Below, in pieces: positions 1 to 64,000 of a DNA stretch of 64,000 bases; the stretch's first letter is position 1, and the number at the start of each line of letters is the position of its first letter. Origin of the DNA: Bacteroidota bacterium (GTDB taxonomy: Bacteria; Bacteroidota; Bacteroidia; Chitinophagales; Saprospiraceae); contig JAHEAR010000008.1 in the NCBI GenBank assembly GCA_024642665.1, forward strand, positions 44,053-108,052. The letters are read 5' to 3'. The notes under the pieces were generated by a model. It was not told the origin of the DNA, ran no database searches, and was given only the letters and a program-made list of their open reading frames with translations. Both the position numbers and the translations under genes were made by a program.

Positions 1-314
1 GGAAGCATTTCTACGCCAATCGAGAATCGGGTAGAGTCCGAAAAACCATCCGGCTGCCGGTGGCAACTTGCACATGATTGGGAACCGTCCTTTGAAAGCA
101 TAGTTTCATAAAACAGCATTTTACCCAGCAGTACGCCTTGCTGTGTAAGTGGATTATCTTCCGGTAGATCAGGTACAGGTAGTGCGCCAATATTTAAAAC
201 GTAAGGGGTCTCATCAAGCATGACCACATCCTTTGGTTGATCATCATCTTTATTGCATGCTATCACAAATGAAAGGCTAATGAGGAGAATGGCGATGAGT
301 TTTAAATGAGACAT
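1..314 (-). CDS. Di-heme cytochrome c peroxidase (MauG/MbnH type), 5' part only
   Basis: This is the N-terminal end of a gene that runs off the left edge, so about 104 residues are visible. It starts at the ATG at 314-312 with a short hydrophobic leader ending in a lipobox (FVIAC, Cys20), followed by an acidic Asn/Asp-rich linker, as expected for an outer-membrane or periplasm-facing lipoprotein. The first haem site, CASCH, lies near residue 88, preceded by the family context LGKMLFYETMLSKDGSQSC. It lies 14 bp downstream of a complete paralogue and completes a tandem pair behind an MbnP-like gene. The family reduces peroxide or oxidises protein tryptophan. The second haem site and distal ligands are outside the window, so the subfamily cannot be judged. 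Confidence 0.85.
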   Translation of the reverse strand, partial: MSHLKLIAILLISLSFVIACNKDDDQPKDVVMLDETPYVLNIGALPVPDLPEDNPLTQQGVLLGKMLFYETMLSKDGSQSCASCHRQPDGFSDSTRFSIGVEML

Positions 315-328
315 GTGCTTAAGATTAG

Positions 329-1342
329 TTATAACTTAAATAATGGGTTGGTGATAAATGTCTCATCCGTTAATGATTTTAAAAATTGAATGAGATCATT
401 TTTTTCGGATTCAGACAATGTCAAGGGTTGAATAAGTGCGCTTTTGTGCGGATGATTTTTTCCTCCGGAGACATAGTGATCGATGACCTCCTCAAGCGTT
501 TGTATAGAGCCATCGTGCATATATGGAGAAGTCAATTCAATATTCCTCAATCCCGGAACCTTGAAAAGGGCTCTGTCAGATTCCAGTCCCGTTAATCTAA
601 ATCGCCCATCATCAGGATACACAGTATACAAACCGTTATTTTCAAAGGCATAATTTGTAAAATTAAAACCCTGGTGACACTTCGAACAGTTCGTACGGGC
701 ACTAAAAAACAAATCCATGCCGCGAAGGGCAGCAGGGGCCATAGCGAAAGCGTTGTGACCGTTTAAATAAGCATCATAAGGACTGTTTCCACTTAACAAT
801 GTCCGCTCAAAGCATGCCAAGGCACGGGTAATCACGAAAGGATCTACCACGCGATCATAAGCCTCTTTGGCCATCAGGATATACGTAGAATCAGTACTTA
901 ACCGTTCAGCGATCAGTACGATATTGAAATCAAATTCATTATGCTCCTGAACCGGCACAAGAATTTGCATTTCTAAGGTTGGAACACCTCCCTCACGTGT
1001 AAAGTAAGGATGATAGGCTACATTAGCCAGAGATGGTGCATTTCGCGTTCCAAGGCGGCCGCCTACGCCGAGGCTAAAAGCAATATTATCACTAAAAGCA
1101 AAGGCAGGTTGATGGCAGGAAGCACAACTTATTGAACTATCCAGTGAAAGGGCTTTATCAAAAAACAACTTTTTGCCTAAGTCCCATCTAGCCTTTGTAA
1201 ATTCATTTCCCTCCGGAAAATTAATGTCAGGAAAACCTTCAGGAATTTCTCCTAAAGCAGGAATATGCAGTGGCGCTTCACTTTGTTCCTTCTGACAAGC
1301 GACAAAAATGAGTAAACAAAAGAAAAAGCAAAACCACTTCAT
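329..1342 (-). CDS. Di-heme cytochrome c peroxidase, MauG/MbnH type lipoprotein
   Basis: A 337-residue periplasmic di-heme enzyme. The leader ends in a lipobox-like FVAC (Cys16). Two c-type haem sites are present, CASCH (residues 73-77) and CSKCH (219-223), in the usual spacing for bacterial cytochrome c peroxidases. The family-typical segment FKVPGLRNIELTSPYMHDG follows, containing a candidate axial ligand region. The gene begins 5 bp after the stop of the MbnP-like gene, so the two are almost certainly co-transcribed. In characterised MbnP/MbnH pairs the di-heme partner oxidises a tryptophan of MbnP to kynurenine; by context this is the likely role here. Hydrogen peroxide detoxification is the alternative. 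Confidence 0.9.
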   Translation of the reverse strand: MKWFCFFFCLLIFVACQKEQSEAPLHIPALGEIPEGFPDINFPEGNEFTKARWDLGKKLFFDKALSLDSSISCASCHQPAFAFSDNIAFSLGVGGRLGTRNAPSLANVAYHPYFTREGGVPTLEMQILVPVQEHNEFDFNIVLIAERLSTDSTYILMAKEAYDRVVDPFVITRALACFERTLLSGNSPYDAYLNGHNAFAMAPAALRGMDLFFSARTNCSKCHQGFNFTNYAFENNGLYTVYPDDGRFRLTGLESDRALFKVPGLRNIELTSPYMHDGSIQTLEEVIDHYVSGGKNHPHKSALIQPLTLSESEKNDLIQFLKSLTDETFITNPLFKL

Positions 1343-1347
1343 TATTG

Positions 1348-2313
1348 CTACTGCACAATCAATTTTTTAGTAATGACCGGATGTCCATTTTTGATTAATT
1401 GAACAAAATATAATCCGGAATCACGAATGCTAAGATCCACTTTAGCGGAGCCATTCACGTGGTCAATAAATCGGATTTCTTTGCCAAGTAGATCAGTTAC
1501 CGTTACTGAATAGGCTAAATTTCCGGAAGCCTCCAGCGCAATGGTCGTGTTTCCAATGGTTGGATTAGGAAAAACTTCAAACTTGCTGACTTCACTAAAA
1601 TCAATCGTGGCCGTGCTTGCAGGAGAGGCCGTAAAAACATAGTCATTGAAATTTTCAAGACATTTCTGAGCTGCGCCAAAATCACCATGAACAATAAGTC
1701 CGGAGGTAACATTTATATCCTCCAGTGCTCTGGCGTAGTCAGCATCCAGATTGATCATGATTTCATTATTATCGGCAACTTCATTAAGCATGATTTCGGT
1801 AGTGAAATAATTGTTATCTCCCAAGCCATGTAATTGAAATTGTTGATTGAAATTAGGGCCACCTACACCTTCAAATGCCACAAACCGATATCCTGCAGCC
1901 CAGCCCCAATGCATGGAAGGAAATGAAGGTGCTAATGGATGTGTGGAAGGATAAATCGCCGGATCAAGATGATTGTGACCCTGATCTACGCCAATCTGAA
2001 GCTTAATAGCTTCAACCGTATTGATATTATTATTACCAAAATCAACCAGGGTAGATTCGTCAGCATTCACTAATACCCACATCTTATCGAAAATGGTCTC
2101 ATTTCCACCATCATGCACAATGGTAATTTCTGAAATATAATATTGTAATCGCGTGACTTTAAAATCATTGTCAATATTGTTTTTTGCAGCCATTTGCATC
2201 GCAAAATCTTCATCCCCTAATTTATGATGAATGGTAAGCTTGATATTGTTTTGGGCAAAGAGACCTGTGCTAAAAAATAATACCGCCATTAAATTGAGTA
2301 ATAATCTTTTCAT
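1348..2313 (-). CDS. MbnP-like copper-binding family protein with T9SS sorting domain
   Basis: A 321-residue secreted protein. Residues 1-20 are a signal peptide ending FAQ. The body carries MbnP-family hallmarks: an early beta-strand region with RLQYYISEITIV, a Gly/His-rich stretch around GVDQGHNHLDP and the conserved PSMHWGWAAGYRFVAFEG segment near residue 135, with two tryptophans. The last 75 residues (FEVFPNP to KKLIVQ) form a type A T9SS C-terminal sorting domain, so it should be exported to the cell surface. Family members bind copper, in some cases through a kynurenine made by the adjacent di-heme enzyme. It is first in a three-gene run with two di-heme peroxidases. Copper binding here is inferred from family, not shown. 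Confidence 0.82.
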   Translation of the reverse strand: MKRLLLNLMAVLFFSTGLFAQNNIKLTIHHKLGDEDFAMQMAAKNNIDNDFKVTRLQYYISEITIVHDGGNETIFDKMWVLVNADESTLVDFGNNNINTVEAIKLQIGVDQGHNHLDPAIYPSTHPLAPSFPSMHWGWAAGYRFVAFEGVGGPNFNQQFQLHGLGDNNYFTTEIMLNEVADNNEIMINLDADYARALEDINVTSGLIVHGDFGAAQKCLENFNDYVFTASPASTATIDFSEVSKFEVFPNPTIGNTTIALEASGNLAYSVTVTDLLGKEIRFIDHVNGSAKVDLSIRDSGLYFVQLIKNGHPVITKKLIVQ

Positions 2314-2508
2314 TTCAATTGTTTTGATTTAGTAAGAAACTTGAGGAATGATATTAAATGATCATTCTACTGAAACATACGATGCGTATACCCTAAGGTT
2401 CAAAATTACAATTTTTTCGATTAAAAATCTTGTAAAATGACTCTGAATGGTAAGCAAGATGCTTTTGTTGCAATATAATTAAACGGTATTTGATTGATTT
2501 GTCTCAAA

Positions 2509-3204
2509 TCATCTGATTCCTGACATACCCCCATCTACATGGAGAACTTGCCCTGTCATCCAGGAGGATTGGTTCGAAAGCAAAAAGGAAGCCATCGAAG
2601 CAATATCCTCAGGCAAACCGATTCTTTTTAGGGGGTGTCTTGTTGCATTGGCGGCTATTTTTTCTTCTGTGGATAATAAATTCGCTGCAAGGGGCGTATG
2701 GGTCAAAGAAGGGGCTATGGCATTTACCCTGATGTTTGGCGCCCATTCAGCCGCAAGTGATCGCACCAACCCTTCAATAGCTCCTTTAGAGCAGGCCACT
2801 TGCGTATGAAAATTGAATCCAAATTGAACGGCAACGGTAGAAAACAAAACGACTGATGCATTTTCTGCAGCTTTTAACCTCGAGGTTACTGCCTGCAACA
2901 CCTTAATCGCACCTATTACCTGAAGCGCAAAATCTTCCTGAAAAGCTTCTGGTTTTATTCTTGAAAAAGGCTTCAGGGCAATGCTTCCCGGGCAGTAGGC
3001 CATACCGTCTATATGTTCAGGAAGAAATGCCAAATCGATGGTTTCATCAAGGACATTAAGCGGCGAATAGATTATGTTCGTCCCTTCATTGTTTTTGGGA
3101 TGTGTATGATAGGTAGCATACACCCGATGACCGGATTGTGCTAATTGATGAGTCAGAGCGTTTCCTATGCCGGAAGATCCGCCAATGATTAGGTAATTCT
3201 TCAA
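2509..3204 (-). CDS. SDR-family oxidoreductase lacking the usual catalytic Tyr
   Basis: A 231-residue Rossmann-fold protein of the classical short-chain dehydrogenase length. The cofactor motif GGSSGIG (residues 8-14) and the C-terminal GLPEDIASMASFLLS and TGQVLHVDGG blocks are typical. The active-site motif normally written YxxxK reads VACSK, so Val stands where the catalytic Tyr is expected while the Lys is kept. The Ser of the triad may be the one in VLFSTVAVQ. It may use an unusual mechanism or have lost redox activity. The MFS gene 159 bp upstream on the same strand gives no substrate hint. Confidence 0.85.
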   Translation of the reverse strand: MKNYLIIGGSSGIGNALTHQLAQSGHRVYATYHTHPKNNEGTNIIYSPLNVLDETIDLAFLPEHIDGMAYCPGSIALKPFSRIKPEAFQEDFALQVIGAIKVLQAVTSRLKAAENASVVLFSTVAVQFGFNFHTQVACSKGAIEGLVRSLAAEWAPNIRVNAIAPSLTHTPLAANLLSTEEKIAANATRHPLKRIGLPEDIASMASFLLSNQSSWMTGQVLHVDGGMSGIR

Positions 3205-3363
3205 AGGATGCAGGCTTTAGAGTGAATGATGTCATAGTAAACGCATGACTTGATCGTAGGTTTAAATCGCCTGCATTATTATTTGTTCAACACCTAAAAC
3301 ATTTTAATTTCACTTTTTTGAAGAATCATCAGGCTATGCTGATCATAAAAGTAATATGTATGG

Positions 3364-4557
3364 TTACCGATCAAGATTTCTGTGGATTGTTTTTGTTCCC
3401 ATCTTCATTGCATACAATCCTAGTATGGGACCAATAGACAGCAGCGCATAAATGCCATTTGAAGGAGTTGCTGCGATCATGACATTTATCAACTGGATAG
3501 ATATGATCGTGATAGAGAATCCTATGCAATTCACAATGGTCAGTGCGGTTCCTTTTAATTCCGGCGGTGCATTTTGAGCCACTAGTGTTGAAAAAAGAGG
3601 AGAGTCGGCAATGACGACAGTTCCCCAAAACAGTAGGAAAATAAGGAAAGCCATTTCCGATAGGCTATTGATCATCCAGGGTAACAGGATGCAGCAAATA
3701 CATGAAAGGAGTAGCGCGATGAATGCGGTTTTTTTTGTTCCAACTTTTTGTGCCAGAAATCCGCCCATAACACAGGCTAATCCTCCAATACCGATGATCA
3801 GAAAAGACCATAAAGGAATATTAAAGACAGCTGTTGGATGAATAAGGTTATAGGTTTTTAAGAGGACAGGAACAAAAGCCCAAAAGGCATATAATTCCCA
3901 CATGTGACCAAAGTAGCCGAACGAAACTGAACGAAATTCACGATTCTGAAATACACGAAAGAAAGCTGACAGATTTGCTTTTTGACCCGGCTTACGAAAT
4001 GGTCCATCCGGTACCATCGTAATGATCATCAGGCCACCTGATAAAGCAAGTGCTGAAGTTGCGATAAGTACAAATTTCCAGGAGACACTATCCAGCATAT
4101 CTTTTAGTAGATGAGGAAAAGCTGTTCCAATGACAAGTGCGCCGACTAAAAATCCAAGCGATTTATTTAATCCTTTTTCAAAATAGTCAGCCGCTATTTT
4201 CATCCCTATGGGATAAACACCTGCCAGGAAAAACCCGGTCAAAAAACGAATTAGCAAAATGGTGACAAAACTATTGCCGCTCCAAACAACACATAGGTTG
4301 AAAAGCGATCCAAGTACAGCACTTACAAAGAAAATCTTTGATGGTGAAAAGCGGTCAGCAATGGTGAGAATAGCAAATAATAAAGTGCCTGAAATAAATC
4401 CAAACTGAACGGCCGACGTTAAATGTCCCAATGCACTTTCCGGAAGATGATAACTAATGATCAGTTCATTGAGCACGCCATTCCCGGCAAACCAAAGCGA
4501 GGTGCAGCAGAATTGTGCCAGAACAATAACCGTAAGTATTTTCGTATTTCTGTCCAC
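3364..4557 (-). CDS. MFS transporter
   Basis: A 397-residue inner-membrane protein with about 12 hydrophobic segments in two halves, as expected for the major facilitator superfamily. The N-terminal half contains TSLWFAGNGVLNELI and a loop with ADRFSP in place of the classical DRxGR-type motif. A charged central loop (PDGPFRKPGQKA, near residue 187) separates the halves. The C-terminal half has GGFLAQKVGTKKTA, another cytoplasmic-loop motif. The substrate cannot be read from sequence. It is flanked by the SDR gene and the MopE-like gene with intergenic gaps of 100-160 bp, so operon membership is uncertain. Confidence 0.88.
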   Translation of the reverse strand: MDRNTKILTVIVLAQFCCTSLWFAGNGVLNELIISYHLPESALGHLTSAVQFGFISGTLLFAILTIADRFSPSKIFFVSAVLGSLFNLCVVWSGNSFVTILLIRFLTGFFLAGVYPIGMKIAADYFEKGLNKSLGFLVGALVIGTAFPHLLKDMLDSVSWKFVLIATSALALSGGLMIITMVPDGPFRKPGQKANLSAFFRVFQNREFRSVSFGYFGHMWELYAFWAFVPVLLKTYNLIHPTAVFNIPLWSFLIIGIGGLACVMGGFLAQKVGTKKTAFIALLLSCICCILLPWMINSLSEMAFLIFLLFWGTVVIADSPLFSTLVAQNAPPELKGTALTIVNCIGFSITIISIQLINVMIAATPSNGIYALLSIGPILGLYAMKMGTKTIHRNLDR

Positions 4558-4654
4558 CTTTCATTTTTGGGTGTATACTTTATCCCCGTTGATTAACAGG
4601 AAGGATAAGAATTACTGAAAGATAGGACATATAAATTGTTTAATAGTAACCAGA

Positions 4655-6055
4655 TTATGGGGGAATGCATTCGCCAACAGCATTGCACTGACCTCCATCT
4701 CCACAGTCCGTAAATTCCGGCAAATAATACCATTGCTCCTGACTAAATTGAACATTGCAAATCTGACACGGAAAGCCGGGATTTTCCTCCCCATCTGCAT
4801 AGCATTGTCCTGCAATGTAACAATAGCCTTCCTCAATAATAATGGAGCAAAATCCGTTTTCACATAGATTAATGGTGCATGGAAGTCCATCATCGCATGT
4901 GATCCCACAGGCACCACAATTATTAGGATCTGACATGAAGTTAAAATTTTCATCCGTCTGGCCATCACAATCATTATCAATGTTGTCACATAATTCGGTG
5001 GCTCCTGGATGAATACCACTGTTCTCATCATCACAATCAATGCCATTCAAAACATAACCAGGTATAGGATTGCAAGACAAAACCGAAACAGCAGGATTGC
5101 CGTAACCATCCGTGTCTGCATCCTGATAGTAGGTGGCAGCATCTACTATACCCGGATCGTCAATGTCCACCAAGCCATTGCAATCATTATCCTCTTCATC
5201 ACAAATTTCATTTGCCGCAGGATTGATATCAGAGTTTGAATCATTACAATCTAAATTATTGTCAACATAACCGGGAGGAGGATCACAAGCTATTGTACTT
5301 ACATCAGGATTGCCATATCCATCATTATCAGCATCTTCATAGTAAGTGATACCATCTGTCAAACCCGGATCGTCAATGTCCACCAAGCCATTGCAATCAT
5401 TATCAATACCATCACATACTTCACTAGCAGCAGGATTGATATTGGAATTTGAATCATCACAGTCATCGTTGTTACTCACATAGCCTGCCGGAACAGGACA
5501 TTCCATTATTTCATTCAGCGGATCACCATATCCATCACCATCTGCGTCAAGCCATGAAATGGGTATGCCCATGATGTCAGGATCATCTGCATCAATCAGA
5601 CCATCGCAATCATTGTCGATCCCATCACAAATTTCTTCTGCGCCGGGATGAATAGCGGGATCAGAATCATCGCAATCATCATTGTTGCTGACAAAAAACT
5701 CAGGAGGATTTGGAGAATAGATGACATTGAATGGATACCCATAGCCATCACCATCTTCATCGGCCCAATAAAACTGATAAGCACCTTCTTCAAGCAAAGC
5801 ACACCACTGGATTCCATTGAAATAGTGAAACTGGTGTGCCGTCGTATCGTAGATCACCATGCCTTCGACCGGATTTGGGATGTTGTCGGTAGTTGTTCGG
5901 GGGAGTAGCACAGCCTTGTCAATAGAAGATACATCAAGAATGGCACCCTGTGCCGGAGCATTGCCGGTGTTGTTTATTCCTACACCTTGGGCAAAAACAA
6001 GCGATGACTGAAAGAAAAGGGTTGCCATCAGAAATAAGCCGGGAAAGCGTTTCAT
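4655..6055 (-). CDS. MopE-like secreted protein with four Asp/Cys-rich metal-binding repeats
   Basis: A 466-residue secreted protein. The signal peptide ends SLVFAQ (residue 23). Residues 24-90 form a small domain (ILDVSSIDKAVLLPRTT, GMVIYDT, FHYFNGIQW) that is also present at the start of the large fibre protein at 56118. From residue 97 come four repeats of 71 residues, each with DADxDGYG, a DCDDxxxxIxPxAxExCD core and DNDCxGLxD, the putative metal-binding motif shared with MopE. The tail is Cys-rich, with NNCGACGITC and further Cys pairs, ending ECIPP. The Asp-rich loops most simply bind calcium; copper binding as in Methylococcus MopE is only a possibility. No T9SS domain is visible. Confidence 0.8.
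   Translation of the reverse strand: MKRFPGLFLMATLFFQSSLVFAQGVGINNTGNAPAQGAILDVSSIDKAVLLPRTTTDNIPNPVEGMVIYDTTAHQFHYFNGIQWCALLEEGAYQFYWADEDGDGYGYPFNVIYSPNPPEFFVSNNDDCDDSDPAIHPGAEEICDGIDNDCDGLIDADDPDIMGIPISWLDADGDGYGDPLNEIMECPVPAGYVSNNDDCDDSNSNINPAASEVCDGIDNDCNGLVDIDDPGLTDGITYYEDADNDGYGNPDVSTIACDPPPGYVDNNLDCNDSNSDINPAANEICDEEDNDCNGLVDIDDPGIVDAATYYQDADTDGYGNPAVSVLSCNPIPGYVLNGIDCDDENSGIHPGATELCDNIDNDCDGQTDENFNFMSDPNNCGACGITCDDGLPCTINLCENGFCSIIIEEGYCYIAGQCYADGEENPGFPCQICNVQFSQEQWYYLPEFTDCGDGGQCNAVGECIPP
4937..5767 (-). repeat. Four tandem 213-bp repeats inside the MopE-like gene
   Basis: The coding sequence contains four copies of a 71-codon unit (the last about 63 codons). At the DNA level the copies vary, but units two and three share 41 identical bases starting at 5151 and again at 5364, exactly 213 bp apart. 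This points to recent unequal exchange or gene conversion between units. Confidence 0.85.
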
Positions 6056-6185
6056 ATGGACGGGTTTTTTGTGATGGAATGCCGTTCAATATAGCAAATA
6101 ATCCACAAAAAGCCATTTTAGGTCAGACAAAACTGTCCAAATGAAACTTCGTTGCGCCCGTTCGCTTCTGAATTTAAGTGAGGGA

Positions 6186-6455
6186 CTATTTATAATCACT
6201 CGTTAACATAGTAAATAGCATGAATAAAATCACCAGAATCCAGGGGCCGAATCCAAGAAGGAGCGCAAGCTTTTGATTGTTTTTTGCAATGGAGATATAA
6301 AATGCACCAAATCCCATTGTCAGCAGCAATAGGGCCATCACCAATGTTGCCCCTTTGCCATACTTACTTGATTGAAGGATGTTCAGCACATTGAGTAAAA
6401 AATAAAAGCCAAAATAGAGATTGATGGAGGACAGCAACCAGATAAAATATTTCAT
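6186..6455 (-). CDS. Small membrane protein of unknown function
   Basis: An 89-residue protein with three hydrophobic segments, roughly residues 3-26, 37-55 and 63-84, separated by short charged loops (SSKYGKG, KNNQK). No enzymatic motif is visible and I do not recognise a family. The ATG start is followed directly by the first transmembrane helix. It lies between the MopE-like gene and the DOPA-dioxygenase-like gene on the same strand. Confidence 0.65.
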   Translation of the reverse strand: MKYFIWLLSSINLYFGFYFLLNVLNILQSSKYGKGATLVMALLLLTMGFGAFYISIAKNNQKLALLLGFGPWILVILFMLFTMLTSDYK

Positions 6456-6554
6456 ATGCTTCTTTTTGGATTAGATGATTAATCCAATGTAAGCTATGAA
6501 GAATTTGAGACTCTTTAAGCGTGAATAATTCGCGATCCAATATTTTTAATACAC

Positions 6555-7439
6555 TCATTCAAATCGGACAGAAGTCATTGATAATGATCCTCCAACCGGC
6601 TGGTCATTAAAAATGGTAGTTTCATCTTTCTTGTCTTTCAATGCTAATGTGTAAAGCAGGGGCAGGTAATGCTCAGGCGTGGGAATGGCCAAATCAAATG
6701 GTTTGCCCTGAAGTCGATAATCAATCAAATTTTGAAAATTTCCGCTTAGAATATTTGATTTCATTTTTTGACTGGCTTCAATGGCCCAATCATAGGCATA
6801 TGGATCACCATTGAGTTTGTTCCAGGCTACCATACCAAGGTTGTGAACCATATTGCCACTGCCAACAATTAAGATACCTTTTTGTCGAAGAACTGATAGT
6901 TCCTGTGCCAGGTCAAAATGGTATTGTGCCGGCTTCGAATAATCAAGACTCATCTGTATGATGGGAATATCAGCATTAGGGTAGAGGTGTTTGATGACGC
7001 TCCATGCCCCGTGGTCCAACCCCCATTTTTCATCCAGCCCTATGGTAGTCTTTTTGACTAGTTCCCTGGTCTCTTTAGCCAGAGCAGGACTTCCGGGAGC
7101 CGGATATTGGACATCGAAAAGGGCTTGTGGGAAACCGCCAAAATCATGAATTGTCCTCGGATGTTCCATCGCCGTTACATAGGTGCCATTCGTTTCCCAA
7201 TGCGCAGAAATACAAAGGATGGCCGTTGGCTTTTGAAGTTCACGGCCTACTTTTCTAAATCCTAGGACAAATTCATTTTCTTCAATAGCATTCATTGGAC
7301 TACCATGACCAAGAAAAAGAACAGGCATCTTTTCGGTGGCACTTAAAGCATTGGAAAGTTGGCCTAACGCTTTTAATTCCATCGATTTTTTCATGAGTGG
7401 CAGTAAGGCTAATGATTTTGTAAAATGCAGTCGTTTCAC
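6555..7439 (-). CDS. ygiD: 4,5-DOPA-extradiol-dioxygenase-like protein (LigB fold)
   Basis: A 294-residue cytoplasmic enzyme of the class III extradiol dioxygenase family. The start of the domain, MPVLFLGHGSPMNAIEEN, carries the metal-binding His. AILCISAHWET supplies a second His and DHGAWSVIKHLYP a third, and VGSGNMVHNLG is the conserved C-terminal active-site segment. The family (YgiD in E. coli) cleaves catechol rings such as L-DOPA using a bound metal. About 35 residues precede the conserved domain; alternative starts are Met16 and Met20. No pathway neighbours are present. Confidence 0.88.
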   Translation of the reverse strand: MKRLHFTKSLALLPLMKKSMELKALGQLSNALSATEKMPVLFLGHGSPMNAIEENEFVLGFRKVGRELQKPTAILCISAHWETNGTYVTAMEHPRTIHDFGGFPQALFDVQYPAPGSPALAKETRELVKKTTIGLDEKWGLDHGAWSVIKHLYPNADIPIIQMSLDYSKPAQYHFDLAQELSVLRQKGILIVGSGNMVHNLGMVAWNKLNGDPYAYDWAIEASQKMKSNILSGNFQNLIDYRLQGKPFDLAIPTPEHYLPLLYTLALKDKKDETTIFNDQPVGGSLSMTSVRFE

Positions 7440-7539
7440 AGCTTGTCAGTTTTTTCTTTCTTCCGGTACAGGTTTAATTTATATACCGTCAGCAAAACTT
7501 TGCTTTGTGGTTTTGAAAGGTAATCAATTACATGTGGAA

Positions 7540-8037
7540 TTATTTGTTTAACAATACTTCGTCCAGATTTTCCAATGCCATTGTCAATCCTTCTTTAAAG
7601 CCCATGGCAATAATTTTTTCAAGGTCTGCCAGACTTTCATAGATGGCTACTATCTTAACAAGCGTGCTGTCAGACTGTTCAGTGAAGGTATTGGTCCATT
7701 GTGTTCTGGGCATTGCCTCAATGACGATTCCATGTTCATTACAAAACGCATCAAGTCCTGAATAGGTTTTCTTTGGGTCTATTTTTATGTAATCGTTCTT
7801 GCAATAATGCTTTTGATTTTCCGGGCTAATCATGTAGTACAGCCAGGTGCCGCCTTCTCTGAAGTCCATTGACTGCGTGACCGCTTTATAAGGTTTAGGT
7901 GCCCACCATTGGTCAAGTATTTCCGGGTTGGTCCAGGCGTCCCAAACGATATCCAGATGAGCGGCAAATTCACGCTCGACGTGTACTGTATTGTCGTCTT
8001 TGTTGATGGTAAAATTGAATAAAAGATTGTTTTTCAT
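7540..8037 (-). CDS. SRPBCC (AHSA1-type) domain protein
   Basis: A 165-residue single-domain protein of the START/AHSA1-like fold. Typical features are the opening VEREFAAHLDIVWDAWTNPEILDQWWAP, here read in two parts around WDAWTNPE and DQWWAPKP, then REGGTWLYYM, and a C-terminal helix (KEGLTMALENLDEVL). Such proteins have a hydrophobic cavity and are commonly paired with ArsR-family regulators, as here: the ArsR gene ends 41 bp upstream. The function of the pair is not known; stress or ligand sensing is a reasonable guess. Confidence 0.88.
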   Translation of the reverse strand: MKNNLLFNFTINKDDNTVHVEREFAAHLDIVWDAWTNPEILDQWWAPKPYKAVTQSMDFREGGTWLYYMISPENQKHYCKNDYIKIDPKKTYSGLDAFCNEHGIVIEAMPRTQWTNTFTEQSDSTLVKIVAIYESLADLEKIIAMGFKEGLTMALENLDEVLLNK

Positions 8038-8078
8038 TGCGTAGATTGGTTTAATATGTTTAGAAGATATATGAAGCT

Positions 8079-8405
8079 TTATTTGTTGTCTTTTTTGAGT
8101 TTAGCTAAATAGCTATCCAAGTTGTCAAACCTGCTTTCCCATAGTTGCCGTAATTGATCTATCCAAAGGTCTACCTCTTTCATTTTTTCGATTTTTAGTT
8201 GATAATATATCTCGCGACCCTGTTGATTAGCTTCGATGAGTTCACATTCGTTCAGGATCTGGATATGTTTGGAAATAGTGGGCCGTGCCACTTCAAAATT
8301 ACTAGCGATGGCGCCTGCTGTCATCGTTTGTGTGGCGAGTAATACCAGGATGGATCGTCTGGTCGGGTCGGATATGGCCTGAAAGATGTCGCGTCGTAAC
8401 TTCAT
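8079..8405 (-). CDS. ArsR-family transcriptional regulator
   Basis: A 108-residue winged-helix regulator. [14 protein letters not shown] is the opening helix typical of ArsR proteins. The helix-turn-helix covers roughly residues 30-55 ([19 protein letters not shown]), and the wing contains REIYYQL. No CxCxxC or other obvious metal site is present, so it belongs to the metal-independent branch usually found beside AHSA1 genes. A consensus Bacteroidota promoter overlapped by a GTAGC palindrome lies just upstream (8409-8455), suggesting autoregulation. Confidence 0.9.
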
Positions 8406-8408
8406 TAT

Positions 8409-8455
8409 GTAGCTATTTGGCTACAAATATATATGAAGTCATTTGGCTACGCAAA
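8409..8455 (-). promoter_or_regulatory. arsR promoter with overlapping palindromic operator
   Basis: On the minus strand there is TTTG (8455-8452), a 20-base spacer and TATATTTG (8431-8424). This matches the Bacteroidota -33/-7 consensus TTTG-N19-21-TAnnTTTG. The inverted repeat GTAGC-TATTTG-GCTAC (8409-8424) begins right after the -7 box, and its half ATTTGGCTAC recurs at 8441-8450, inside the spacer. The arsR ATG is at 8405, so the leader would be only about 10 bases. The layout fits repression by the ArsR product. Confidence 0.65.
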
Positions 8456-8536
8456 TAATCAGGAGATTTTTTTTGAAAAAACCTAAATAAAGAATTTGCT
8501 GGAGGGGTCATAAGATTCAATGCAAGAAGCATTGAA

Positions 8537-8590
8537 ATAAAAAAGCCGGAAACGTTTTGCCGTTTTGTAAATGGCACGCTTCCGGCTCTT
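8537..8590 (-). terminator. Rho-independent terminator of the sulfatase gene
   Basis: An 11-bp stem with one wobble pair (AGCCGGAAACG at 8544-8554 against CGCTTCCGGCT at 8577-8587) is followed on the minus strand by a T-rich run. It lies just after the sulfatase stop and before the arsR promoter, separating the two units. Confidence 0.8.
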
Positions 8591-8628
8591 CTAATTTGTT
8601 CGGTTACATCTATGCTGTAAGAACAGAC

Positions 8629-11076
8629 TTAATGTGACATCATGATTCTTTTTGCTTCCGCTTCCAGATTGACATAAGGAGTGCCTTCAACAGTAACACC
8701 TACACCAAAAATAGTGCCTCCGTGAAATTCGCCTGGAGATTGATAAAGTTCACTGACCGCATCACCGCTATCATAGCCTATACAAAGTCCGTCGCCGGAA
8801 AGCGTGAATTTGGCGGGTTGTGTTTTCATCGGACCTTCGGCAACAACCTTATCATCAATGTAAAGTTTCATCTGTCCTAATGATTCGCCATGTTCGCCGG
8901 CATTTTCACGAATGAATTCCATTCCAACGGTGTATTTTCCTGGTTTCAGGTCCTCTTTTGAAGTATAAACCTGTTCCGGTTTTATCCCAAGGAAATTGTA
9001 GACATAGTAAAGTTTATGATTCTTTATGAATAAAGCATGACCACCAAATCGTGAGCCGTGGGCAAAGATGACACCGCTTGCACTGGTCTCAGTAATTTCA
9101 ATATTGGCGAGAATTTTGTAATTTCTTCCGCGGACATTGACAGCTACTCCTTCAGGTACGGGTGATGTATTGGGGTAATAAATGTATCGGTCACTTTTCT
9201 TTTCCTGTGAGGGACGTTCTTGTCCCAGCACCTCAGCCGCACTGCGATCATCGAGTGGCAACACTTTGTTTATTTCTGCCTGGTGAAACCATTCATCCAC
9301 TAATTCTTTTAGTTTTTCAGGATTTTCTTCTGCCAGGTTTTTGGTTTCAGAACGATCCGCATCCACGTTATACAATTCCCATTTATCTTCATCAAAATGG
9401 CTTTTGCCACTAATAGGCGAATGGACGGCAGCGGCCTTCCAACCATCTTTCCAGATACCTCTTGTCCCTAACATCGCATAATACTGAACTTTCTTCTGGG
9501 TAGGATCATTAGGCTTGGCATCAAAGGTATAGGTCATGGAAACTCCGGAGAGTGGCGTTTGCTTAACGCCATTATATACTTCAGGCATTTCGAGACCACA
9601 TGCTTCCAAAAGGGTAGGGACAATATCTACTGAATGGTGATATTGATTTCTGATTTCACCTCTTGCTTTAATTCCTTTTGGCCATGAGATCACGAGTGGA
9701 TCATTGGTTCCGCCTGCATATTGACTGTATCGTTTAAACATTTTAAAAGGAGCGGAAAATGCTGCTGCCCATCCGGTAGGAAAATGGTTGTAGGTGTCGG
9801 GGCCTCCAAGCACTTCAAGATATTTCATATTTTCTGCTAACTCATCGGGATATCCATTAAAGAATTTATTTTCATTGACGGATCCGTTGGGACTCCCTTC
9901 ACCTGAAGCACCGTTATCGGCTGCATAAAGTACAATGGTGTTCTCTAATTGTCCGGTTTGTTCAAGGTAATCTATAATCCTTCCAATTTGAACATCCGTA
10001 TACTCAGAAAATCCTGCATATACTTCTGCCATTCGTGAAAATAGTTTCTTCTCATCTGCGTTCAATTCCTCCCATGGGCGCACATAATCTCCAGGATTAG
10101 CCATGTCTTCCGGCATTGGATTAAATCCTGCCATTTCTGTATCCTCCGGCAGGATTCCTCTTTCTTTCATTCGTGTGACTACCCATTTTCGGTAAGCATC
10201 GTACCCATCATCAAACTTGCCTTTATATTTTTCGATGTATTCTTTAGGGGCATGATGTGGTGCATGATTGGCCCCGGGATTAAACCACATATAAAATGGT
10301 TTTGACGGGTTTGTAGAATTTTTGTCACGCAGCATTTGAATAGCTTTATCCGCTAAGTCCTTGGATAAGTGATAACCTTCTTCCGGTGTAGCCGGTGCTT
10401 CAATGAAATGATTATCTTCTACAAGATCCGGATACCAGTTATTAGTTTCTCCTCCGAGGAATCCATAAAAGCGATCCCATCCGTTTTGTGTCGGCCATTC
10501 ACTCCGACTACCTCCCGGGGCAACATCTTGTTCAGGGACATTATGATTTTTTCCTATCCAGAAAGTACTGTAGCCGTTGTCTCTAAGTATTTGCGCAAAA
10601 GGAACACAATCAGGCGGTACTCGTCCATTGGCTCCGGGGTAGCCTGAAGCAGCTTCTGTGATAGCAGCCATTCCATTTAAGTGATGATTTCTTCCGGTCA
10701 GAATAGTTGAGCGAGTAGGAGAGCACAAGGCAGTCGTATGCCATTGTGTATAAGTTAATCCATTCGCTGCAAGTTTGTCCAAGGTCGGCATGTGTATGGC
10801 ACCCCCATAAGGAGACCATGCACCTAACCCTGTATCATCATATAGAATAAACAGGATATTGGGCGCACCTTCAGGTGCAGATTTTGGTGTATAAGGGGTC
10901 CAGTCTTCTTTCGAATCTCGAATGTCCAGAGCAATTTTCCCTTTGAATCCGGAAGCATCAGATTGCTGCTCGGCTGGTTTTTCAGCGGGCTGGCATCCCC
11001 CAAGTGCAAAAAGTAAAAATAAGGCACTGAATAACCTGATGGTATTTTTTAATTCAATTTTTTTCATTGTTATCAT
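8629..11076 (-). CDS. Type I sulfatase, lipoprotein (arylsulfatase family)
   Basis: An 815-residue exported enzyme that hydrolyses sulfate esters. The leader ends in the lipobox LGGC (Cys28). The metal-binding start of the domain reads ILFILYDDTGLG (Asp80, Asp81). The maturation signature CSPTR at residues 118-122 provides the Cys that is converted to formylglycine, followed by STILTGRNHH. YAADNGASGEGSPNG contains later metal and substrate residues. The last 160 residues form a beta-rich domain with IYIDDKVV-like motifs. An ATG three codons further in (11067) is an equally good start. The gene stands alone between a terminator and a non-coding gap, with no sulfatase-maturing enzyme in the window. 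The substrate is unknown. Confidence 0.93.
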   Translation of the reverse strand: MITMKKIELKNTIRLFSALFLLFALGGCQPAEKPAEQQSDASGFKGKIALDIRDSKEDWTPYTPKSAPEGAPNILFILYDDTGLGAWSPYGGAIHMPTLDKLAANGLTYTQWHTTALCSPTRSTILTGRNHHLNGMAAITEAASGYPGANGRVPPDCVPFAQILRDNGYSTFWIGKNHNVPEQDVAPGGSRSEWPTQNGWDRFYGFLGGETNNWYPDLVEDNHFIEAPATPEEGYHLSKDLADKAIQMLRDKNSTNPSKPFYMWFNPGANHAPHHAPKEYIEKYKGKFDDGYDAYRKWVVTRMKERGILPEDTEMAGFNPMPEDMANPGDYVRPWEELNADEKKLFSRMAEVYAGFSEYTDVQIGRIIDYLEQTGQLENTIVLYAADNGASGEGSPNGSVNENKFFNGYPDELAENMKYLEVLGGPDTYNHFPTGWAAAFSAPFKMFKRYSQYAGGTNDPLVISWPKGIKARGEIRNQYHHSVDIVPTLLEACGLEMPEVYNGVKQTPLSGVSMTYTFDAKPNDPTQKKVQYYAMLGTRGIWKDGWKAAAVHSPISGKSHFDEDKWELYNVDADRSETKNLAEENPEKLKELVDEWFHQAEINKVLPLDDRSAAEVLGQERPSQEKKSDRYIYYPNTSPVPEGVAVNVRGRNYKILANIEITETSASGVIFAHGSRFGGHALFIKNHKLYYVYNFLGIKPEQVYTSKEDLKPGKYTVGMEFIRENAGEHGESLGQMKLYIDDKVVAEGPMKTQPAKFTLSGDGLCIGYDSGDAVSELYQSPGEFHGGTIFGVGVTVEGTPYVNLEAEAKRIMMSH

Positions 11077-11469
11077 TTCTGTATTTAAATAATTATAAAA
11101 ATTATCCCACTGGGAATTGGTTTTTTGTGGTTAATATTCTTCCGGGGACTTTCAGCATAAAAATACAAAGGTTCTCCAGAATCAATAGAACGCAGTTATA
11201 GGTTTATCTTTCCTTCTTAACGATAGGCAATGAAAGGTATCTGACAGGTGCATTATAGTTGCCTAATCAACTATGTAAAGCCTTGATTATGAGTGCAATG
11301 AAATAAAACTAACTACCATAAGCCTGACCAGAACAACAGGAATATTCTATTGTGTGATCATTTTGAGTGGATTATTCAGTGGATTTAGAGCTTTTTCTTT
11401 TTTGTAATTCGTTTTCATATTCTGTTTAAAGATTTGGGTTGTACACTCAGAAAGGAGACCAGAATATAT
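11077..11469. other. Non-coding gap upstream of the sulfatase gene
   Basis: These 393 bases hold no convincing reading frame, RNA gene or long inverted repeat. The sulfatase promoter should lie here, but no full TTTG/TAnnTTTG pair is visible. Confidence 0.5.
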
Positions 11470-12117
11470 TTATAGTGGCGCATTAAGCGTATGATGGATA
11501 AGGTATTCCATAAGTTTTGCTCCTTCATTCAGAACACTGCCACCCGTTGGATCCTGAGATAATACACCTATTCCTCCTTCGCCGAAATATAATTGGTTGC
11601 GCACTAAAAACGTAAGACGTGCATTTCCCTGCTTTGGGTAAGGCAAACGTTCACCATCCCACGCACCTATCTGTGAAACAACATTTTGGCTGGCGGCGAA
11701 GAGCGCATGAATAAGTTCGGTCGATTCTTTTGTTTGCGTTTCCCAAATAATAACCTTGCCTGTATAATTAATATACCTGGCAGTACCATCCGAATAGGCA
11801 GCAAGAACATCCAATCCTTCAGGCAGACTTACTTCAATAATAACACCCAATAAGTTATTACTGTCCGACAGTTTTCTGAGTTGATGATATGCCAGGATTT
11901 TGATTCGTGATTCGGTGTGGTCATCATTGATCAGTTCGAATAGCTGTTCATCTGTTGAAGGGGATATGAGGAGCTCCCAGGGGTGTTTCGTTTTGTCCGC
12001 AAGGGTGGAAGAATAATATTCAATGTCATCACAGAAAAGAAGTTCATAAAGCCGGTTTGTAGCTTCATCCTGATAAGGTTTGCCAGCATGTTGATGAAGG
12101 ATTCCGAGGTATACCAT
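11470..12117 (-). CDS. Uncharacterised cytoplasmic protein
   Basis: About 215 residues with no signal peptide or membrane segment. The start chosen is the ATG at 12117 (MVYLGILHQH); an in-frame ATG exists at 12180, but the extra residues look non-conserved. The sequence is mixed alpha/beta, with LGVIIEVSLPEGLDVLAAYSDGTARYINYT split by a predicted turn, and a C-terminal GGSVLNEGAKLMEYLIHH. I do not recognise the family. It lies downstream of the malic enzyme gene on the same strand, at 120 bp. Confidence 0.7.
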   Translation of the reverse strand: MVYLGILHQHAGKPYQDEATNRLYELLFCDDIEYYSSTLADKTKHPWELLISPSTDEQLFELINDDHTESRIKILAYHQLRKLSDSNNLLGVIIEVSLPEGLDVLAAYSDGTARYINYTGKVIIWETQTKESTELIHALFAASQNVVSQIGAWDGERLPYPKQGNARLTFLVRNQLYFGEGGIGVLSQDPTGGSVLNEGAKLMEYLIHHTLNAPL

Positions 12118-12240
12118 GATAGTAATTTGAAACTGGAGATGGTGTTGAAAATCAGACCAAACCACTTTGCAAAGGCTCAATTACTTTAAGGGGTTTTGCC
12201 AGCCTTTCAAAAAACTAAATATAGTATTTATTAGGTGGAT

Positions 12241-13854
12241 TCAATAGCTTGGGTTGTACATCATATCTGCGATAAATTGTTTAAGATCTTTCGGTAGTTC
12301 CTTTCCGGCAAGGCCCAGATCGTATGCTTGTTGAGCGACTTCTACAGCAATTTGTAAAGAAACATTTCGGATATCATGCAGAGGTGGATAAAGTGTTCCA
12401 TCCTCAATCGATTGATCACTAACTAGCAGAGCCAAAGTTTTGGCAGCCGTCAGAAAAAGTTCGTCAGTGATTTTGGTGGCGCAACAAGCCACCGCACCAA
12501 GACCGATTCCCGGAAAGATATAGGCATTGTTGCCCTGACCCGACCGGAATGTTTTGCCATTGTAAGTCACAGGCTCGAATGGACTGCCACTGGCAAAAAC
12601 AGCTTTTCCTTTGCTCCAGCGATATGCCTCTTCTGCCGTGCACTCTGCTCTGTCTGTGGGGTTGGAAAGCGCAAAGATGACGGGTTGCTCATTGATAGCA
12701 CACATGGTTTCTATGACTTCCCTGGTGAAAGTGCCCGCAGCTCCTGTGGCCCCAATCAGAATATGCGGCTTGACTAAATGAATGACTTCCATCAAACTCA
12801 ACTTCGGTTCATGATGGGTATAAGTGAGGTTTGGGTCCATTTTGTCTACCCGTTCTGAGGTGATCAGGCCTTTAGAGTCCACAAACCGAAGTCTGCTGTA
12901 AGCCTCTTTTTCAGTGAGTCCTTCCAGCTGAAGAGCGGAAGCCATCAAATCAGCAATTCCGGTCGATGCTGAACCGGCGCCTAAAAACATGATTCGCAAA
13001 TCAGCTAAGGCGTGTCCGGTTATTCTGCAAGAAGCATAGATACCTGCCAGTACAACGGCGGCAGTCCCCTGAATATCATCGTTAAAACATAAACTACGAT
13101 TTCTGTATTTTTTTAACAAAGCATAAGCATTAGGGGTCTGGAAGTCCTCAAATTGAATTAATGCATTTGGGAATTTTTGCTGTACCGCTAAAATGAATTC
13201 CTCCATCAAATCAAAATAGGCCTGACCCGCTAATCGCTGATGTGGATAGCCCAAATAGAGCGAGTCTTCCAAATACTCCTGGTTGTTCGTGCCCACATCA
13301 AACATGACCGGCAGGCATTGATGCGGGTGAATTCCTGCACAGGCAGTGTATAATGTTAATTTGCCGATTGGAATTCCCATTCCATTGGCCCCCAGATCAC
13401 CGAGGCCAAGGATGCGCTGTCCGTCCGTGATGACGATGACACGGATATCGGTTTGCGGCCAGTTATCCAGGAGCCTACTGATCTCCCCTTTATCTTCAGG
13501 GGTGATAAATAATCCTTTCGTTTGTCTGAAAATGTGCGAGAATTCTTTGCAGGCCTGTCCAACCGTAGGGGTATAGATGATAGGCATTAATTCCTTTATG
13601 TGATGAATCACAGCACTGTAGAATAATCTTTCATTACGGTCTTGCAAGGCATTCAAAAACACATAACGTTCAAGGTTTGAATCCTTTCGTCTGATATTTT
13701 CCATCACCCGCTGGATTTGCGTTTTCTGAGTGGTGATGGCATACGGGAGTAATCCTCTCAGACCCAGCTGTTCACGTTCTTCTCTGTTGAATGACGTGGA
13801 TTTATTCAATGCTCTGTCATTCAGGACTGCGCGTCCTTTTTTTGTCTGTTCCAT
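12241..13854 (-). CDS. maeA: NAD-dependent malic enzyme
   Basis: A 537-residue cytoplasmic enzyme that oxidatively decarboxylates malate to pyruvate. The N-terminal domain has ERYVFLNALQDRNERLFY and IIYTPTVGQAC, the active-site Tyr region of large-type malic enzymes. Next come VITDGQRILGLGDLGANGMG and FEDFQTPNAYALL, the metal-binding acidic segment. CFNDDIQGTAAVVLAG leads into the NAD fold LGAGSASTGIADL, and FALSNPTDRAECTAEEA closes the substrate site. The length matches the SfcA/MaeA family. It stands in a single-gene context; the 419-bp region upstream probably holds its promoter. The choice of NAD over NADP is by family resemblance. Confidence 0.93.
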   Translation of the reverse strand: MEQTKKGRAVLNDRALNKSTSFNREEREQLGLRGLLPYAITTQKTQIQRVMENIRRKDSNLERYVFLNALQDRNERLFYSAVIHHIKELMPIIYTPTVGQACKEFSHIFRQTKGLFITPEDKGEISRLLDNWPQTDIRVIVITDGQRILGLGDLGANGMGIPIGKLTLYTACAGIHPHQCLPVMFDVGTNNQEYLEDSLYLGYPHQRLAGQAYFDLMEEFILAVQQKFPNALIQFEDFQTPNAYALLKKYRNRSLCFNDDIQGTAAVVLAGIYASCRITGHALADLRIMFLGAGSASTGIADLMASALQLEGLTEKEAYSRLRFVDSKGLITSERVDKMDPNLTYTHHEPKLSLMEVIHLVKPHILIGATGAAGTFTREVIETMCAINEQPVIFALSNPTDRAECTAEEAYRWSKGKAVFASGSPFEPVTYNGKTFRSGQGNNAYIFPGIGLGAVACCATKITDELFLTAAKTLALLVSDQSIEDGTLYPPLHDIRNVSLQIAVEVAQQAYDLGLAGKELPKDLKQFIADMMYNPSY

Positions 13855-14273
13855 ATGTACTGATGACTCAGTGTTTATTTTAGCCTGATGGATTAAATCA
13901 AATTTGAATGTAGTGATTTGGAGCTATACCGCATGGCGTAATGATTTCCTCGTACTTAGCAAGATGGACTTTTTTCTGTCGTGTTTTCATGAATGAACTT
14001 ACGCAGATGATGGATTGTATTGCATTTGAATTGAACGAGTGCTAAAGCAGATAAGGTAATACTAATGCCGGATTTGAATATTCAAAGATTCTGTTTTCAA
14101 AGGATAAGATGAAAAGGATTCCGGGGAGCAGACCTTTTCGGAATAAATCTATTGGATAGTAAAATTACAACATTTCCGGTTTTAAGGTTTAATTAAAGCA
14201 AGACTTTAACAGGATCAAAGAATCTTCGGGAGAAAGAGGAGGAATAAAACAGGCAATGGAAAAAGCCCGCTCG
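13855..14273. other. Non-coding gap between malic enzyme and dehydrogenase genes
   Basis: These 419 bases contain no supported gene. The sequence is AT-rich with several stop codons in every frame and no strong terminator hairpin. Confidence 0.5.
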
Positions 14274-15323
14274 TTAGTTTATTGAAGTAGTCTTCCTACG
14301 GGTAGTTTTGTAATACGCAATTGTTCTGGCCATTGCTTCCTCTTCTGAATATTTTGGAGCATAATTTAAATCGATTTTAGCTTTATCTGCGGAAAAGGTA
14401 AAATCGGAACATGTATACGTAACAGCAAATCGGGTGAATTTTGGATTGATCTTCACAATGGGTGAAATCAGAAAAGCAAAAAATTCAGTCAATCCACCAA
14501 TGCTGTAAGCAAGCCATCCCGGCAGCCAAAGATTTTTCGGCCATATGTTATACCCGGCCCCGATCACCACGCGGTCAAAAAATTTAAAGAAGTTAGTGCC
14601 TGGGCCATCAGTGATGAAATAGGCATTTCCGGCAACCACGGATGGTTGATGGATTAGCGCTTTAGCAGCAAGCAGATGGGCATAGGCCATATTGCGAACA
14701 TAAACGTGCTGGCACAAGGATTTGCCATTCCCTAAACGAACATAGAATCCTTGTTTAGCCATGTCTATCAATGAATCAATATGGTAAGGATCTCCTTCGC
14801 CATATACGTCGGATGGTCGAAGAACGCATGTTTTCAATCGATCACTGTTGGCCTTTTTGACCAGTATTTCAGCGTGTTGTTTGCTTTCACAATAAGCATT
14901 GATAGGTTTTTGGGGATATGGAGCGGATTCATCAATATCCACTAATGACTTCCCGGTGAAGACAGCATCCAGCGAACTTGTATAGACCAGATAAGGTACC
15001 TTGTTTTCGATGCATGCCTTAATGACATTTTCTGTTCCACCGAGATTGATATCAAGGACTTCTTCGGGTCTGGTTGAGCCCCAGTCCACGATGGCGGCTG
15101 AATGGATGACAACATCCACACCGTTGCACGCTTTGCTTAGAAGTTCCTTATCGCGAATGTCTCCCTGGATAAAGCGGAGGCTTTCAGATTGCATTTGGTA
15201 ACGCGGCAATTTCATATCAACCACTCGAAGATGAAAATCCTTTGTGTTTTTGTTATCCTCCAATAATTCATCGACAATCGCCGTCCCTAAAAATCCTGAT
15301 CCTCCGGTCACTAAATAGATCAT
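14274..15323 (-). CDS. NAD(P)-dependent 3-beta-hydroxysteroid-dehydrogenase-like epimerase/reductase
   Basis: A 349-residue extended SDR. The cofactor motif is TGGSGFLG (residues 6-13), with VVIHSAAIVDWGS after it. The catalytic pair is in NAYCESKQHAE (YxxxK). LRPSDVYGEGDP and LCQHVYVRNMAYAHLLAA are characteristic of the 3-beta-HSD/NSDHL branch that acts on sterols or other 3-hydroxy alicyclic substrates. A hydrophobic stretch near residues 255-285 (LAYSIGGLTEFFAFLISPIV) suggests membrane association, also seen in that branch. It precedes a small membrane-protein gene. The actual substrate is unknown. Confidence 0.85.
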   Translation of the reverse strand: MIYLVTGGSGFLGTAIVDELLEDNKNTKDFHLRVVDMKLPRYQMQSESLRFIQGDIRDKELLSKACNGVDVVIHSAAIVDWGSTRPEEVLDINLGGTENVIKACIENKVPYLVYTSSLDAVFTGKSLVDIDESAPYPQKPINAYCESKQHAEILVKKANSDRLKTCVLRPSDVYGEGDPYHIDSLIDMAKQGFYVRLGNGKSLCQHVYVRNMAYAHLLAAKALIHQPSVVAGNAYFITDGPGTNFFKFFDRVVIGAGYNIWPKNLWLPGWLAYSIGGLTEFFAFLISPIVKINPKFTRFAVTYTCSDFTFSADKAKIDLNYAPKYSEEEAMARTIAYYKTTRRKTTSIN

Positions 15324-15380
15324 ATCTGTATAAGTAGGTTCATAAGGGTGAAAAGATTAGCGATGGGTGAGATTCTCAGA

Positions 15381-15767
15381 TTAATTTCGGGTTTGATAGA
15401 GCAAATATATTCCCAAGCCAAATATCAATGGAACAGGAGCCGCGTGTCGCAAAGAGGAGATCCAGCCAATGGAAGAGCTGAAGACTATAAAGTCAGTCAG
15501 TGGTACGATGGAGCCAATCAGCATGACTATTCCAAGTGCTCTGATTTGATTAGAAATGGCCAGCATTGTGATCATCAGCCCAATGGATAATTGCCGGATA
15601 CCCATAGCCAGCGCCATAGGCTCCTTGAGTAGGTCGATCTCTGTGATGTCAAATAAAGTGGCTGCTGCATTGGGGAATCCTAAAATCATCATCCCGGATA
15701 CAATTAGAAATATACCAGGGAATAAACATAAGGATCTTGCGCGATTAATATTTTTAGTAGTTGCCAT
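15381..15767 (-). CDS. Small four-helix membrane protein (DUF4267-like)
   Basis: A 128-residue protein with four hydrophobic segments, at about residues 13-37, 54-78, 81-97 and 107-124. It resembles the DUF4267 group of small integral membrane proteins (GIRQLSIGLMITML follows a short loop). It lies 57 bp upstream of the 3-beta-HSD-like gene on the same strand and is probably co-transcribed with it. No function is known. Confidence 0.72.
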   Translation of the reverse strand: MATTKNINRARSLCLFPGIFLIVSGMMILGFPNAAATLFDITEIDLLKEPMALAMGIRQLSIGLMITMLAISNQIRALGIVMLIGSIVPLTDFIVFSSSIGWISSLRHAAPVPLIFGLGIYLLYQTRN

Positions 15768-16034
15768 TATTAATGATATACGATGATTAATGCGGATACC
15801 GATTCATTTTACTTTTAGAATCCATGAGTTTTATATATGCCTCTCCATTTGACCTGCAACATAATTAATATTCCAAAACTATATGGTACTATGTTATAGA
15901 TGGCTCATTGCATGATGAAGTAGCATTTTTTCTGTGTATGTTTTTTTTGGCGCATTTAACGGAAGATTAAGCGCTCCTGTTATTCATTTGAACAGCCAAA
16001 TAATTTCCTGCTATTGATATAGAATTAACTCAAT

Positions 16035-16055
16035 ACCGATCATTCAAAGGTCGGT
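16035..16055. promoter_or_regulatory. Imperfect palindrome ACCGATC-N7-GGTCGGT
   Basis: Seven-base arms with one mismatch flank ATTCAAA. A second, tighter element (CCGAC-TTG-GTCGG, 16157-16169) lies 110 bp downstream. Both sit in the divergent gap ahead of the TonB-receptor module and look like related binding sites for one regulator. No regulator gene is adjacent. Confidence 0.4.
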
Positions 16056-16077
16056 CTAATTAGTAGTCCGGAATGGC

Positions 16078-16103
16078 AAAAATTCGCAGAAGGCCGAATT
16101 TTT
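16078..16103. promoter_or_regulatory. Perfect 9-bp inverted repeat, possible hairpin
   Basis: AAAAATTCG and CGAATTTTT are exact reverse complements separated by 8 bases. The A-rich left and T-rich right flanks would make it a bidirectional terminator-like hairpin, but it sits in a gap between divergent genes, so an operator or leader structure is also possible. Confidence 0.5.
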
Positions 16104-16156
16104 CACGGTTGCAGTTCACCTGTCATCCTTGTAAACCTTACAATTATGCATCATTT

Positions 16157-16169
16157 CCGACTTGGTCGG
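16157..16169. promoter_or_regulatory. Palindrome CCGAC-TTG-GTCGG
   Basis: A perfect 5-bp inverted repeat with a 3-base spacer, about 38 bases before the TTG start of the next gene. It shares the core (A)CCGA/TCGG(T) with the element at 16035. Confidence 0.4.
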
Positions 16170-16206
16170 TTCTTTTACGTCCATATTTATTTTGGGATGA
16201 GTAACT

Positions 16207-16770
16207 TTGGCTCCTGTAAAGCAATTCATTCATTATTTCTTGAAAAAAGTTGTTGGCATAGTACTCTTAGCATTTCTGGCCATCCCGTTTTTGGGGACCT
16301 ATGGTTGGCTGAGATTACAACGCAACACGATCAGGCGCCAGGTAAAGGAGATGATCATTACCGGGATGGACGAGGAAACACTAACCTTGTTTAAGTTTAC
16401 GGAAAGTGAGTTGGAGACGGACGTGCGATGGGTGCATCATCAGGAGTTTCGATACAAGGATCAGATGTTTGATGTAGTCAAAAGACAAGAAATTGACGGA
16501 TTACATTATTTGTGGTGCTGGCCGGATGAGAAGGAGTCTCAAATTTCTAATCAACTGGATGCTCTTGTGGCATATGCCTTGGGGAATAATCCACAGCAAA
16601 GAGAGCGGACAAACCGTTTGAGCAATTTTCTAACGAATCTGTTTTACACTTCCCCTAAGCCTTTAGTTGCCCTGCTTTATCCCGAAAAGTTACTTCCGGA
16701 TACTAGTGGTCATTTTAGATACATATCGCTTTTACTATCCCCGCCTGTACCACCTCCTGAGATGAGTTAG
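16207..16770 (+). CDS. Single-pass membrane protein upstream of a TonB receptor
   Basis: A 187-residue protein with one N-terminal transmembrane helix (VVGIVLLAFLAIPFLGTYGWL, around residues 15-35) followed by a basic segment RLQRNTIRRQVKEMI and a soluble domain with FKFTESELETDVRWVHHQEF, FRYKDQMFDVV and LHYLWCWPDEKE. No in-frame ATG precedes the helix and a stop lies at 16198, so TTG at 16207 is the only plausible start that keeps the helix. Similar small proteins commonly sit next to metal-type TonB receptors in Bacteroidota. A role with the receptor is inferred from position only. Confidence 0.7.
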   Translation: MAPVKQFIHYFLKKVVGIVLLAFLAIPFLGTYGWLRLQRNTIRRQVKEMIITGMDEETLTLFKFTESELETDVRWVHHQEFRYKDQMFDVVKRQEIDGLHYLWCWPDEKESQISNQLDALVAYALGNNPQQRERTNRLSNFLTNLFYTSPKPLVALLYPEKLLPDTSGHFRYISLLLSPPVPPPEMS

Positions 16771-16845
16771 CATTTGTTAACGATCAACTAAGCAGCCTTT
16801 AGACAAGGGTTGCATTATCTATTTACATAGTGCAAAAGAATCATC

Positions 16846-18906
16846 ATGAAGCGATGCATTGCCTTTGGGTGGTGGATGATAATATGCGTATACGCCTATG
16901 CACAGACAGCCGCTGACAGCCTTCGTCATCACGAAGCGGTTCCACTGGGAGAAGTGGTGATCTCTGCGTACACGGACGGTGTCAGCAAAGAAGCTGTGCT
17001 GAATATAACATCACTGCCTTTAAAGCAAATAGAACAGGGAGGATCATTTAATCTTACGGATGCCCTTGCCAAATTGCCCGGCATCAGTCAATTGAGTACA
17101 GGGATTGGTATTTCCAAACCTGTGATCCGTGGCTTATACGGCAGTCGTATTTTGGTGGTATTCTCGGGACTGCGATTTGACAACCAGCAATGGCAGGATG
17201 AACATGGTATGGGACTTTCTGACCTTGGCATTTCCAGAACGGAAGTGATCAAAGGCCCCTTGTCATTATTATACGGCACAGAGGCAGTTGGCGGTGTGAT
17301 CAATATTCTGGAGGAGAAAATTCCTTCAGAAGGATTGCAGGAAACGGATGCTGGAATGGCGTTTCATTCAAATACATTAGGCGGAACTTTACAGGCCGGG
17401 ATTAAAGCGAACTATGGTGATCGGTGGTATCGTATTCGAATCGGCATGGACAGTCATGCGGATTATTCGGATGGTCATAAGGAAAGAGTGTTGAACAGTA
17501 GGTTCAATGGTTATTACCTGAAATCAACGTATGGTTTCACAAAGAAAAACTGGCATAGTGAAAACTATTACGATTTTTCCTACAATCATTTTGGATTCGT
17601 GTTCAATGATTTGATCCATTTTTTTGCGCCGGATGCCCGATGGACCAGACAGATGAATGGACCGCACCACATTGTGATGCTAAACATCCTTTCATCGGTC
17701 AACACCATTCAACTGGCGAATTCCATTTTGAAATTGAATGCAGGAATTCAATCCAATTATCGCGCAGAAAATGAAGGAGGCGGAGACTTGAGCCTGGTGA
17801 TGCATTTACTGACCGGACAATATGCTCTGAAGTGGAGTAAACAGCTTTCGCCTAAGTCCTTACTGGTCTTAACCAATAGTTCGAGTCTCGAGAGCAATAC
17901 AAACTATGGGAAGCGAAAGATTATTCCTGATGCGTGGTCGTATGAAAGCAATTTGTCCGCGTATATGGAGCATCGTCTGGGTCCGTTCATTCTTGAGTAT
18001 GGTGTCGGTGGCGGACTGCGCTTTATTAAAACCCTTCTGACACAGCATGTCAATACAGAAGAAAAGGAGATTGACCCTTTTCGTCAGACAAGATTCTTTG
18101 GCAATGGATTGCTGGGAGTCAGCTATAATCCTTCAGACGATTGGAATTTCAAAGTCAATGGTGCAACGGGTGTACGTGCCCCGAATCTGGCTGAACTTTC
18201 TTCTAATGGATTACATGAAGGTATCTATGTGTATGAAATTGGTGATCCAGATTTGAAGAATGAACAAAATCTGAATGTGGAGTTAAGTATGGATTATTCA
18301 GGGGATTGGTTTCAGTTTGGGGTAGCAGGTTTCTATAACTATTTTTTTAGTTACCTCTATCTTCAGCCGACCATGGAAGAATGGTTTGGGTTTCCGGTGG
18401 CTCGATTCAGTCAGGACAAGGCTGCCTTATATGGTGGTGAAGTGACTATTGGTTTTACTCCACTTTTTACAAGCGGATGGCGTATCGCTGCCGCTTATTC
18501 CGGGATGGTGGGGAAATTGGCTAATGGTAATTACCTTCCATACATTCCAGCGCAAAAGATAAGACCGGAAATTCGGTATGATGCTCCTTCACGGAAAAAT
18601 GGGCGCACCTTGTATGGTTTTGTTAACATGGAACTAGTGATGCAGCAGACACAGGTGCATACCGCGGAAACGATTACACCTTCGTATAACTTGTTGAATG
18701 CCGGTATTGGTTTCACATTTCAGTCAGGCGGGTTGGGGTATGATATTAATCTGGCAGCAAACAATATACTGAACGAAGCTTATTACGATCATCTTTCTCG
18801 ATTTAAAACGTTCGATTTACTCAATATCGGGCGAGATATTTCTATTCATTTCAAAATTAATTTACTAAAACAATTAAAAACATATAGCAATGCATACAGC
18901 AATTAA
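16846..18906 (+). CDS. TonB-dependent outer-membrane receptor
   Basis: A 686-residue outer-membrane transporter. The signal peptide ends AYAQ (residue 20). A short N-terminal stretch with LGEVVISAY is the TonB-box-like region. The plug covers about residues 50-165 (LTDALAKLPGISQLS, KPVIRGLYGSRILVV, TEVIKGPLSLLYGTEAVGG). The rest is an antiparallel beta-barrel, with the C-terminal strand ending in a hydrophobic alternation. The length and lack of a carboxypeptidase-like domain point to a siderophore or metal-complex receptor rather than SusC. It overlaps the next gene by 17 bp. The substrate is unknown. Confidence 0.9.
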   Translation: MKRCIAFGWWMIICVYAYAQTAADSLRHHEAVPLGEVVISAYTDGVSKEAVLNITSLPLKQIEQGGSFNLTDALAKLPGISQLSTGIGISKPVIRGLYGSRILVVFSGLRFDNQQWQDEHGMGLSDLGISRTEVIKGPLSLLYGTEAVGGVINILEEKIPSEGLQETDAGMAFHSNTLGGTLQAGIKANYGDRWYRIRIGMDSHADYSDGHKERVLNSRFNGYYLKSTYGFTKKNWHSENYYDFSYNHFGFVFNDLIHFFAPDARWTRQMNGPHHIVMLNILSSVNTIQLANSILKLNAGIQSNYRAENEGGGDLSLVMHLLTGQYALKWSKQLSPKSLLVLTNSSSLESNTNYGKRKIIPDAWSYESNLSAYMEHRLGPFILEYGVGGGLRFIKTLLTQHVNTEEKEIDPFRQTRFFGNGLLGVSYNPSDDWNFKVNGATGVRAPNLAELSSNGLHEGIYVYEIGDPDLKNEQNLNVELSMDYSGDWFQFGVAGFYNYFFSYLYLQPTMEEWFGFPVARFSQDKAALYGGEVTIGFTPLFTSGWRIAAAYSGMVGKLANGNYLPYIPAQKIRPEIRYDAPSRKNGRTLYGFVNMELVMQQTQVHTAETITPSYNLLNAGIGFTFQSGGLGYDINLAANNILNEAYYDHLSRFKTFDLLNIGRDISIHFKINLLKQLKTYSNAYSN

Positions 18907-19303
18907 AACCTTATTAATGTTAAGTTTATTTACACTCGCATTTGCTTCCTGCAACAAAGATGAGGATGATGAGATGGATGAGCTTCATATTGAATTTAAA
19001 GTGGGAGGTAATTATACGTCGACTAATATGACGCTGCCGAAAGCGAGTACCGGAATTATAGGGATTGAAGCAGAAACTAAAAAGCCTCAGGATCCGATCA
19101 TCAGTTTTAATATCTCTCTATCGATCAGTGGGGGAACGCCTACGACAGTATATAATGAAAGTAATCTGAATGCAGAATTTTATGATTATGATTATGTATT
19201 TGTGATCGGTAGTATTTCAGGAGATATATATACTTACACATTTACGATCACCAATAAAGATGGTTTGACAGAGCAGGAATCGCTCACGGTGACTATTCAG
19301 TAG
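18890..19303 (+). CDS. Small surface lipoprotein
   Basis: A 137-residue lipoprotein with the lipobox LAFASC (Cys20) and an acidic NKDEDDEMDE tail that is a common outer-surface export signal in Bacteroidota. The remainder is beta-rich, Ig-like, ending in EQESLTVTIQ. It resembles DUF4625-type accessory proteins, though not with certainty. The start overlaps the receptor's end, implying translational coupling, so the protein probably partners with the receptor in ligand capture. Confidence 0.78.
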   Translation: MHTAIKTLLMLSLFTLAFASCNKDEDDEMDELHIEFKVGGNYTSTNMTLPKASTGIIGIEAETKKPQDPIISFNISLSISGGTPTTVYNESNLNAEFYDYDYVFVIGSISGDIYTYTFTITNKDGLTEQESLTVTIQ

Positions 19304-19318
19304 AATTAAATTACAGAT

Positions 19319-19355
19319 AAAAAGGGGCTAAGCGAAATCGTTGTGCCCCTTTTTT
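19319..19355. terminator. Bidirectional rho-independent terminator
   Basis: A 10-bp stem with AAAAAGGGGC (19319-19328) against GCCCCTTTTT (19345-19354) encloses a 16-base loop. Its A-run and T-run serve both convergent genes, the lipoprotein gene on the plus strand and the permease on the minus strand. Confidence 0.85.
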
Positions 19356-19356
19356 A

Positions 19357-21117
19357 TTAAATAATTAATCGTACGCCACCAAGCTCTTCTACTTTGTATG
19401 GGAAGCGATCGCCCGGAGACCCAATAAACATAAAGTTGATAGGAATATTCCATTCTTTCGATAATTTATTAATGAGTTCGGGTCCAAAAAAGTCATCGAT
19501 TTCGATAAAATCAATTTTGATCATCGGGTATTCTCTGTCCACTACATTAATATCATTTCGAAATTGTTCGGTAATCAGGGCGCCGTTTTTGATGGCGGTG
19601 ACGACTTTTAATTTTTTAGTGTGTTCATTTCCCTGAATATAAAGCAACACTTTGTTCAAGGTGGCGACATCATCATTTTTGGTGAAGTAGACAAACTCCT
19701 GTGAATTTATTTCATTTATAATAAAAAGTATTTTCTTGTCAGTTTGCAAGACAAGTCGACGGAATGGGTCAAAAATAGAATGGATAAATGTTAACAAAAA
19801 CTTGAGTAATACTGTCCTCTGAAGCATGATGGCTATAAACAGAATCGACGGGATGAAATATTCCAGAAATACGGAGATGTTACTTTGGGCTCCTTCATCA
19901 GGTTCCATCATCAGATTGCCTGTCAACGCTACTATAACTGCAACGATAGCGATGAAGATGGTAGATGAGGTTGCTCTTTCCGGTCGCGGAAGTTTGTTGC
20001 GCTTTACTTTAAGCAGGATATTGCCTATGCCAAATAATACCATGACAGATAAAAATGATATTGTGTAAACGCCTGCCAAGAGTTTTACCTCCCCATTTGT
20101 GATCAGTAAGACAGAAATGGTGAGTAACAGAAAAGTCAGAATAATGCGATAAGAACTTCCCCGACGGTTTTTCTTTAAAAAATATTGAGGTAGTATTCTG
20201 TCAAGTGCCATGCGTTCCAGCAATCCTGACACCCCTACAAAGCTGGTCAGTACAGCCCCGCTGAGTACTAAAAAGGCATCAATACTAATTAGGTGAGCCA
20301 ACCAATCTCCCCCTACATGTGAGGCCATTTCAACTAACAGGGTGTTCTGATATAGATCACTTTGAAGTACCGGGAGTGTGAAGAGAGCCAGTGCAAATAT
20401 GGCTGCTAAAGGATTAATAATACTGACGACAATCCACATGTTTTTAAGTGTTTTGGGAAAAACGCCTTTTTCCTGCTCTTCAACAAAATTGGCAGAACTT
20501 TCAAATCCAGAAACACCTAGCATGGAAGCCGCGAAACCAAGAAAAATTGCATTGGATATACTTCCTCCAGTAACGGGAAAGTACCAATTTTCGATAAATA
20601 GACCGACGCCATTTTTCATCAGAAAGAAAACAATCACGCCACTTAAAATGAGGAAAGAGGATAAATGGAAAATGAAAATGCCTATAGCTACTTTGGATGA
20701 TTCAGACACACCACCAATGGTCAGTGTGGCAAAAACACCTAGCAATATAATTGTCGAAGGGATGATCGGTACAATAGGAATCAAGTGATGCATATAATGA
20801 ATAGCTTCATTGGCAGAGATGACGGCGGTAGCCATGTAAGACAGTAATGTAAGTGTGGCCGCGTAAGAGGCTACCGATTTGCTGGTTGTATTCAGTAAGG
20901 CATTATAGGCTCCTCCGTTTAAGGGTAAAGCTCCTACCACCTCTCCATAAATTTTTCTAAACAGAAAAAGGACCAACGATACGATCAGTAACGTAATCCA
21001 GGCGTATTGTCCGGCAAAGGCTATAGCCAAGGCTGATACATATAATACGGATGAACTGATGTCGTTTCCACAAATGGCTGTGGAGGCTAGTACGGATAGT
21101 TTTTTACCTTCTTTCAT
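19357..21117 (-). CDS. APC-family amino acid/amine permease
   Basis: A 586-residue inner-membrane transporter with about 12 hydrophobic segments. The first helix region STAICGNDISSSVLYVS and the segment VGALPLNGGAYNALLN carry the glycine-rich motifs of the amino acid-polyamine-organocation superfamily. The last 140 residues are soluble, from DPFRRLVLQTDKKILF onward, and look like a cytoplasmic regulatory domain with a USP-like alternation of strands and helices (VVTAIKNGALI, MIKIDFIEIDDFF). The C-terminal extension is longer than in plain permeases. Substrate not determined. Confidence 0.87.
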   Translation of the reverse strand: MKEGKKLSVLASTAICGNDISSSVLYVSALAIAFAGQYAWITLLIVSLVLFLFRKIYGEVVGALPLNGGAYNALLNTTSKSVASYAATLTLLSYMATAVISANEAIHYMHHLIPIVPIIPSTIILLGVFATLTIGGVSESSKVAIGIFIFHLSSFLILSGVIVFFLMKNGVGLFIENWYFPVTGGSISNAIFLGFAASMLGVSGFESSANFVEEQEKGVFPKTLKNMWIVVSIINPLAAIFALALFTLPVLQSDLYQNTLLVEMASHVGGDWLAHLISIDAFLVLSGAVLTSFVGVSGLLERMALDRILPQYFLKKNRRGSSYRIILTFLLLTISVLLITNGEVKLLAGVYTISFLSVMVLFGIGNILLKVKRNKLPRPERATSSTIFIAIVAVIVALTGNLMMEPDEGAQSNISVFLEYFIPSILFIAIMLQRTVLLKFLLTFIHSIFDPFRRLVLQTDKKILFIINEINSQEFVYFTKNDDVATLNKVLLYIQGNEHTKKLKVVTAIKNGALITEQFRNDINVVDREYPMIKIDFIEIDDFFGPELINKLSKEWNIPINFMFIGSPGDRFPYKVEELGGVRLII

Positions 21118-21440
21118 TAATCAATAACCTGTTCTTTAATCATTCTGTGTATTGAATGTAATTCTTCTTTGGACCATACACTTTTTAATCACAGGTGGTC
21201 AGACCTTTATTCACAATTATTAAGGTATGCATAATTTTTAAACGTAGCATTTTAATGGACTTGCTCCAAAAAAAACATAAACTTACATACTATTTGTAGC
21301 TTAAGGATGGGTGTCTGATGCCATTATCTTTCTGTTCACAAACAATCTTTCGTTACCAGTAATTGCTTTGTTCTTTAAATTCTTTTTTGCCGGAGAAGAA
21401 AGGGATTATGGCCGCTCCAATTCCCTGCAAAATTGGTTTT
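21118..21440. other. Non-coding gap between permease and histidine kinase genes
   Basis: These 323 bases hold nothing I can support as a gene or structure. Confidence 0.5.
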
Positions 21441-22754
21441 TCAGGAGTTAGCGGCAGGTAAGAGGATGCGGAATAGAGTTCCATTTCCTTCTATGGTTTC
21501 CACCTTTAGTTCGCCACCATGCGCTTTGATTATATCATAGCTTAAGGAAAGTCCAAGACCAGTGCCGGAGCCGGCAGGTTTGGTCGTGAAGAAGGGTTGG
21601 AAGATTTTATTTTTAATTTGATCTGCTATGCCATTCCCATTGTCCGCGATGGATATTTCAACTTGGGGATGATCTTCGTCAATTAAATAATTTGTACTGA
21701 CGACTACTTCCGGTTGATAGGCTGGTGTTCCGGTTTTACTTTTTTCATGAACGGCATAAAATGCATTATTGATCAGATTGAGAATGACTCTTCCAATATC
21801 CTGAGCAATGACATTGATCAAGGGCAGGGCAGGGTCTTTTATAAATTTATAATCAGTAGTAAAGCTCTTGTCCTTGGCGCGAATACCATGAAAGGAGAGT
21901 TTTAGAAATTCAGCGGCAAGTACATTGAGATCCGTTGGGACTTTTTCCCCGGAGTTTAATCTGCTGTGTTCCAGCATACCCTTTACGATGGCATCTGCTC
22001 GTCTGCCGTGATGATTTATCTTTTTTAAATTTTCCCTAAGGTCGTTTGAAATGGCTTTAGCTTCTTCGAATGATCCTTTGTCTATCTCTTCATTCATTTC
22101 GTCAATGAGTTCCGTACTGAGGTCAGAGAAGTTGTTGACAAAATTGAGTGGATTCTGAATCTCATGCGCGATACCTGCTGTCAATTCACCGAGACTAGCC
22201 ATTTTCTCAGAATGAATAAGTTGGGTCTGTGTAGCCTTAAGGTGTTCCAGTGAGACTTTCAGTTCATTGGTTCGCTCGACCACCGTTCTTTCCAACTTTT
22301 CATTTTCAAGCTTTAATTCATTAGCATGCCAGCTGTCCTCATCTCCCTCATGTCCTTGTGGGGTAGAACCATGCCAATGCGCGACGATCCACTTGCCCGA
22401 TTTGTATTCTATGACAGTCGTTAAACGCAGCAAAAGGGAAATATCGTTGCCATCGGCTTTCATTTGGAAAAGGATCTCTTCCACAAACAAGTGGACATCT
22501 CCATTGGCGAGCGCTTTGCTGTAGACAGGCATTTCTGTCATCTTCATAGCAAGATCGACCGATTGGTCTCGCTGCATTTGGAGTAGTTCATTAAAAGAGG
22601 CTATCGATACGATTTTTTCATCAACATGCGTGCCGTAGCCCATGATGGAATCATCAATGTAATCGGTTGACTTTTCGATGGGGAAGTCATAAAAGCACAG
22701 CTGTTTAAAATTATGATATGCCAGCAATAAATTTTCTTGTTTTTTCAAGTCCAT
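21441..22754 (-). CDS. Sensor histidine kinase with NTF2/SnoaL-like input domain
   Basis: A 437-residue soluble kinase. Residues 1-135 resemble an NTF2/SnoaL-like fold, closing with the family-typical KWIVAHWHGSTP. A coiled coil follows (about 143-180, ELKLENEKLERTVVERTNEL). The phosphoacceptor box is GELTAGIAHEIQNPLNF with His197. The ATPase domain has NLINNAFYAV (N box), DNGNGIAD (G1) and GTGLGLSLSYDIIKAHGG (G2). No transmembrane segment is present, so it senses a cytoplasmic signal. No response regulator gene is adjacent. The kinase is well supported; the input-domain fold is inferred from pattern. Confidence 0.9.
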   Translation of the reverse strand: MDLKKQENLLLAYHNFKQLCFYDFPIEKSTDYIDDSIMGYGTHVDEKIVSIASFNELLQMQRDQSVDLAMKMTEMPVYSKALANGDVHLFVEEILFQMKADGNDISLLLRLTTVIEYKSGKWIVAHWHGSTPQGHEGDEDSWHANELKLENEKLERTVVERTNELKVSLEHLKATQTQLIHSEKMASLGELTAGIAHEIQNPLNFVNNFSDLSTELIDEMNEEIDKGSFEEAKAISNDLRENLKKINHHGRRADAIVKGMLEHSRLNSGEKVPTDLNVLAAEFLKLSFHGIRAKDKSFTTDYKFIKDPALPLINVIAQDIGRVILNLINNAFYAVHEKSKTGTPAYQPEVVVSTNYLIDEDHPQVEISIADNGNGIADQIKNKIFQPFFTTKPAGSGTGLGLSLSYDIIKAHGGELKVETIEGNGTLFRILLPAANS

Positions 22755-23072
22755 AGCATTAAGAAATTGCTTTATTCAACGTTTTAATCATTTGATGACC
22801 CGGGCGATGGGGGGTAAAAAGGTATGGAAGATATATCGTTTTTGCTTTAATGGACTAATGGATAAGCTGTAAATCTTTGAAGGAACATATGATTTGAAAC
22901 ATTGGTACGGGGTCTTTAAGTGATGATTATTGCCATGGAGTTAAATATTGTTAAAGGTTGTGCCATTTGACGGTCGGTTGAAGAATTAATTTAGGTATAC
23001 AGCACCCACATAAAGTCTTCCTATTTGATTCGGAATTCAATATTCTCTTCATAAATAGGTTGTAGAGCGTAT
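22755..23072. other. Non-coding gap between the PUL regulator and histidine kinase genes
   Basis: These 318 bases separate two minus-strand genes. No frame, hairpin or repeat stands out. Confidence 0.5.
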
Positions 23073-25937
23073 TCAAAATTCCATTAGGAATTCTGTAAGA
23101 TTAGTTTTAGCATCAACCTGCAATTTTTTTCGCAATCGATAGCGGCTGGCATCGATTCCGCGATGTGAAACATTTGCCAATACAGCGATTTCTTTGGTGG
23201 AGAGATTCATTCGCAGATAGGCACACAATTTTAAATCTCTGGTGGTAAGACTGTCATATTTTGCTTTCAATTTGGTAAAGAAATCTTCATTGACTTCATT
23301 GAAATGAAACACAAGATTATTCCAATGATCGTCGAGATCGCCATCACGTTCGACCCGTTGAACCATTTTCCGAATTTGGGAGGATGTTTTTTCATCGCTG
23401 CAGCTATTACAGATTTCAGCAAGCCGTTCCTTGATCTCTTCCATGGTTTCATTTTTTTGGAGGAGATGCATGGCAGAGGTTATTAATTCTCTTTTCTTAT
23501 GCTCCAATTGTTCAGCAATACGTTCGTTTTCCAGCTTTTCAATGGCGCTCTTCGATTCACTTACAGTTTGTTCGACTTCTTCTTCCAGTCGAATGATTTT
23601 TCTTCGATTAAAATAGAACAAAAATATAATGGCAATCAGGGCCAGGAAGGCATAGACGAGCCAGGCAATCAAAGAGCGATGCCAGGGGGGTAAAATTTCG
23701 AATCGATATTCTGTACTTCCAAAAACCTGATGGTTTGTGGTGGTCGCTTCAACCAAAAAAGTATATTTTCCGGGATCAAGTCTTGTATACTCTTTCATGT
23801 GTTGACTGGACCATTCAGACCATTCACCGTCGAAGTTTTTTAGTTTATACCGATAGAGCATATCTTCTTCGTAGCTAAATGCGGATGTTCCGAATCGAAA
23901 CTGAACAGTATTATCCAATGAGGGCAGAATTGTCCTGGTACCCTCGGGTTGCGAAGCCAGTACGTTTTCTCCATCATAAAAAACGCCGTTATAAAATGTA
24001 CTGTCATGCCTTCCGGTGGACCGGACTTCATGCATCAAAACAAGGATAGACGTATCTGCCTGCGTGTCCAGATAGGGATCGTAATGGATAAAGCCATCTG
24101 TCGATGCGATATAAACATTGTGTTCGTCATAGGGATAAATGAATTCCCATCCGGTATGCATCTTTTCCTTTAATCGCGGAAATACCTTTTTCTTAATGGT
24201 GCGTTCAAGCCCGATATCCTCTACCATCAGGATGCCCACTTCTTCATTAGTAATAAACCAAATATTTTTATGGCCATCTTCGAATAGCCTCCGAACTTTT
24301 ACATTATTGCCAAAAACATCGTTCAACGGGGCGTAGGGTACAAAGCGATTCATCTCTTCATCAAATTCAAACACCCCTTGTTCAGGACAAAAAAGCACTT
24401 TATTTCTTATGCTGAATACGTGGTTGTGCAAATAAGAAGGGAGTCCCTTTTCTGTTCCAAATAATGAATCATGCCATTCCCCACCATTATTTTGAGACAA
24501 GCGATAAACGCCCCGATACGGATGCGCCATCCAAATAACACCTTGTCCGTTCTGCACGATAAATCGACTGGATTCATTCATTTCTGATACCTGTTCGCCA
24601 ATGACAAATCGTCCGTTTTCAAGCGTGCCACTCCTGATTCCATTATAAGTGCCCAGAAAATAGGAGTTATTGGCGGTGAGATCTTTTTGCATTAACCAGA
24701 CACCGTTATTGCTGTAAAATGGGCGAGCGATTCCGTCGTGAACCTGAAAAGCACCGTTCTGATGACACAAGATTAATTGCTCATCCAAGATATTAAGGCC
24801 CCATACCTGACCTTTACTTCCGAGTACAGCATTATAGTGGTCCAGCTCCTCAATATTTCTGTCTCCGCTAATCAAATCGGAATAATACAAACCATTATTA
24901 GTGCCAAAATAAATACGGTCGTGCAAAATAGCCGCGGTATATCCTATACCATCCAATTGTCCGTCGGGCTTTAGATAGGTAAAAGGGGAATTGGTTTGAA
25001 TGAAATTGATTCCCTTAGTTGTTCCAACCCAAACATTCTGGTCCTTACTGACCAGAATACTCATGACATTATTGTTCAACAATCCGTTTTCTGTGTGTAT
25101 GTGATGCTTGATATGTAAGGAATCGTCTAAAATGACGAGGCCGCCAAAGTTTGTACCTATGATTACATCCCCATTAGCAAAACCGTTTACTTTGGTGATG
25201 ACATTTTCTTTGAGAAACGCACTCCATTTGCCGTCCAGCGGACTGATCGATCCATCCTGATAAAAGTAAAGTCCCTGACGCTCAGTGGCAATGATATGTC
25301 CGTTTAGATAGGGCACGCTGCCAAGGACAAGGGTATTCACTAATAGTTGTGTTCCGGGAATCTCTTGAAATTCAGTCCCATTGAATTTGTAAAGCAATCC
25401 ACTATTTGCCTGTCCTATGATTTGGCCATCGATGATATTAAAGAACTGAAAGGTAAAAGTGTCATAAACGGTACAAGCCTCATCCTTTATCACGTAAATC
25501 CTTCCCAATGACCTGAAGGCAATTTCATCCTGCTCAATACGAATATCCCAGACATCATCAAAATTCTTATAGGGTGCTTGAATGGACTCCTTTAGCGACC
25601 GATATTGCCAATTGCCTATGGGATCCGGCTCGAAAAGTCCAATTGCATTCTGCCCTCCACAATAGATCAGGCCATTTTTGTTTGTTTCAACTGATCGAAC
25701 GATGGTGCGGTTGGGTAGCGGAGCCAGCTTCCAATTGATTCCATCAAACATTAACATTCCATCGTTATTGGCAAAATACAGTACCTCCCTATTATCCTGT
25801 GTGATATCCCAATTCTGCATTGAAGCACCATATTGCGAGGGCATGAAGGATACGATTCTGGGTATGCCACCATGATTCTGTGCAGCTAAATCTCCACAGA
25901 ATAAGCAAAGCATAAGTATTGGCAGAATTTGATTCAT
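23073..25937 (-). CDS. Membrane-spanning PUL regulator: Reg_prop, Y_Y_Y and LuxR-type HTH
   Basis: A 954-residue regulator. A signal peptide (1-19) is followed by a long periplasmic beta-propeller region built of two-component-regulator-propeller repeats (for example NQNVWVGTTKGINFI, HKNIWFITNEEVGIL), then a Y_Y_Y domain (about 675-750; LYRYKLKNFDGEWSEW). One transmembrane helix (WLVYAFLALIAIIFLFYF) leads to a coiled coil. The C-terminus is a LuxR-type HTH (LTTRDLKLCAYLRMNLSTKE, then VLANVSHRGIDASRYRLRKK). No kinase domain is present, so it acts in one step from periplasm to DNA, unlike hybrid HTCS regulators. It is divergent from susC and is the obvious controller of the glucan PUL. Confidence 0.9.
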   Translation of the reverse strand: MNQILPILMLCLFCGDLAAQNHGGIPRIVSFMPSQYGASMQNWDITQDNREVLYFANNDGMLMFDGINWKLAPLPNRTIVRSVETNKNGLIYCGGQNAIGLFEPDPIGNWQYRSLKESIQAPYKNFDDVWDIRIEQDEIAFRSLGRIYVIKDEACTVYDTFTFQFFNIIDGQIIGQANSGLLYKFNGTEFQEIPGTQLLVNTLVLGSVPYLNGHIIATERQGLYFYQDGSISPLDGKWSAFLKENVITKVNGFANGDVIIGTNFGGLVILDDSLHIKHHIHTENGLLNNNVMSILVSKDQNVWVGTTKGINFIQTNSPFTYLKPDGQLDGIGYTAAILHDRIYFGTNNGLYYSDLISGDRNIEELDHYNAVLGSKGQVWGLNILDEQLILCHQNGAFQVHDGIARPFYSNNGVWLMQKDLTANNSYFLGTYNGIRSGTLENGRFVIGEQVSEMNESSRFIVQNGQGVIWMAHPYRGVYRLSQNNGGEWHDSLFGTEKGLPSYLHNHVFSIRNKVLFCPEQGVFEFDEEMNRFVPYAPLNDVFGNNVKVRRLFEDGHKNIWFITNEEVGILMVEDIGLERTIKKKVFPRLKEKMHTGWEFIYPYDEHNVYIASTDGFIHYDPYLDTQADTSILVLMHEVRSTGRHDSTFYNGVFYDGENVLASQPEGTRTILPSLDNTVQFRFGTSAFSYEEDMLYRYKLKNFDGEWSEWSSQHMKEYTRLDPGKYTFLVEATTTNHQVFGSTEYRFEILPPWHRSLIAWLVYAFLALIAIIFLFYFNRRKIIRLEEEVEQTVSESKSAIEKLENERIAEQLEHKKRELITSAMHLLQKNETMEEIKERLAEICNSCSDEKTSSQIRKMVQRVERDGDLDDHWNNLVFHFNEVNEDFFTKLKAKYDSLTTRDLKLCAYLRMNLSTKEIAVLANVSHRGIDASRYRLRKKLQVDAKTNLTEFLMEF

Positions 25938-26188
25938 CCTGACAGGAAAATAAACTCGATTTTTGAAATGAGTAGTTAAATAGTAGGAATTGAGTATTAT
26001 TTTAATGACAAATTACTATTAGTGAGTAGTCAAATCTACAAATTGTATAGGATATCTGTTGTAAATTTAAGACGACCTAATGAAGAGATGTTGATTCAGA
26101 TTAGTTCTTCACCATCTTGAGACCTGGGCTTCCAATTTGTTTTCGAAAATAGGATGAAGTTTTATTCAAATTCTTAAACCACTCCCGA

Positions 26189-29100
26189 ATGATAGGTAGT
26201 TACCGCTTTCCTATAACTGTTCTGCTTGTGTTTTTTGTGACAGCATTGAACGCGCAGTATATCACCGTTTCCGGCAGAATCACCGATTCCGGGGACAATT
26301 CGCCCCTGATTGGGGTAAATATTCTTGAAAAGGACAATCCTGCAAATGGGACAATTTCCGATTATGATGGTAACTATACTATAAGCTGTCCGGCCAATGC
26401 AACCATATCCTTTTCTTATGTTGGGTATTTGCCAAAGGTATTTTCCACTGATGCTTCGGACATGAACCTTGATTTGACCCTCGATCTTGATATCGAGATT
26501 TTGGATGAATTGGTCGTAGTCGGTTACAGCACCAAGCGGAAAAGTGCAATAAATTATGCTGTTTCTACAGTGAATGCAGAGGAAATAGGTCTGACCCAAA
26601 GTTTAAGAATTGAACAGGCCCTTCAAGGCAGAGCCTCCGGAGTGCAGATTACCCAGAGTTCTGGATCTCCAGGAAATGGCCTTTCGGTGATAGTGCGTGG
26701 GGCAGGAACTCCTTTGAATAGCAACCCCCTTTATATTGTCGATGGAATCTGGGTAGATGGGATAGACTATCTGAATCCGAGTGATATTCAATCCATAAGT
26801 ATATTGAAAGATGCAGCATCGGTGGCCATTTATGGTGCATCAGGAGCGAATGGGGTAGTTATAATCACAACGAAAGAAGGGACGCTTAACTCAAAGGCAA
26901 AAATAAGTCTTGATGCCTATTATGGTGTGCAGACAGTCGCCAAAACGCTCGATCTATTAAATGGTGAGCAATATGCCACCCTTTTGCTTGAGGCGGATCC
27001 AAAAAATCCATTCGACCTGAATGATCCGCTTACCTATGGAAATGGTACAGACTGGCAAAATGAGTTGTTTCAAAATGCTCCGATTGAGAGTTACCAATTT
27101 AATATTACAGGAGGGGGTGCCAAGACGACCTATGGTATGTCCGGTGGGTATTTTAATCAGGAAGGTATTATTGGAAAAAAGAAATCAGCCTTCGATCGCT
27201 ATAACGCTCAGTTTAAAGCCACGACACAGGCTTCAAAAGCATTCAGTTTTCAGGCCAATGCCAATTTTACGCATACTTCAAGAAATGCGCTACCGGAAAA
27301 TAATGAATTCTCTTCTCCGGTTGCATTTGCGCTTAATATTGATCCTTTAACTGCACCATATAAAGATGATGGCACATTCAATTACTCCAAAATAGTAACC
27401 GGTGATATCAAAAACCCACTTAATCGGGTGGCAACAACTTTTGATACGTGGGAGAGTGACCGGATTATCGGTTTGTTCGCCCCGCAAATTGAATTCATAG
27501 AGGGTCTGAAACTCAAATCAAGTATTTCGGGAGACCTTAATAATGCCCGGCAGTTTATGTTTGGCCCTTCTTACAATCTTGATTCCACTGGTATCTATGT
27601 GCACGAACGCGTGGATCAGAATTTTGTAGCGAAAAATAATTATCGTTGGTTTAATGTCTTATGGGAAAACATATTGAGTTATGATACGGAAATTAGGGGT
27701 GGTCATAACATTGCGCTCCTGGTTGGTAGTTCATATCGCAACAGAAATTTTGAACAGACAGGAGTAGGTCTTGCAGACCTTCCGACGAATGATCCGGATA
27801 AGGCATTTATCGTGGCTCAGAATATTACAGAGGACAATAAGGATACGCGAAATATATTCGAAGTTCGCAGCCAATCTACCTTGCTTTCCTATTTTGGAAT
27901 GGTCAATTACGATTATTTGGGTAAGTATTTCTTTTCTGCCTCTTTTCGACGGGATGGCTCCTCCAGGTTTGGCGAGAATAATAAGTTTGCCAACTTTCCA
28001 GCTTTTTCTACCGGCTGGATTGTTACCAAGGATTATTCACTTGGCGAAAATTGGAACTACCTCAAAGTTCGATTTTCATGGGGACAGAATGGTAATGAAG
28101 CCAGCCTTGGCGACTATGGATTTACAACGATTATCAATCCTGTTCGCTACATCTTTGGTGATGATCAGACGATTGTGAGTGGCGGTGCTCCTGTCACACC
28201 TCCGAATAGCGACCTGAAATGGGAGGTGAGTTCACAAACGAATGTGGGTGTTGATCTGGGCTTCTTTAAAGACAAACTCTCTTTGACTGCAGATTATTTT
28301 TATAAGAAGACCAGTGACTTACTTATTCCTGCAACGATCTTAGCAACTGCCGGATCCGGCATTGATGATATTTCTCCACCTTTTCGCAATGTGGGCAGTA
28401 TGTCGAACAAAGGATTTGAATTAGCTGTAGGATATAAGACTACATTCCGAAAGGAATTTCGGTTTGCTGTAAATGTGAACGGTACTTATATTAAAAATAA
28501 GGTCACAGATCTCGGTGCTGCAACTGCTCCATTTTCTTCCGGGTATAATCAGGGATTGGGAGGTACAACGACTCGAATGGAAGTAGGCAAACCGTTGGGA
28601 TATTTCTATGGCTATCAAACCATGGGTATCTTCCAGAATATCTTTGAAGTAGAGGAATATGTGGATGATGATGGTAATCAGATTCAGCCAAATGCCAAAC
28701 CAGGTGATTTCCGGTTTGCCGATCTGAATAATGATGGCAAAATCACAGATGCTGACCAGACGGAACTGGGCAATCCATATCCTGACTTTTTCTTTGGAAT
28801 CAGTACTTCGATGGAATGGAAGGGTTTTGATCTCAACTTGTTTTTTTATGGCTCTGTCGGCAATGAAATTGTAAATGCCACCACGCGCTATGATGTTCGG
28901 GTATCTAATCTGCCTGCCAATCGATTTAATCGATGGACACCTAACAATCCTTCCAATGAAGAGCCCAGAGTCAGCCTTACGGACCGTAATGGCAATTTCA
29001 GATTCTCTGATTACATGGTAGAAAATGGTTCATACTTCAAATTAAAGACGATTCAGATTGGGTATACATTACCGAGCAGTCTCACAAAAAAATATTCCGT

Positions 29101-29290
29101 GGAGCGAATGCGTTTTTATTTTTCGATTCAAAATGCCTTTACCATCACCGGTTACTCCGGTCTTGATCCTGAAATCGGAAAGCAGAATGCATTTGATAAC
29201 TCGATTTCCTCTACCCTTAATTATGGTGTTGACCGTGGGCTCTACCCACAGTCCAGACAATTCATTTGTGGAATTAATGTAGACTTCTGA
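26189..29290 (+). CDS. susC: SusC/RagA-type TonB-linked outer-membrane transporter
   Basis: A 1033-residue outer-membrane glycan importer. The signal peptide ends ALNAQ (residue 22). Residues 24-105 are the carboxypeptidase-regulatory-like domain (VSGRITDSGDNSPLIGVNI). The TonB-linked plug starts near DELVVVGYSTKRKSA and includes LQGRASGVQITQSSGSPG and IVDGIWVDG. A large beta-barrel fills the rest and ends RQFICGINVDF. It pairs with the SusD gene that follows and is the first gene of the laminarin-type PUL. The substrate is inferred from the downstream GH16/GH17/GH30/GH149 set. Confidence 0.95.
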   Translation: MIGSYRFPITVLLVFFVTALNAQYITVSGRITDSGDNSPLIGVNILEKDNPANGTISDYDGNYTISCPANATISFSYVGYLPKVFSTDASDMNLDLTLDLDIEILDELVVVGYSTKRKSAINYAVSTVNAEEIGLTQSLRIEQALQGRASGVQITQSSGSPGNGLSVIVRGAGTPLNSNPLYIVDGIWVDGIDYLNPSDIQSISILKDAASVAIYGASGANGVVIITTKEGTLNSKAKISLDAYYGVQTVAKTLDLLNGEQYATLLLEADPKNPFDLNDPLTYGNGTDWQNELFQNAPIESYQFNITGGGAKTTYGMSGGYFNQEGIIGKKKSAFDRYNAQFKATTQASKAFSFQANANFTHTSRNALPENNEFSSPVAFALNIDPLTAPYKDDGTFNYSKIVTGDIKNPLNRVATTFDTWESDRIIGLFAPQIEFIEGLKLKSSISGDLNNARQFMFGPSYNLDSTGIYVHERVDQNFVAKNNYRWFNVLWENILSYDTEIRGGHNIALLVGSSYRNRNFEQTGVGLADLPTNDPDKAFIVAQNITEDNKDTRNIFEVRSQSTLLSYFGMVNYDYLGKYFFSASFRRDGSSRFGENNKFANFPAFSTGWIVTKDYSLGENWNYLKVRFSWGQNGNEASLGDYGFTTIINPVRYIFGDDQTIVSGGAPVTPPNSDLKWEVSSQTNVGVDLGFFKDKLSLTADYFYKKTSDLLIPATILATAGSGIDDISPPFRNVGSMSNKGFELAVGYKTTFRKEFRFAVNVNGTYIKNKVTDLGAATAPFSSGYNQGLGGTTTRMEVGKPLGYFYGYQTMGIFQNIFEVEEYVDDDGNQIQPNAKPGDFRFADLNNDGKITDADQTELGNPYPDFFFGISTSMEWKGFDLNLFFYGSVGNEIVNATTRYDVRVSNLPANRFNRWTPNNPSNEEPRVSLTDRNGNFRFSDYMVENGSYFKLKTIQIGYTLPSSLTKKYSVERMRFYFSIQNAFTITGYSGLDPEIGKQNAFDNSISSTLNYGVDRGLYPQSRQFICGINVDF

Positions 29291-29336
29291 TATGACAACC
29301 AGGATAAGACCCATGACGTTTAAAAAAGTGATAACC

Positions 29337-30848
29337 ATGAAGAATTTTGCTTTAGTGATCTGTACCGCATTGCTGATGGTTTCTTGTAATAAGAATCTGG
29401 ATAAACTACCGGTGATTGGCGAACTGGATACAAACTTTTACCAAAATGAGCAGGATGCTCTTTCGGCACTTACAGCAGCATATGATCCACTTCAATACAA
29501 CTATACGACCATTGTCTATCATTTCAGATGGTTCTTTGGGGATTTTCCTTCTGATGATGCCATCAAAGGGGGCTCCGGTCAGACCGATCAACCGCAACTA
29601 GAGGAAATTGCCACCTATTTTGCAACTCCGTCAAATATTCATTTGAATGCAGATTGGACGGCAAAGTATATCGGGATCTACCGTGCAAATATTGTGCTTG
29701 AAAAAGTCCCTGAAATTCCACAGAGCGAGATCAATGAGGACATCCGGCAGCGCATTCTGGCGGAAGCGAAGTTTCTTCGGGCCTATTATTATTTCGATTT
29801 AGTAACGATGTATGGTGGTGTGCCACTCATCACAAAAGTATTATCACCCAGTGAATACAACCAGCCGCGTGCAAGTGCCAATGCGATTTGGACACTGATT
29901 GAGCAGGATCTGACCGAAGCTGCTGAAGTGCTACCCGAAAAAAGTGAATATAGTGCTTCAGATATCGGACGTGCTACAAAAGGGGCGGCATTAGGTTTGT
30001 TGACGAAGGCTTATATCTATCAATCAGATTGGGTGAGTGCGCAGAAGACGGCAGAAGATTTGATCAATAGTGGTGAATATTCGCTTGGGGCGGATTTTGA
30101 TGAGATATTTGTCAAAGACGGAGAGAATGGACCCGGATCTATTTTTGAAATACAACGCTCGCCATTAGGTGGCGGCTATTGGGGAAGTGTCAACGGTTCC
30201 AATGAAGGCAACCTAACCAATATCTATCAAATTGCCCGTGGACAATTCGGCGGATTTGGATTTAATATTCCTCAGCAAAGCCTCGTGGATGAATTTGAAA
30301 CGGGTGATCCCAGACTCAGTAGTACCGTATTTAGAGTTGGGGACACCATGGGGGATCGGGGTGTTTTTACGAAAGCAGCCACAGGCTTTGATCATGATTA
30401 TTATGCAAAAAAATATTTCGTCAGCAGAAGTGAACACGAAGAAATTAACATAGGGGATCCATTGATGAACGGGGAGTCCAATGATCGCATCTTGAGATAT
30501 GCTGATCTGTTGCTCATGCATGCCGAAGCGGCTTACCATAATGGGCAGGAAGGTGTCGCACGAACTTCCCTTAATGCTGTTCGTGAAAGAGCAAGACGAA
30601 ATGCTAATCCAGGTATTCTCCCTGATGTAAATGCTTCCGGACAGCAATTATTGGACGCGATTTATCACGAAAGAAGAGTAGAACTCGCGTTGGAAGGTTT
30701 GCGCTTTTTTGATGTAGTCAGGCAAGGCCGAGGACCGGAAGTATTCGGTCCACTGGGATTCATCGCAGGCAAACATGAGGTTTTTCCAATTCCTCAACAA
30801 CAGATATCATTAAGTAATGGAACGCTAACACAAAATCCAAATTATTAA
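29337..30848 (+). CDS. susD: SusD/RagB-type glycan-binding lipoprotein
   Basis: A lipoprotein of about 503 residues at the outer face, lidding the SusC barrel. The start chosen is the ATG at 29337, which opens a clean leader MKNFALVICTALLMVSC with lipidated Cys17; an upstream ATG at 29292 only adds a non-signal stretch. The TPR-rich SusD fold shows ILAEAKFLRAYYYFDLVTMYG and the C-terminal ERRVELALEGLRFFDVVRQG. It begins 46 bp after susC. It should bind beta-glucan oligosaccharides; no binding residues can be named from sequence alone. Confidence 0.95.
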   Translation: MKNFALVICTALLMVSCNKNLDKLPVIGELDTNFYQNEQDALSALTAAYDPLQYNYTTIVYHFRWFFGDFPSDDAIKGGSGQTDQPQLEEIATYFATPSNIHLNADWTAKYIGIYRANIVLEKVPEIPQSEINEDIRQRILAEAKFLRAYYYFDLVTMYGGVPLITKVLSPSEYNQPRASANAIWTLIEQDLTEAAEVLPEKSEYSASDIGRATKGAALGLLTKAYIYQSDWVSAQKTAEDLINSGEYSLGADFDEIFVKDGENGPGSIFEIQRSPLGGGYWGSVNGSNEGNLTNIYQIARGQFGGFGFNIPQQSLVDEFETGDPRLSSTVFRVGDTMGDRGVFTKAATGFDHDYYAKKYFVSRSEHEEINIGDPLMNGESNDRILRYADLLLMHAEAAYHNGQEGVARTSLNAVRERARRNANPGILPDVNASGQQLLDAIYHERRVELALEGLRFFDVVRQGRGPEVFGPLGFIAGKHEVFPIPQQQISLSNGTLTQNPNY

Positions 30849-30884
30849 TAAATTATCATTTACAAACAACTAAAATTTTTATTC

Positions 30885-32615
30885 ATGAGAAAATTATTCT
30901 ATTTACTCAGCCTTGTTTTATTGCCTATGCTGGTGATGACGACATCATGCAAAAAGGATGATCCAGTCGAGCCGGAAGATGTGAAATCACGTTTCACGGC
31001 AATGCAAGATGTCAATGATCCACTTACCTGGACATTTACAAATGCTTCTTTAAATGCAGTGTCATATGCCTGGACTTTTGGTGACGGAGGTACGGATACG
31101 GCGGAGAGTCCGACGCATACATATGCTGCCGATGGTACGTATACAGTGACACTGATTGCTACCGGTGCAGGGGGTGCCACAAACACTTCCAGCAAAGATA
31201 TCACAGTGGTTGACCCTAATGTAGAGTTGAAGAAACTTACGGGCGAAACTTCCAAAACATGGAAATTGCTTCGGACAATAAATCCTGCAACCGGCGAATT
31301 TCCAATCTCCGTGGGACCTGCTGACAGATCTCAGATTTGGTTTGCTTTAGGTCTTCAGGCGCCAATTGCTTCACGGCCTTGCCTCATGGAAGAAGAATAT
31401 ATATTCAGTTTTAACGGCAATTATGAATATCGACTTAAGGACAATATGGTTTGGGCAGAAGCGGGTGTATGGCCTGCTGCTATCCAGGAGACATGTGTTG
31501 ATGCTACCGTTCCTGCTAATATGGTGAATGTGGATGGTGCTGATATCAGCGCCTGGGGTGCAGGTATGTTTTCATTTGATTTTGATGTAGCCGCAGGAAC
31601 GTTGACATTGAATGGTCTGGGTGCTCATGTGGGAAGCTCAAAAGTAGGGACAGATGCTGAGTATACAACACCTCAGTTAGGGGTCACTTATAAGGTTGTA
31701 AGTCTGGAGACGGATGGTCCAGTAGATATGATGGTTCTCGAGACAGATATTCCACAACCGGGTTACTGGCAATTCAGACTGGTTGCTTATGATGATCCGA
31801 ATGATGAGCCAGATTTGCCAATGGAAGTTGTGGCTGATTTTTCAGCGGCGGTTAATGGCAGGGATGTTTCATTCACGAATAGTTCACTTAATGCAACTTC
31901 ATATTCATGGGATTTTGGGGACGGAGGAACTTCTACAGAAGCCAGCCCGATGCATACATACGCTACAGATGGATTGTTTGATGTGACGCTTACTTCAATG
32001 GGTACTGGTGGATCAAATATGACTACACAAACCTTCCTGATTTGTACCAATAATACGTTTACAGCTTCTGACTTGAATGGTAATGGAACTAAGACATGGA
32101 AACTGTATCCGGGTGCAGGCGCATTAAAGGTTGGACCTTGCAAAGGTTGTGGAGAAGGGGGTAATTGGTTTGCAACCAGTAAAGATGATGTTAATACGCG
32201 AAGCTGCACTTTCGACGACACGTATACTTTTGATAATGCGGGTAATTTTACTTACGTGACAAACGGAGATATATGGGGCGAAGCATACATGGGCTTACCG
32301 GATGGTGCCTGTGCTACAACGAATGCATTGACAGGAGGCGCTACCGCCTGGGGAGATGGTAATCATACGTTTACTTTTACCGAAGGAAATCCATCCTCCA
32401 TTACGGTGACCGGAACTGGTGCTTTCATCGCCCTTCCTAAAGCCTTTAATGGTGGTGAATATTCAACACCAAATCCGGTTGCTAATGGTTCTGTAACGTA
32501 TGAGGTTTTGTGTTACCTGAACGATGGTAACAGGGAAATAGTGGTGATCACCCTTGATATTAGTGCGGGTCAAACGGGTGGAGCGTTTTGGACATTTACC
32601 CTGCAAGCAGAATAA
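30885..32615 (+). CDS. Surface glycan-binding lipoprotein with duplicated PKD + beta-module
   Basis: A 576-residue lipoprotein (lipobox TTSC, Cys22) in the position usually held by SusE/SGBP-B. It is an internal duplication: PKD domain (about 35-115, YAWTFGDGGTDTAESPTHTY), a 180-residue beta module (KTWKLLR onward), a second PKD (about 318-395, YSWDFGDGGTSTEASPMHTY) and a second beta module (KTWKLYPG onward) to the end. Corresponding motifs in both modules are KTWKL, W-x-EA, EYxTP and WxFxLxA. The second copy has gained a CKGCGEGG segment. It probably captures glucan chains at the cell surface. No enzyme motif is visible. Confidence 0.85.
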   Translation: MRKLFYLLSLVLLPMLVMTTSCKKDDPVEPEDVKSRFTAMQDVNDPLTWTFTNASLNAVSYAWTFGDGGTDTAESPTHTYAADGTYTVTLIATGAGGATNTSSKDITVVDPNVELKKLTGETSKTWKLLRTINPATGEFPISVGPADRSQIWFALGLQAPIASRPCLMEEEYIFSFNGNYEYRLKDNMVWAEAGVWPAAIQETCVDATVPANMVNVDGADISAWGAGMFSFDFDVAAGTLTLNGLGAHVGSSKVGTDAEYTTPQLGVTYKVVSLETDGPVDMMVLETDIPQPGYWQFRLVAYDDPNDEPDLPMEVVADFSAAVNGRDVSFTNSSLNATSYSWDFGDGGTSTEASPMHTYATDGLFDVTLTSMGTGGSNMTTQTFLICTNNTFTASDLNGNGTKTWKLYPGAGALKVGPCKGCGEGGNWFATSKDDVNTRSCTFDDTYTFDNAGNFTYVTNGDIWGEAYMGLPDGACATTNALTGGATAWGDGNHTFTFTEGNPSSITVTGTGAFIALPKAFNGGEYSTPNPVANGSVTYEVLCYLNDGNREIVVITLDISAGQTGGAFWTFTLQAE

Positions 32616-32645
32616 ATTTTGACAATTTTGTTGTTATTGTAATGT

Positions 32646-32684
32646 ATTCCCCCGACTCTTATAAGTTGGGTCGGGGGAATTATT
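32646..32684 (+). terminator. Strong hairpin between the transport and hydrolase parts of the PUL
   Basis: Ten-base arms (TTCCCCCGAC at 32647-32656, GTCGGGGGAA at 32670-32679) with a 13-base loop are followed by TTATTAAA. It looks like a terminator or an attenuator with partial read-through, since the same-strand GH16 gene starts 70 bp later. Confidence 0.7.
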
Positions 32685-32757
32685 AAACATTGCTTCTCAC
32701 TTTCTAAGCTTAGAAATGATTTGCTTGAATATTAGTTCCTCCGGAAAAAATTTGCAC

Positions 32758-33969
32758 ATGAATAGCATAAAATACCTCATTCTATCATTATTGGTCATCC
32801 TGGTATCTCTTTCCTGTAAGGATGACGTGGTTTCTCCATTAAATGTGGGGGATCAAAGATTAGTGGTATATAATCTTTCATTCGACGAACTCGATGAAAC
32901 ACATGATGTGATTTATTATATTCGGATGATGGGGGAGATTCCGGCAACCAGTCCGGTGGACTATCGCACAATCGACGGTACGGCGATTGCGGGAATTGAT
33001 TATGAAGCTGCAGCAGGACAAGTCACCTTTGAAACAGGGGAGACCATCAAGGATATTAACATATCCATTATTGGCGATCTCATAGAAGAAACTGAAAAAT
33101 CATTTACCATCGAATTTACCAGTCCTTTTGGTGACTTTGCCAAAGCAAATGTTAAAATCATAATTAACGATGACGATGGAGATATTAATAATGGAGAATT
33201 AATGATTCCCTTGCATGGGTATGTGACGCCTGAATCTTATCCGGGCATGAGTCTTGTCTGGCAAGACGAATTTAAACAAGGAGCGATTGATGGCTCCAGT
33301 TGGTCGTTTGATACCGGCACAGGATGTCCCAATCTATGTGGTTGGGGAAATAATGAATTGCAATATTATCAAACGGATAATTTGTCAATGCATGATGACG
33401 ATTTTCTCGTGATCGAAGCGCGTCGCCAGGTAGGTGGTTCGAATGATTATACCTCCGCCCGAATTTCTACAAAAGGTAAACGGGCATTTCAATATGGTCG
33501 TGTAGATATAAGAGCAGCCATGCCAAAAGGAAAAGGTATCTGGCCCGCTTTATGGATGCTGGGAAGCAATATTGATACCAATCCCTGGCCATCCTGTGGT
33601 GAAATTGATATTATGGAATCGAGAGGGGATCAGCCTGGCCGTGCATATGGCACTGTTCATTATGGTGCAAGTTTTGATGAGCGGATGTTTAATGGGTCCA
33701 CAAAAGAATTATCCTCCGGCGATGAATTCAATAAAGAATTTCATGTATTTTCTTTGATTTGGGAGGAAGACCTTGTGCAGATTTTATTGGACGATGTAGT
33801 CTATCACACTTTTTCACCAAGCAATACCGGTGGCCAACCTTACCCGTTTAACCAACCTTTTTATTTTCTATTTAGTGTAGCCGTTGGTGGGGACTTTCCT
33901 GGAAGCCCTGACGCCAGTACAGTTTTCCCGCAGTACATGATTGTAGATTACATACGCGTATTCCAGTAG
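32758..33969 (+). CDS. GH16 laminarinase lipoprotein with Calx-beta domain
   Basis: A 403-residue surface or periplasmic endo-beta-1,3-glucanase. The start at 32758 gives a leader with lipobox VSLSC (Cys20); an earlier ATG at 32716 would add 14 non-signal residues. A Calx-beta-like domain spans about 35-140 (TIDGTAIAGIDYEAAAG). The GH16 domain follows from about 160, with GCPNLCGWGNNELQYYQTDN and the catalytic CGEIDIMES: Glu282 nucleophile, Asp284, Glu287 acid/base. ExDxxE with the extra residue marks the laminarinase-like branch. It starts the hydrolase half of the PUL. Confidence 0.92.
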   Translation: MNSIKYLILSLLVILVSLSCKDDVVSPLNVGDQRLVVYNLSFDELDETHDVIYYIRMMGEIPATSPVDYRTIDGTAIAGIDYEAAAGQVTFETGETIKDINISIIGDLIEETEKSFTIEFTSPFGDFAKANVKIIINDDDGDINNGELMIPLHGYVTPESYPGMSLVWQDEFKQGAIDGSSWSFDTGTGCPNLCGWGNNELQYYQTDNLSMHDDDFLVIEARRQVGGSNDYTSARISTKGKRAFQYGRVDIRAAMPKGKGIWPALWMLGSNIDTNPWPSCGEIDIMESRGDQPGRAYGTVHYGASFDERMFNGSTKELSSGDEFNKEFHVFSLIWEEDLVQILLDDVVYHTFSPSNTGGQPYPFNQPFYFLFSVAVGGDFPGSPDASTVFPQYMIVDYIRVFQ

Positions 33970-34085
33970 GTTTATAATTGAATAACAAAACAGAATTTTA
34001 CTAAGGTGTCATGGATCTATAAGAAGTAAAAATTGATCCTGTCGAATCAATCGTTTATGTGCCATCAACCTGAACTCCCGGTATT

Positions 34086-35387
34086 TTGATCCTGATACGA
34101 AACATAATCCTATTGGCTCTTTTTTCCCAATGTGTACATTCGAATTTTACAGGGGCGACTCAAGTGTCTGTTATCAAAAGTTTGGACGGTATGAAGCTGG
34201 TGGTGAATGGAAATGATTTTATGATCTGTGGCATGAACTGGGATTATTATCCAATCGGTACGAATTATGCCTATCGATTATGGGATCAGTCGGACGATTT
34301 TATTATCGCCGCGCTGGAACGTGAAATGGTATTATTGGGTGGTATAGGGGTTAATGCGATCCGCCTGCATTCGGATGTGCCGCCAAAATGGATTACGTAT
34401 ATCTACACGAAGTATGGCATATACACCATGCTCAACCACACCTTTGGGCGTTATGGGTTGACGATCAATGATTCCTTTATCAACCACACCGATTATGCCG
34501 ATTTTCACCATAGGGAGTTTCTCCTTTCCGGAGTAAAACAAATGGCAGAAGTGTATAAGGATACACCCGGGTTATTGCTCTACCTGCTGGGTAACGAGAA
34601 CAACTATGGGCTATTTTGGGAAGGCGCAGAAACGGAAAATTTGCCTGTGGCAGACAGCCTTGCCGAAATCCGCGCCCGACCACTTTACACATTGTTCAAC
34701 GAGGCATCCATTGCCATAAAAACTATTGATCGGTCTCACCCGATTGCCATATGTAATGGGGACCTCCAGTTTCTGGACATTATTGCGGAGGAGTGCGGTG
34801 AGGTTGATATTCTTGGTACCAATATGTATCGCGGCGTGTCCTTTGAAGATGTAGCTAGGCATGATGATCCTTTTCTAAAAGTTAAAGACAATCTCAACAT
34901 GCCTCTTCTTTTTACTGAATTAGGCGCTGATGCGTTTGATGCCATCACCAAAAAGGAAGACCAGTTAGCGCAAGCTTATTATGTGCTGGGTAATTGGAAG
35001 GAGATATATGAGCATGCAGACGGTTTAGGGAATGCCGGTAATGCTATAGGAGGATTTACCTTCCAGTTTAGTGACGGTTGGTGGAAATTTGATCAAACAA
35101 AAAACCTCGACATACACGATGAACATGCCAGTTGGCGTAACGGGGGCTATCAGTTTGACTTTGTTGAAGGAGAAAATAACATGAATGAAGAATGGTTCGG
35201 CATATGTGCAAAAGGAGAAACAGATCAAAAGGGACATTACTTATTATATCCGCGCACATCCTTCCATGTTCTGAAGGATATTCATTCATTCAATCCGTAT
35301 GCTGAAACGGTGACCCTGCCCTCCATCGATGAATATTTTTCAGGTATTCGCTTAGCGTATGACCTGCCAAAATCAATTCCGCAATGA
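34086..35387 (+). CDS. Clan GH-A glycoside hydrolase of unassigned family
   Basis: A 433-residue hydrolase with a hydrophobic leader (IILLALFSQC). No in-frame ATG precedes residue 36 and a stop lies at 34071, so translation most likely begins at TTG 34086. The TIM barrel has GMNWDYYPIGTNYAYRLW near the start, the acid/base Glu171 in LYLLGNENNYGLFW and the probable nucleophile Glu278 in LLFTELGADAF, a spacing typical of retaining GH-A enzymes. It resembles GH2-type barrels without the flanking sandwich domains, and GH72 and GH158 are other candidates. Its stop overlaps the start of the GH149 gene, so it probably provides oligosaccharides to the phosphorylase. Confidence 0.8.
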   Translation: MILIRNIILLALFSQCVHSNFTGATQVSVIKSLDGMKLVVNGNDFMICGMNWDYYPIGTNYAYRLWDQSDDFIIAALEREMVLLGGIGVNAIRLHSDVPPKWITYIYTKYGIYTMLNHTFGRYGLTINDSFINHTDYADFHHREFLLSGVKQMAEVYKDTPGLLLYLLGNENNYGLFWEGAETENLPVADSLAEIRARPLYTLFNEASIAIKTIDRSHPIAICNGDLQFLDIIAEECGEVDILGTNMYRGVSFEDVARHDDPFLKVKDNLNMPLLFTELGADAFDAITKKEDQLAQAYYVLGNWKEIYEHADGLGNAGNAIGGFTFQFSDGWWKFDQTKNLDIHDEHASWRNGGYQFDFVEGENNMNEEWFGICAKGETDQKGHYLLYPRTSFHVLKDIHSFNPYAETVTLPSIDEYFSGIRLAYDLPKSIPQ

Positions 35388-38300
35388 TGGCGACAGATAA
35401 TTCAAATAACAGGATTGATGGCATATGGATTGGAAATGATAAATTCTATAAGATATCTAATGTTGATGTGCTCCGGCCATTCTTTATGAATATCGTCAGT
35501 GCCGGAAATCACTGGTTTTTTATTAGCAGCAATGGTGGCTTAAGCGTAGGGCGGAAGAATGCTGATGTTGCTCTTTTCCCATACTACACGGATGATAAAA
35601 TTACGGAATCAGCTGAGATCACCGGTAGTAAAACCATTATTCGACTTCGTACGTCAGAAAAGTTATTTGTCTGGGAACCGTTTTCTGAAAGGTGGGAAGG
35701 TAAATATAGAATCACCAGGAACCTGTACAAGAGTATTTATGGAAATAAAATACTCTTCGAGGAGATCAACCATGAACTGGAATTGACGTTCAGGTATTGT
35801 TGGACGACCAGTGATTTATTCGGTTTTGTCAAGAGCGCATCCATTACCAATCATTCAAAAGGAGATATACGGCTATCGGTATTAGACGGTCTTCAAAACA
35901 TTATTCCATATGGTATTGGAAGTAATTTGCAAAATCAATTCAGTAATCTTGTGGATGCTTATAAGCGAAGTGAACTGATCATAGATTCCGGGCTTGGAAT
36001 TTTTGCTTTAAGTGCTATCATAGCTGATAGGGCTGAACCTAGTGAAGCTTTGAAAGCGAATGTTGTCTGGTCATATGGTTTGCCGGAATCAAAGCACTTA
36101 CTTTCTTCTATTCAATTAAAAAGTTTCAGGAGCGGAAATCCTATCCATGAAGAGGTGGATATCAAAGGTGAAAAAGGAGCTTATTTCATTTGCGCAGAAT
36201 TCCTGCTTCAGTGCAATGAAAATAAAGAATGGGTAATGGTAGCTGAGGTTGAACAGAATCAATCCGCTATTGCGGCTATATCGCAACGAATAAAAAATGA
36301 TACGGATCTTGAGAAACAGGTCAGGGAAGACATCGAGGCGGGCACCAGACGTTTAATTGAAATTGTTGCCGGATCCGACGGTTTGCAACTTACTTCTGAT
36401 CATCCGGTGGATTCCAGACATTTCGCTAATACTCTTTTCAATATAATGCGGGGGGGGATTTTTGATTTTAATTATCGGATTGAGAAATGGGATTTTACTA
36501 AATTCATTTCAACGGCCAATATATTAGTATTTCAAAAATTTAAGGCTCAGCTGGATGCGCTCCCCGATGCGTTTTCATTGATGGAGCTAAAGAAGTTAGC
36601 GGCACAGAGTGAAGTTGGTGCTTTCAGCCGTTTATGCATGGAATACTTGCCCTTAAAATTCAGCAGACGTCATGGCGATCCCAGCAGGCCCTGGAATAGA
36701 TTTTTCATCAATACAAAGAGTGATGATGGATCAAAACTTCTTGCCTACGAAGGAAACTGGCGAGACATTTTTCAAAACTGGGAGGCCCTGGCACATGCTT
36801 ATCCTGAGTTTATAGAAAGTATGATCTATAAATTTGTCAACGCCTCTACGTTTGATGGGTACAATCCTTACCGGGTGACGAAAGACGGATTTGATTGGGA
36901 AACGATTGAACCTGACAATCCCTGGTCTTATATTGGGTACTGGGGGGATCATCAGGTGATTTATTTGTTAAAGTTTCTTGAGTTTTTTGAGAAGCATTAT
37001 CCCGGCAAACTGGCAAGATATTTAGATAGAGAGGAATTCGTTTATGCCAATGTTCCTTATAAAATCAAAGCGTATAGGGATATTCTTGAGAACCCGAAAG
37101 ACACTATTTATTTTGATGTTGAGGCCGATAAATTAATCCGCAGGCAAATGGAAGTTAAAGGTTCCGATGCGGCGTTGATTTACACGGAAGATGGATCAAT
37201 TTATACCGTCAATTTTGTTGAGAAGCTTCTGGCACTTGTGCTGAGTAAGCTATCCAATTTTATCCCCGGTGGAGGTATTTGGATGAATACCCAACGTCCG
37301 GAATGGAATGATGCAAATAATGCCTTGGTGGGCAATGGTGTATCAATGGTGACACTCTGTTATTTAAGGCGTTTCATGGTCTTTTTCAGAAGGGTGCTTA
37401 TAGCGGCAGATAATGAGAGATTTAGGGTTTCTAACGAACTCATTGTTGCTTACAAGCGAATCAGAGAAACTTTCGAACAGTACGAAGATATTTTATCTAA
37501 GGAGATTGGTGATAAGGAACGCAAGTCCATATTAGATCATTTGGGGCAAGCGGCAAGTGATTACAGGCAGCATATTTATAAACAGGGCTTTTGGGGTGAA
37601 AAAAGGACAATATCCAGAGAGGGGCTAATTCATTTTATGGATGTCAGTTTGAAATTTTTGGATCACACTATCCGATCAAACGAAAGACAGGACAATTTAT
37701 TCCATGCTTATAACCTGATGACTTTTGAAAATGGAGACAGCATTTCTGTTTCTCGTCTGAGTGAAATGCTGGAAGGGCAAGTGGCGGTATTAAGTTCGGG
37801 GTATTTGGCGTCATCAAAAGTTCTTGATGTGCTGGATGCCTTAAAACGCAGTGCGCTGTATCGCAAGGATCAGGAGAGTTATATGCTTTATCCAAATAAG
37901 GAATTGCCCGGCTTCAGCGAGAAAAATAATATTAGCCGGGAAACGATTGCCAAATCGACTTTACTTCAGCAAATGGTAGAAAGCGAAAATGTAAAAATTA
38001 TCGAAAAGGATGTTAATGGCATGTATCACTTCAATGGGGATTTCAAAAATGCCGGTGACCTGAATGCGGCCTTGGATTTGTTGTCTCAAAGTCGATATGG
38101 TTCACTGGTTAATGCAGAAAGAATGCTAGTGCTGCAAATCTTTGAAGAAGTATTTAATCACAAAGCTTTTACCGGACGGTCAGGCACTTTTTTTGGGTAT
38201 GAGGGGCTCGGATCGATATACTGGCACATGGTATCTAAGCTGCGACTTGCAGTACAAGAGTGTTGCTTTGTGGCGATAGAGCGGAAGGAAAGCCCGCAGA

Positions 38301-38821
38301 CGATTGACCGATTGATGAAGCATTATTTTGAGATCAGAGAAGGTATCGGTGTGCACAAAACACCTGCCATTTACGGCGCCTTTCCCACCGATCCATATTC
38401 ACATACACCGGCAGGCAAGGGTGCCCAGCAGCCTGGTATGACAGGTCAGGTAAAAGAGGATATACTGTGCAGATTTGGTGAATTGGGAGTTTTTGTGAAA
38501 GCAGGTCAATTGTCTTTCAATCCTTTTTTACTGCGTAAGAATGAATTTTTGAAAGAGCCTACGTTGTTTCACTTTGTCAATGTTCTGGATCATCATGATC
38601 AGATGGAATTGGAAGAAGGAAGTATTGGCTTTACTTATTGTCAGGTTCCCATTGTATACAAGATTGCATTAGAGCATAGCTTGGAAGTCCGGCAAAATAA
38701 CGCAACTACGGTCCGTTTTTCATCATCAGTCCTTGATGTAGAAACGACACAACAGGTGTTCCAAAGAACGGGAAGGATAGAATGCATTATTGTTAATGTC
38801 AATGAATCGGAATTGCAATAG
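35384..38821 (+). CDS. GH149-type beta-1,3-glucan phosphorylase
   Basis: A 1145-residue cytoplasmic protein without signal peptide. Its length and conserved blocks match GH149 beta-1,3-oligoglucan phosphorylases: YIGYWGDHQVIYLLKFLE (about 516-533), RPEWNDANNALVGNGVSM (638-655) with Asp643 as candidate general acid by analogy to the WND motif of GH94, YEGLGSIYWHMVSKLRLAVQ and TPAGKGAQQPGMTGQVKEDI. The family releases glucose 1-phosphate from beta-1,3-glucooligosaccharides with inorganic phosphate, saving ATP. The start overlaps the previous stop (ATGA). The assignment rests on remembered family motifs, so GH94/GH161 relatives remain possible. Confidence 0.82.
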   Translation: MMATDNSNNRIDGIWIGNDKFYKISNVDVLRPFFMNIVSAGNHWFFISSNGGLSVGRKNADVALFPYYTDDKITESAEITGSKTIIRLRTSEKLFVWEPFSERWEGKYRITRNLYKSIYGNKILFEEINHELELTFRYCWTTSDLFGFVKSASITNHSKGDIRLSVLDGLQNIIPYGIGSNLQNQFSNLVDAYKRSELIIDSGLGIFALSAIIADRAEPSEALKANVVWSYGLPESKHLLSSIQLKSFRSGNPIHEEVDIKGEKGAYFICAEFLLQCNENKEWVMVAEVEQNQSAIAAISQRIKNDTDLEKQVREDIEAGTRRLIEIVAGSDGLQLTSDHPVDSRHFANTLFNIMRGGIFDFNYRIEKWDFTKFISTANILVFQKFKAQLDALPDAFSLMELKKLAAQSEVGAFSRLCMEYLPLKFSRRHGDPSRPWNRFFINTKSDDGSKLLAYEGNWRDIFQNWEALAHAYPEFIESMIYKFVNASTFDGYNPYRVTKDGFDWETIEPDNPWSYIGYWGDHQVIYLLKFLEFFEKHYPGKLARYLDREEFVYANVPYKIKAYRDILENPKDTIYFDVEADKLIRRQMEVKGSDAALIYTEDGSIYTVNFVEKLLALVLSKLSNFIPGGGIWMNTQRPEWNDANNALVGNGVSMVTLCYLRRFMVFFRRVLIAADNERFRVSNELIVAYKRIRETFEQYEDILSKEIGDKERKSILDHLGQAASDYRQHIYKQGFWGEKRTISREGLIHFMDVSLKFLDHTIRSNERQDNLFHAYNLMTFENGDSISVSRLSEMLEGQVAVLSSGYLASSKVLDVLDALKRSALYRKDQESYMLYPNKELPGFSEKNNISRETIAKSTLLQQMVESENVKIIEKDVNGMYHFNGDFKNAGDLNAALDLLSQSRYGSLVNAERMLVLQIFEEVFNHKAFTGRSGTFFGYEGLGSIYWHMVSKLRLAVQECCFVAIERKESPQTIDRLMKHYFEIREGIGVHKTPAIYGAFPTDPYSHTPAGKGAQQPGMTGQVKEDILCRFGELGVFVKAGQLSFNPFLLRKNEFLKEPTLFHFVNVLDHHDQMELEEGSIGFTYCQVPIVYKIALEHSLEVRQNNATTVRFSSSVLDVETTQQVFQRTGRIECIIVNVNESELQ

Positions 38822-38822
38822 G

Positions 38823-40127
38823 ATGCGTCATTCATTAATAAACATATGGTTGCTTGGTCTGGTGATGTTAACGCTTGTTGCATCCTGTAAAGGGCAGGAT
38901 GATATAAAAGTTAATCGCCCTGAATTAATGAATAAGGAGATGACAGCTAAAGATATTTTGGGCAATCCAAAATTTCAGGCAATAGCCTATGGCGGTTATC
39001 GTGAAATGACTCGTGAAAAACAACCGACCATTGAAGATTTGAAAGAAGATTTAAAAATTCTTCACGCCATGAACATTAAGGTGCTGAAAACTTTTAATGT
39101 TGAATTAGCTGAGACATCTAATTTGCTGAAAGCCATAAAATCATTGATGTCTGAAGATAAGACATTTGAAATGTACGTGATGTTGGGTGCATGGATATCA
39201 TGTGAAAATGCATGGATTCCAGGAGTTGCACCTAATCATGACAAAGAAGATATCAAGGCTAATACCCTGGAAATTGAAAGAGCTATTGAATTAGCCAATC
39301 AATATCCTTCCATTGTAAAGGTTATTTCTGTGGGAAATGAGGCGATGGTGCATTGGGCGGAACGCTATTATGTGCAGCCTGATGTGGTTTTATCCTGGGT
39401 CAATCATTTGCAGGCGTTAAAGAAGATGGATAAACTACCTCGGGATATCTGGATCACATGTTCGGATAATTTTGATGCATGGGGAGGAGGCGATTCCATT
39501 TATCACGTGCCAGCACTTGTGGATTTGATTCGGGCAGTAGATTTTGTGTCCATGCATACTTATCCTTATCATAATACATATTATCAGCCGGATTTTTGGG
39601 GAATTCAGGAAAGCGAAGTAGCACTTTCTGATATTCAAAAGATTGAATTGGCGATGCGTCGTGCCGTTGAATTTGCACAGGTGCAATATCAGGCTGTTGC
39701 GACTTACATTGAGAAACTCGGCATTGAAAAACCCATTCATATCGGAGAAACAGGGTGGGCTACTATGTCGAATGGAAACTATGGCTCTAACGGGTCCAAG
39801 GCCACGGATGAATTTAAGCAAGCACTCTATTACAAATGGGTCAGAGACTGGACCAATGATACAGGTATTACTTGTTTTTATTTTGAAGCATTTAATGAAC
39901 GTTGGAAAGATGCAGGAAATCAAGGGGGATCAGAGAATCATTTTGGGTTGTTCACCGTCGATGGCAGTGCAAAGTATGTTCTATGGGATCTTGTTGATCA
40001 AGGTGTATTTGACGGATTGACGAGAAATGGAAACCCTATTTCAAAAACCTATGAAGGGGATATCGATGCATTGCTGAGGGATGTGGAGATGCCGGCTGTG
40101 AAAAATATTATAGCTGCTGACCTTTGA
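38823..40127 (+). CDS. GH17-type beta-1,3-glucanase lipoprotein
   Basis: A 434-residue lipoprotein when read from the ATG at 38823, one base after the GH149 stop; a start at 38790 would overlap that gene and spoil the leader. Lipobox LVASC (Cys22). The barrel shows the GH17 pattern: ILGNPKFQAIAYGGYREMT, ISVGNEAMVHW with acid/base Glu173, MHTYPYHNTYY and IHIGETGWATMSN with nucleophile Glu309. GH17 enzymes cleave unbranched beta-1,3-glucan from ends or internally. It should shorten the GH16 products in the periplasm or at the surface. Confidence 0.88.
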   Translation: MRHSLINIWLLGLVMLTLVASCKGQDDIKVNRPELMNKEMTAKDILGNPKFQAIAYGGYREMTREKQPTIEDLKEDLKILHAMNIKVLKTFNVELAETSNLLKAIKSLMSEDKTFEMYVMLGAWISCENAWIPGVAPNHDKEDIKANTLEIERAIELANQYPSIVKVISVGNEAMVHWAERYYVQPDVVLSWVNHLQALKKMDKLPRDIWITCSDNFDAWGGGDSIYHVPALVDLIRAVDFVSMHTYPYHNTYYQPDFWGIQESEVALSDIQKIELAMRRAVEFAQVQYQAVATYIEKLGIEKPIHIGETGWATMSNGNYGSNGSKATDEFKQALYYKWVRDWTNDTGITCFYFEAFNERWKDAGNQGGSENHFGLFTVDGSAKYVLWDLVDQGVFDGLTRNGNPISKTYEGDIDALLRDVEMPAVKNIIAADL

Positions 40128-40137
40128 GAAGTAGATT

Positions 40138-41616
40138 ATGCAACAGATAATTTTTTCAATACTAATAGTCTTTATGAGCGCAAGTGGTTGTCATCGCACT
40201 GCAAGATTGGATGTGAAGGTTGTTGAAACCTCTGCGGGTGGAAATAAGTTAACACCAGTAGCTGTTTTGTCTTCAGCGAAGCCTGGCATTAGGATTGTTT
40301 TACATCCGGAAAAGCAATATCAGACGATTACTGGTTTTGGGGGCTCATTTACTGAGTCATCTGCCAATGTATTAAATCGATTGAGCAAGGAGAATCGGAA
40401 TAAGATTCTGGAAGCCTATTTTTCAAAAGAAGGCGCTAATTATTCTCTTTGCCGGACGCATATGAATTCCTGTGATTTTTCTTTGGGACATTATTGTTAT
40501 GCCTCTGTGGAAGATGATATGATGCTTGATCATTTTTCCATCGATGAAGATAAAGATGATCTTATACCCATGATCAAGGATGCGATGAATATTTCTGAAG
40601 ATGGTTTTCGGATCATCGCTTCGCCCTGGACAGCACCGCCATGGATGAAAGACAATCATGATTGGATGGGAGGAAGATTGCTGCCCGGGTTTTATGACAC
40701 CTGGGCGATGTTCTATTCTAAGTATGCAGATGCCTACAATTCAGAAGGTATTACTATATGGGGATTTACGGTCGTCAATGAACCACATGGCAACGGTGAC
40801 AATTGGGAAAGCATGTTGTTTACCCCTGAAGAAATGACAGCATTCGTGCAGCATCATTTAGGTCCAAAGTTGGAAGCAGATGGAAAGAGCGACATGGTTA
40901 TCCTTGGGTATGATCAGAACAGAGCTGGTTTGAAAGAGTGGGTGGATGTCATGTACAGCGATGATGCTTCTTCGAAGTATTATAGTGGAACGGCCATTCA
41001 TTGGTATGAAAGTACGTATGAGATTTTCGGGCAGGACTTACAATATGCTCATCAAAAAGCACCGGATAAATATCTGATTCAAACAGAAGGATGTGTGGAT
41101 TCAGAAGTGCCGAGATGGAAAGATGATTCGTGGTATTGGAGCAAGGAAGCTACGGATTGGGGATGGGACTGGGCTCCTGAGAAAGATAAGTATCTCCATC
41201 CGAAGTATGTTCCTGTGTTTCGCTACGCTCGTGATATCATCGGGTGCCTGAATAATTGGGTAGATGGATGGATCGATTGGAATATGGTATTGGATAAACA
41301 AGGGGGACCGAATTGGTTTAAGAACTGGTGCGTAGCTCCTGTCATTGTTGATCCGGAAAATGACGAAGTATATTTTACGCCATTGTATTATACAATGGTT
41401 CACTTCAGCAAGTTCATGCGACCCGGTGCTAAATCAATCGAGGTCGTCTGTTCAGATAATGATCTCATGGTTGCTGCAGTGCTTAATCCGGATAAAACTA
41501 TCGCTGCGGTGATATTCAATCCCGGCGAAGAAGCCAAAGATTTTGAAATTGAATTAAATGGACAATCCACAAGGGTGCAAATCAGTGGGCTGGCGATTCA
41601 AACGATTGTGATATAA
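40138..41616 (+). CDS. GH30-family beta-glucosidase/beta-1,6-glucanase lipoprotein
   Basis: A 492-residue lipoprotein (SASGC, Cys18). The GH30 barrel opens with TITGFGGSFTESSANVL, then FRIIASPWTAPPWMKDN. Catalytic residues are Glu215 in WGFTVVNEPHGNG (acid/base) and Glu317 in YLIQTEGCVD (nucleophile). The small beta-sandwich ends the protein. GH30 members of laminarin loci remove beta-1,6-linked glucose branches, which is the likely role here, letting GH17 and GH149 act on the linear chain. It starts 10 bp after GH17. Confidence 0.9.
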   Translation: MQQIIFSILIVFMSASGCHRTARLDVKVVETSAGGNKLTPVAVLSSAKPGIRIVLHPEKQYQTITGFGGSFTESSANVLNRLSKENRNKILEAYFSKEGANYSLCRTHMNSCDFSLGHYCYASVEDDMMLDHFSIDEDKDDLIPMIKDAMNISEDGFRIIASPWTAPPWMKDNHDWMGGRLLPGFYDTWAMFYSKYADAYNSEGITIWGFTVVNEPHGNGDNWESMLFTPEEMTAFVQHHLGPKLEADGKSDMVILGYDQNRAGLKEWVDVMYSDDASSKYYSGTAIHWYESTYEIFGQDLQYAHQKAPDKYLIQTEGCVDSEVPRWKDDSWYWSKEATDWGWDWAPEKDKYLHPKYVPVFRYARDIIGCLNNWVDGWIDWNMVLDKQGGPNWFKNWCVAPVIVDPENDEVYFTPLYYTMVHFSKFMRPGAKSIEVVCSDNDLMVAAVLNPDKTIAAVIFNPGEEAKDFEIELNGQSTRVQISGLAIQTIVI

Positions 41617-41631
41617 CTGTAATTAAATAAA

Positions 41632-43203
41632 ATGTCTAAGCTCAAAATACCGACTCAATATAAAGTCCCGCTAGGACAAAAAGCTGCTTTCGGCGCAGGT
41701 CATTTTGTGCTGAACATGCTGCCGGGCGCACTTGGGTTCTTTTCTTTTTTTTTACTGACTGCATTTGGGATGGATCCATTTCTGGCAGGATTGCTGGGAG
41801 GGTTGCCGCGTATATGGGATGCGGTGACTGATCCAATCATGGGCTTTATATCTGATAATACAAGATCACGTTGGGGACGCCGGAGGCCTTATATTTTTAT
41901 GGGTGCGATTTTAAGCGGAATATTCTTTATCCTGTTATGGCAAATAGATGAAACAAATTCACAGACCTATATCTTCTGGTACTTTCTCATCTTTTCGCTG
42001 ATATTTCTGGTAGGAAATACAATTTTTGCTACACCTTTGGTCGGTCTCGGATATGAAATGACACCTGACTACAATGAAAGGACACACTTAATGGGTTTTG
42101 CCAATACGATGGGGCAAATTGCATGGATGCTTGTTCCCTGGTTTTGGGTTATTATAGCCGATCCTGAGATATTTACAACGCAGGCAGATGGTGTGCGCCA
42201 AATGTCTTTAGTGGTTGGAGCAGCTTGTATTATACTTGGAATTTTGCCGGCCATATTTTGTCGGGGAATCGATGCCAGCCATATGGATAATTTAGAAAAG
42301 TTGTCATTCCGAAATTTAATTTCAAATCTGAAAAAACTTTTTAGTGGGATTGCTCAGGTGGCGAGAAACAAACCATTCATGAAACTGTGTGGTGCCACCT
42401 TTTTAATTTTTAATGGATTTCAGGTGGTTGCTGCTTTCAGCGTTTTCATTATTGTATTCTACATGTATAATGGAAGCTATGCTGATGCGGGTACCTGGCC
42501 AGCCTGGTTTGGAACATTTACAGCGGTGATTACAGCTTTTATTGTAATTCCGATCGTATTAAAATTGTCAGACAAATATGGAAAGCAAAAGGCCTTTATC
42601 ATTTCAACCCTGATCTCTGTCATTGGCTACTTACTCAAATGGTGGGGTTTTAGCGTTCCGCTAAATGATCGATTTAATGAAACAGGCTTTGCACAATTAC
42701 TTAATCAGGGGGTTGCTTCTATTTTTGGATTTCTGGATCCAATACTTGATCAACTGGGTATGTCCTGGTTTAGTATTGATGCCAGCGGAGGTATCCCATG
42801 GCTTATATTTGTTCCGATTCCATTTATTGCTTTTGGGCTAGGTGGTTTATTTACGCTCATGATGAGTATGACAGCTGATGTTTGCGATTTGGATGAATTA
42901 GAGAATGGTATGCCCCGTAAAGAAGCCACGTATGGTGCGATCTACTGGTGGATGGTTAAGTTAGGGCAAGGATTAGCATTGGCACTTGGAGGATTGGTTC
43001 TCAAGTTAGTTGGGTTTATATCAGATGCCCCGACACAAGCGGGTGAAACGATGACGCAATTGAGGATTGCAGATATTGTCATACCGGTTTTTACGGCCCT
43101 TTTGGCCATAGTGATTATGTGGAAATATAATTTGACAGAAAAACGATCCAAGGAGATAAAAGATGAATTGGTTAAGCGCAGGGGAGAATTTAAACTATCT
43201 TAA
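41632..43203 (+). CDS. GPH-family sugar:cation symporter
   Basis: A 523-residue inner-membrane transporter with about 12 helices, of the glycoside-pentoside-hexuronide group. The signature is the loop DAVTDPIMGFISDNTRSRWG followed by RRRPYIFMGA. It closes the PUL 15 bp after the GH30 gene and supplies the uptake step needed before cytoplasmic phosphorolysis by GH149. The substrate is probably short beta-1,3-glucooligosaccharide or glucose, inferred from context. Confidence 0.9.
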   Translation: MSKLKIPTQYKVPLGQKAAFGAGHFVLNMLPGALGFFSFFLLTAFGMDPFLAGLLGGLPRIWDAVTDPIMGFISDNTRSRWGRRRPYIFMGAILSGIFFILLWQIDETNSQTYIFWYFLIFSLIFLVGNTIFATPLVGLGYEMTPDYNERTHLMGFANTMGQIAWMLVPWFWVIIADPEIFTTQADGVRQMSLVVGAACIILGILPAIFCRGIDASHMDNLEKLSFRNLISNLKKLFSGIAQVARNKPFMKLCGATFLIFNGFQVVAAFSVFIIVFYMYNGSYADAGTWPAWFGTFTAVITAFIVIPIVLKLSDKYGKQKAFIISTLISVIGYLLKWWGFSVPLNDRFNETGFAQLLNQGVASIFGFLDPILDQLGMSWFSIDASGGIPWLIFVPIPFIAFGLGGLFTLMMSMTADVCDLDELENGMPRKEATYGAIYWWMVKLGQGLALALGGLVLKLVGFISDAPTQAGETMTQLRIADIVIPVFTALLAIVIMWKYNLTEKRSKEIKDELVKRRGEFKLS

Positions 43204-43368
43204 ATAAATTTACTTTACCCATAATTGGAATTTGTCGGGTATGGCTTGTAGTCAACAAACATGAATTGGAGCATAAATTTAATCTATAAGGAAAGTGTGA
43301 ATGGGGGAGGTCTATTTAATAAATAGATTTCATAAAGGTATATTTCATGCAACTAGCCAAAAAAATGA

Positions 43369-44052
43369 TTATTGGATAACAATCATCTTTGTGATCACGA
43401 AAGCATGATTTATTTCAAAGCGCAATACATGCAAACCGGGATCAACCTTGCTTATGTCAAGGGTGGGCATTGTGTTATAGCCGATCTCAGTTATTTGCCT
43501 TTTCCCCTTTACGTCCAAAAGTTTTATCTCTCCTCCGGTAATGGTGTTATCGTTTAGCTGATGGTCAATTCATCATGCGCCGGATTAGGATAAATAGTTA
43601 CTTCATTTGCCATATCCGGTGAGTTTATTCGGGTAGTCTCCTCCGGAATGGGAAAGGAAAATGGCAAATTGCAATTTGAGAAGGAGTTGTTTGTATTATT
43701 TACAATGTGATGTCCTGTGATGGTATTTCCGAGTTTAGCCAAGTCCATAAATTCTTGATAACTATTGACGTGAGTTGGACCTGCAATCCCGGAGAAAAGA
43801 AGCTGATTATTTACAAAATCGATGCTGTCATTTTCCGGACAAATGGAAATTATCGGGCCATGTAAGAATTGATGATGTGCTGTTATTAAAAAGTGAATCA
43901 GGTCTCCGGTGTTTGGGTTATGGGTAATTAGAATGGAATCAATGGTGAGTGAATCACAAAGCTTATAGGAGGAATTACATAATTCCTGAGCCCTATTCGA
44001 ATTGATACAGAACAATGAAAGCAGTAAGAAGCATATGATTTTTGCCCGGCAT
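43369..44052 (-). pseudogene. T9SS-sorted secreted protein broken by two 1-nt indels
   Basis: The middle frame encodes 153 residues with internal SICPENDSIDFVNN and ends VTIYPNPAHDELTIS followed by a stop at 43554. In the neighbouring frame the sequence continues as LNDNTITGGEIKLLD to ITKMIVIQ and a proper stop at 43369-43371, completing a type A T9SS sorting domain; adding one base around 43557-43560 joins them. At the 5' end the same frame has a good signal peptide (KIICFLLLSLFCINSNRAQ) but no ATG. Removing one A from a 5-base run (plus-strand T run 44039-44043) connects it to ATG 44052. So the intact gene would be about 228 codons. It is either a decaying gene or two assembly errors. Confidence 0.8.
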
Positions 44053-44080
44053 ATTCAATAATAAACCAATAGAATGAACA

Positions 44081-44695
44081 TTAGTCAATTTTAGAGCGGA
44101 TACTCCAGATCAACCAGAAAACCCAGGTGATAGTGGTGATGATCGCTATGACCTGTGGAAACCAGATAGCCAGTATGGCACAAAGCGAATATAGAGTAAA
44201 GGCAAAGAAGCCGAATCTCCGATTTTCTTTATAAAATAAAACGGCTTGTTCGTTTTTAGGTAAATGACCTTGCAGCGATGAGGTGGTGAACACTATCCAG
44301 CTAGCCGCCTGTAAAGCCAGGGTAATATCATACAGAATAACTGCCGGTGAGGCATGGTTTGTTAAGATATATTCGCCTAACATGGAAGTAGGAAATGGAA
44401 TGAAGACGACAGTGAGTAGCATAAAGCCATTGGCATAGATAAATGCAGAGGAAGATTTGTTGACCAATTTTAAGCTGACATGATGATTGACCCATGTGAT
44501 AAAAATAATGATGAAGCTTAAAAGGAAAGCTGTAATTGAGGGGGCAATATGTTTTAACGCAATCCATAACTCCTCAGTAGATTGTATCTGATCCGGGAAA
44601 GGAATTTTTATATCAATAATGAGCAAGGTGATCGCAATTGCAAAAACGCCATCGCAAAAAGCTTCTAATCTTGCATTGGGATTTGGTTCGGTCAT
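44081..44695 (-). CDS. TMEM175/DUF1211-family potassium channel-like protein
   Basis: A 204-residue membrane protein with six hydrophobic segments. The N-terminal motif RLEAFCDGVFAIAITLLIID is the family signature (normally RxxxFSDGVFAIAxTLL), with Cys in place of the Ser. Bacterial members form tetrameric potassium channels. It lies 35 bp downstream of the esterase gene. Confidence 0.88.
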   Translation of the reverse strand: MTEPNPNARLEAFCDGVFAIAITLLIIDIKIPFPDQIQSTEELWIALKHIAPSITAFLLSFIIIFITWVNHHVSLKLVNKSSSAFIYANGFMLLTVVFIPFPTSMLGEYILTNHASPAVILYDITLALQAASWIVFTTSSLQGHLPKNEQAVLFYKENRRFGFFAFTLYSLCAILAIWFPQVIAIITTITWVFWLIWSIRSKID

Positions 44696-44730
44696 GAGTT
44701 AAAAGTTATATGTGTCAACCAGCATTCAGC

Positions 44731-45681
44731 TTATGGAAGTGTAAAGCCCTTCATCCAATCCCAATGGGCTTGCGCGCCATAAAGCCAGTGATTCTGCCCA
44801 TTTGGATAGATATGTCCCATGCCCTTGATGAAGGCCATGTGAAAGTTGTTGATCACGTTCCCATTATTTGGTTTATAGGTGGCAACAACAATTGTATTTG
44901 TATCACCGGTGAGTGTGTAGTTTGGGTTAAGATCAAAACTCTTGATGGTTGTTTCCATTGTTATATTAGGCCGTGTACCCGGAGTGCTAAGGACAATGCT
45001 AAATGCACTCAATGGAATTTCAGGTCCGGTACCCCCGGGGCCATCATCTTTATTGCCCAGTTGATAGGTGATAGGTAATTGTCTGTTCGGTACAAAGGTA
45101 GTGTCAATGCTAAATGCGGAGGCGCTTTCAACAATGGCAGCAATTCTTTCACTCATTTGGATAGAAAGCTTTGCACACATTTGAGCGCCATTAGAAAATC
45201 CTATAAAATATATCCGTTTCGTATCAATAGTATATTTCTCCTCTAATTCATCAATGATCTGACCGAGAAATTTCACGTCATCGGGAATTGTTTGATTTGG
45301 ACAATAACTCCAATCGGAGGCAGGCTGAGAATTCCATTTTGAGGTAGTTTTTTGTTGTCCATCAGTAAAGATGCATTGCACTGAAGAACTAGGAAAAACG
45401 GTTAAAATATTTTCCTGTTCACCCAATTCTTTCCATCCGGAATCATTATAAAATTTTTGACCATCCTGACCTGTTCCATGCAGCATGAAGACTACCGGAA
45501 TTTTTGTTTGTGCATTATAGCTTTGGGGGACGCTCACGATATACGCCCGATTTACGCCGTTGATATTCGTCTGAAAGTCATTTCTGCCATAAGTAATGAT
45601 CTGCTCATTAGGATTGTCGGATTTGTTGCACCCTGACAAAATAATTAGCAGCATGAATGGGATAAAAATTAGCTTTTTCAT
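44731..45681 (-). CDS. Secreted esterase of the PHB-depolymerase/LpqC type
   Basis: A 316-residue lipoprotein with lipobox LSGC. The start is the ATG at 45681, since the frame upstream offers only a TTG. The alpha/beta-hydrolase shows VFMLHGTGQDGQKFY (oxyanion region), IYFIGFSNGAQMCAKLS with the nucleophile Ser of GxSxG and a C-terminal MGHIYPNGQ with the catalytic His. Family members cleave short-chain esters or feruloyl groups; the substrate is unclear. Confidence 0.87.
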   Translation of the reverse strand: MKKLIFIPFMLLIILSGCNKSDNPNEQIITYGRNDFQTNINGVNRAYIVSVPQSYNAQTKIPVVFMLHGTGQDGQKFYNDSGWKELGEQENILTVFPSSSVQCIFTDGQQKTTSKWNSQPASDWSYCPNQTIPDDVKFLGQIIDELEEKYTIDTKRIYFIGFSNGAQMCAKLSIQMSERIAAIVESASAFSIDTTFVPNRQLPITYQLGNKDDGPGGTGPEIPLSAFSIVLSTPGTRPNITMETTIKSFDLNPNYTLTGDTNTIVVATYKPNNGNVINNFHMAFIKGMGHIYPNGQNHWLYGAQAHWDWMKGFTLP

Positions 45682-45864
45682 TGCAACCAATATTAGCTGT
45701 GTAGCAATACCTTTATTATAAACAGGACATATGGATCTTTCGTCTGCCTGAATGTGACACTATTAAAAGTACAAATTATATTAATGAACTCATACTATTG
45801 AGGTTGAAAAAAGTATTTGAGCCAAGAAGGTGGTGATGGTTTTAGGAGCTTTCAGTTTTTTTGT

Positions 45865-46344
45865 CTAGTCAATCGGCTCCCATAGTTCAATTTTATTGCC
45901 TTCCGGGTCCAGGATATGGATGAACTTTCCAAAGTCATAAATTTCCATTTGGTCGACAATCGTTACACCGTTTTTTTGCAGTTCCTCCACAAGAACTTCA
46001 AGGTTGCTCACTCGGTAATTGATCATAAAGTCTTTGGCGGAAGGTTCAAAGTATTTCGTGGTTTCGGCAAAAGGAGTCCATTGTGTTTGTCCTTGTTTTG
46101 TGCTGTCAGCACCTTCATACCATGTAAAGGTAGCCCCATAAGGATTTGCGTTTAACCCTAGATTGTCCTGATACCATGCCGTCAGTTTTTTAGGGTCTTT
46201 GGATTTGAAAAAGACGCCTCCTATACCGGTAACTTTTATTTCCGATGATTGGTTTAGGGTTGGAAGTGTAGTGACCGTTTTGAAAGCAAACCCAAGTCCA
46301 AAAGTTATGACCAGGGTCAAGGCCGGCAGTATTGAATTTTTCAT
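45865..46344 (-). CDS. VOC-family (glyoxalase-like) protein with N-terminal membrane anchor
   Basis: A 159-residue protein. Residues 8-26 are hydrophobic (LTLVITFGLGFAFKTV), a signal or anchor uncommon in the vicinal-oxygen-chelate superfamily. The VOC fold follows with VTGIGGVFFKSKDPKKLTAW and ends IHILDPEGNKIELWEP, which contains a typical metal-ligand Glu. Substrate unknown. Confidence 0.88.
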   Translation of the reverse strand: MKNSILPALTLVITFGLGFAFKTVTTLPTLNQSSEIKVTGIGGVFFKSKDPKKLTAWYQDNLGLNANPYGATFTWYEGADSTKQGQTQWTPFAETTKYFEPSAKDFMINYRVSNLEVLVEELQKNGVTIVDQMEIYDFGKFIHILDPEGNKIELWEPID

Positions 46345-46719
46345 GGGAATCAGGTTTTTTCTTTTTTGAATTCAAATGGTTAAATGAAAGATTGAAAGGT
46401 GCACATGGTTTAGACCATGCGTGATTCTTATCAGTTCATTCTGAAATTTAGTTTTTGTTGGTTAGGCTATCGTGTTCATTTTTGAGCAAATGCTCCTGAA
46501 TAACATTATTTAGATTGAGAAGCAGCGTTGATGCCCTCTCTGTCAATCCTGGATGTAAGATAGGGCAATCCTTCTGAAAAGCAATTGTCCTTTGTTTGCT
46601 GCAATTTCATTTTATAGAGTGCCTTGTATTGGTCCGCTTCTATTGCAGCGGATGGGCATCATTTATAGTTTGGTTGATCCGGTTATTTTCCCGACTTTGC
46701 CTTTTAAAATTGAAACAAT
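46345..46719. other. Divergent intergenic region
   Basis: These 375 bases separate the divergent VOC and solute-binding genes. The only structure seen is a 6-bp inverted repeat CATGGT-TTAG-ACCATG at 46404-46419, which may be an operator. Nothing else is supported. Confidence 0.4.
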
Positions 46720-47694
46720 ATGAAAGGTGCACTGTTAATTTCTTTCTTCCTTACGGCGACTGTAATTTTTGGGCAGACGACAAAGCTCAATCTTGCGTCC
46801 GATGTATGGCCTCCTTTTACGGACATATCCTCCGAGCGTGCCTTTGCACTTGACTTAGTAAGTGAAGCACTGTCTCGCACTTCTGTTGAGATGTATTCAG
46901 AAATTCTTGATTTTGAAGAGGTGATGCAAGGCATCGTCGACAAAACCTTTGATGGAAGTGCCGCATTATGGTACAGTCCGGAACGAGCAGAATTTCTTCT
47001 TTACTCTGATCCCTATCTGGAAAACCGTTTAATTCTGGTGGGTAAAAAAGGAAGTAACGTTACGGCACATGCCCTGTCAGCATTAATGGGTAAGAAGATC
47101 GGTGTCGTAGAAAGTTATGCATATGGTTCGTTGTTGGATGATATTGGAACCAACGAATTGGTGATGGGGAAAAGCGATCAGCAAAATCTGGAACGATTGT
47201 TAAAAGGCGAAGTAGACTATTTTCTGGCCGATGCATTGTTGGTAGAATATCTTTTGGAGTATCAAAGTCAGGAAGCAGATAAATATCTCGAAATAGGATC
47301 GGCTACGTTGCTGACTCTTCCACTTTATTTTGCCATCAGAAAAGATATTCCGGATGCTGAAAGGATCATCGAGGCTTTCAATGCAGAGATCATGGCAATG
47401 ATTGCCGATGGCAGTTACAATCGGATATTGCAACTTAATTGGGTATCCACGGATATAGATGGGGATGGAATTCCTGAACTGGTACTCAACGGCAATAAAG
47501 CAGGTCTTGAAGCTCCGTCGAATTCCTATACGGTAAAGTCCAACGCCAGTGCGACTGCTGAAAACTCAAGCAGCTATATGATTGAGGGTAATAAGTATCC
47601 AAGCTGGGAATCGGTTCCGAAAAAATATAAAGTCTCGCAAGTTGAAGTCACAGGTGGTAATCCTGCGGGATTTGGGCCTGTATTTAAATTTTAG
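46720..47694 (+). CDS. Periplasmic solute-binding protein (SBP_bac_3 type) with Ca-loop tail
   Basis: A 324-residue exported protein (signal peptide ending IFGQ, residue 19). The two-lobed amino-acid-binding fold is visible: LNLASDVWPPFTD, FEEVMQGIVDKTFDGSAAL, GKKIGVVESYAYGS and VDYFLADALLVEYLL. After residue 240 comes DIDGDGIPELVLNG, an EF-hand/dockerin-like calcium loop, then a low-complexity tail. No ABC permease or ATPase is near, so it may sense rather than transport. Confidence 0.85.
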   Translation: MKGALLISFFLTATVIFGQTTKLNLASDVWPPFTDISSERAFALDLVSEALSRTSVEMYSEILDFEEVMQGIVDKTFDGSAALWYSPERAEFLLYSDPYLENRLILVGKKGSNVTAHALSALMGKKIGVVESYAYGSLLDDIGTNELVMGKSDQQNLERLLKGEVDYFLADALLVEYLLEYQSQEADKYLEIGSATLLTLPLYFAIRKDIPDAERIIEAFNAEIMAMIADGSYNRILQLNWVSTDIDGDGIPELVLNGNKAGLEAPSNSYTVKSNASATAENSSSYMIEGNKYPSWESVPKKYKVSQVEVTGGNPAGFGPVFKF

Positions 47695-47885
47695 GCTAAA
47701 CCTAAATTGTGATCATTCTGATGCTCAAGCAGGTCTTATCATCATAAGATGATTAGTGTTATATACGCGATCATCTGTTGTGCCGGGTTTGCCTATTTAT
47801 TCAGTAATTCTTCCAACCGTTTCCAAATACCATTGGAATAATTGTGGCAATGCTTAGCACTCTTTTCTTTCCATATCTTTGCGTC

Positions 47886-48683
47886 ATGAATTCAGTATCA
47901 AAATATGGTCAAACTGCATTGGTGGCAGGAGCCTCAGAAGGTATAGGAGCCGCTTTCGCTATACATTTTGCAAAGCAAGGCATGAATCTGGTGTTGATTG
48001 CACGCCGACCCGATCCGCTGGAAATTTTTGCAAATGAACTCAAAGAAAAGTATAAGATTCAGGTCAATACGATTTCATGCGATTTATCGAAAGCACAGGC
48101 TGCACAAATATTGATAGACGAACTAGCGCAAACAGCAATAGATGTTTTGATATATAATGCAGGGCTATCGTATATCGGTGCTTTTGAAGAAAATAGTGAG
48201 GCACATCATCAGGAAATTGCATTTACGAATATTGTAACCCCATTGCGCCTGGTGCAACATTTTGGGAAAAAGATGGTAGAGCGCAAGAGAGGTGCAGTGG
48301 TACTCATGGGTTCTTTAGCCGGTATGCAGGGTGCAGGCTATTTAACGGCTTATGCTGCCAGTAAGGCATTCAACATCATTCTCGGAGAGAGTTTATGGTA
48401 TGAATGGAAGGACAAAGGCGTAGATGTGATTGCCTGTATTGCCGGGGCAACTTCCAGCCCTAATTTCATAAACACGAAGCCGGGAAAGGCAGGTTTGATT
48501 GAACCTAAAGTGCAAACACCGGAAGAGGTCGTAGAGGAATGTTTCCATCATCTTGGTAAACGACCAAGGATTATTTCAGGAAGAGCCAATCGAATCGCCA
48601 GTTTTTTTATGCACCGCATTTTGCCTCGACGGTTGGCGATTAAGATCATGGGCGATACAACGAGAAAAATGTATCGTTTGTAA
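47886..48683 (+). CDS. SDR-family oxidoreductase (17-beta-HSD/ketoreductase-like)
   Basis: A 265-residue enzyme when started at ATG 47886 (MNSVSKYG); the ATG 42 bp upstream adds a non-conserved stretch. Cofactor motif GASEGIG, LIYNAGLSYIG (NAG), catalytic Ser in LMGSLAGMQG and YAASK as the YxxxK pair. Its C-terminal third has a positively charged helix (FFMHRILPRRLAIKIM), typical of membrane-associated long-chain 3-ketoacyl or steroid reductases. It converges on the Erg4/Erg24-type gene, leaving 16 bp. Confidence 0.9.
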   Translation: MNSVSKYGQTALVAGASEGIGAAFAIHFAKQGMNLVLIARRPDPLEIFANELKEKYKIQVNTISCDLSKAQAAQILIDELAQTAIDVLIYNAGLSYIGAFEENSEAHHQEIAFTNIVTPLRLVQHFGKKMVERKRGAVVLMGSLAGMQGAGYLTAYAASKAFNIILGESLWYEWKDKGVDVIACIAGATSSPNFINTKPGKAGLIEPKVQTPEEVVEECFHHLGKRPRIISGRANRIASFFMHRILPRRLAIKIMGDTTRKMYRL

Positions 48684-48699
48684 TCACTCCTCCGGATGA

Positions 48700-49779
48700 T
48701 CAGTATATTTTCGGAATTATTCGATAAGGTACTTTCCTGATGTATTCCTGCCATAGCAGACCATACTTTTTTGCGCAACGCCTGTCATCATCCATTTGAC
48801 GTGGAAACAATAAGAGCACATAGTACAACGGGTATAGCCAGGGCCAGGGTAATGTCAGATGTCCGATGGTGATAACGATGCCCGTAGCCATACTGATTTC
48901 ACCTAAATAATTGATATGTCGACTCAGGCCCCAAAACCCATTTATCAATAGTCTTTTATTGCCATCTGTGATGTATTCCGGCTGAATGCCCAAAAAGCTT
49001 TGATCGGGATCTTTCTTGAAAAAGTATTTCTGCATATTGGCGCCGCGTGCAAGGCTCCAGCCTGCAAAAAAAATAACTACGCCTAAGCCAATGAAGAATG
49101 GAGAGTATTCGGGATTGGGTAAGTCGGCAGTCGACCAGAAAGGAATACTGTAAAAGAAAGGGTAGAAAGCAATACAACCCCATCCTAACTTAAAGCCCAC
49201 CTTTTCCGCAAAAAAGTCATAAGTGTATAAATGGACCTCTTCAAAGGTTAAGTAGTCGATGACAAAATAGGTAAGCAATCCAGTGGCTACAAAAAAACCC
49301 ATGCTTGCGCCTGTTCCAAACAGGATATAGTGATGAGCGGCAAAACTCAAAATGTTAATTTCCAACATAATCGCACCAATTAAATACAGCCACATTTTAG
49401 CATCTATTCGGCCGCCCCAAAGTTGTGGATTGTCCAGACGACCCAAATAAAAATCAGCCAAAAAATTATTTTTCACCTTCGGAAAAGGTATCACAATAAT
49501 CAATGAAAAAATAATGCCAAAGACCACCGCCCCGGCTAAGGCAGGCCAACGAACCAGATAAAACCAATCCCATGAAATGAGCCCGGCATAACATAAGCCG
49601 AACCAGGTCGCCACGGTCAGGAGAAGAACAAATAATCCATTTAAACGATAGGTTAGTTTTTCGTTGGAACCTGTTTTGGTTACATAGCCTGTAACCCATC
49701 TGCCCGGTACGAAAATGTTTAAAATGAAAATGTACAGGTAGACGATGCCCGGGGCTATAAAACCTAAGAGTTGTTCCAT
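48700..49779 (-). CDS. Erg4/Erg24-family sterol reductase-like membrane protein
   Basis: A 359-residue protein with about nine hydrophobic segments. The C-terminal half carries the two signatures of the C-14/C-24 sterol reductase family: LLINGFWGLSRHINYLGE and DDDRRCAKKYGLLWQEY, followed directly by VPYRIIPKIY. The NADPH-binding and substrate pocket residues of the family lie in these blocks. Most members are eukaryotic (Erg24, TM7SF2, DHCR7), with scattered bacterial homologues. The bacterial substrate is unknown; a steroid, hopanoid or isoprenoid double bond is the likely target. It is convergent with an SDR gene. Confidence 0.85.
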   Translation of the reverse strand: MEQLLGFIAPGIVYLYIFILNIFVPGRWVTGYVTKTGSNEKLTYRLNGLFVLLLTVATWFGLCYAGLISWDWFYLVRWPALAGAVVFGIIFSLIIVIPFPKVKNNFLADFYLGRLDNPQLWGGRIDAKMWLYLIGAIMLEINILSFAAHHYILFGTGASMGFFVATGLLTYFVIDYLTFEEVHLYTYDFFAEKVGFKLGWGCIAFYPFFYSIPFWSTADLPNPEYSPFFIGLGVVIFFAGWSLARGANMQKYFFKKDPDQSFLGIQPEYITDGNKRLLINGFWGLSRHINYLGEISMATGIVITIGHLTLPWPWLYPLYYVLLLFPRQMDDDRRCAKKYGLLWQEYIRKVPYRIIPKIY

Positions 49780-49922
49780 GGGAGTTTGTTTTGGATATAA
49801 GTAAAACTACAAAGAATATGGCTTAGGGGCTTCTCTCAGTGTGCAGTCACTGAATATTTAGAAACATACAAGCGTCATTTACGTTGTAAGTCCATCTTTT
49901 GGAGATACCTTAATGGTAGTTT

Positions 49923-50798
49923 TTAGACTTCGTGAGGGACTGGTTCTAATTCATTTCGTCGGGTCCAGAAATAAATAGCAAAGCCAAAAGCAATGATTGG
50001 AAGTACGATGCCAAATTCGTCAATAAAATAAGCAGTGTCTCCTGTGTTTTCAGTTAGTGGGGTGAATACACTTTGAATAAACAGATTATGGCTTCCATGG
50101 AGGATAACAGCCGTCCAGAGACTGCCGGATTTGATACGATACCACGTATAAATGAAACTTATACTTATCACCAAAACCATAAAACAAGGCAGAGAAAACC
50201 AATAAGGTGTGCCGCTGTTATAGTCGGCAAATAACAAAATGGGTAAATGCCAGATTCCCCAAATCAAGCCGGTGATTAATGATGTTGTTGTAAATCCCTG
50301 CGTTTTGTATAATTCCGGAGTCAGAAAACCACGCCAGCCAATTTCCTCTCCTAATGCACTGGACATGCTTCTGAAAATTCCAAAGACACTCACCAGAAGT
50401 GCATAAATGACAATCGACCAACCATCACCAATAGGTCCAAGGCCAAGAAAATCAGTAATTTTGTGCACGGTAGTTTCATCGTAAAAGCCGCCCAGGCCGA
50501 AACTCCATATGATGGCATAGGCGATGGAGGCATATCCCAAGGGAATTAAGTAACTCTGTAACTGATATTTTGTCTTTCCCCATTGCCAGCCAAGATCCGA
50601 AATATTTCTTTTTAGAATCTTGTAGGTCAGTAGTGCTGAAATGCCCGGACACCACATAAGTCCCATCACATAATGTCCTGACCCTCCTCCCAATGTACCT
50701 GAATGAATAATGAGAAAATAGAAAATGGAACTTAGGGAAAATGTAATCGTCAGAAAAATTCCGATAGCCTTAAGTTGAGAGGGGTTTGATTTTTTCAT
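49923..50798 (-). CDS. CPBP-family intramembrane metalloprotease
   Basis: A protein of about 291 residues (start at ATG 50798, MKKSNPSQ; an earlier ATG at 50855 adds a Cys-rich non-hydrophobic leader). About eight membrane segments. The Abi/CPBP motifs are GEEIGWRGFLTPEL (EExxxR) and GLIWGIWHLPILLF (HxxxF-type His), followed by a third His in LHGSHNLFIQ. Family members are Rce1-like CAAX proteases or related membrane hydrolases of unknown substrate. Confidence 0.9.
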   Translation of the reverse strand: MKKSNPSQLKAIGIFLTITFSLSSIFYFLIIHSGTLGGGSGHYVMGLMWCPGISALLTYKILKRNISDLGWQWGKTKYQLQSYLIPLGYASIAYAIIWSFGLGGFYDETTVHKITDFLGLGPIGDGWSIVIYALLVSVFGIFRSMSSALGEEIGWRGFLTPELYKTQGFTTTSLITGLIWGIWHLPILLFADYNSGTPYWFSLPCFMVLVISISFIYTWYRIKSGSLWTAVILHGSHNLFIQSVFTPLTENTGDTAYFIDEFGIVLPIIAFGFAIYFWTRRNELEPVPHEV

Positions 50799-51173
50799 AC
50801 GTATTATTTTTATCCGATGTTGAAGGCAACTAAAACTACAATATATACTGCTCACTCAAACAATTATTGTTTAAAATTATATAAACACTTTTAGTCGATT
50901 AGAGTTAGTCCGCAGGGTAGTAAGTCCTCGAGGTTCAAACTTGGGGTTACAGCGTCCTTGCACAAGCAGAAGGCCCTCAAAATGAAGTGTGAAGAACAAA
51001 ATGGCAGGCCCGCCATCGGGAAGCATCGTCACAAGTTGAAGTCTTAAAGTAACCGTTGGGAACACTTGATGGTAAGCTAAAGAGAGAGTATTTGTTCACC
51101 GGTAGAATACGGATCAGGATATTTTGTCTTATTAGCTTTTTTTTTATCTTAGGAGAGTAAAAAAACCATAAAT
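50799..51173. other. Divergent intergenic region with anomalous block
   Basis: No supported gene. Positions 50880-51065 read without stops on the minus strand for 62 codons (GGPAILFFTLHFEGLLL), with GC content above the flanks, but no start signal or family is seen. It may be a remnant of a repeated element. Confidence 0.35.
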
Positions 51174-51941
51174 ATGAAAAAAACACTAGCCTTTTTATTA
51201 TTGCTTCTGTTTCTGATTCTAGCATGGTTCAGTTGGAGATGGTATAAAGAAACAGTTGTCTGCTGTGCAGAGGAAGTCCCTGTCGTTGCGTATGGACCGC
51301 TGATTTTTGACTGTTCTACCGGAGAAGTAATAACCAATGATCTATGGCCGGATAAAAAGCGTGAAATCATAAACGCACGTCCGGAAGGAAAGAAGTTATT
51401 ACTGGTCGGTCCTTATTTTGGTACTGAACGAGAAGCAGATGGTATTGCCAGAGCGGAAAAAGTAAAATTATTATTTACTGAAATTGCATCAGATGATATT
51501 TTTACCGGTGCTCGTTTTGGCGGTGAGTGTGAAGCGACCAAAGTGAACATGCTGCATGAACTGCAATACAAATGGATCACCCGAAATGATGACGTGATCG
51601 AGCATTTGGATAAAACCATGGTTTTCTATAAGTATGATTCAGATGCAGAAATTACGAATGAACAGGTCTTGAATTATTTTAGTGAATTGTCTTCATTTTT
51701 GAAATCCTCCGGGGATAAAATCATGATTACCGGACATACGGATAGTGACGGAGAAGAGGCCTATAATATGGAACTTGGTATGAGACGTGCTTCTGAGCAT
51801 AGGGATCACCTGGTGAAATTAGGAGTGGATGTCAGTCAGATCAGTATACAGTCAATGGGTGAAACTATGCCTTTCAAGCCCAACGATACGGAGGAAAACA
51901 AAAAAATGAACAGGCGTGTTGAAATACAAATTATTGAATAA
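51174..51941 (+). CDS. OmpA-family envelope protein
   Basis: A 255-residue protein with an N-terminal hydrophobic segment (residues 5-22) as signal or anchor, then a domain with two adjacent Cys (VVCCAEE) and ARAEKVKLLF, which itself resembles a degenerate OmpA-like fold. The C-terminal OmpA domain (about 150-255) binds peptidoglycan: ITGHTDSDGEEAYNMELGMR, RASEHRDHLV and NRRVEIQI carry the conserved Asp and Arg contacts. It is 21 bp upstream of the helix-hairpin-helix gene. Confidence 0.88.
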   Translation: MKKTLAFLLLLLFLILAWFSWRWYKETVVCCAEEVPVVAYGPLIFDCSTGEVITNDLWPDKKREIINARPEGKKLLLVGPYFGTEREADGIARAEKVKLLFTEIASDDIFTGARFGGECEATKVNMLHELQYKWITRNDDVIEHLDKTMVFYKYDSDAEITNEQVLNYFSELSSFLKSSGDKIMITGHTDSDGEEAYNMELGMRRASEHRDHLVKLGVDVSQISIQSMGETMPFKPNDTEENKKMNRRVEIQIIE

Positions 51942-51962
51942 CCTTAAAATGACAATATCATT

Positions 51963-52376
51963 ATGAAACTACTTTTAATAAACACTACGGCATGTGACGG
52001 ATCAAATGTATTCTGGTCATGGTTTCTTTGGTTACTTGCAGCCTTTCTGTTAGGACTCCTGTTGGGCTGGTTATTAAAACAAATCTTTGGCGGAAGTCCG
52101 GCACCGGAAGTAGATGAGCCAAAACAGGATTTGACAAAAATTGAAGGTATTGGCCCTAAGATTGAAGGATTGCTTAATGCTAAAGGCATTCAAAGTTACC
52201 GACAACTTTCAAATGCTTCTCACCGTTTTCTTGAGGCTATGATTACAGAAGCGGGTCCTTCCTTTGCGACCCATAGAGGGATGACCAATACCTGGTCAGC
52301 CCAGGCTAAGCTTGCAGAATTAGGTGAGTGGGACGAACTATTAAAATGGCAGGATGTCCTGAAAGGTGGCATGTAA
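51963..52376 (+). CDS. Small membrane protein with helix-hairpin-helix domain
   Basis: A 137-residue protein with one transmembrane helix (about residues 18-38, WFLWLLAAFLLGLLLGWLL) followed by a soluble helix-hairpin-helix-like domain: DLTKIEGIGPKIEGLLNAKG, then YRQLSNASHRFLEAMI. The KIEGIGPKI motif normally contacts DNA, but the domain here is attached to the membrane. Such proteins are commonly paired with OmpA genes in Bacteroidota, as here. Function unknown. Confidence 0.82.
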   Translation: MKLLLINTTACDGSNVFWSWFLWLLAAFLLGLLLGWLLKQIFGGSPAPEVDEPKQDLTKIEGIGPKIEGLLNAKGIQSYRQLSNASHRFLEAMITEAGPSFATHRGMTNTWSAQAKLAELGEWDELLKWQDVLKGGM

Positions 52377-52394
52377 ATCTGCTGAACAGTTTTT

Positions 52395-52429
52395 AAAGCC
52401 CTTACTGTTAAGTAAGGGCTTTTTTTTAT
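52395..52429 (+). terminator. Rho-independent terminator
   Basis: An 11-bp perfect stem (AAAGCCCTTAC, 52395-52405, with GTAAGGGCTTT, 52412-52422) and 6-base loop followed by a T run. It ends the OmpA/HHH operon and could also serve the convergent gene. Confidence 0.9.
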
Positions 52430-52447
52430 TGCCTGTGGGGTCTAATT

Positions 52448-53413
52448 CTATTCTGGAACTACAAAAGGTTTAAGCATGTTTTTGCTCATCGTATTTGGTA
52501 CTTCAGCAATTAATGCATAATTACCGGGTTCCAGTGTTGCCGTAAAATAACCTGTGTTTCCTACAGGCATATCATTAACTCCACCTAAAAATGTGATAGC
52601 ATTTGGTGCAGGTTCAATTAATCCTTTTGGATCAGCCCAATTCATCCAATTCTCCAATTCTTTGAGATCAGCATCTTCATCAAGCTTGACCAGATTTATA
52701 TCATGGCCAACAAAATTTTCATGGACAATTTGATCCTTAAAGAATACGGAGAAGACATGTTTGCCGGCAGCAATGGAATCATTAAAAACAATCCCTTCCG
52801 TACTGGAAATGCGTATAGGTATATCAGCGTTTAATGGGTTGTTACCACTATCCTCATTAGTCACGAACAGATCTTTTGTCATACCCATAGAGGTGTGAAA
52901 CATGCCATTACTCATTTTTACATAGCATTCAATCATGTACTTCCCCGGTTTCAAATGAAGAGTGGTTTCTCCCACTTGATTTGGGGAGAGTAGCCCGGAG
53001 CCTCCAACAAACACCACTTCTCCAAACCACTCCGGAAGTTTCGCAAACTCGGCAAAGCCTTCTTCCGTTTTGCCTTCCATGATTAATTTCATGGCACTGT
53101 CAAATACCGGCGCAACGAAATTTTCAGCATCTTTCGAAGTTTTTCCCTCCGGATACTTATCCACCAGGAAAAAGTGTGTTTGCGGGGATTTGTTATTGTA
53201 ACGAAACGTATTCCATCCTGAAGAAATCGTATCAGGCATTTGAAAATCCATTTTTTCAGTTGTTATTACGATGACATTCTCTTTTTCTATTGATTCTTGA
53301 GGTTTTTCATTGCTGTCACGTTTACAGGAAAAGATTATTAAAAATCCGGTTGAAATAAGTACCAACAATTGAAAGAGTGTAGTTGTTTTTCTAATGCGAA
53401 TGAATGGTTTCAT
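52448..53413 (-). CDS. Lipoprotein with two cupredoxin-like domains
   Basis: A 321-residue lipoprotein (lipobox IFSC, Cys30). Residues 45-185 form a cupredoxin-like domain: a first strand with KMDFQMPDTISSGWNTFRY, THFFLVDKYP with a candidate His ligand and a C-terminal CYVKMSNGMFHTSMGM with Cys, His and Met spaced as a type 1 copper site (H-x4-M) but with a longer Cys-His loop. Residues 195-321 repeat the fold without Cys or His (YALIAEVPNTMSKNM). Copper binding in domain one is inferred, not shown. Confidence 0.72.
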   Translation of the reverse strand: MKPFIRIRKTTTLFQLLVLISTGFLIIFSCKRDSNEKPQESIEKENVIVITTEKMDFQMPDTISSGWNTFRYNNKSPQTHFFLVDKYPEGKTSKDAENFVAPVFDSAMKLIMEGKTEEGFAEFAKLPEWFGEVVFVGGSGLLSPNQVGETTLHLKPGKYMIECYVKMSNGMFHTSMGMTKDLFVTNEDSGNNPLNADIPIRISSTEGIVFNDSIAAGKHVFSVFFKDQIVHENFVGHDINLVKLDEDADLKELENWMNWADPKGLIEPAPNAITFLGGVNDMPVGNTGYFTATLEPGNYALIAEVPNTMSKNMLKPFVVPE

Positions 53414-53531
53414 GAATTTGATTTTATGTTTGGTAAATAGGTGGCCTTGTCTTGTATGTAATTATACTATTTGTGGATTCCGACAGACACTTCAACGGAA
53501 TCTAAATATCAAACCTCTTTACAAATAAGAT

Positions 53532-53945
53532 TTACTGTACCGTTGAATATTCGAAAGGACCTTGATAGGACCCCTCTTCACCGGTAAGCGATTGTTCCAG
53601 CAATACTGAATTTGCTGTTAAATTTGAGAATCTCAACCAGGCAATGGTAGGTTGTCCCGGTCCTTGTCCTGGAAGGTAATCCACTTTCAGTACAAGATTA
53701 GCTTCATCTGTCCATACCCAATAGCCTAAGAAATTGTTCGCGGAAGAATTGCCATCGCTTTGTTCAAAATTTCCATTGGAGAATATGTATATATCCGCAT
53801 TTGCACTGCCGGAGTACCACCACTTATCCAGTAGTGTAGCTGAACCCGGTATGACATCGCCATCTTTTTTATCACTACAACTAAATAAAGAGAAGAAAGC
53901 TACACATAAGAATAGGAAAAGAAGATTGGCAATTTTGTTTTTCAT
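53532..53945 (-). CDS. Hypothetical lipoprotein
   Basis: A 137-residue lipoprotein with leader ending FSLFSC (Cys23). The rest is a small beta-rich domain with WWYSGSANADIYIFSNG and WVWTDEANLVLKVDY, resembling lipocalin-like lipoproteins (ligand not known). It lies 118 bp upstream of the cupredoxin-like lipoprotein gene on the same strand. Confidence 0.75.
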   Translation of the reverse strand: MKNKIANLLFLFLCVAFFSLFSCSDKKDGDVIPGSATLLDKWWYSGSANADIYIFSNGNFEQSDGNSSANNFLGYWVWTDEANLVLKVDYLPGQGPGQPTIAWLRFSNLTANSVLLEQSLTGEEGSYQGPFEYSTVQ

Positions 53946-54320
53946 GGTGTTTGATTTTATAGTTATGAATAGGGCGTTCCAAAAATCTGATTGTCAGCTT
54001 CTGAATGGACATGGCATTAGCAAGATCAATGTGATGAATCGTTACAATATTCCTTCATTAGTTTAGATCTGAGAAAAAACCTAGTCCTTTTTTCAACGAT
54101 TGAGAAAAAGATATGTCTTACAGAGAACCAAATAATTTCCTGAAAGGTAAATAAGGGTTTGTTTCACCGCTGCAGTGAATTTGTAAATGGAGGATTTGGC
54201 TTCGTGGATTGTAAAAAAAGATGGAAAAACAGAAAAGGGCAACTGCTGGAAGCGATGTGACTTTTCCCGTTCTTCTAACCGCCTTCGTTTAAAGGATAGA
54301 AAAAGTACTATGTACAGGTA
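53946..54320. other. Non-coding gap
   Basis: These 375 bases contain no gene I can support. A near-palindrome CTTTTTTCAA/TTGAGAAAAAG at 54087-54110 is present, with one bulge, and could be a weak hairpin. Confidence 0.4.
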
Positions 54321-55007
54321 CTAACTTTTTTTCCTGAATTCCTTAATAAAATTAGAAACCTTAATTCTTTTATGGAATTCTTCACTATCATTGCCTTTAG
54401 GGTAGGGTGCCACAGGGATTGGTACCTCCAGAAACTTGCACAGAGGCTCCCAGCCTTCCCTTGCTTCACATACCAGTAGCTTGTCAGCAGGGACAGTTCG
54501 CTTTACCTCTTCCACCCACTGATTATACAGATTGATCATAAATTCGCGATCATCTTTTTTGCCTTGCATCAATTGGTTAAAAACACTGGTAACGATAACC
54601 CCATAAATACGTGGGAAATAACTTAAGTTTTTATTAAACAAGCCGATAAACCTGCACACAGGCATAAAAAACGAAGGAAGAGGTCTCAGGATTGTTTTCG
54701 AAGCACTTTCATACCACTTCTCAGCATCCCGGTAGGAAAGTATGATTTTGGCATCCGGATATTGCGCCATGAGTTCTTTGTAATACATCGCAGCAGGGAA
54801 ATCAACGGCAGATTGATAACCGTCAAAGAGTTTGTCGTAATCGGGTTTTTCGCCACGCATCAGTTGTTCCCAGTAAACAATTCGTTTTCCGTCTTTAAGC
54901 AATTCAAACGCATGATAGCATTTGCCAAAGCCAAGTATTTCAAGCGCTTTTTTTAATGACTCAGTGCCTGTTCGTCCCCATCCTGCACCAATAACTTTAA
55001 GGGCCAT
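54321..55007 (-). CDS. Sulfotransferase-family protein (Sulfotransfer_4 type)
   Basis: A 228-residue cytoplasmic protein. The P-loop-like PAPS-binding site GAGWGRTGTESLKKALEIL opens the sequence, and AKIILSYRDAEKWYESASK is the second conserved block, with the Arg of the 3'-phosphate site. The family transfers sulfuryl groups from PAPS to alcohols or amines. No PAPS-synthesis gene is present in the window. Confidence 0.85.
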   Translation of the reverse strand: MALKVIGAGWGRTGTESLKKALEILGFGKCYHAFELLKDGKRIVYWEQLMRGEKPDYDKLFDGYQSAVDFPAAMYYKELMAQYPDAKIILSYRDAEKWYESASKTILRPLPSFFMPVCRFIGLFNKNLSYFPRIYGVIVTSVFNQLMQGKKDDREFMINLYNQWVEEVKRTVPADKLLVCEAREGWEPLCKFLEVPIPVAPYPKGNDSEEFHKRIKVSNFIKEFRKKS

Positions 55008-55022
55008 AGGATATTAGTTTAT

Positions 55023-55412
55023 TTATGCATGGGGAGCCGTCTTTATTTTTGACATATACAGTAAAAAGCCGATGCCCAGACAGAGATGAATGGCGAAGGG
55101 TGCTGCGACCTGACCAATGGCCAGAAGACCCTGTGATACAATGAAAATGTTAAGGAGTACCATCATGCTCTGAAAGACACCATTGAAAATAAAAATTGAC
55201 TTTAGCGATTTAGAGTCATGGTCGTTGCGCACTAAAAAGTTTAACACCCCAAAACAAATATTGGCTACGCCCACTTCACGGAGTAGGAAAATGACCATTT
55301 GGTCGGATGACATGCCGAAGCCATCAGCCATTTTGTCGGGAAAGAATAAACTAATACCACCGATCAGTATAAAAAGGATGGCTGCAATGAGTAAGAAAGT
55401 GGAGCGTTTCAT
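55023..55412 (-). CDS. Small four-helix membrane protein
   Basis: A 129-residue protein with four hydrophobic segments, at about residues 6-26, 42-62, 74-95 and 99-120. It resembles the DUF4345-like group of small membrane proteins. It lies 15 bp upstream of the sulfotransferase gene and is probably in the same operon. Confidence 0.7.
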   Translation of the reverse strand: MKRSTFLLIAAILFILIGGISLFFPDKMADGFGMSSDQMVIFLLREVGVANICFGVLNFLVRNDHDSKSLKSIFIFNGVFQSMMVLLNIFIVSQGLLAIGQVAAPFAIHLCLGIGFLLYMSKIKTAPHA

Positions 55413-56117
55413 TTGAAAAGAATTTTTAGTTTTTAAATATTAGACCTGCTAAATTTCTTTTGTAACCTAATACGTATTTGACAATCTTCTGTATGGTACT
55501 ATTGGGTTGACAAACCAATTTTATTAATGATTAATTCTTCGTGATGTAAAACTGAAAATTCCCCGGCGTACCTTCCCGGGGCTGTGGCTTTGCTGGCCCA
55601 AAACATCTCCTGCCACTTGTCGCCCTCTCAGCCGATTGGACGATTTCGCGGACAACTAAATCTACGACATTTTTTAATAAATCAACCCCAATAAAGATGG
55701 GGTCCCGCTTCATTGAGGGGCAGGAACCGGGAGGAAATGATGATCGGATGACCCCGGTATCCTGATGGGGTCATATTACGCCATTTGGGATAGGGTAGGT
55801 TTAACGGACACCTTGTTAGGTAGCCAAAAAAATGGTGATTATTTAAACAGCATTTTCCTTTTGTTTTTACGTGTGTTTATTCCTTGTTTTAAGTATAAAC
55901 CATTTAATAATAGCATGCAGCGCAAAAAGTATATCAGAATCAGTAATTGCAAAGATAGAATTCGGGAGTCGCTCGATATCCTCTTGCACGATTAATTGTG
56001 CATTTCCCTCAATGATCATGCTTCTGACTCAGTCGGAATCAATAATATCCAGCAAGGATTCTATGTTTGATCTTGTTCGGGTGTATCCCCTCTGAATTTA
56101 TAAAATCTATTATTGAT
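55413..56117. other. Gap with GC-rich stem-loop cluster
   Basis: No gene is supported in these 705 bases. Between 55530 and 55775 the composition becomes GC-rich and contains CCCCGG/CCGGGG (55561-55581), plus an 8-bp inverted repeat ATGACCCC/GGGGTCAT (55748-55774). A minus-strand frame (55531-55713) lacks any recognisable domain. It may be a structured RNA or element remnant. Confidence 0.45.
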
Positions 56118-59100
56118 ATGAAAATAGTTTGCACAGCATTGCTCCTTGTCCTTTGTTTGAGTGGTCTTGATCTGGACGCTCAGGCTATTTCCATTAATAC
56201 GGATGGTTCAGCTCCTGATGCCTCTTCGATTATGGATGTGAAATCCACGACGAAAGGAATTTTGATTCCAAGGATGACAACGGAACAACGTGAACTTATT
56301 AGTTCGCCGGCCACAGGGTTGTTGGTCTATGATGAAACATTACAAGGCTTTTGGTTTTACAACGGCTCGGATTGGGAAGAGTTGATAAGTGGTTATACCA
56401 ATTTTCTAAGAGATGCAGATGGGGACACCAGAGTCCAGGTGGAAGAAAGCACGGACGAGGACATCATTCGTTTTGACTTGTCAGGAAGTGAGCGGCTCGT
56501 ATTGTCTGAGAATGCGTTTGGACGAACAAATCTTGAAATTAAAGACACAACAGCCAATACGTATATGGGGTGGCTGGCTGGCCTTAGTGACTCTTCAGGA
56601 TTTCATAATGTAGGTGTGGGGTATGCTGCTTTAGTTTTGAATAAACGCGGAGTAAATAATACCGCTATGGGTTCCCAGGCGATGTATGATAATATTTCCG
56701 GAAGTTCAAATACCGCTATTGGACGACAGGCGATGCAAAAAGACAGCTCCGGGAGTTTTAATACGGCTGTTGGTCTGGGCAGTTTGTATGCCAATAAGAC
56801 AGGACACCATAACACAGCCATTGGAATCTTTAGTCTCGATCATAATACGTCAGGAGAAAGTAACAGTGGTTTGGGCCGGGCAACATTGGGGAACAATACC
56901 ACCGGGAATAATAATTCCGCTGTAGGACGCGATGCCTTGTATCACAATACGATCGGGAATAGAAATGTGGCCATGGGTCACTCGGCATTATTTGAAAATA
57001 CAGATAGATCTGATCTTGTGGCGATTGGTGATTCTGCACTCTATACCAATGGCGTGGGTGCTACCGAACCAATTGAAGCAACACGTAATACTGCTGTTGG
57101 CGCGAAGTCCATGCGTGCTAATACGACAGGAAATCTTAATACCGCCATGGGTGCCTCCAGCCTGACAAGTAATACAACAGGTTTTGGGAATACGGCCATC
57201 GGTTCCAGTGCGCTTGGGGATAATACAGATGGCTCATCAAACACCGGAATCGGGACATTGGCGTTAAGCGAAAACCAATCAGGTGTACAAAACACAGCCG
57301 TAGGTTATTCTGCCTTATTCTCTAATGTTTCAAGTTATAATACCGCTATTGGTCACTCCACGCTTCTATCCAATACGACCGGTTTCTATAATACGGCATG
57401 TGGCTATGGATCACAGACTGATAATGTCAGTGGAACAAACAATAGTTCACTGGGTGCAAATACATTATTCTTTAGTACCGGTAGCGGGAATACAGCACTA
57501 GGTAGTGAGGCACTTCTCAACAATACTTCCGGCAACGATAATGTTGCTGTAGGTTATGAAAGCCTTCATAGTAATTTGGATGGAACAGGAAATATTGCTA
57601 TCGGGCGTAGAGCACTATTAGAAAGTACAGATCGGGATGGGAGTATAGCCATCGGATATGATGCATTAAGAAATAATGGCATAGGGGCAACAGAATTCTA
57701 CGAGGCTGTAGGGAATATTGCTATTGGAAGTTCAACATTATTAAACAATACAATTGGCTATTACAATACAGCTGTTGGTGCTGATGCAATGAGAAGTAAC
57801 ATTTCAGGTTTTGCAAATTCCTCCTTGGGCATTGAAGCACTTTACAATAATACATCCGGACACTATAATACAGCAGCAGGAAGTAGCGCATTGCATGCAA
57901 ATACTACCGGAGATGACAACACAGCGCTTGGTTCAAATGCTATGCTCAACAATACCACAGGTGGTCAGAACACCGGACTTGGAGAAAGTTCACTTTATTC
58001 AAATACTACCGGCAATAGCAACACGGCCATCGGTGAGGAAGCCTTAAAGGATAATGTAATTGGAGATATGAATGTGGCTCTCGGGCGATTTGCTTTGCTC
58101 AATAATGTGGCCAACGATCAGAGTACAGCACTCGGTTACGGGGCGATGCAATATGCTGATGACAGGGCTATCTCGTTGGCAACATACAATACCGCAGTAG
58201 GATATCTTGCGCTTAGAGGCAGTACGACTGCTTCCAATAATACCGGTCGCTATAATACTTCGATTGGAAGTGAATCCATGCGGGAAAATGCAAGCGGAGA
58301 GTTTAATACATCATTGGGCAGGCAGACTATGTTTTACAATACTGCCGGAAGCGTGAATGTTGCCGTGGGGGAGCAAGCCTTATACAATAATAGGGGAAAC
58401 AGCAGAACAACAGCACTTGGGTTCAAGGCAATGTACTATGCGGATGATCGGCCCACAGGAAGAGAGACCTATAATACAGCGGTTGGGTATTTTGCGCTCC
58501 GTGGGAGTAGTGAGCCTGCCTCAAACACGGGTCGATATAACACAGCCGTGGGAGACGAATCATTAGCCCTGAATACAATTGGAGATCGAAATACCGCAGT
58601 TGGTGAGCAGTCGCTTTACAGCAATACTTTTGGGGATAATAATACTGCTATTGGATCTAACGCCTTATTTTCAAACAAGGCCAACAACAGATCAACTGCT
58701 GTTGGATTTCAGGCAATGCAATATGCTGATAACCGAACCACCGGTAGGTCAACCTATAATACAGCCTTGGGATATTATGCCCTACGAGGGAGTGTAACAG
58801 CTGCGAATAATACAGGTCAATACAATACAGCCATCGGCGATGCCTCGCTTTATGCTAACACATCCGGCTATTCCAATACCGCTGTCGGCTATGAATCAAT
58901 GAACGTCAATAGCAGCGGTTATGAGAACACGGCTATCGGTCGTCAATGCCTGCGATCAAATACCTCCGGCCATTCCAACACTTCAATCGGGATTTGGTCT
59001 ATGTATGATAACACGACCGGCTACTCAAACGCCGCCATGGGTAGAGACGCTCTTACAGATAATACCTCCGGCTACGAAAATGTTGCAGTCGGTAGAGATG

Positions 59101-59723
59101 CGCTTAAATTAAATACTTCAGGCTATCAGAATGTGGGTGTAGGAGTTGGAACCGGTACCAATTCGGCGACCAACCATTATTCTACATTCCTTGGATATGA
59201 TGCGGACTATACCGTTGGAAACTTCAGCGATGTTTATTATAGCACAGCCATTGGCTACAACTCCCGTGTAACTGCCGATCAGCAAATACGTCTGGGATAC
59301 AGTTCCACGACCTCCATCGGCGGACAGGTCGGCTGGACGTCGCTATCGGATGGCCGGTACAAGTATGACGTGCAGGAAAATGTCGTCGGGCTGGAATTTA
59401 TTAAAGCCCTCAGGCCAGTGACGTATAAACTTAACACGGAAGCAATAGCAAGCAAACTAGATGAATCTCCTGATGACAATGTCGTTCAACGTGGTCATCA
59501 AAAGGCTGACATGGTCTTGACCGGCTTTATCGCGCAGGAAGTTGAAGAAGCGGCGCAGGCAAATGGATTTGAATTTAGTGGAGTAGATGCTCCGGGAAAT
59601 GACAGCGACTTGTACGGCTTGCGCTATGCAGAGTTTGTAGTGCCACTGGTCAAAGCGATTCAGGAGCAACAAGTGATGATCGAACAGCTGCAGGCGGAGA
59701 TTGCCCTGTTGAAGGAAAAATAA
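56118..59723 (+). CDS. YadA-head-repeat surface fibre protein with S74 chaperone domain
   Basis: A 1201-residue secreted protein when started at ATG 56118, giving a signal peptide ending LDAQ; an ATG 51 bp upstream would add a non-signal stretch. Residues 24-95 form the small domain shared with the protein at 4655 (GILIPRMTTEQRELI, GLLVYDE, GFWFYNGSDWEEL). About 900 residues follow as 17-residue left-handed-helix repeats with consensus NTAVGxxALxxNTTGxx, like YadA heads. The C-terminal 127 residues are a peptidase S74/intramolecular chaperone (LSDGRYKYDVQE with the Ser-Lys dyad; GFIAQEVEEA), ending in a coiled coil. It likely trimerises into a surface fibre and is cleaved by its own chaperone. 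Confidence 0.9.
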   Translation: MKIVCTALLLVLCLSGLDLDAQAISINTDGSAPDASSIMDVKSTTKGILIPRMTTEQRELISSPATGLLVYDETLQGFWFYNGSDWEELISGYTNFLRDADGDTRVQVEESTDEDIIRFDLSGSERLVLSENAFGRTNLEIKDTTANTYMGWLAGLSDSSGFHNVGVGYAALVLNKRGVNNTAMGSQAMYDNISGSSNTAIGRQAMQKDSSGSFNTAVGLGSLYANKTGHHNTAIGIFSLDHNTSGESNSGLGRATLGNNTTGNNNSAVGRDALYHNTIGNRNVAMGHSALFENTDRSDLVAIGDSALYTNGVGATEPIEATRNTAVGAKSMRANTTGNLNTAMGASSLTSNTTGFGNTAIGSSALGDNTDGSSNTGIGTLALSENQSGVQNTAVGYSALFSNVSSYNTAIGHSTLLSNTTGFYNTACGYGSQTDNVSGTNNSSLGANTLFFSTGSGNTALGSEALLNNTSGNDNVAVGYESLHSNLDGTGNIAIGRRALLESTDRDGSIAIGYDALRNNGIGATEFYEAVGNIAIGSSTLLNNTIGYYNTAVGADAMRSNISGFANSSLGIEALYNNTSGHYNTAAGSSALHANTTGDDNTALGSNAMLNNTTGGQNTGLGESSLYSNTTGNSNTAIGEEALKDNVIGDMNVALGRFALLNNVANDQSTALGYGAMQYADDRAISLATYNTAVGYLALRGSTTASNNTGRYNTSIGSESMRENASGEFNTSLGRQTMFYNTAGSVNVAVGEQALYNNRGNSRTTALGFKAMYYADDRPTGRETYNTAVGYFALRGSSEPASNTGRYNTAVGDESLALNTIGDRNTAVGEQSLYSNTFGDNNTAIGSNALFSNKANNRSTAVGFQAMQYADNRTTGRSTYNTALGYYALRGSVTAANNTGQYNTAIGDASLYANTSGYSNTAVGYESMNVNSSGYENTAIGRQCLRSNTSGHSNTSIGIWSMYDNTTGYSNAAMGRDALTDNTSGYENVAVGRDALKLNTSGYQNVGVGVGTGTNSATNHYSTFLGYDADYTVGNFSDVYYSTAIGYNSRVTADQQIRLGYSSTTSIGGQVGWTSLSDGRYKYDVQENVVGLEFIKALRPVTYKLNTEAIASKLDESPDDNVVQRGHQKADMVLTGFIAQEVEEAAQANGFEFSGVDAPGNDSDLYGLRYAEFVVPLVKAIQEQQVMIEQLQAEIALLKEK
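56590..59130 (+). repeat. 17-codon head repeats with three 285-bp super-repeats
   Basis: The base unit is 51 bp (17 residues). A longer period of exactly 285 bp (95 residues) is set by three copies of a segment with AMQYADDR, starting at 58122, 58407 and 58692. Two more distant copies of an NGVGATE segment occur near 57045 and 57675. The hierarchy suggests growth by repeated block duplication. Confidence 0.8.
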
Positions 59724-60364
59724 TTGAGCCTCTTCATCGCTAAGAGAACATAAACCATATGGCGAATTGATCTTTTCCGTTTTTTTTATCATCTTTCAAT
59801 ACCATCGCCTGGGATTCTCCTGCCGAAGTTGCTTATACCATTTGCAGAGAGAATCGGTAAAGAAACTAAAGGGCTCTACTCATTTCCCATTTACCCACAG
59901 GTATTCATATTATTTATTGAACCAGTAGGTATAACCCAGTCTTTATTTAAAGTTCCTCCAGCATAGAATCCCTAAGAGATTCAGTCAGGGGATGGAATGC
60001 AACCCGTCCTATGGGTTTGCAATAATTAAGTTTATAGCTGACTAGCACTCAAAATTATAATCAGCGCCACATTGGATCCTGCTACTGTCGTTGCGTGTAT
60101 TGAAAACTCCTTCTTCAGAAGAATCCTCATGTTATTGACAAGCGATTCAGGTCATTCAATAACCCAAAGCCGGCATCCGCTCATCGCCTTTCAGGCAGAT
60201 CAAATTTATTCCAAAATTTGGTAGCAAGATTCTATTGACCTCGTGACCTAATTAAATATTTGTTTTCACACGGCACACGAGGAGGATATAAGCAAAAACT
60301 CAATCCATAGAAACTCATCGGTTTCGTGAAGTTCAAAAGGCTTTCTAACAAAAATTAATTTACT
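59724..60364. other. Non-coding gap between fibre genes
   Basis: These 641 bases hold no supported gene. Frames are short and broken. The promoter of the next gene should be here, but no clear TTTG/TAnnTTTG pair is visible. Confidence 0.5.
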
Positions 60365-61858
60365 ATGAATAAATTTAAGTTGACCCGAATCACACAATTT
60401 GCTTGCGTGGTGTTTTGCACATTCCTGTTTAGTCAGGTATTCTCGCAAATTCCTCAGGGAATGAACTACCAGGCCATCGCGCGCAACAATGACGGAAGTA
60501 TACTGACTGACCAAACTGTCAATATTAGGCTTAGCATTACAGATGGCAATACCGGTCCTATGGTTTACCAGGAAACACAGGATGCCATGACCAATTCATT
60601 CGGTTTATTTACACTAACCATTGGCAGCGGCAGTTCAACTTTGGGCTCCTTCTCAACCATTGATTGGGGAGCTATTACCCCATGGCTTCAGGTGGAGATG
60701 GATTATTTGGGAGGCAATAATTTCAAACTGATGGGTACCTCACAACTGCAAAGTGTTCCTTATGCATTGTTTGCCGCGAAAAGTGGAGGCGAAAGTGCAT
60801 GGGACGCCAATGGCAGCAATATATTTTTCAACAATCTGGTCGGTATCGGAACGGATGATCCTGTTTCGCCGCTGAGCATTGAAACAGTCATCAATGAAGT
60901 AGGCTTTACCCATTCGACTTCGGAAAACGATATCGTCCTGGGAACGGCTATTTCTGATGTGGCAGGAACCATTGGGACAACTAGTAATCATCCTTTAAGC
61001 CTGCTGAGTGGAGGCAACGGTCTTTTGCATTTACTTCCCGATGGCAGAGTAGTGCTGGGAGAAGACGAAGATCCATCCAATATTACAGGAACAAACCAAG
61101 TCCGATCGACCCCTTTAATTTCAAAACTATATCTGGAGACGCCAATCAACAGCTCCGGATGGATTCATGTGGCCGGGCCGGATTCGATCATTGTATCGGA
61201 AGGCGTTGGTGGCGTATCTGCAGCCATTGGAACAGTCACGAATCATATTTTTCGCCTGAATGCCGGAGGACAAGGTAAGCTGCATATTTGGCCGGATGGT
61301 AATGTAATGGTGGGTTCAAACGCCGATGCACCTATCGGAAAATTCACAGTGCACACACCAAATAATAGTATTGGCATTACGCATATCAGTGATGGAGGAA
61401 TTATTTTAAATACAACGGTTGGCGGTATCTCGGCTGCCATCGGTACAAACTCAAATCATGCCATGCGGATTGTTGCCAACAGCATGGCTGTCATTAATAT
61501 CGAACCGGATGGAAATGTCGGAATAGGTACAACAAATCCTGCAGGCTACCGACTGGCAGTTAATGGAAAAATCAGGGCAAAGGAGATCGTCGTAGAATCA
61601 GGATGGGCTGACCATGTTTTTCATCAGGATTACAAACTAACGCCCTTAACCGAGGTGGAAGCGTATATACAGCAACATCAACATTTACCCAATATCCCAT
61701 CTTCCGAAGAGATCGAAACAAGCGGTCTGCATGTAGGGGATGTGCAGATGAAAATGATGGAAAAAATCGAAGAACTTACCCTGCATATTATTGCCTTAAA
61801 TAAGCGAATCGAATCTTTGGAAAACCAAAGTGGACATCAGCAGACCAATAATCAATGA
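60365..61858 (+). CDS. Tail-fibre-like secreted protein
   Basis: A 497-residue protein with signal peptide (residues 1-28, ending VFSQ). The N-terminal domain begins IPQGMNYQAIARNNDGSIL and continues with VNIRLSITDG and LWLQVEMD-like strands, the form typical of Bacteroidota tail-fibre-like cell-surface proteins. The middle is a beta-helical series with GIGTDDP and NVGIGTTNP motifs. The C-terminus carries GKIRAKEIVVESGWADHVF, KLTPLTEVEAYIQQHQHLP and a coiled coil (MMEKIEELTLHIIALNKRIE). It directly precedes the propeller gene by 1 bp. Confidence 0.88.
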   Translation: MNKFKLTRITQFACVVFCTFLFSQVFSQIPQGMNYQAIARNNDGSILTDQTVNIRLSITDGNTGPMVYQETQDAMTNSFGLFTLTIGSGSSTLGSFSTIDWGAITPWLQVEMDYLGGNNFKLMGTSQLQSVPYALFAAKSGGESAWDANGSNIFFNNLVGIGTDDPVSPLSIETVINEVGFTHSTSENDIVLGTAISDVAGTIGTTSNHPLSLLSGGNGLLHLLPDGRVVLGEDEDPSNITGTNQVRSTPLISKLYLETPINSSGWIHVAGPDSIIVSEGVGGVSAAIGTVTNHIFRLNAGGQGKLHIWPDGNVMVGSNADAPIGKFTVHTPNNSIGITHISDGGIILNTTVGGISAAIGTNSNHAMRIVANSMAVINIEPDGNVGIGTTNPAGYRLAVNGKIRAKEIVVESGWADHVFHQDYKLTPLTEVEAYIQQHQHLPNIPSSEEIETSGLHVGDVQMKMMEKIEELTLHIIALNKRIESLENQSGHQQTNNQ

Positions 61859-61859
61859 T

Positions 61860-64000
61860 ATGAAAACAATTTTCACATGGGTCCTGGTGGCCATGCTCCT
61901 TGCCTTAGACTCACTCTCCGGGTGGACCCAGGGATTTGCAAAATCCATACATCCTGAAGATTACAATGGTAATCTATTAGCTTTAAGTAAGCAGATTAAT
62001 CTGTTTTATGACACCGCAACAGCGGGTAATCGGTCCGGGATTAATCAGTGGAAACGTTGGGAGTGGTTTGCCATGCATCATATCGATGGCAATGGAGTGC
62101 TTGTTGACTATACAGCTGCCAATGGTCAATCGATTAAAGAAATGGAAAGAATGGCCACCTCAGGAGACAGGTCACATACCGGCAACTGGACCAATCTTGG
62201 TCATTCATCAGTTCCTGGTGCCCTGGCCAGTCAGGGGCGAGTCAATAGTGTTGCTTTCGATCCCGTCAATGCAAATATTATTTATGTTGCCACGGCCGGT
62301 GGAGGTATGTGGAAATCTATGAATAATGGGGATAGTTGGGTTAATCTGACCATAGACCTCCCCATTTTGGGTATCGCTGATATCGTCGTTGTGCCCGCGC
62401 CAAATAACAATATCTTATACGCGCTTGCCGGTGATCTTTCACTTAGCACAAATGTTTACCCACACCAAAGTATAGGGGTCATTAAATCCTACGATAGTGG
62501 GTTGAGTTGGGTGCAAACGAATTATACTGCACTCCACGAACAAAACTTAAGAGGTGCCAAGCTGCTGATGCATCCGGATGATCCAAATATCATTCTTGCT
62601 GCCATGTCTGACGGAATTCACATCACAAGAGATGGTGGAAATACCTGGCAATTAGCTGTAGGCGGAAATGTAAATGATATGGAGTTTAAACCGTTCAATC
62701 CTGATACGGTGTATTACACGATGATGGTATCAAATAATTTTTCAAAGTTAAACATCAATACGCTTGTTACGCGAAACAAGGCTATCACGACTACGAAGGC
62801 CATCGACCGAATGGAAATTGCAGTGACACCGGACAATCCAAATGCCATATATCTTTTAGCGGGTCCCGGCTATGATTTCTTCGGAGGAAATCTTTTTAAT
62901 GGACTATTTTATTCCAACAACAGCGGTTCCTCATTCACAACAAGAAGTGTGAGTTGCAGCAATAATGATGATCTCTTTAATAGCGCCAGGAATCTATCCT
63001 GGTATGCGAATACCATCTATGTCGATCCACAGGAAGAAAACTATGTGATCGTAGGAGGACTCAATCTTTTTAATTCAGTGGACGGCGGTGTAACCCTCAA
63101 TCAGGTTAGTTTCAATTCAGTGCATAGCGATCAGCATAATATCAAACGCAATCCACTCAATGGTCATCTTTGGTTGTGTAATGACGGTGGCCTTTACCGC
63201 AGTACAAACAGTGGTAATACATGGGAAAACAAAAGCAATGGACTCACCATCAGCGAGTATTACAGAATCAGCGGGACAAATAATGCTGAAGATCGTCTGA
63301 TCGGCGGTACCCAAGACAACGGACAATTCCTGAGAACCTCCACAGGGCAATTTCAACAGGTCTATGGTGGAGATGGAATGGACAACTATTTTAATTCATT
63401 CAATAACAGTATTGTTTACGTCAGTTCACAAAATGGTGGTCTTGGCAGGTCTACGACTTTCGGAGCAGGATTTAATAATACGTCATTGCCGAGTCAGGGG
63501 AGTGCCTCTGTTTATCCATGGATTACACCTTTTGTTCAGGTACCACCCTTTTACAATACAGGTAATGGACAATGGGAAAATACGGATGTGATTTTGGTCC
63601 TTTCATTGGGGGGGGTATTGCGCAGTTTTGATGGTGCTGTGAAATGGGATACCATAGGGCCTGGACCACTTGCTCAAATGGGTGTCTCACCTTCAATGGT
63701 TACAGGCAGAGATGCGGGTGGCGTCAACTTATATATTTGCACGGGCGATAAGTTTTGGGTGACCCCTGATGCACTTCTGCCAAATGTAATCTGGTACAAC
63801 TATTCTCTTCCGGTCACCGCGGGTCTTTTTGTCAGCGCTATGACAGTTAATCCGGCCAATAGAAATGAGGTGTGGATTGTTGTCGCCGGGTATCAGGATG
63901 GTGAAAAAGTATTCCGGACATTCAACGCAGGAGTATCCTGGACAAATATGACCAGATCCCTTCCCAACACACCAATGTATTCAATCACCTTTGCAAACAA
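61860..64000 (+). CDS. Secreted BNR/sortilin-type beta-propeller protein, 5' part
   Basis: The gene is open at the right edge; 713 codons are visible with no stop. The ATG at 61860 overlaps nothing and lies 1 bp past the previous stop. The signal peptide ends GWTQG. Repeated blades carry Asp-box-like motifs (SMNNGDSW, TRDGGNTW, STNSGNTWENKSNGL and TFNAGVSW), typical of BNR/sortilin-type propellers. A T9SS domain is expected beyond the window. It is probably an adhesin or surface enzyme; no catalytic site is recognised. Confidence 0.85.
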   Translation, partial: MKTIFTWVLVAMLLALDSLSGWTQGFAKSIHPEDYNGNLLALSKQINLFYDTATAGNRSGINQWKRWEWFAMHHIDGNGVLVDYTAANGQSIKEMERMATSGDRSHTGNWTNLGHSSVPGALASQGRVNSVAFDPVNANIIYVATAGGGMWKSMNNGDSWVNLTIDLPILGIADIVVVPAPNNNILYALAGDLSLSTNVYPHQSIGVIKSYDSGLSWVQTNYTALHEQNLRGAKLLMHPDDPNIILAAMSDGIHITRDGGNTWQLAVGGNVNDMEFKPFNPDTVYYTMMVSNNFSKLNINTLVTRNKAITTTKAIDRMEIAVTPDNPNAIYLLAGPGYDFFGGNLFNGLFYSNNSGSSFTTRSVSCSNNDDLFNSARNLSWYANTIYVDPQEENYVIVGGLNLFNSVDGGVTLNQVSFNSVHSDQHNIKRNPLNGHLWLCNDGGLYRSTNSGNTWENKSNGLTISEYYRISGTNNAEDRLIGGTQDNGQFLRTSTGQFQQVYGGDGMDNYFNSFNNSIVYVSSQNGGLGRSTTFGAGFNNTSLPSQGSASVYPWITPFVQVPPFYNTGNGQWENTDVILVLSLGGVLRSFDGAVKWDTIGPGPLAQMGVSPSMVTGRDAGGVNLYICTGDKFWVTPDALLPNVIWYNYSLPVTAGLFVSAMTVNPANRNEVWIVVAGYQDGEKVFRTFNAGVSWTNMTRSLPNTPMYSITFAN

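Follow-up and report, generated by a model that had tools for sequence, protein, structure and literature searches.

In the sea, laminarin is a major store of carbon (PMC13188888, PMC11345257), and the described systems that come closest to the locus reported here are laminarin PULs that include GH149. The activity of GH149 enzymes has been demonstrated and the family was placed in such PULs in 2018 (PMC5827456); characterised GH149 enzymes take glucose as acceptor, and laminaribiose would thus be expected to serve as a substrate (PMC6484121). The Formosa PULs are induced by laminarin, and they encode FbGH30, an exo-beta-1,6 enzyme, and FbGH17A, an endo-beta-1,3 enzyme (PMC6246565). The arrangement that we describe is an already known one (PMC5827456, PMC13188888, PMC6246565), and loci with much the same gene content have been published for Formosa and Muricauda; its less ordinary component is a glycosidase, here called GHA, from an uncharacterised group that travels with GH149.

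Here we analyse a locus at positions 23073-43203 of a 64,000-nucleotide stretch of a Saprospiraceae genome (the whole stretch is hereafter referred to as the window). We consider it very probable that this locus is a laminarin-type PUL that ends in cytoplasmic GH149 phosphorolysis to glucose 1-phosphate. Enzyme families (for GHA, the clan), operon-like gene order, motifs and genome-wide negatives were read from sequence; substrate, localisation, induction and flux are what we infer.

Results

Organization of the locus

All genes named in the initial annotation lie inside 23073-43203 and in the order given there. Nine genes on the + strand are spaced by 1 to 116 bp or overlap, with overlaps, given the listed starts, of 4 bp between GHA and GH149 and of 32 bp between GH149 and GH17. 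The series begins with a SusC/RagA TonB-linked outer-membrane transporter (26189..29290; TIGR04056, 819.6 bits; Pfam Plug domain), a SusD-like glycan-binding lipoprotein (29292..30848; PF07980 and PF14322; lipobox-like MVSC), a PKD-domain protein (30885..32615; PF18911 and PF00801), and a GH16 enzyme with a Calx-beta domain (32716..33969; PF00722, 81.8 bits; PF03160), the last two being putative lipoproteins by their N-termini, which were judged by eye for all localisation calls. The clustering of a susCD-like pair with GH149, GH16/GH17 and GH30 (Pfam, NCBIfam) marks the locus as a PUL, and its gene content fits the breakdown of a branched beta-1,3-glucan that had been proposed from the sequence families. 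A divergent regulator of the LuxR type with Reg_prop, Y_Y_Y and GerE domains (23073..25937, - strand; Pfam, with GerE at 21.7 bits, below the cut-off of 23.5) also falls within 23073-43203 and was missing from the initial gene list. A motif scan returned 58 promoter-like sites (50.3 expected) and 21 terminator-like sites (13.0 expected).

GH149, GH17, GH30 and the symporter

The GH149 gene (35384..38821, +), located mid-operon and the longest gene of the operon, encodes a predicted 1,3-beta-glucan phosphorylase whose family membership is unambiguous. NCBIfam model NF058639 matched residues 12-1140 at 1752.9 bits against a cut-off of 1150, a full-length equivalog match that rules out a chance or partial one, and PDB 6hq6 matched at 1602.5 bits. 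Catalytic motifs W641-N642-D643 (WND) and R460-D461 (RD) and the phosphate-site histidine H948 occur in at least 80 of the 81 aligned sequences; their equivalence to Pro_7066 was established by alignment to PDB 6hq6 with the residue numbers given in PMC6771811, for H948 by residue offset. By eye, the protein appears to lack a signal peptide.

Downstream, the GH17 enzyme (38790..40127, +; PF00332, 36.6 bits) resembles the endo-laminarinase FbGH17A over its full length (PDB 6fcg, 595.4 bits, residues 22-441 of 445), and is 60% identical to the GH17 of locus L053, from a Formosa MAG; translation may in fact begin at an ATG a few codons downstream of the listed start. GH30 (40138..41616, +), probably a beta-1,6-glucosidase like FbGH30, matched both the barrel (PF02055, 252.4 bits) and the C-terminal domain (PF17189), reached 225.6 bits against a cut-off of 700 with the NCBIfam endo-1,6 model, and shares 67% identity with the GH30 of L053. 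Its closest solved structures are glucosylceramidases, which we take to be GH30_1. The operon ends with a GPH/MFS_2 symporter (41632..43203, +; PF13347, 192.4 bits; TIGR00792, 172.7 bits, below the cut-off of 231.35). A GH17B domain hidden within this 523-aa protein was considered and rejected, as transporter models alone match it.

Terminal beta-glucan enzymes in the genome and in other GH149 loci

Across the whole genome, GH1 and GH94 gave no matches, a GH17B protein query matched only the GH17 of the PUL, and one member each was counted of GH149, GH17 and GH30 (the latter two those of the PUL) and of GH3. The initial annotation had GH3 as absent, which holds for the PUL but not for the genome. 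The single GH3 combines a GH3 N-domain with a beta-lactamase-type domain, shows no GH3_C domain in the 857 residues examined of its 985-aa frame, and has a beta-N-acetylhexosaminidase as its best NCBIfam model (167.3 bits, below the cut-off of 207); with matches to NagZ-like and beta-lactamase-type models and no GH3_C in those 857 aa, it was rejected as a beta-glucosidase. Of the known enzymes for the terminal step on beta-1,3-glucan, GH149 is thus the only one that we found in a search that covered GH3, GH1, GH94 and GH17B, in a genome of 72 contigs and 98.3% completeness, from which a beta-glucosidase may have escaped us. These counts, together with the family, motifs and apparent lack of a signal peptide of GH149, lend sequence support to the earlier proposal of a phosphorylase as the last step. 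Two matches to the PGM superfamily were also obtained; they are assignments at the superfamily level and not proof of a phosphoglucomutase.

For comparison we used loci from the best 80 of at least 590 GH149 matches, a sample skewed to close relatives of the GH149 of the window; main counts refer to the 49 of these 80 loci with at least 8 kb of flank on both sides (31 loci with shorter flanks were excluded). Genes were assigned by BLAST with few queries, so that divergent copies can escape, and a gene scored as absent is one not seen in the stretch examined. Among these 49 loci, GH17A and the MFS transporter were each found in 47, GH16 in 41 and GH30 in 39. GH17B was present in 41 and GH3 in 10, which does not bear out GH3 as the usual companion, as had been suggested, and makes a missing GH17B more telling than a missing GH3. 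Because 42 of these 49 loci, drawn from the best 80 of at least 590 matches, carry GH17B or GH3 hydrolases, the share of laminarin use that proceeds by phosphorolysis is hard to measure.

GHA, a clan GH-A enzyme that accompanies GH149

GHA (34086..35387, +) is a stand-alone protein of 433 aa with a TTG start and an N-terminal hydrophobic helix, and matched no Pfam or NCBIfam model. Its AlphaFold2 model (pLDDT 83.6) matches GH158, GH157, GH2 and GH5 folds, tied at Z 26.7 to 27.3, of which GH158 and GH157 are beta-1,3-glucan-active; two glutamates, E171 (in GNEN) and E278 (in FTE), are invariant in 32 of 32 sequences and, by motif position, probably constitute the catalytic pair. The earlier "GH-A" label was thus correct, given this predicted match to clan GH-A TIM-barrel enzymes and the invariant pair. 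For profile and structure comparisons we used 32 GHA domains (7 stand-alone, including that of the window, and 25 cut from fusions), along with 31 of 41 named fusions, 6 GH158-like and 5 GHB sequences, all hand-picked from complete sequences. When family-level similarity to BuGH158 was probed, a single sequence gave E 0.48, a profile E 1.2e-4, and hhalign against the GH158-like alignment A3 98.4% with E 5.8e-15. The GH2 TIM-barrel model PF02836 was matched at E <= 1 by 29 of the 32 members (best 6.4e-12), the GHA of the window not among them, and GH2 N-terminal models did not occur among the 9 families listed for the 32 members. A GH72 glucanosyltransferase model was touched by 6 of the 32 (best E 1.5e-5), and Gas2 was among the fold matches. 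Most likely, GHA is secreted and works on beta-1,3-glucan by a retaining mechanism, either as a hydrolase or as a transglycosylase.

Strong homologues, defined as P0002 matches at E < 1e-100, were found in 33 of 296 Bacteroidota genomes, and GH149 accompanies them in 32 of these 33 (raw counts that ignore kinship); eight weak P0002 matches (G077, G240, G267, G139, G274, G188, G282 and G120), three of them with GH149, were excluded. In the 49 loci from the best 80 of at least 590 GH149 matches, GH158 or GHB occurred in 7 of 10 loci without GHA and in 1 of 39 with it; an apparent GHB in locus L096 was rejected as a cross-match (28%) to the GHA fusion itself. In most GHA homologues the enzyme is joined to a C-terminal domain that was predicted, at modest confidence, to form a beta-barrel of the outer-membrane type: the model of the fusion is itself weak (pLDDT 74.2, pTM 0.51), barrel matches have an rmsd of 10 A or more with no aligned range from Foldseek, and a second structural comparison covered mainly residues 15-415 and is near-uninformative on the barrel. 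A search of our genome for the barrel half gave no match, a result that shows little, as the search ran without a positive control. Our searches of open-licence papers yielded no description of a GHA-barrel fusion. Of the 7 stand-alone GHA copies with an upstream stretch of at least 7.5 kb, 4 had no SusCD in the stretch examined, and the barrel is therefore not simply swapped for SusCD.

Discussion

In the pathway that we propose, the surface GH16, perhaps with GHA or GH17, would cleave laminarin, and SusC/SusD, possibly aided by the PKD protein, would bind and import the oligosaccharides. GH30 would strip beta-1,6-linked glucose in the periplasm, where GH17 and GHA would trim the beta-1,3 chain, and the GPH symporter would move short laminari-oligosaccharides inward. 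Cytoplasmic GH149 would then act by stepwise phosphorolysis, one glucose at a time, giving glucose 1-phosphate and one terminal glucose. Not all glucose should hence leave as glucose 1-phosphate, given that GH30 should free the glucose of the beta-1,6 branches and each chain should leave one free glucose.

Hydrolysis might instead dominate the flux, with glucose freed by GH30 and GHA in the periplasm and GH149 taking no more than the leftovers. The glucosylceramidases nearest GH30, a clan GH-A enzyme with no assigned substrate and a symporter possibly able to transport small sugars are compatible with such a scheme, but FbGH30 is reported in PMC6246565 as inactive on debranched laminarin, our genome-wide search found no GH1, GH17B or GH3 of beta-glucosidase build, and the length and mid-operon position of GH149 also speak against it; we regard it as improbable. 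Nor does it seem likely that the substrate is a beta-1,3-glucan of fungal, callose-like or bacterial type in place of algal laminarin, a reading that would leave the end step unchanged: the linkages cut are common to these glucans and the glucan source is not readable from sequence, but the characterised enzymes most closely related to GH17 and GH30 belong to the laminarin-induced Formosa PULs (PMC6246565), and many named relatives are marine, judging by genus name.

For GHA itself, a beta-1,6-acting or transglycosylating role rather than beta-1,3-glucan hydrolysis is a possibility of some weight, if short of an even chance. The discussion of PMC13188888 assigns beta-1,6-glucosidase activity to the Muricauda "GH2", which is probably a GHA, and the GH72 and Gas2 matches would suit transglycosylation; against this role stand the GH30 that the locus already has and the scarcity of GHA where GH158, an endo-beta-1,3-glucanase family, or GHB is present. 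A more far-reaching proposal, which we hold to be rather doubtful, is that GHA founds a new GH family of clan GH-A, active on beta-1,3-glucan, which in its usual form would be joined to an outer-membrane barrel of plug-less, TonB-receptor-like build, a single protein able both to cut and to admit laminarin, often where SusCD is expected. This form would be the outer-membrane counterpart of the inner-membrane MFS-GH17B fusion, and the window would hold a detached form beside SusCD, feeding an ending by phosphorolysis only. Should the modelled barrel fusion prove real, it would point to a way through the outer membrane that escapes PUL annotation. GHA is in any case a conserved, uncharacterised enzyme tied to GH149, and where a genome search has turned up no known terminal beta-1,3 enzyme other than GH149, the contribution of phosphorolysis becomes testable by a single deletion.

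Comparison with known systems

The PULs and CAZyme clusters of Bacteroidetes described in PMC5827456 share with our locus GH149 together with susCD-like genes and GH16 and/or GH17; GH3 and/or GH30_1 beta-glucosidases are common features there, of which our locus has GH30 but not GH3. With the GH158 endo-laminarinases (BuGH158, PDB 6pal; GH158(Pro), PDB 9oro), GHA has in common a best or joint-best fold match, the Glu pair and occurrence in beta-1,3-glucan loci, yet only about 18% identity across aligned residues, and true GH158 enzymes are found in other GH149 loci, mostly those without GHA. The laminarin PULs of Muricauda/Flagellimonas, as presented in PMC13188888, likewise include a PKD protein, GH16, GH17A, GH30_1, an MFS transporter and, in many, a LuxR-type regulator, along with a glycosidase annotated as GH2 and either GH149 or a GH3 that replaces it. 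They differ in that the MFS gene is followed by a further GH17 gene (MlGH17B), for which we found no equivalent in the locus or genome, and in that their "GH2" is probably a GHA-barrel fusion, to judge from Flagellimonas algicola locus L057, whereas our GHA is stand-alone. The laminarin PULs of Formosa sp. Hel1_33_131 (PMC6246565) share GH16, GH149, FbGH17A, FbGH30 and an MFS transporter with our locus. In Formosa the MFS protein and the exo-glucosidase GH17B form a single fused polypeptide (782 aa, L053), whereas the MFS protein of the window, 41% identical to it, consists of 523 aa, and the GHA of L053 is fused to a barrel-like domain, whereas that of the window stands alone.

Results

Gene content of the laminarin-type locus

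The gene set that the initial annotation had placed at window positions 23073-43203, a laminarin-type polysaccharide utilization locus (PUL), was present in its entirety, by Pfam and NCBIfam profile matches for every gene except the clan GH-A one. Nine genes on the + strand (26189-43203) encode SusC (TIGR04056, 819.6 bits), SusD, a PKD protein, a Calx-beta-GH16 protein, a 433-aa clan GH-A protein without a Pfam or NCBIfam match (GHA; 34086-35387), GH149 (35384-38821; NF058639, 1752.9 bits, cut-off 1150), GH17, GH30 and, last, a GPH/MFS_2 symporter, while a Reg_prop/Y_Y_Y/GerE regulator (23073-25937) is divergent from this run. Neighbouring genes are separated by 1 to 116 bp, except that GHA and GH149 overlap by 4 bp and, with the listed GH17 start, GH149 and GH17 by 32 bp; chance is not an issue as a source of this gene set. 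By eye, SusD, GH17 and GH30 carry lipobox-like motifs, the PKD and GH16 proteins look like lipoproteins, and the GH149 N-terminus shows no signal peptide. A TMEM175-type potassium channel domain (44081-44695, - strand; 83.8 bits) is encoded just downstream of the PUL.

GH149 as the probable terminal enzyme

Residues 11-1144 of GH149, a predicted beta-1,3-glucan phosphorylase, align to Pro_7066 (PDB 6hq6) with 1602.5 bits; the catalytic WND loop, RD motif and phosphate-site His of Pro_7066 (PMC6771811) correspond to W641-N642-D643, R460-D461 and, via residue offset, H948, and each motif is conserved in 80 or more of the 81 aligned sequences. Among the matches listed, the closest named relatives are from a Saprospiraceae MAG (65% identity) and a Lewinellaceae MAG (64%), which probably places the source organism in this group. 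Characterized GH149 enzymes can use glucose as acceptor (PMC6484121).

Searches of the source genome (3.7 Mb, 72 contigs, 98.3% complete) identified a single GH3, which combines a GH3 N-domain with a beta-lactamase-type domain and lacks a GH3_C domain in the 857 aa examined of its 985-aa frame; its top model, beta-N-acetylhexosaminidase, scored 167.3 bits against a cut-off of 207. Neither GH1 nor GH94 was found, GH17 and GH30 occur only as the PUL's own copies, and a query with the exo-type hydrolase GH17B matched solely the PUL GH17 (31.7 bits), such that no GH17B was found. Across the families searched (GH1, GH3, GH17, GH30 and GH94), GH149 thus appears to be the one known enzyme that could complete beta-1,3-glucan breakdown. 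Two PGM-superfamily genes are present.

Among 296 Bacteroidota genomes sampled, 51 contain GH149, as do 74 of 199 sampled from the window's own family; the sole other listed genome of the window's genus (G306) lacks it. Companion genes were counted in the best 80 of at least 590 GH149 loci, 49 of which are flanked by 8 kb or more on either side. These 49 carry GH17A, the endo (FbGH17A-like) type (47), MFS (47), GH16 (41), GH30 (39), GH17B (41) and GH3 (10); seven have neither GH17B nor GH3. The initial annotation had treated GH3 as the more usual end enzyme; the PUL indeed holds no GH3, but the proper contrast is with GH17B (41/49) rather than GH3 (10/49). Ten of the 20 same-family loci (L174-L193) also lack both within their stretches, which reach about 7 kb or less downstream of GH149 and, for L180 and L190, end at contig ends. 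The window's lack of GH3 and GH17B is thus a minority state overall, yet not alone. In the loci that have it, exo-type GH17B comes after MFS, either as a gene of its own or as a fusion with MFS (e.g., L049:17697-18611 and, in a Formosa MAG, L053:16194-18539). At L060:14620-17627, GH30 and MFS are split into several short frames, probably assembly frameshift errors.

Fold and linkage of GHA

GHA is the less ordinary part of the PUL. Its AlphaFold2 model is confident (pLDDT 83.6, pTM 0.85), and neither E171 nor E278 varies across the 32 homologues aligned. Foldseek placed GH158, GH157 and GH2 enzymes on top (GH72 Gas2 at rank 15), and VIA-align gave Z 27.3 for GH158 (rmsd 3.0, 289 residues), 27.1 for both human beta-glucuronidase and GH157, and 26.7 for GH5 mannanase; on the model, these four are tied within 1 Z. 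The sequence is far from all of these fold matches; at E <= 1, the GH2 TIM-barrel model has a match in 29 of the 32 homologues, the window's GHA not among them.

Of the 296 genomes, 33 contain a strong GHA homologue (E < 1e-100), and 32 of these also have GH149 (Fisher p 1.8e-28, phylogeny ignored); the lone genome without GH149 (G235) has a GHA copy with two stops, and 19 GH149 genomes have no strong homologue. The two genes lie on one contig, at most 25 kb apart, in 31 of 32 genomes (for G104, whose GH149 is broken across two contigs, the fragment that shares a contig with GHA was counted); they share a strand in 30 of these 31, and GHA is upstream in 29. All six complete stand-alone GHA genes in the best 80 of at least 590 loci directly precede GH149 (36-143 bp, stop-to-stop frames), and the copies in L187 and L191 also stand directly before it. 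This position is no strict rule, given stand-alone frames 18.8 kb away on the opposite strand (G123), 2.6 kb downstream (G242) and next to a GHA fusion (L186).

Fusion is the usual form of GHA: it makes up the N-terminal portion of a larger protein in 41 of the best 80 of at least 590 loci (open frames of about 870-1080 aa, some reaching the stretch edge) and in 14 of the 20 same-family loci, and frames of more than 1000 aa occur at GHA in 27 of the 33 genomes with a strong homologue. The C-terminal part (about 600 aa) gave no Pfam match in the member searched (L053:1619-4792) and was modelled as about two dozen long strands. Foldseek with the whole fusion model returned TonB-dependent receptors (BtuB3G3, BtuB, OprC, FepA, ZnuD, PirA; E 7e-10 to 3e-7), matches that, the table being without ranges, we infer to belong to the C-terminal part. 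A receptor-like outer-membrane barrel is a reading of this part, not a proof, because the fusion model is weak and the rmsd large. In the 22 fusion loci that extend 3 kb or more ahead of the fusion, BLAST with the window's proteins places SusC or SusD upstream in 2, and neither was found within the stretch in any of the 14 same-family fusion loci; among seven stand-alone loci with at least 7.5 kb upstream, SusCD is present in three (the window, L040, L102) and absent from four (L083, L086, L187, L191). Fusion loci therefore mostly lack nearby SusCD, and stand-alone GHA does not require it.

Other genes in the window

An ERG4/ERG24-type sterol reductase (48700-49779, - strand; 164.4 bits) and a 3-beta-HSD-like dehydrogenase (14274-15323, - strand; 228.2 bits) raise the possibility of sterol or steroid chemistry, which is unusual in Bacteroidota. 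A di-haem peroxidase (CCP_MauG; 329-2313, - strand) adjoins an MbnP protein that carries a type IX secretion tail; the two may form a pair with a metal-related function. Further genes encode a protein bearing four putative metal-binding repeats of the MopE type (4655-6055, - strand), an 815-aa sulfatase-family protein (8629-11076, - strand; 205.3 bits) and a 1218-aa protein that has, close to its C-terminus, a Peptidase_S74 (endosialidase chaperone) domain (56067-59723, + strand).

Discussion

Among well-flanked loci in the best 80 of at least 590, a GH158-like protein or GHB, a shorter relative of GHA (hhalign 99.9%, E 4e-31), is found in 7 of 10 without GHA as opposed to 1 of 39 with GHA (Fisher p 1e-5). 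GHB lies at L044:14723-15748, L064:14694-15758, L073:13412-14443, L077:14642-15655 and L048:10648-11706, all in loci without GHA, and SusCD is upstream in four of these five. The GH158-like protein of L048, the one tested against solved structures, matches PDB 9oro (299.3 bits), and five other named GH158-like proteins are 62-69% identical to it. Because solved GH158 enzymes, laminarinase-like by the titles of 6pal and 9oro, have relatives mostly where GHA is missing, these data support a beta-1,3-glucanase-like role for GHA. A beta-1,6 role, which the discussion in PMC13188888 assigns to 'GH2', is still conceivable for GHA.

The initial interpretation of the PUL fits well, with qualification, and the kind of PUL is not new. 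The study that founded GH149 reported that most Bacteroidetes GH149 genes sit in predicted PULs and CAZyme clusters, alongside GH16 and/or GH17 as well as GH3 and/or GH30_1 (PMC5827456); Formosa PULs are laminarin-induced, with activities for FbGH30, FbGH17A and FbGH17B (PMC6246565); and PMC13188888 describes Muricauda PULs with PKD, GH2, GH16, GH149, GH17A, GH30_1, MFS and GH17B, many with LuxR and some with GH3 in place of GH149. Such loci having been reported in all three studies, this kind of PUL has therefore already been described. The Muricauda PULs, as described there, have GH17B after MFS, whereas no GH17B was found in the window's genome. What is gained is a locus in which the phosphorolytic use of laminarin could be tested cleanly, together with an uncharacterized enzyme group, GHA.
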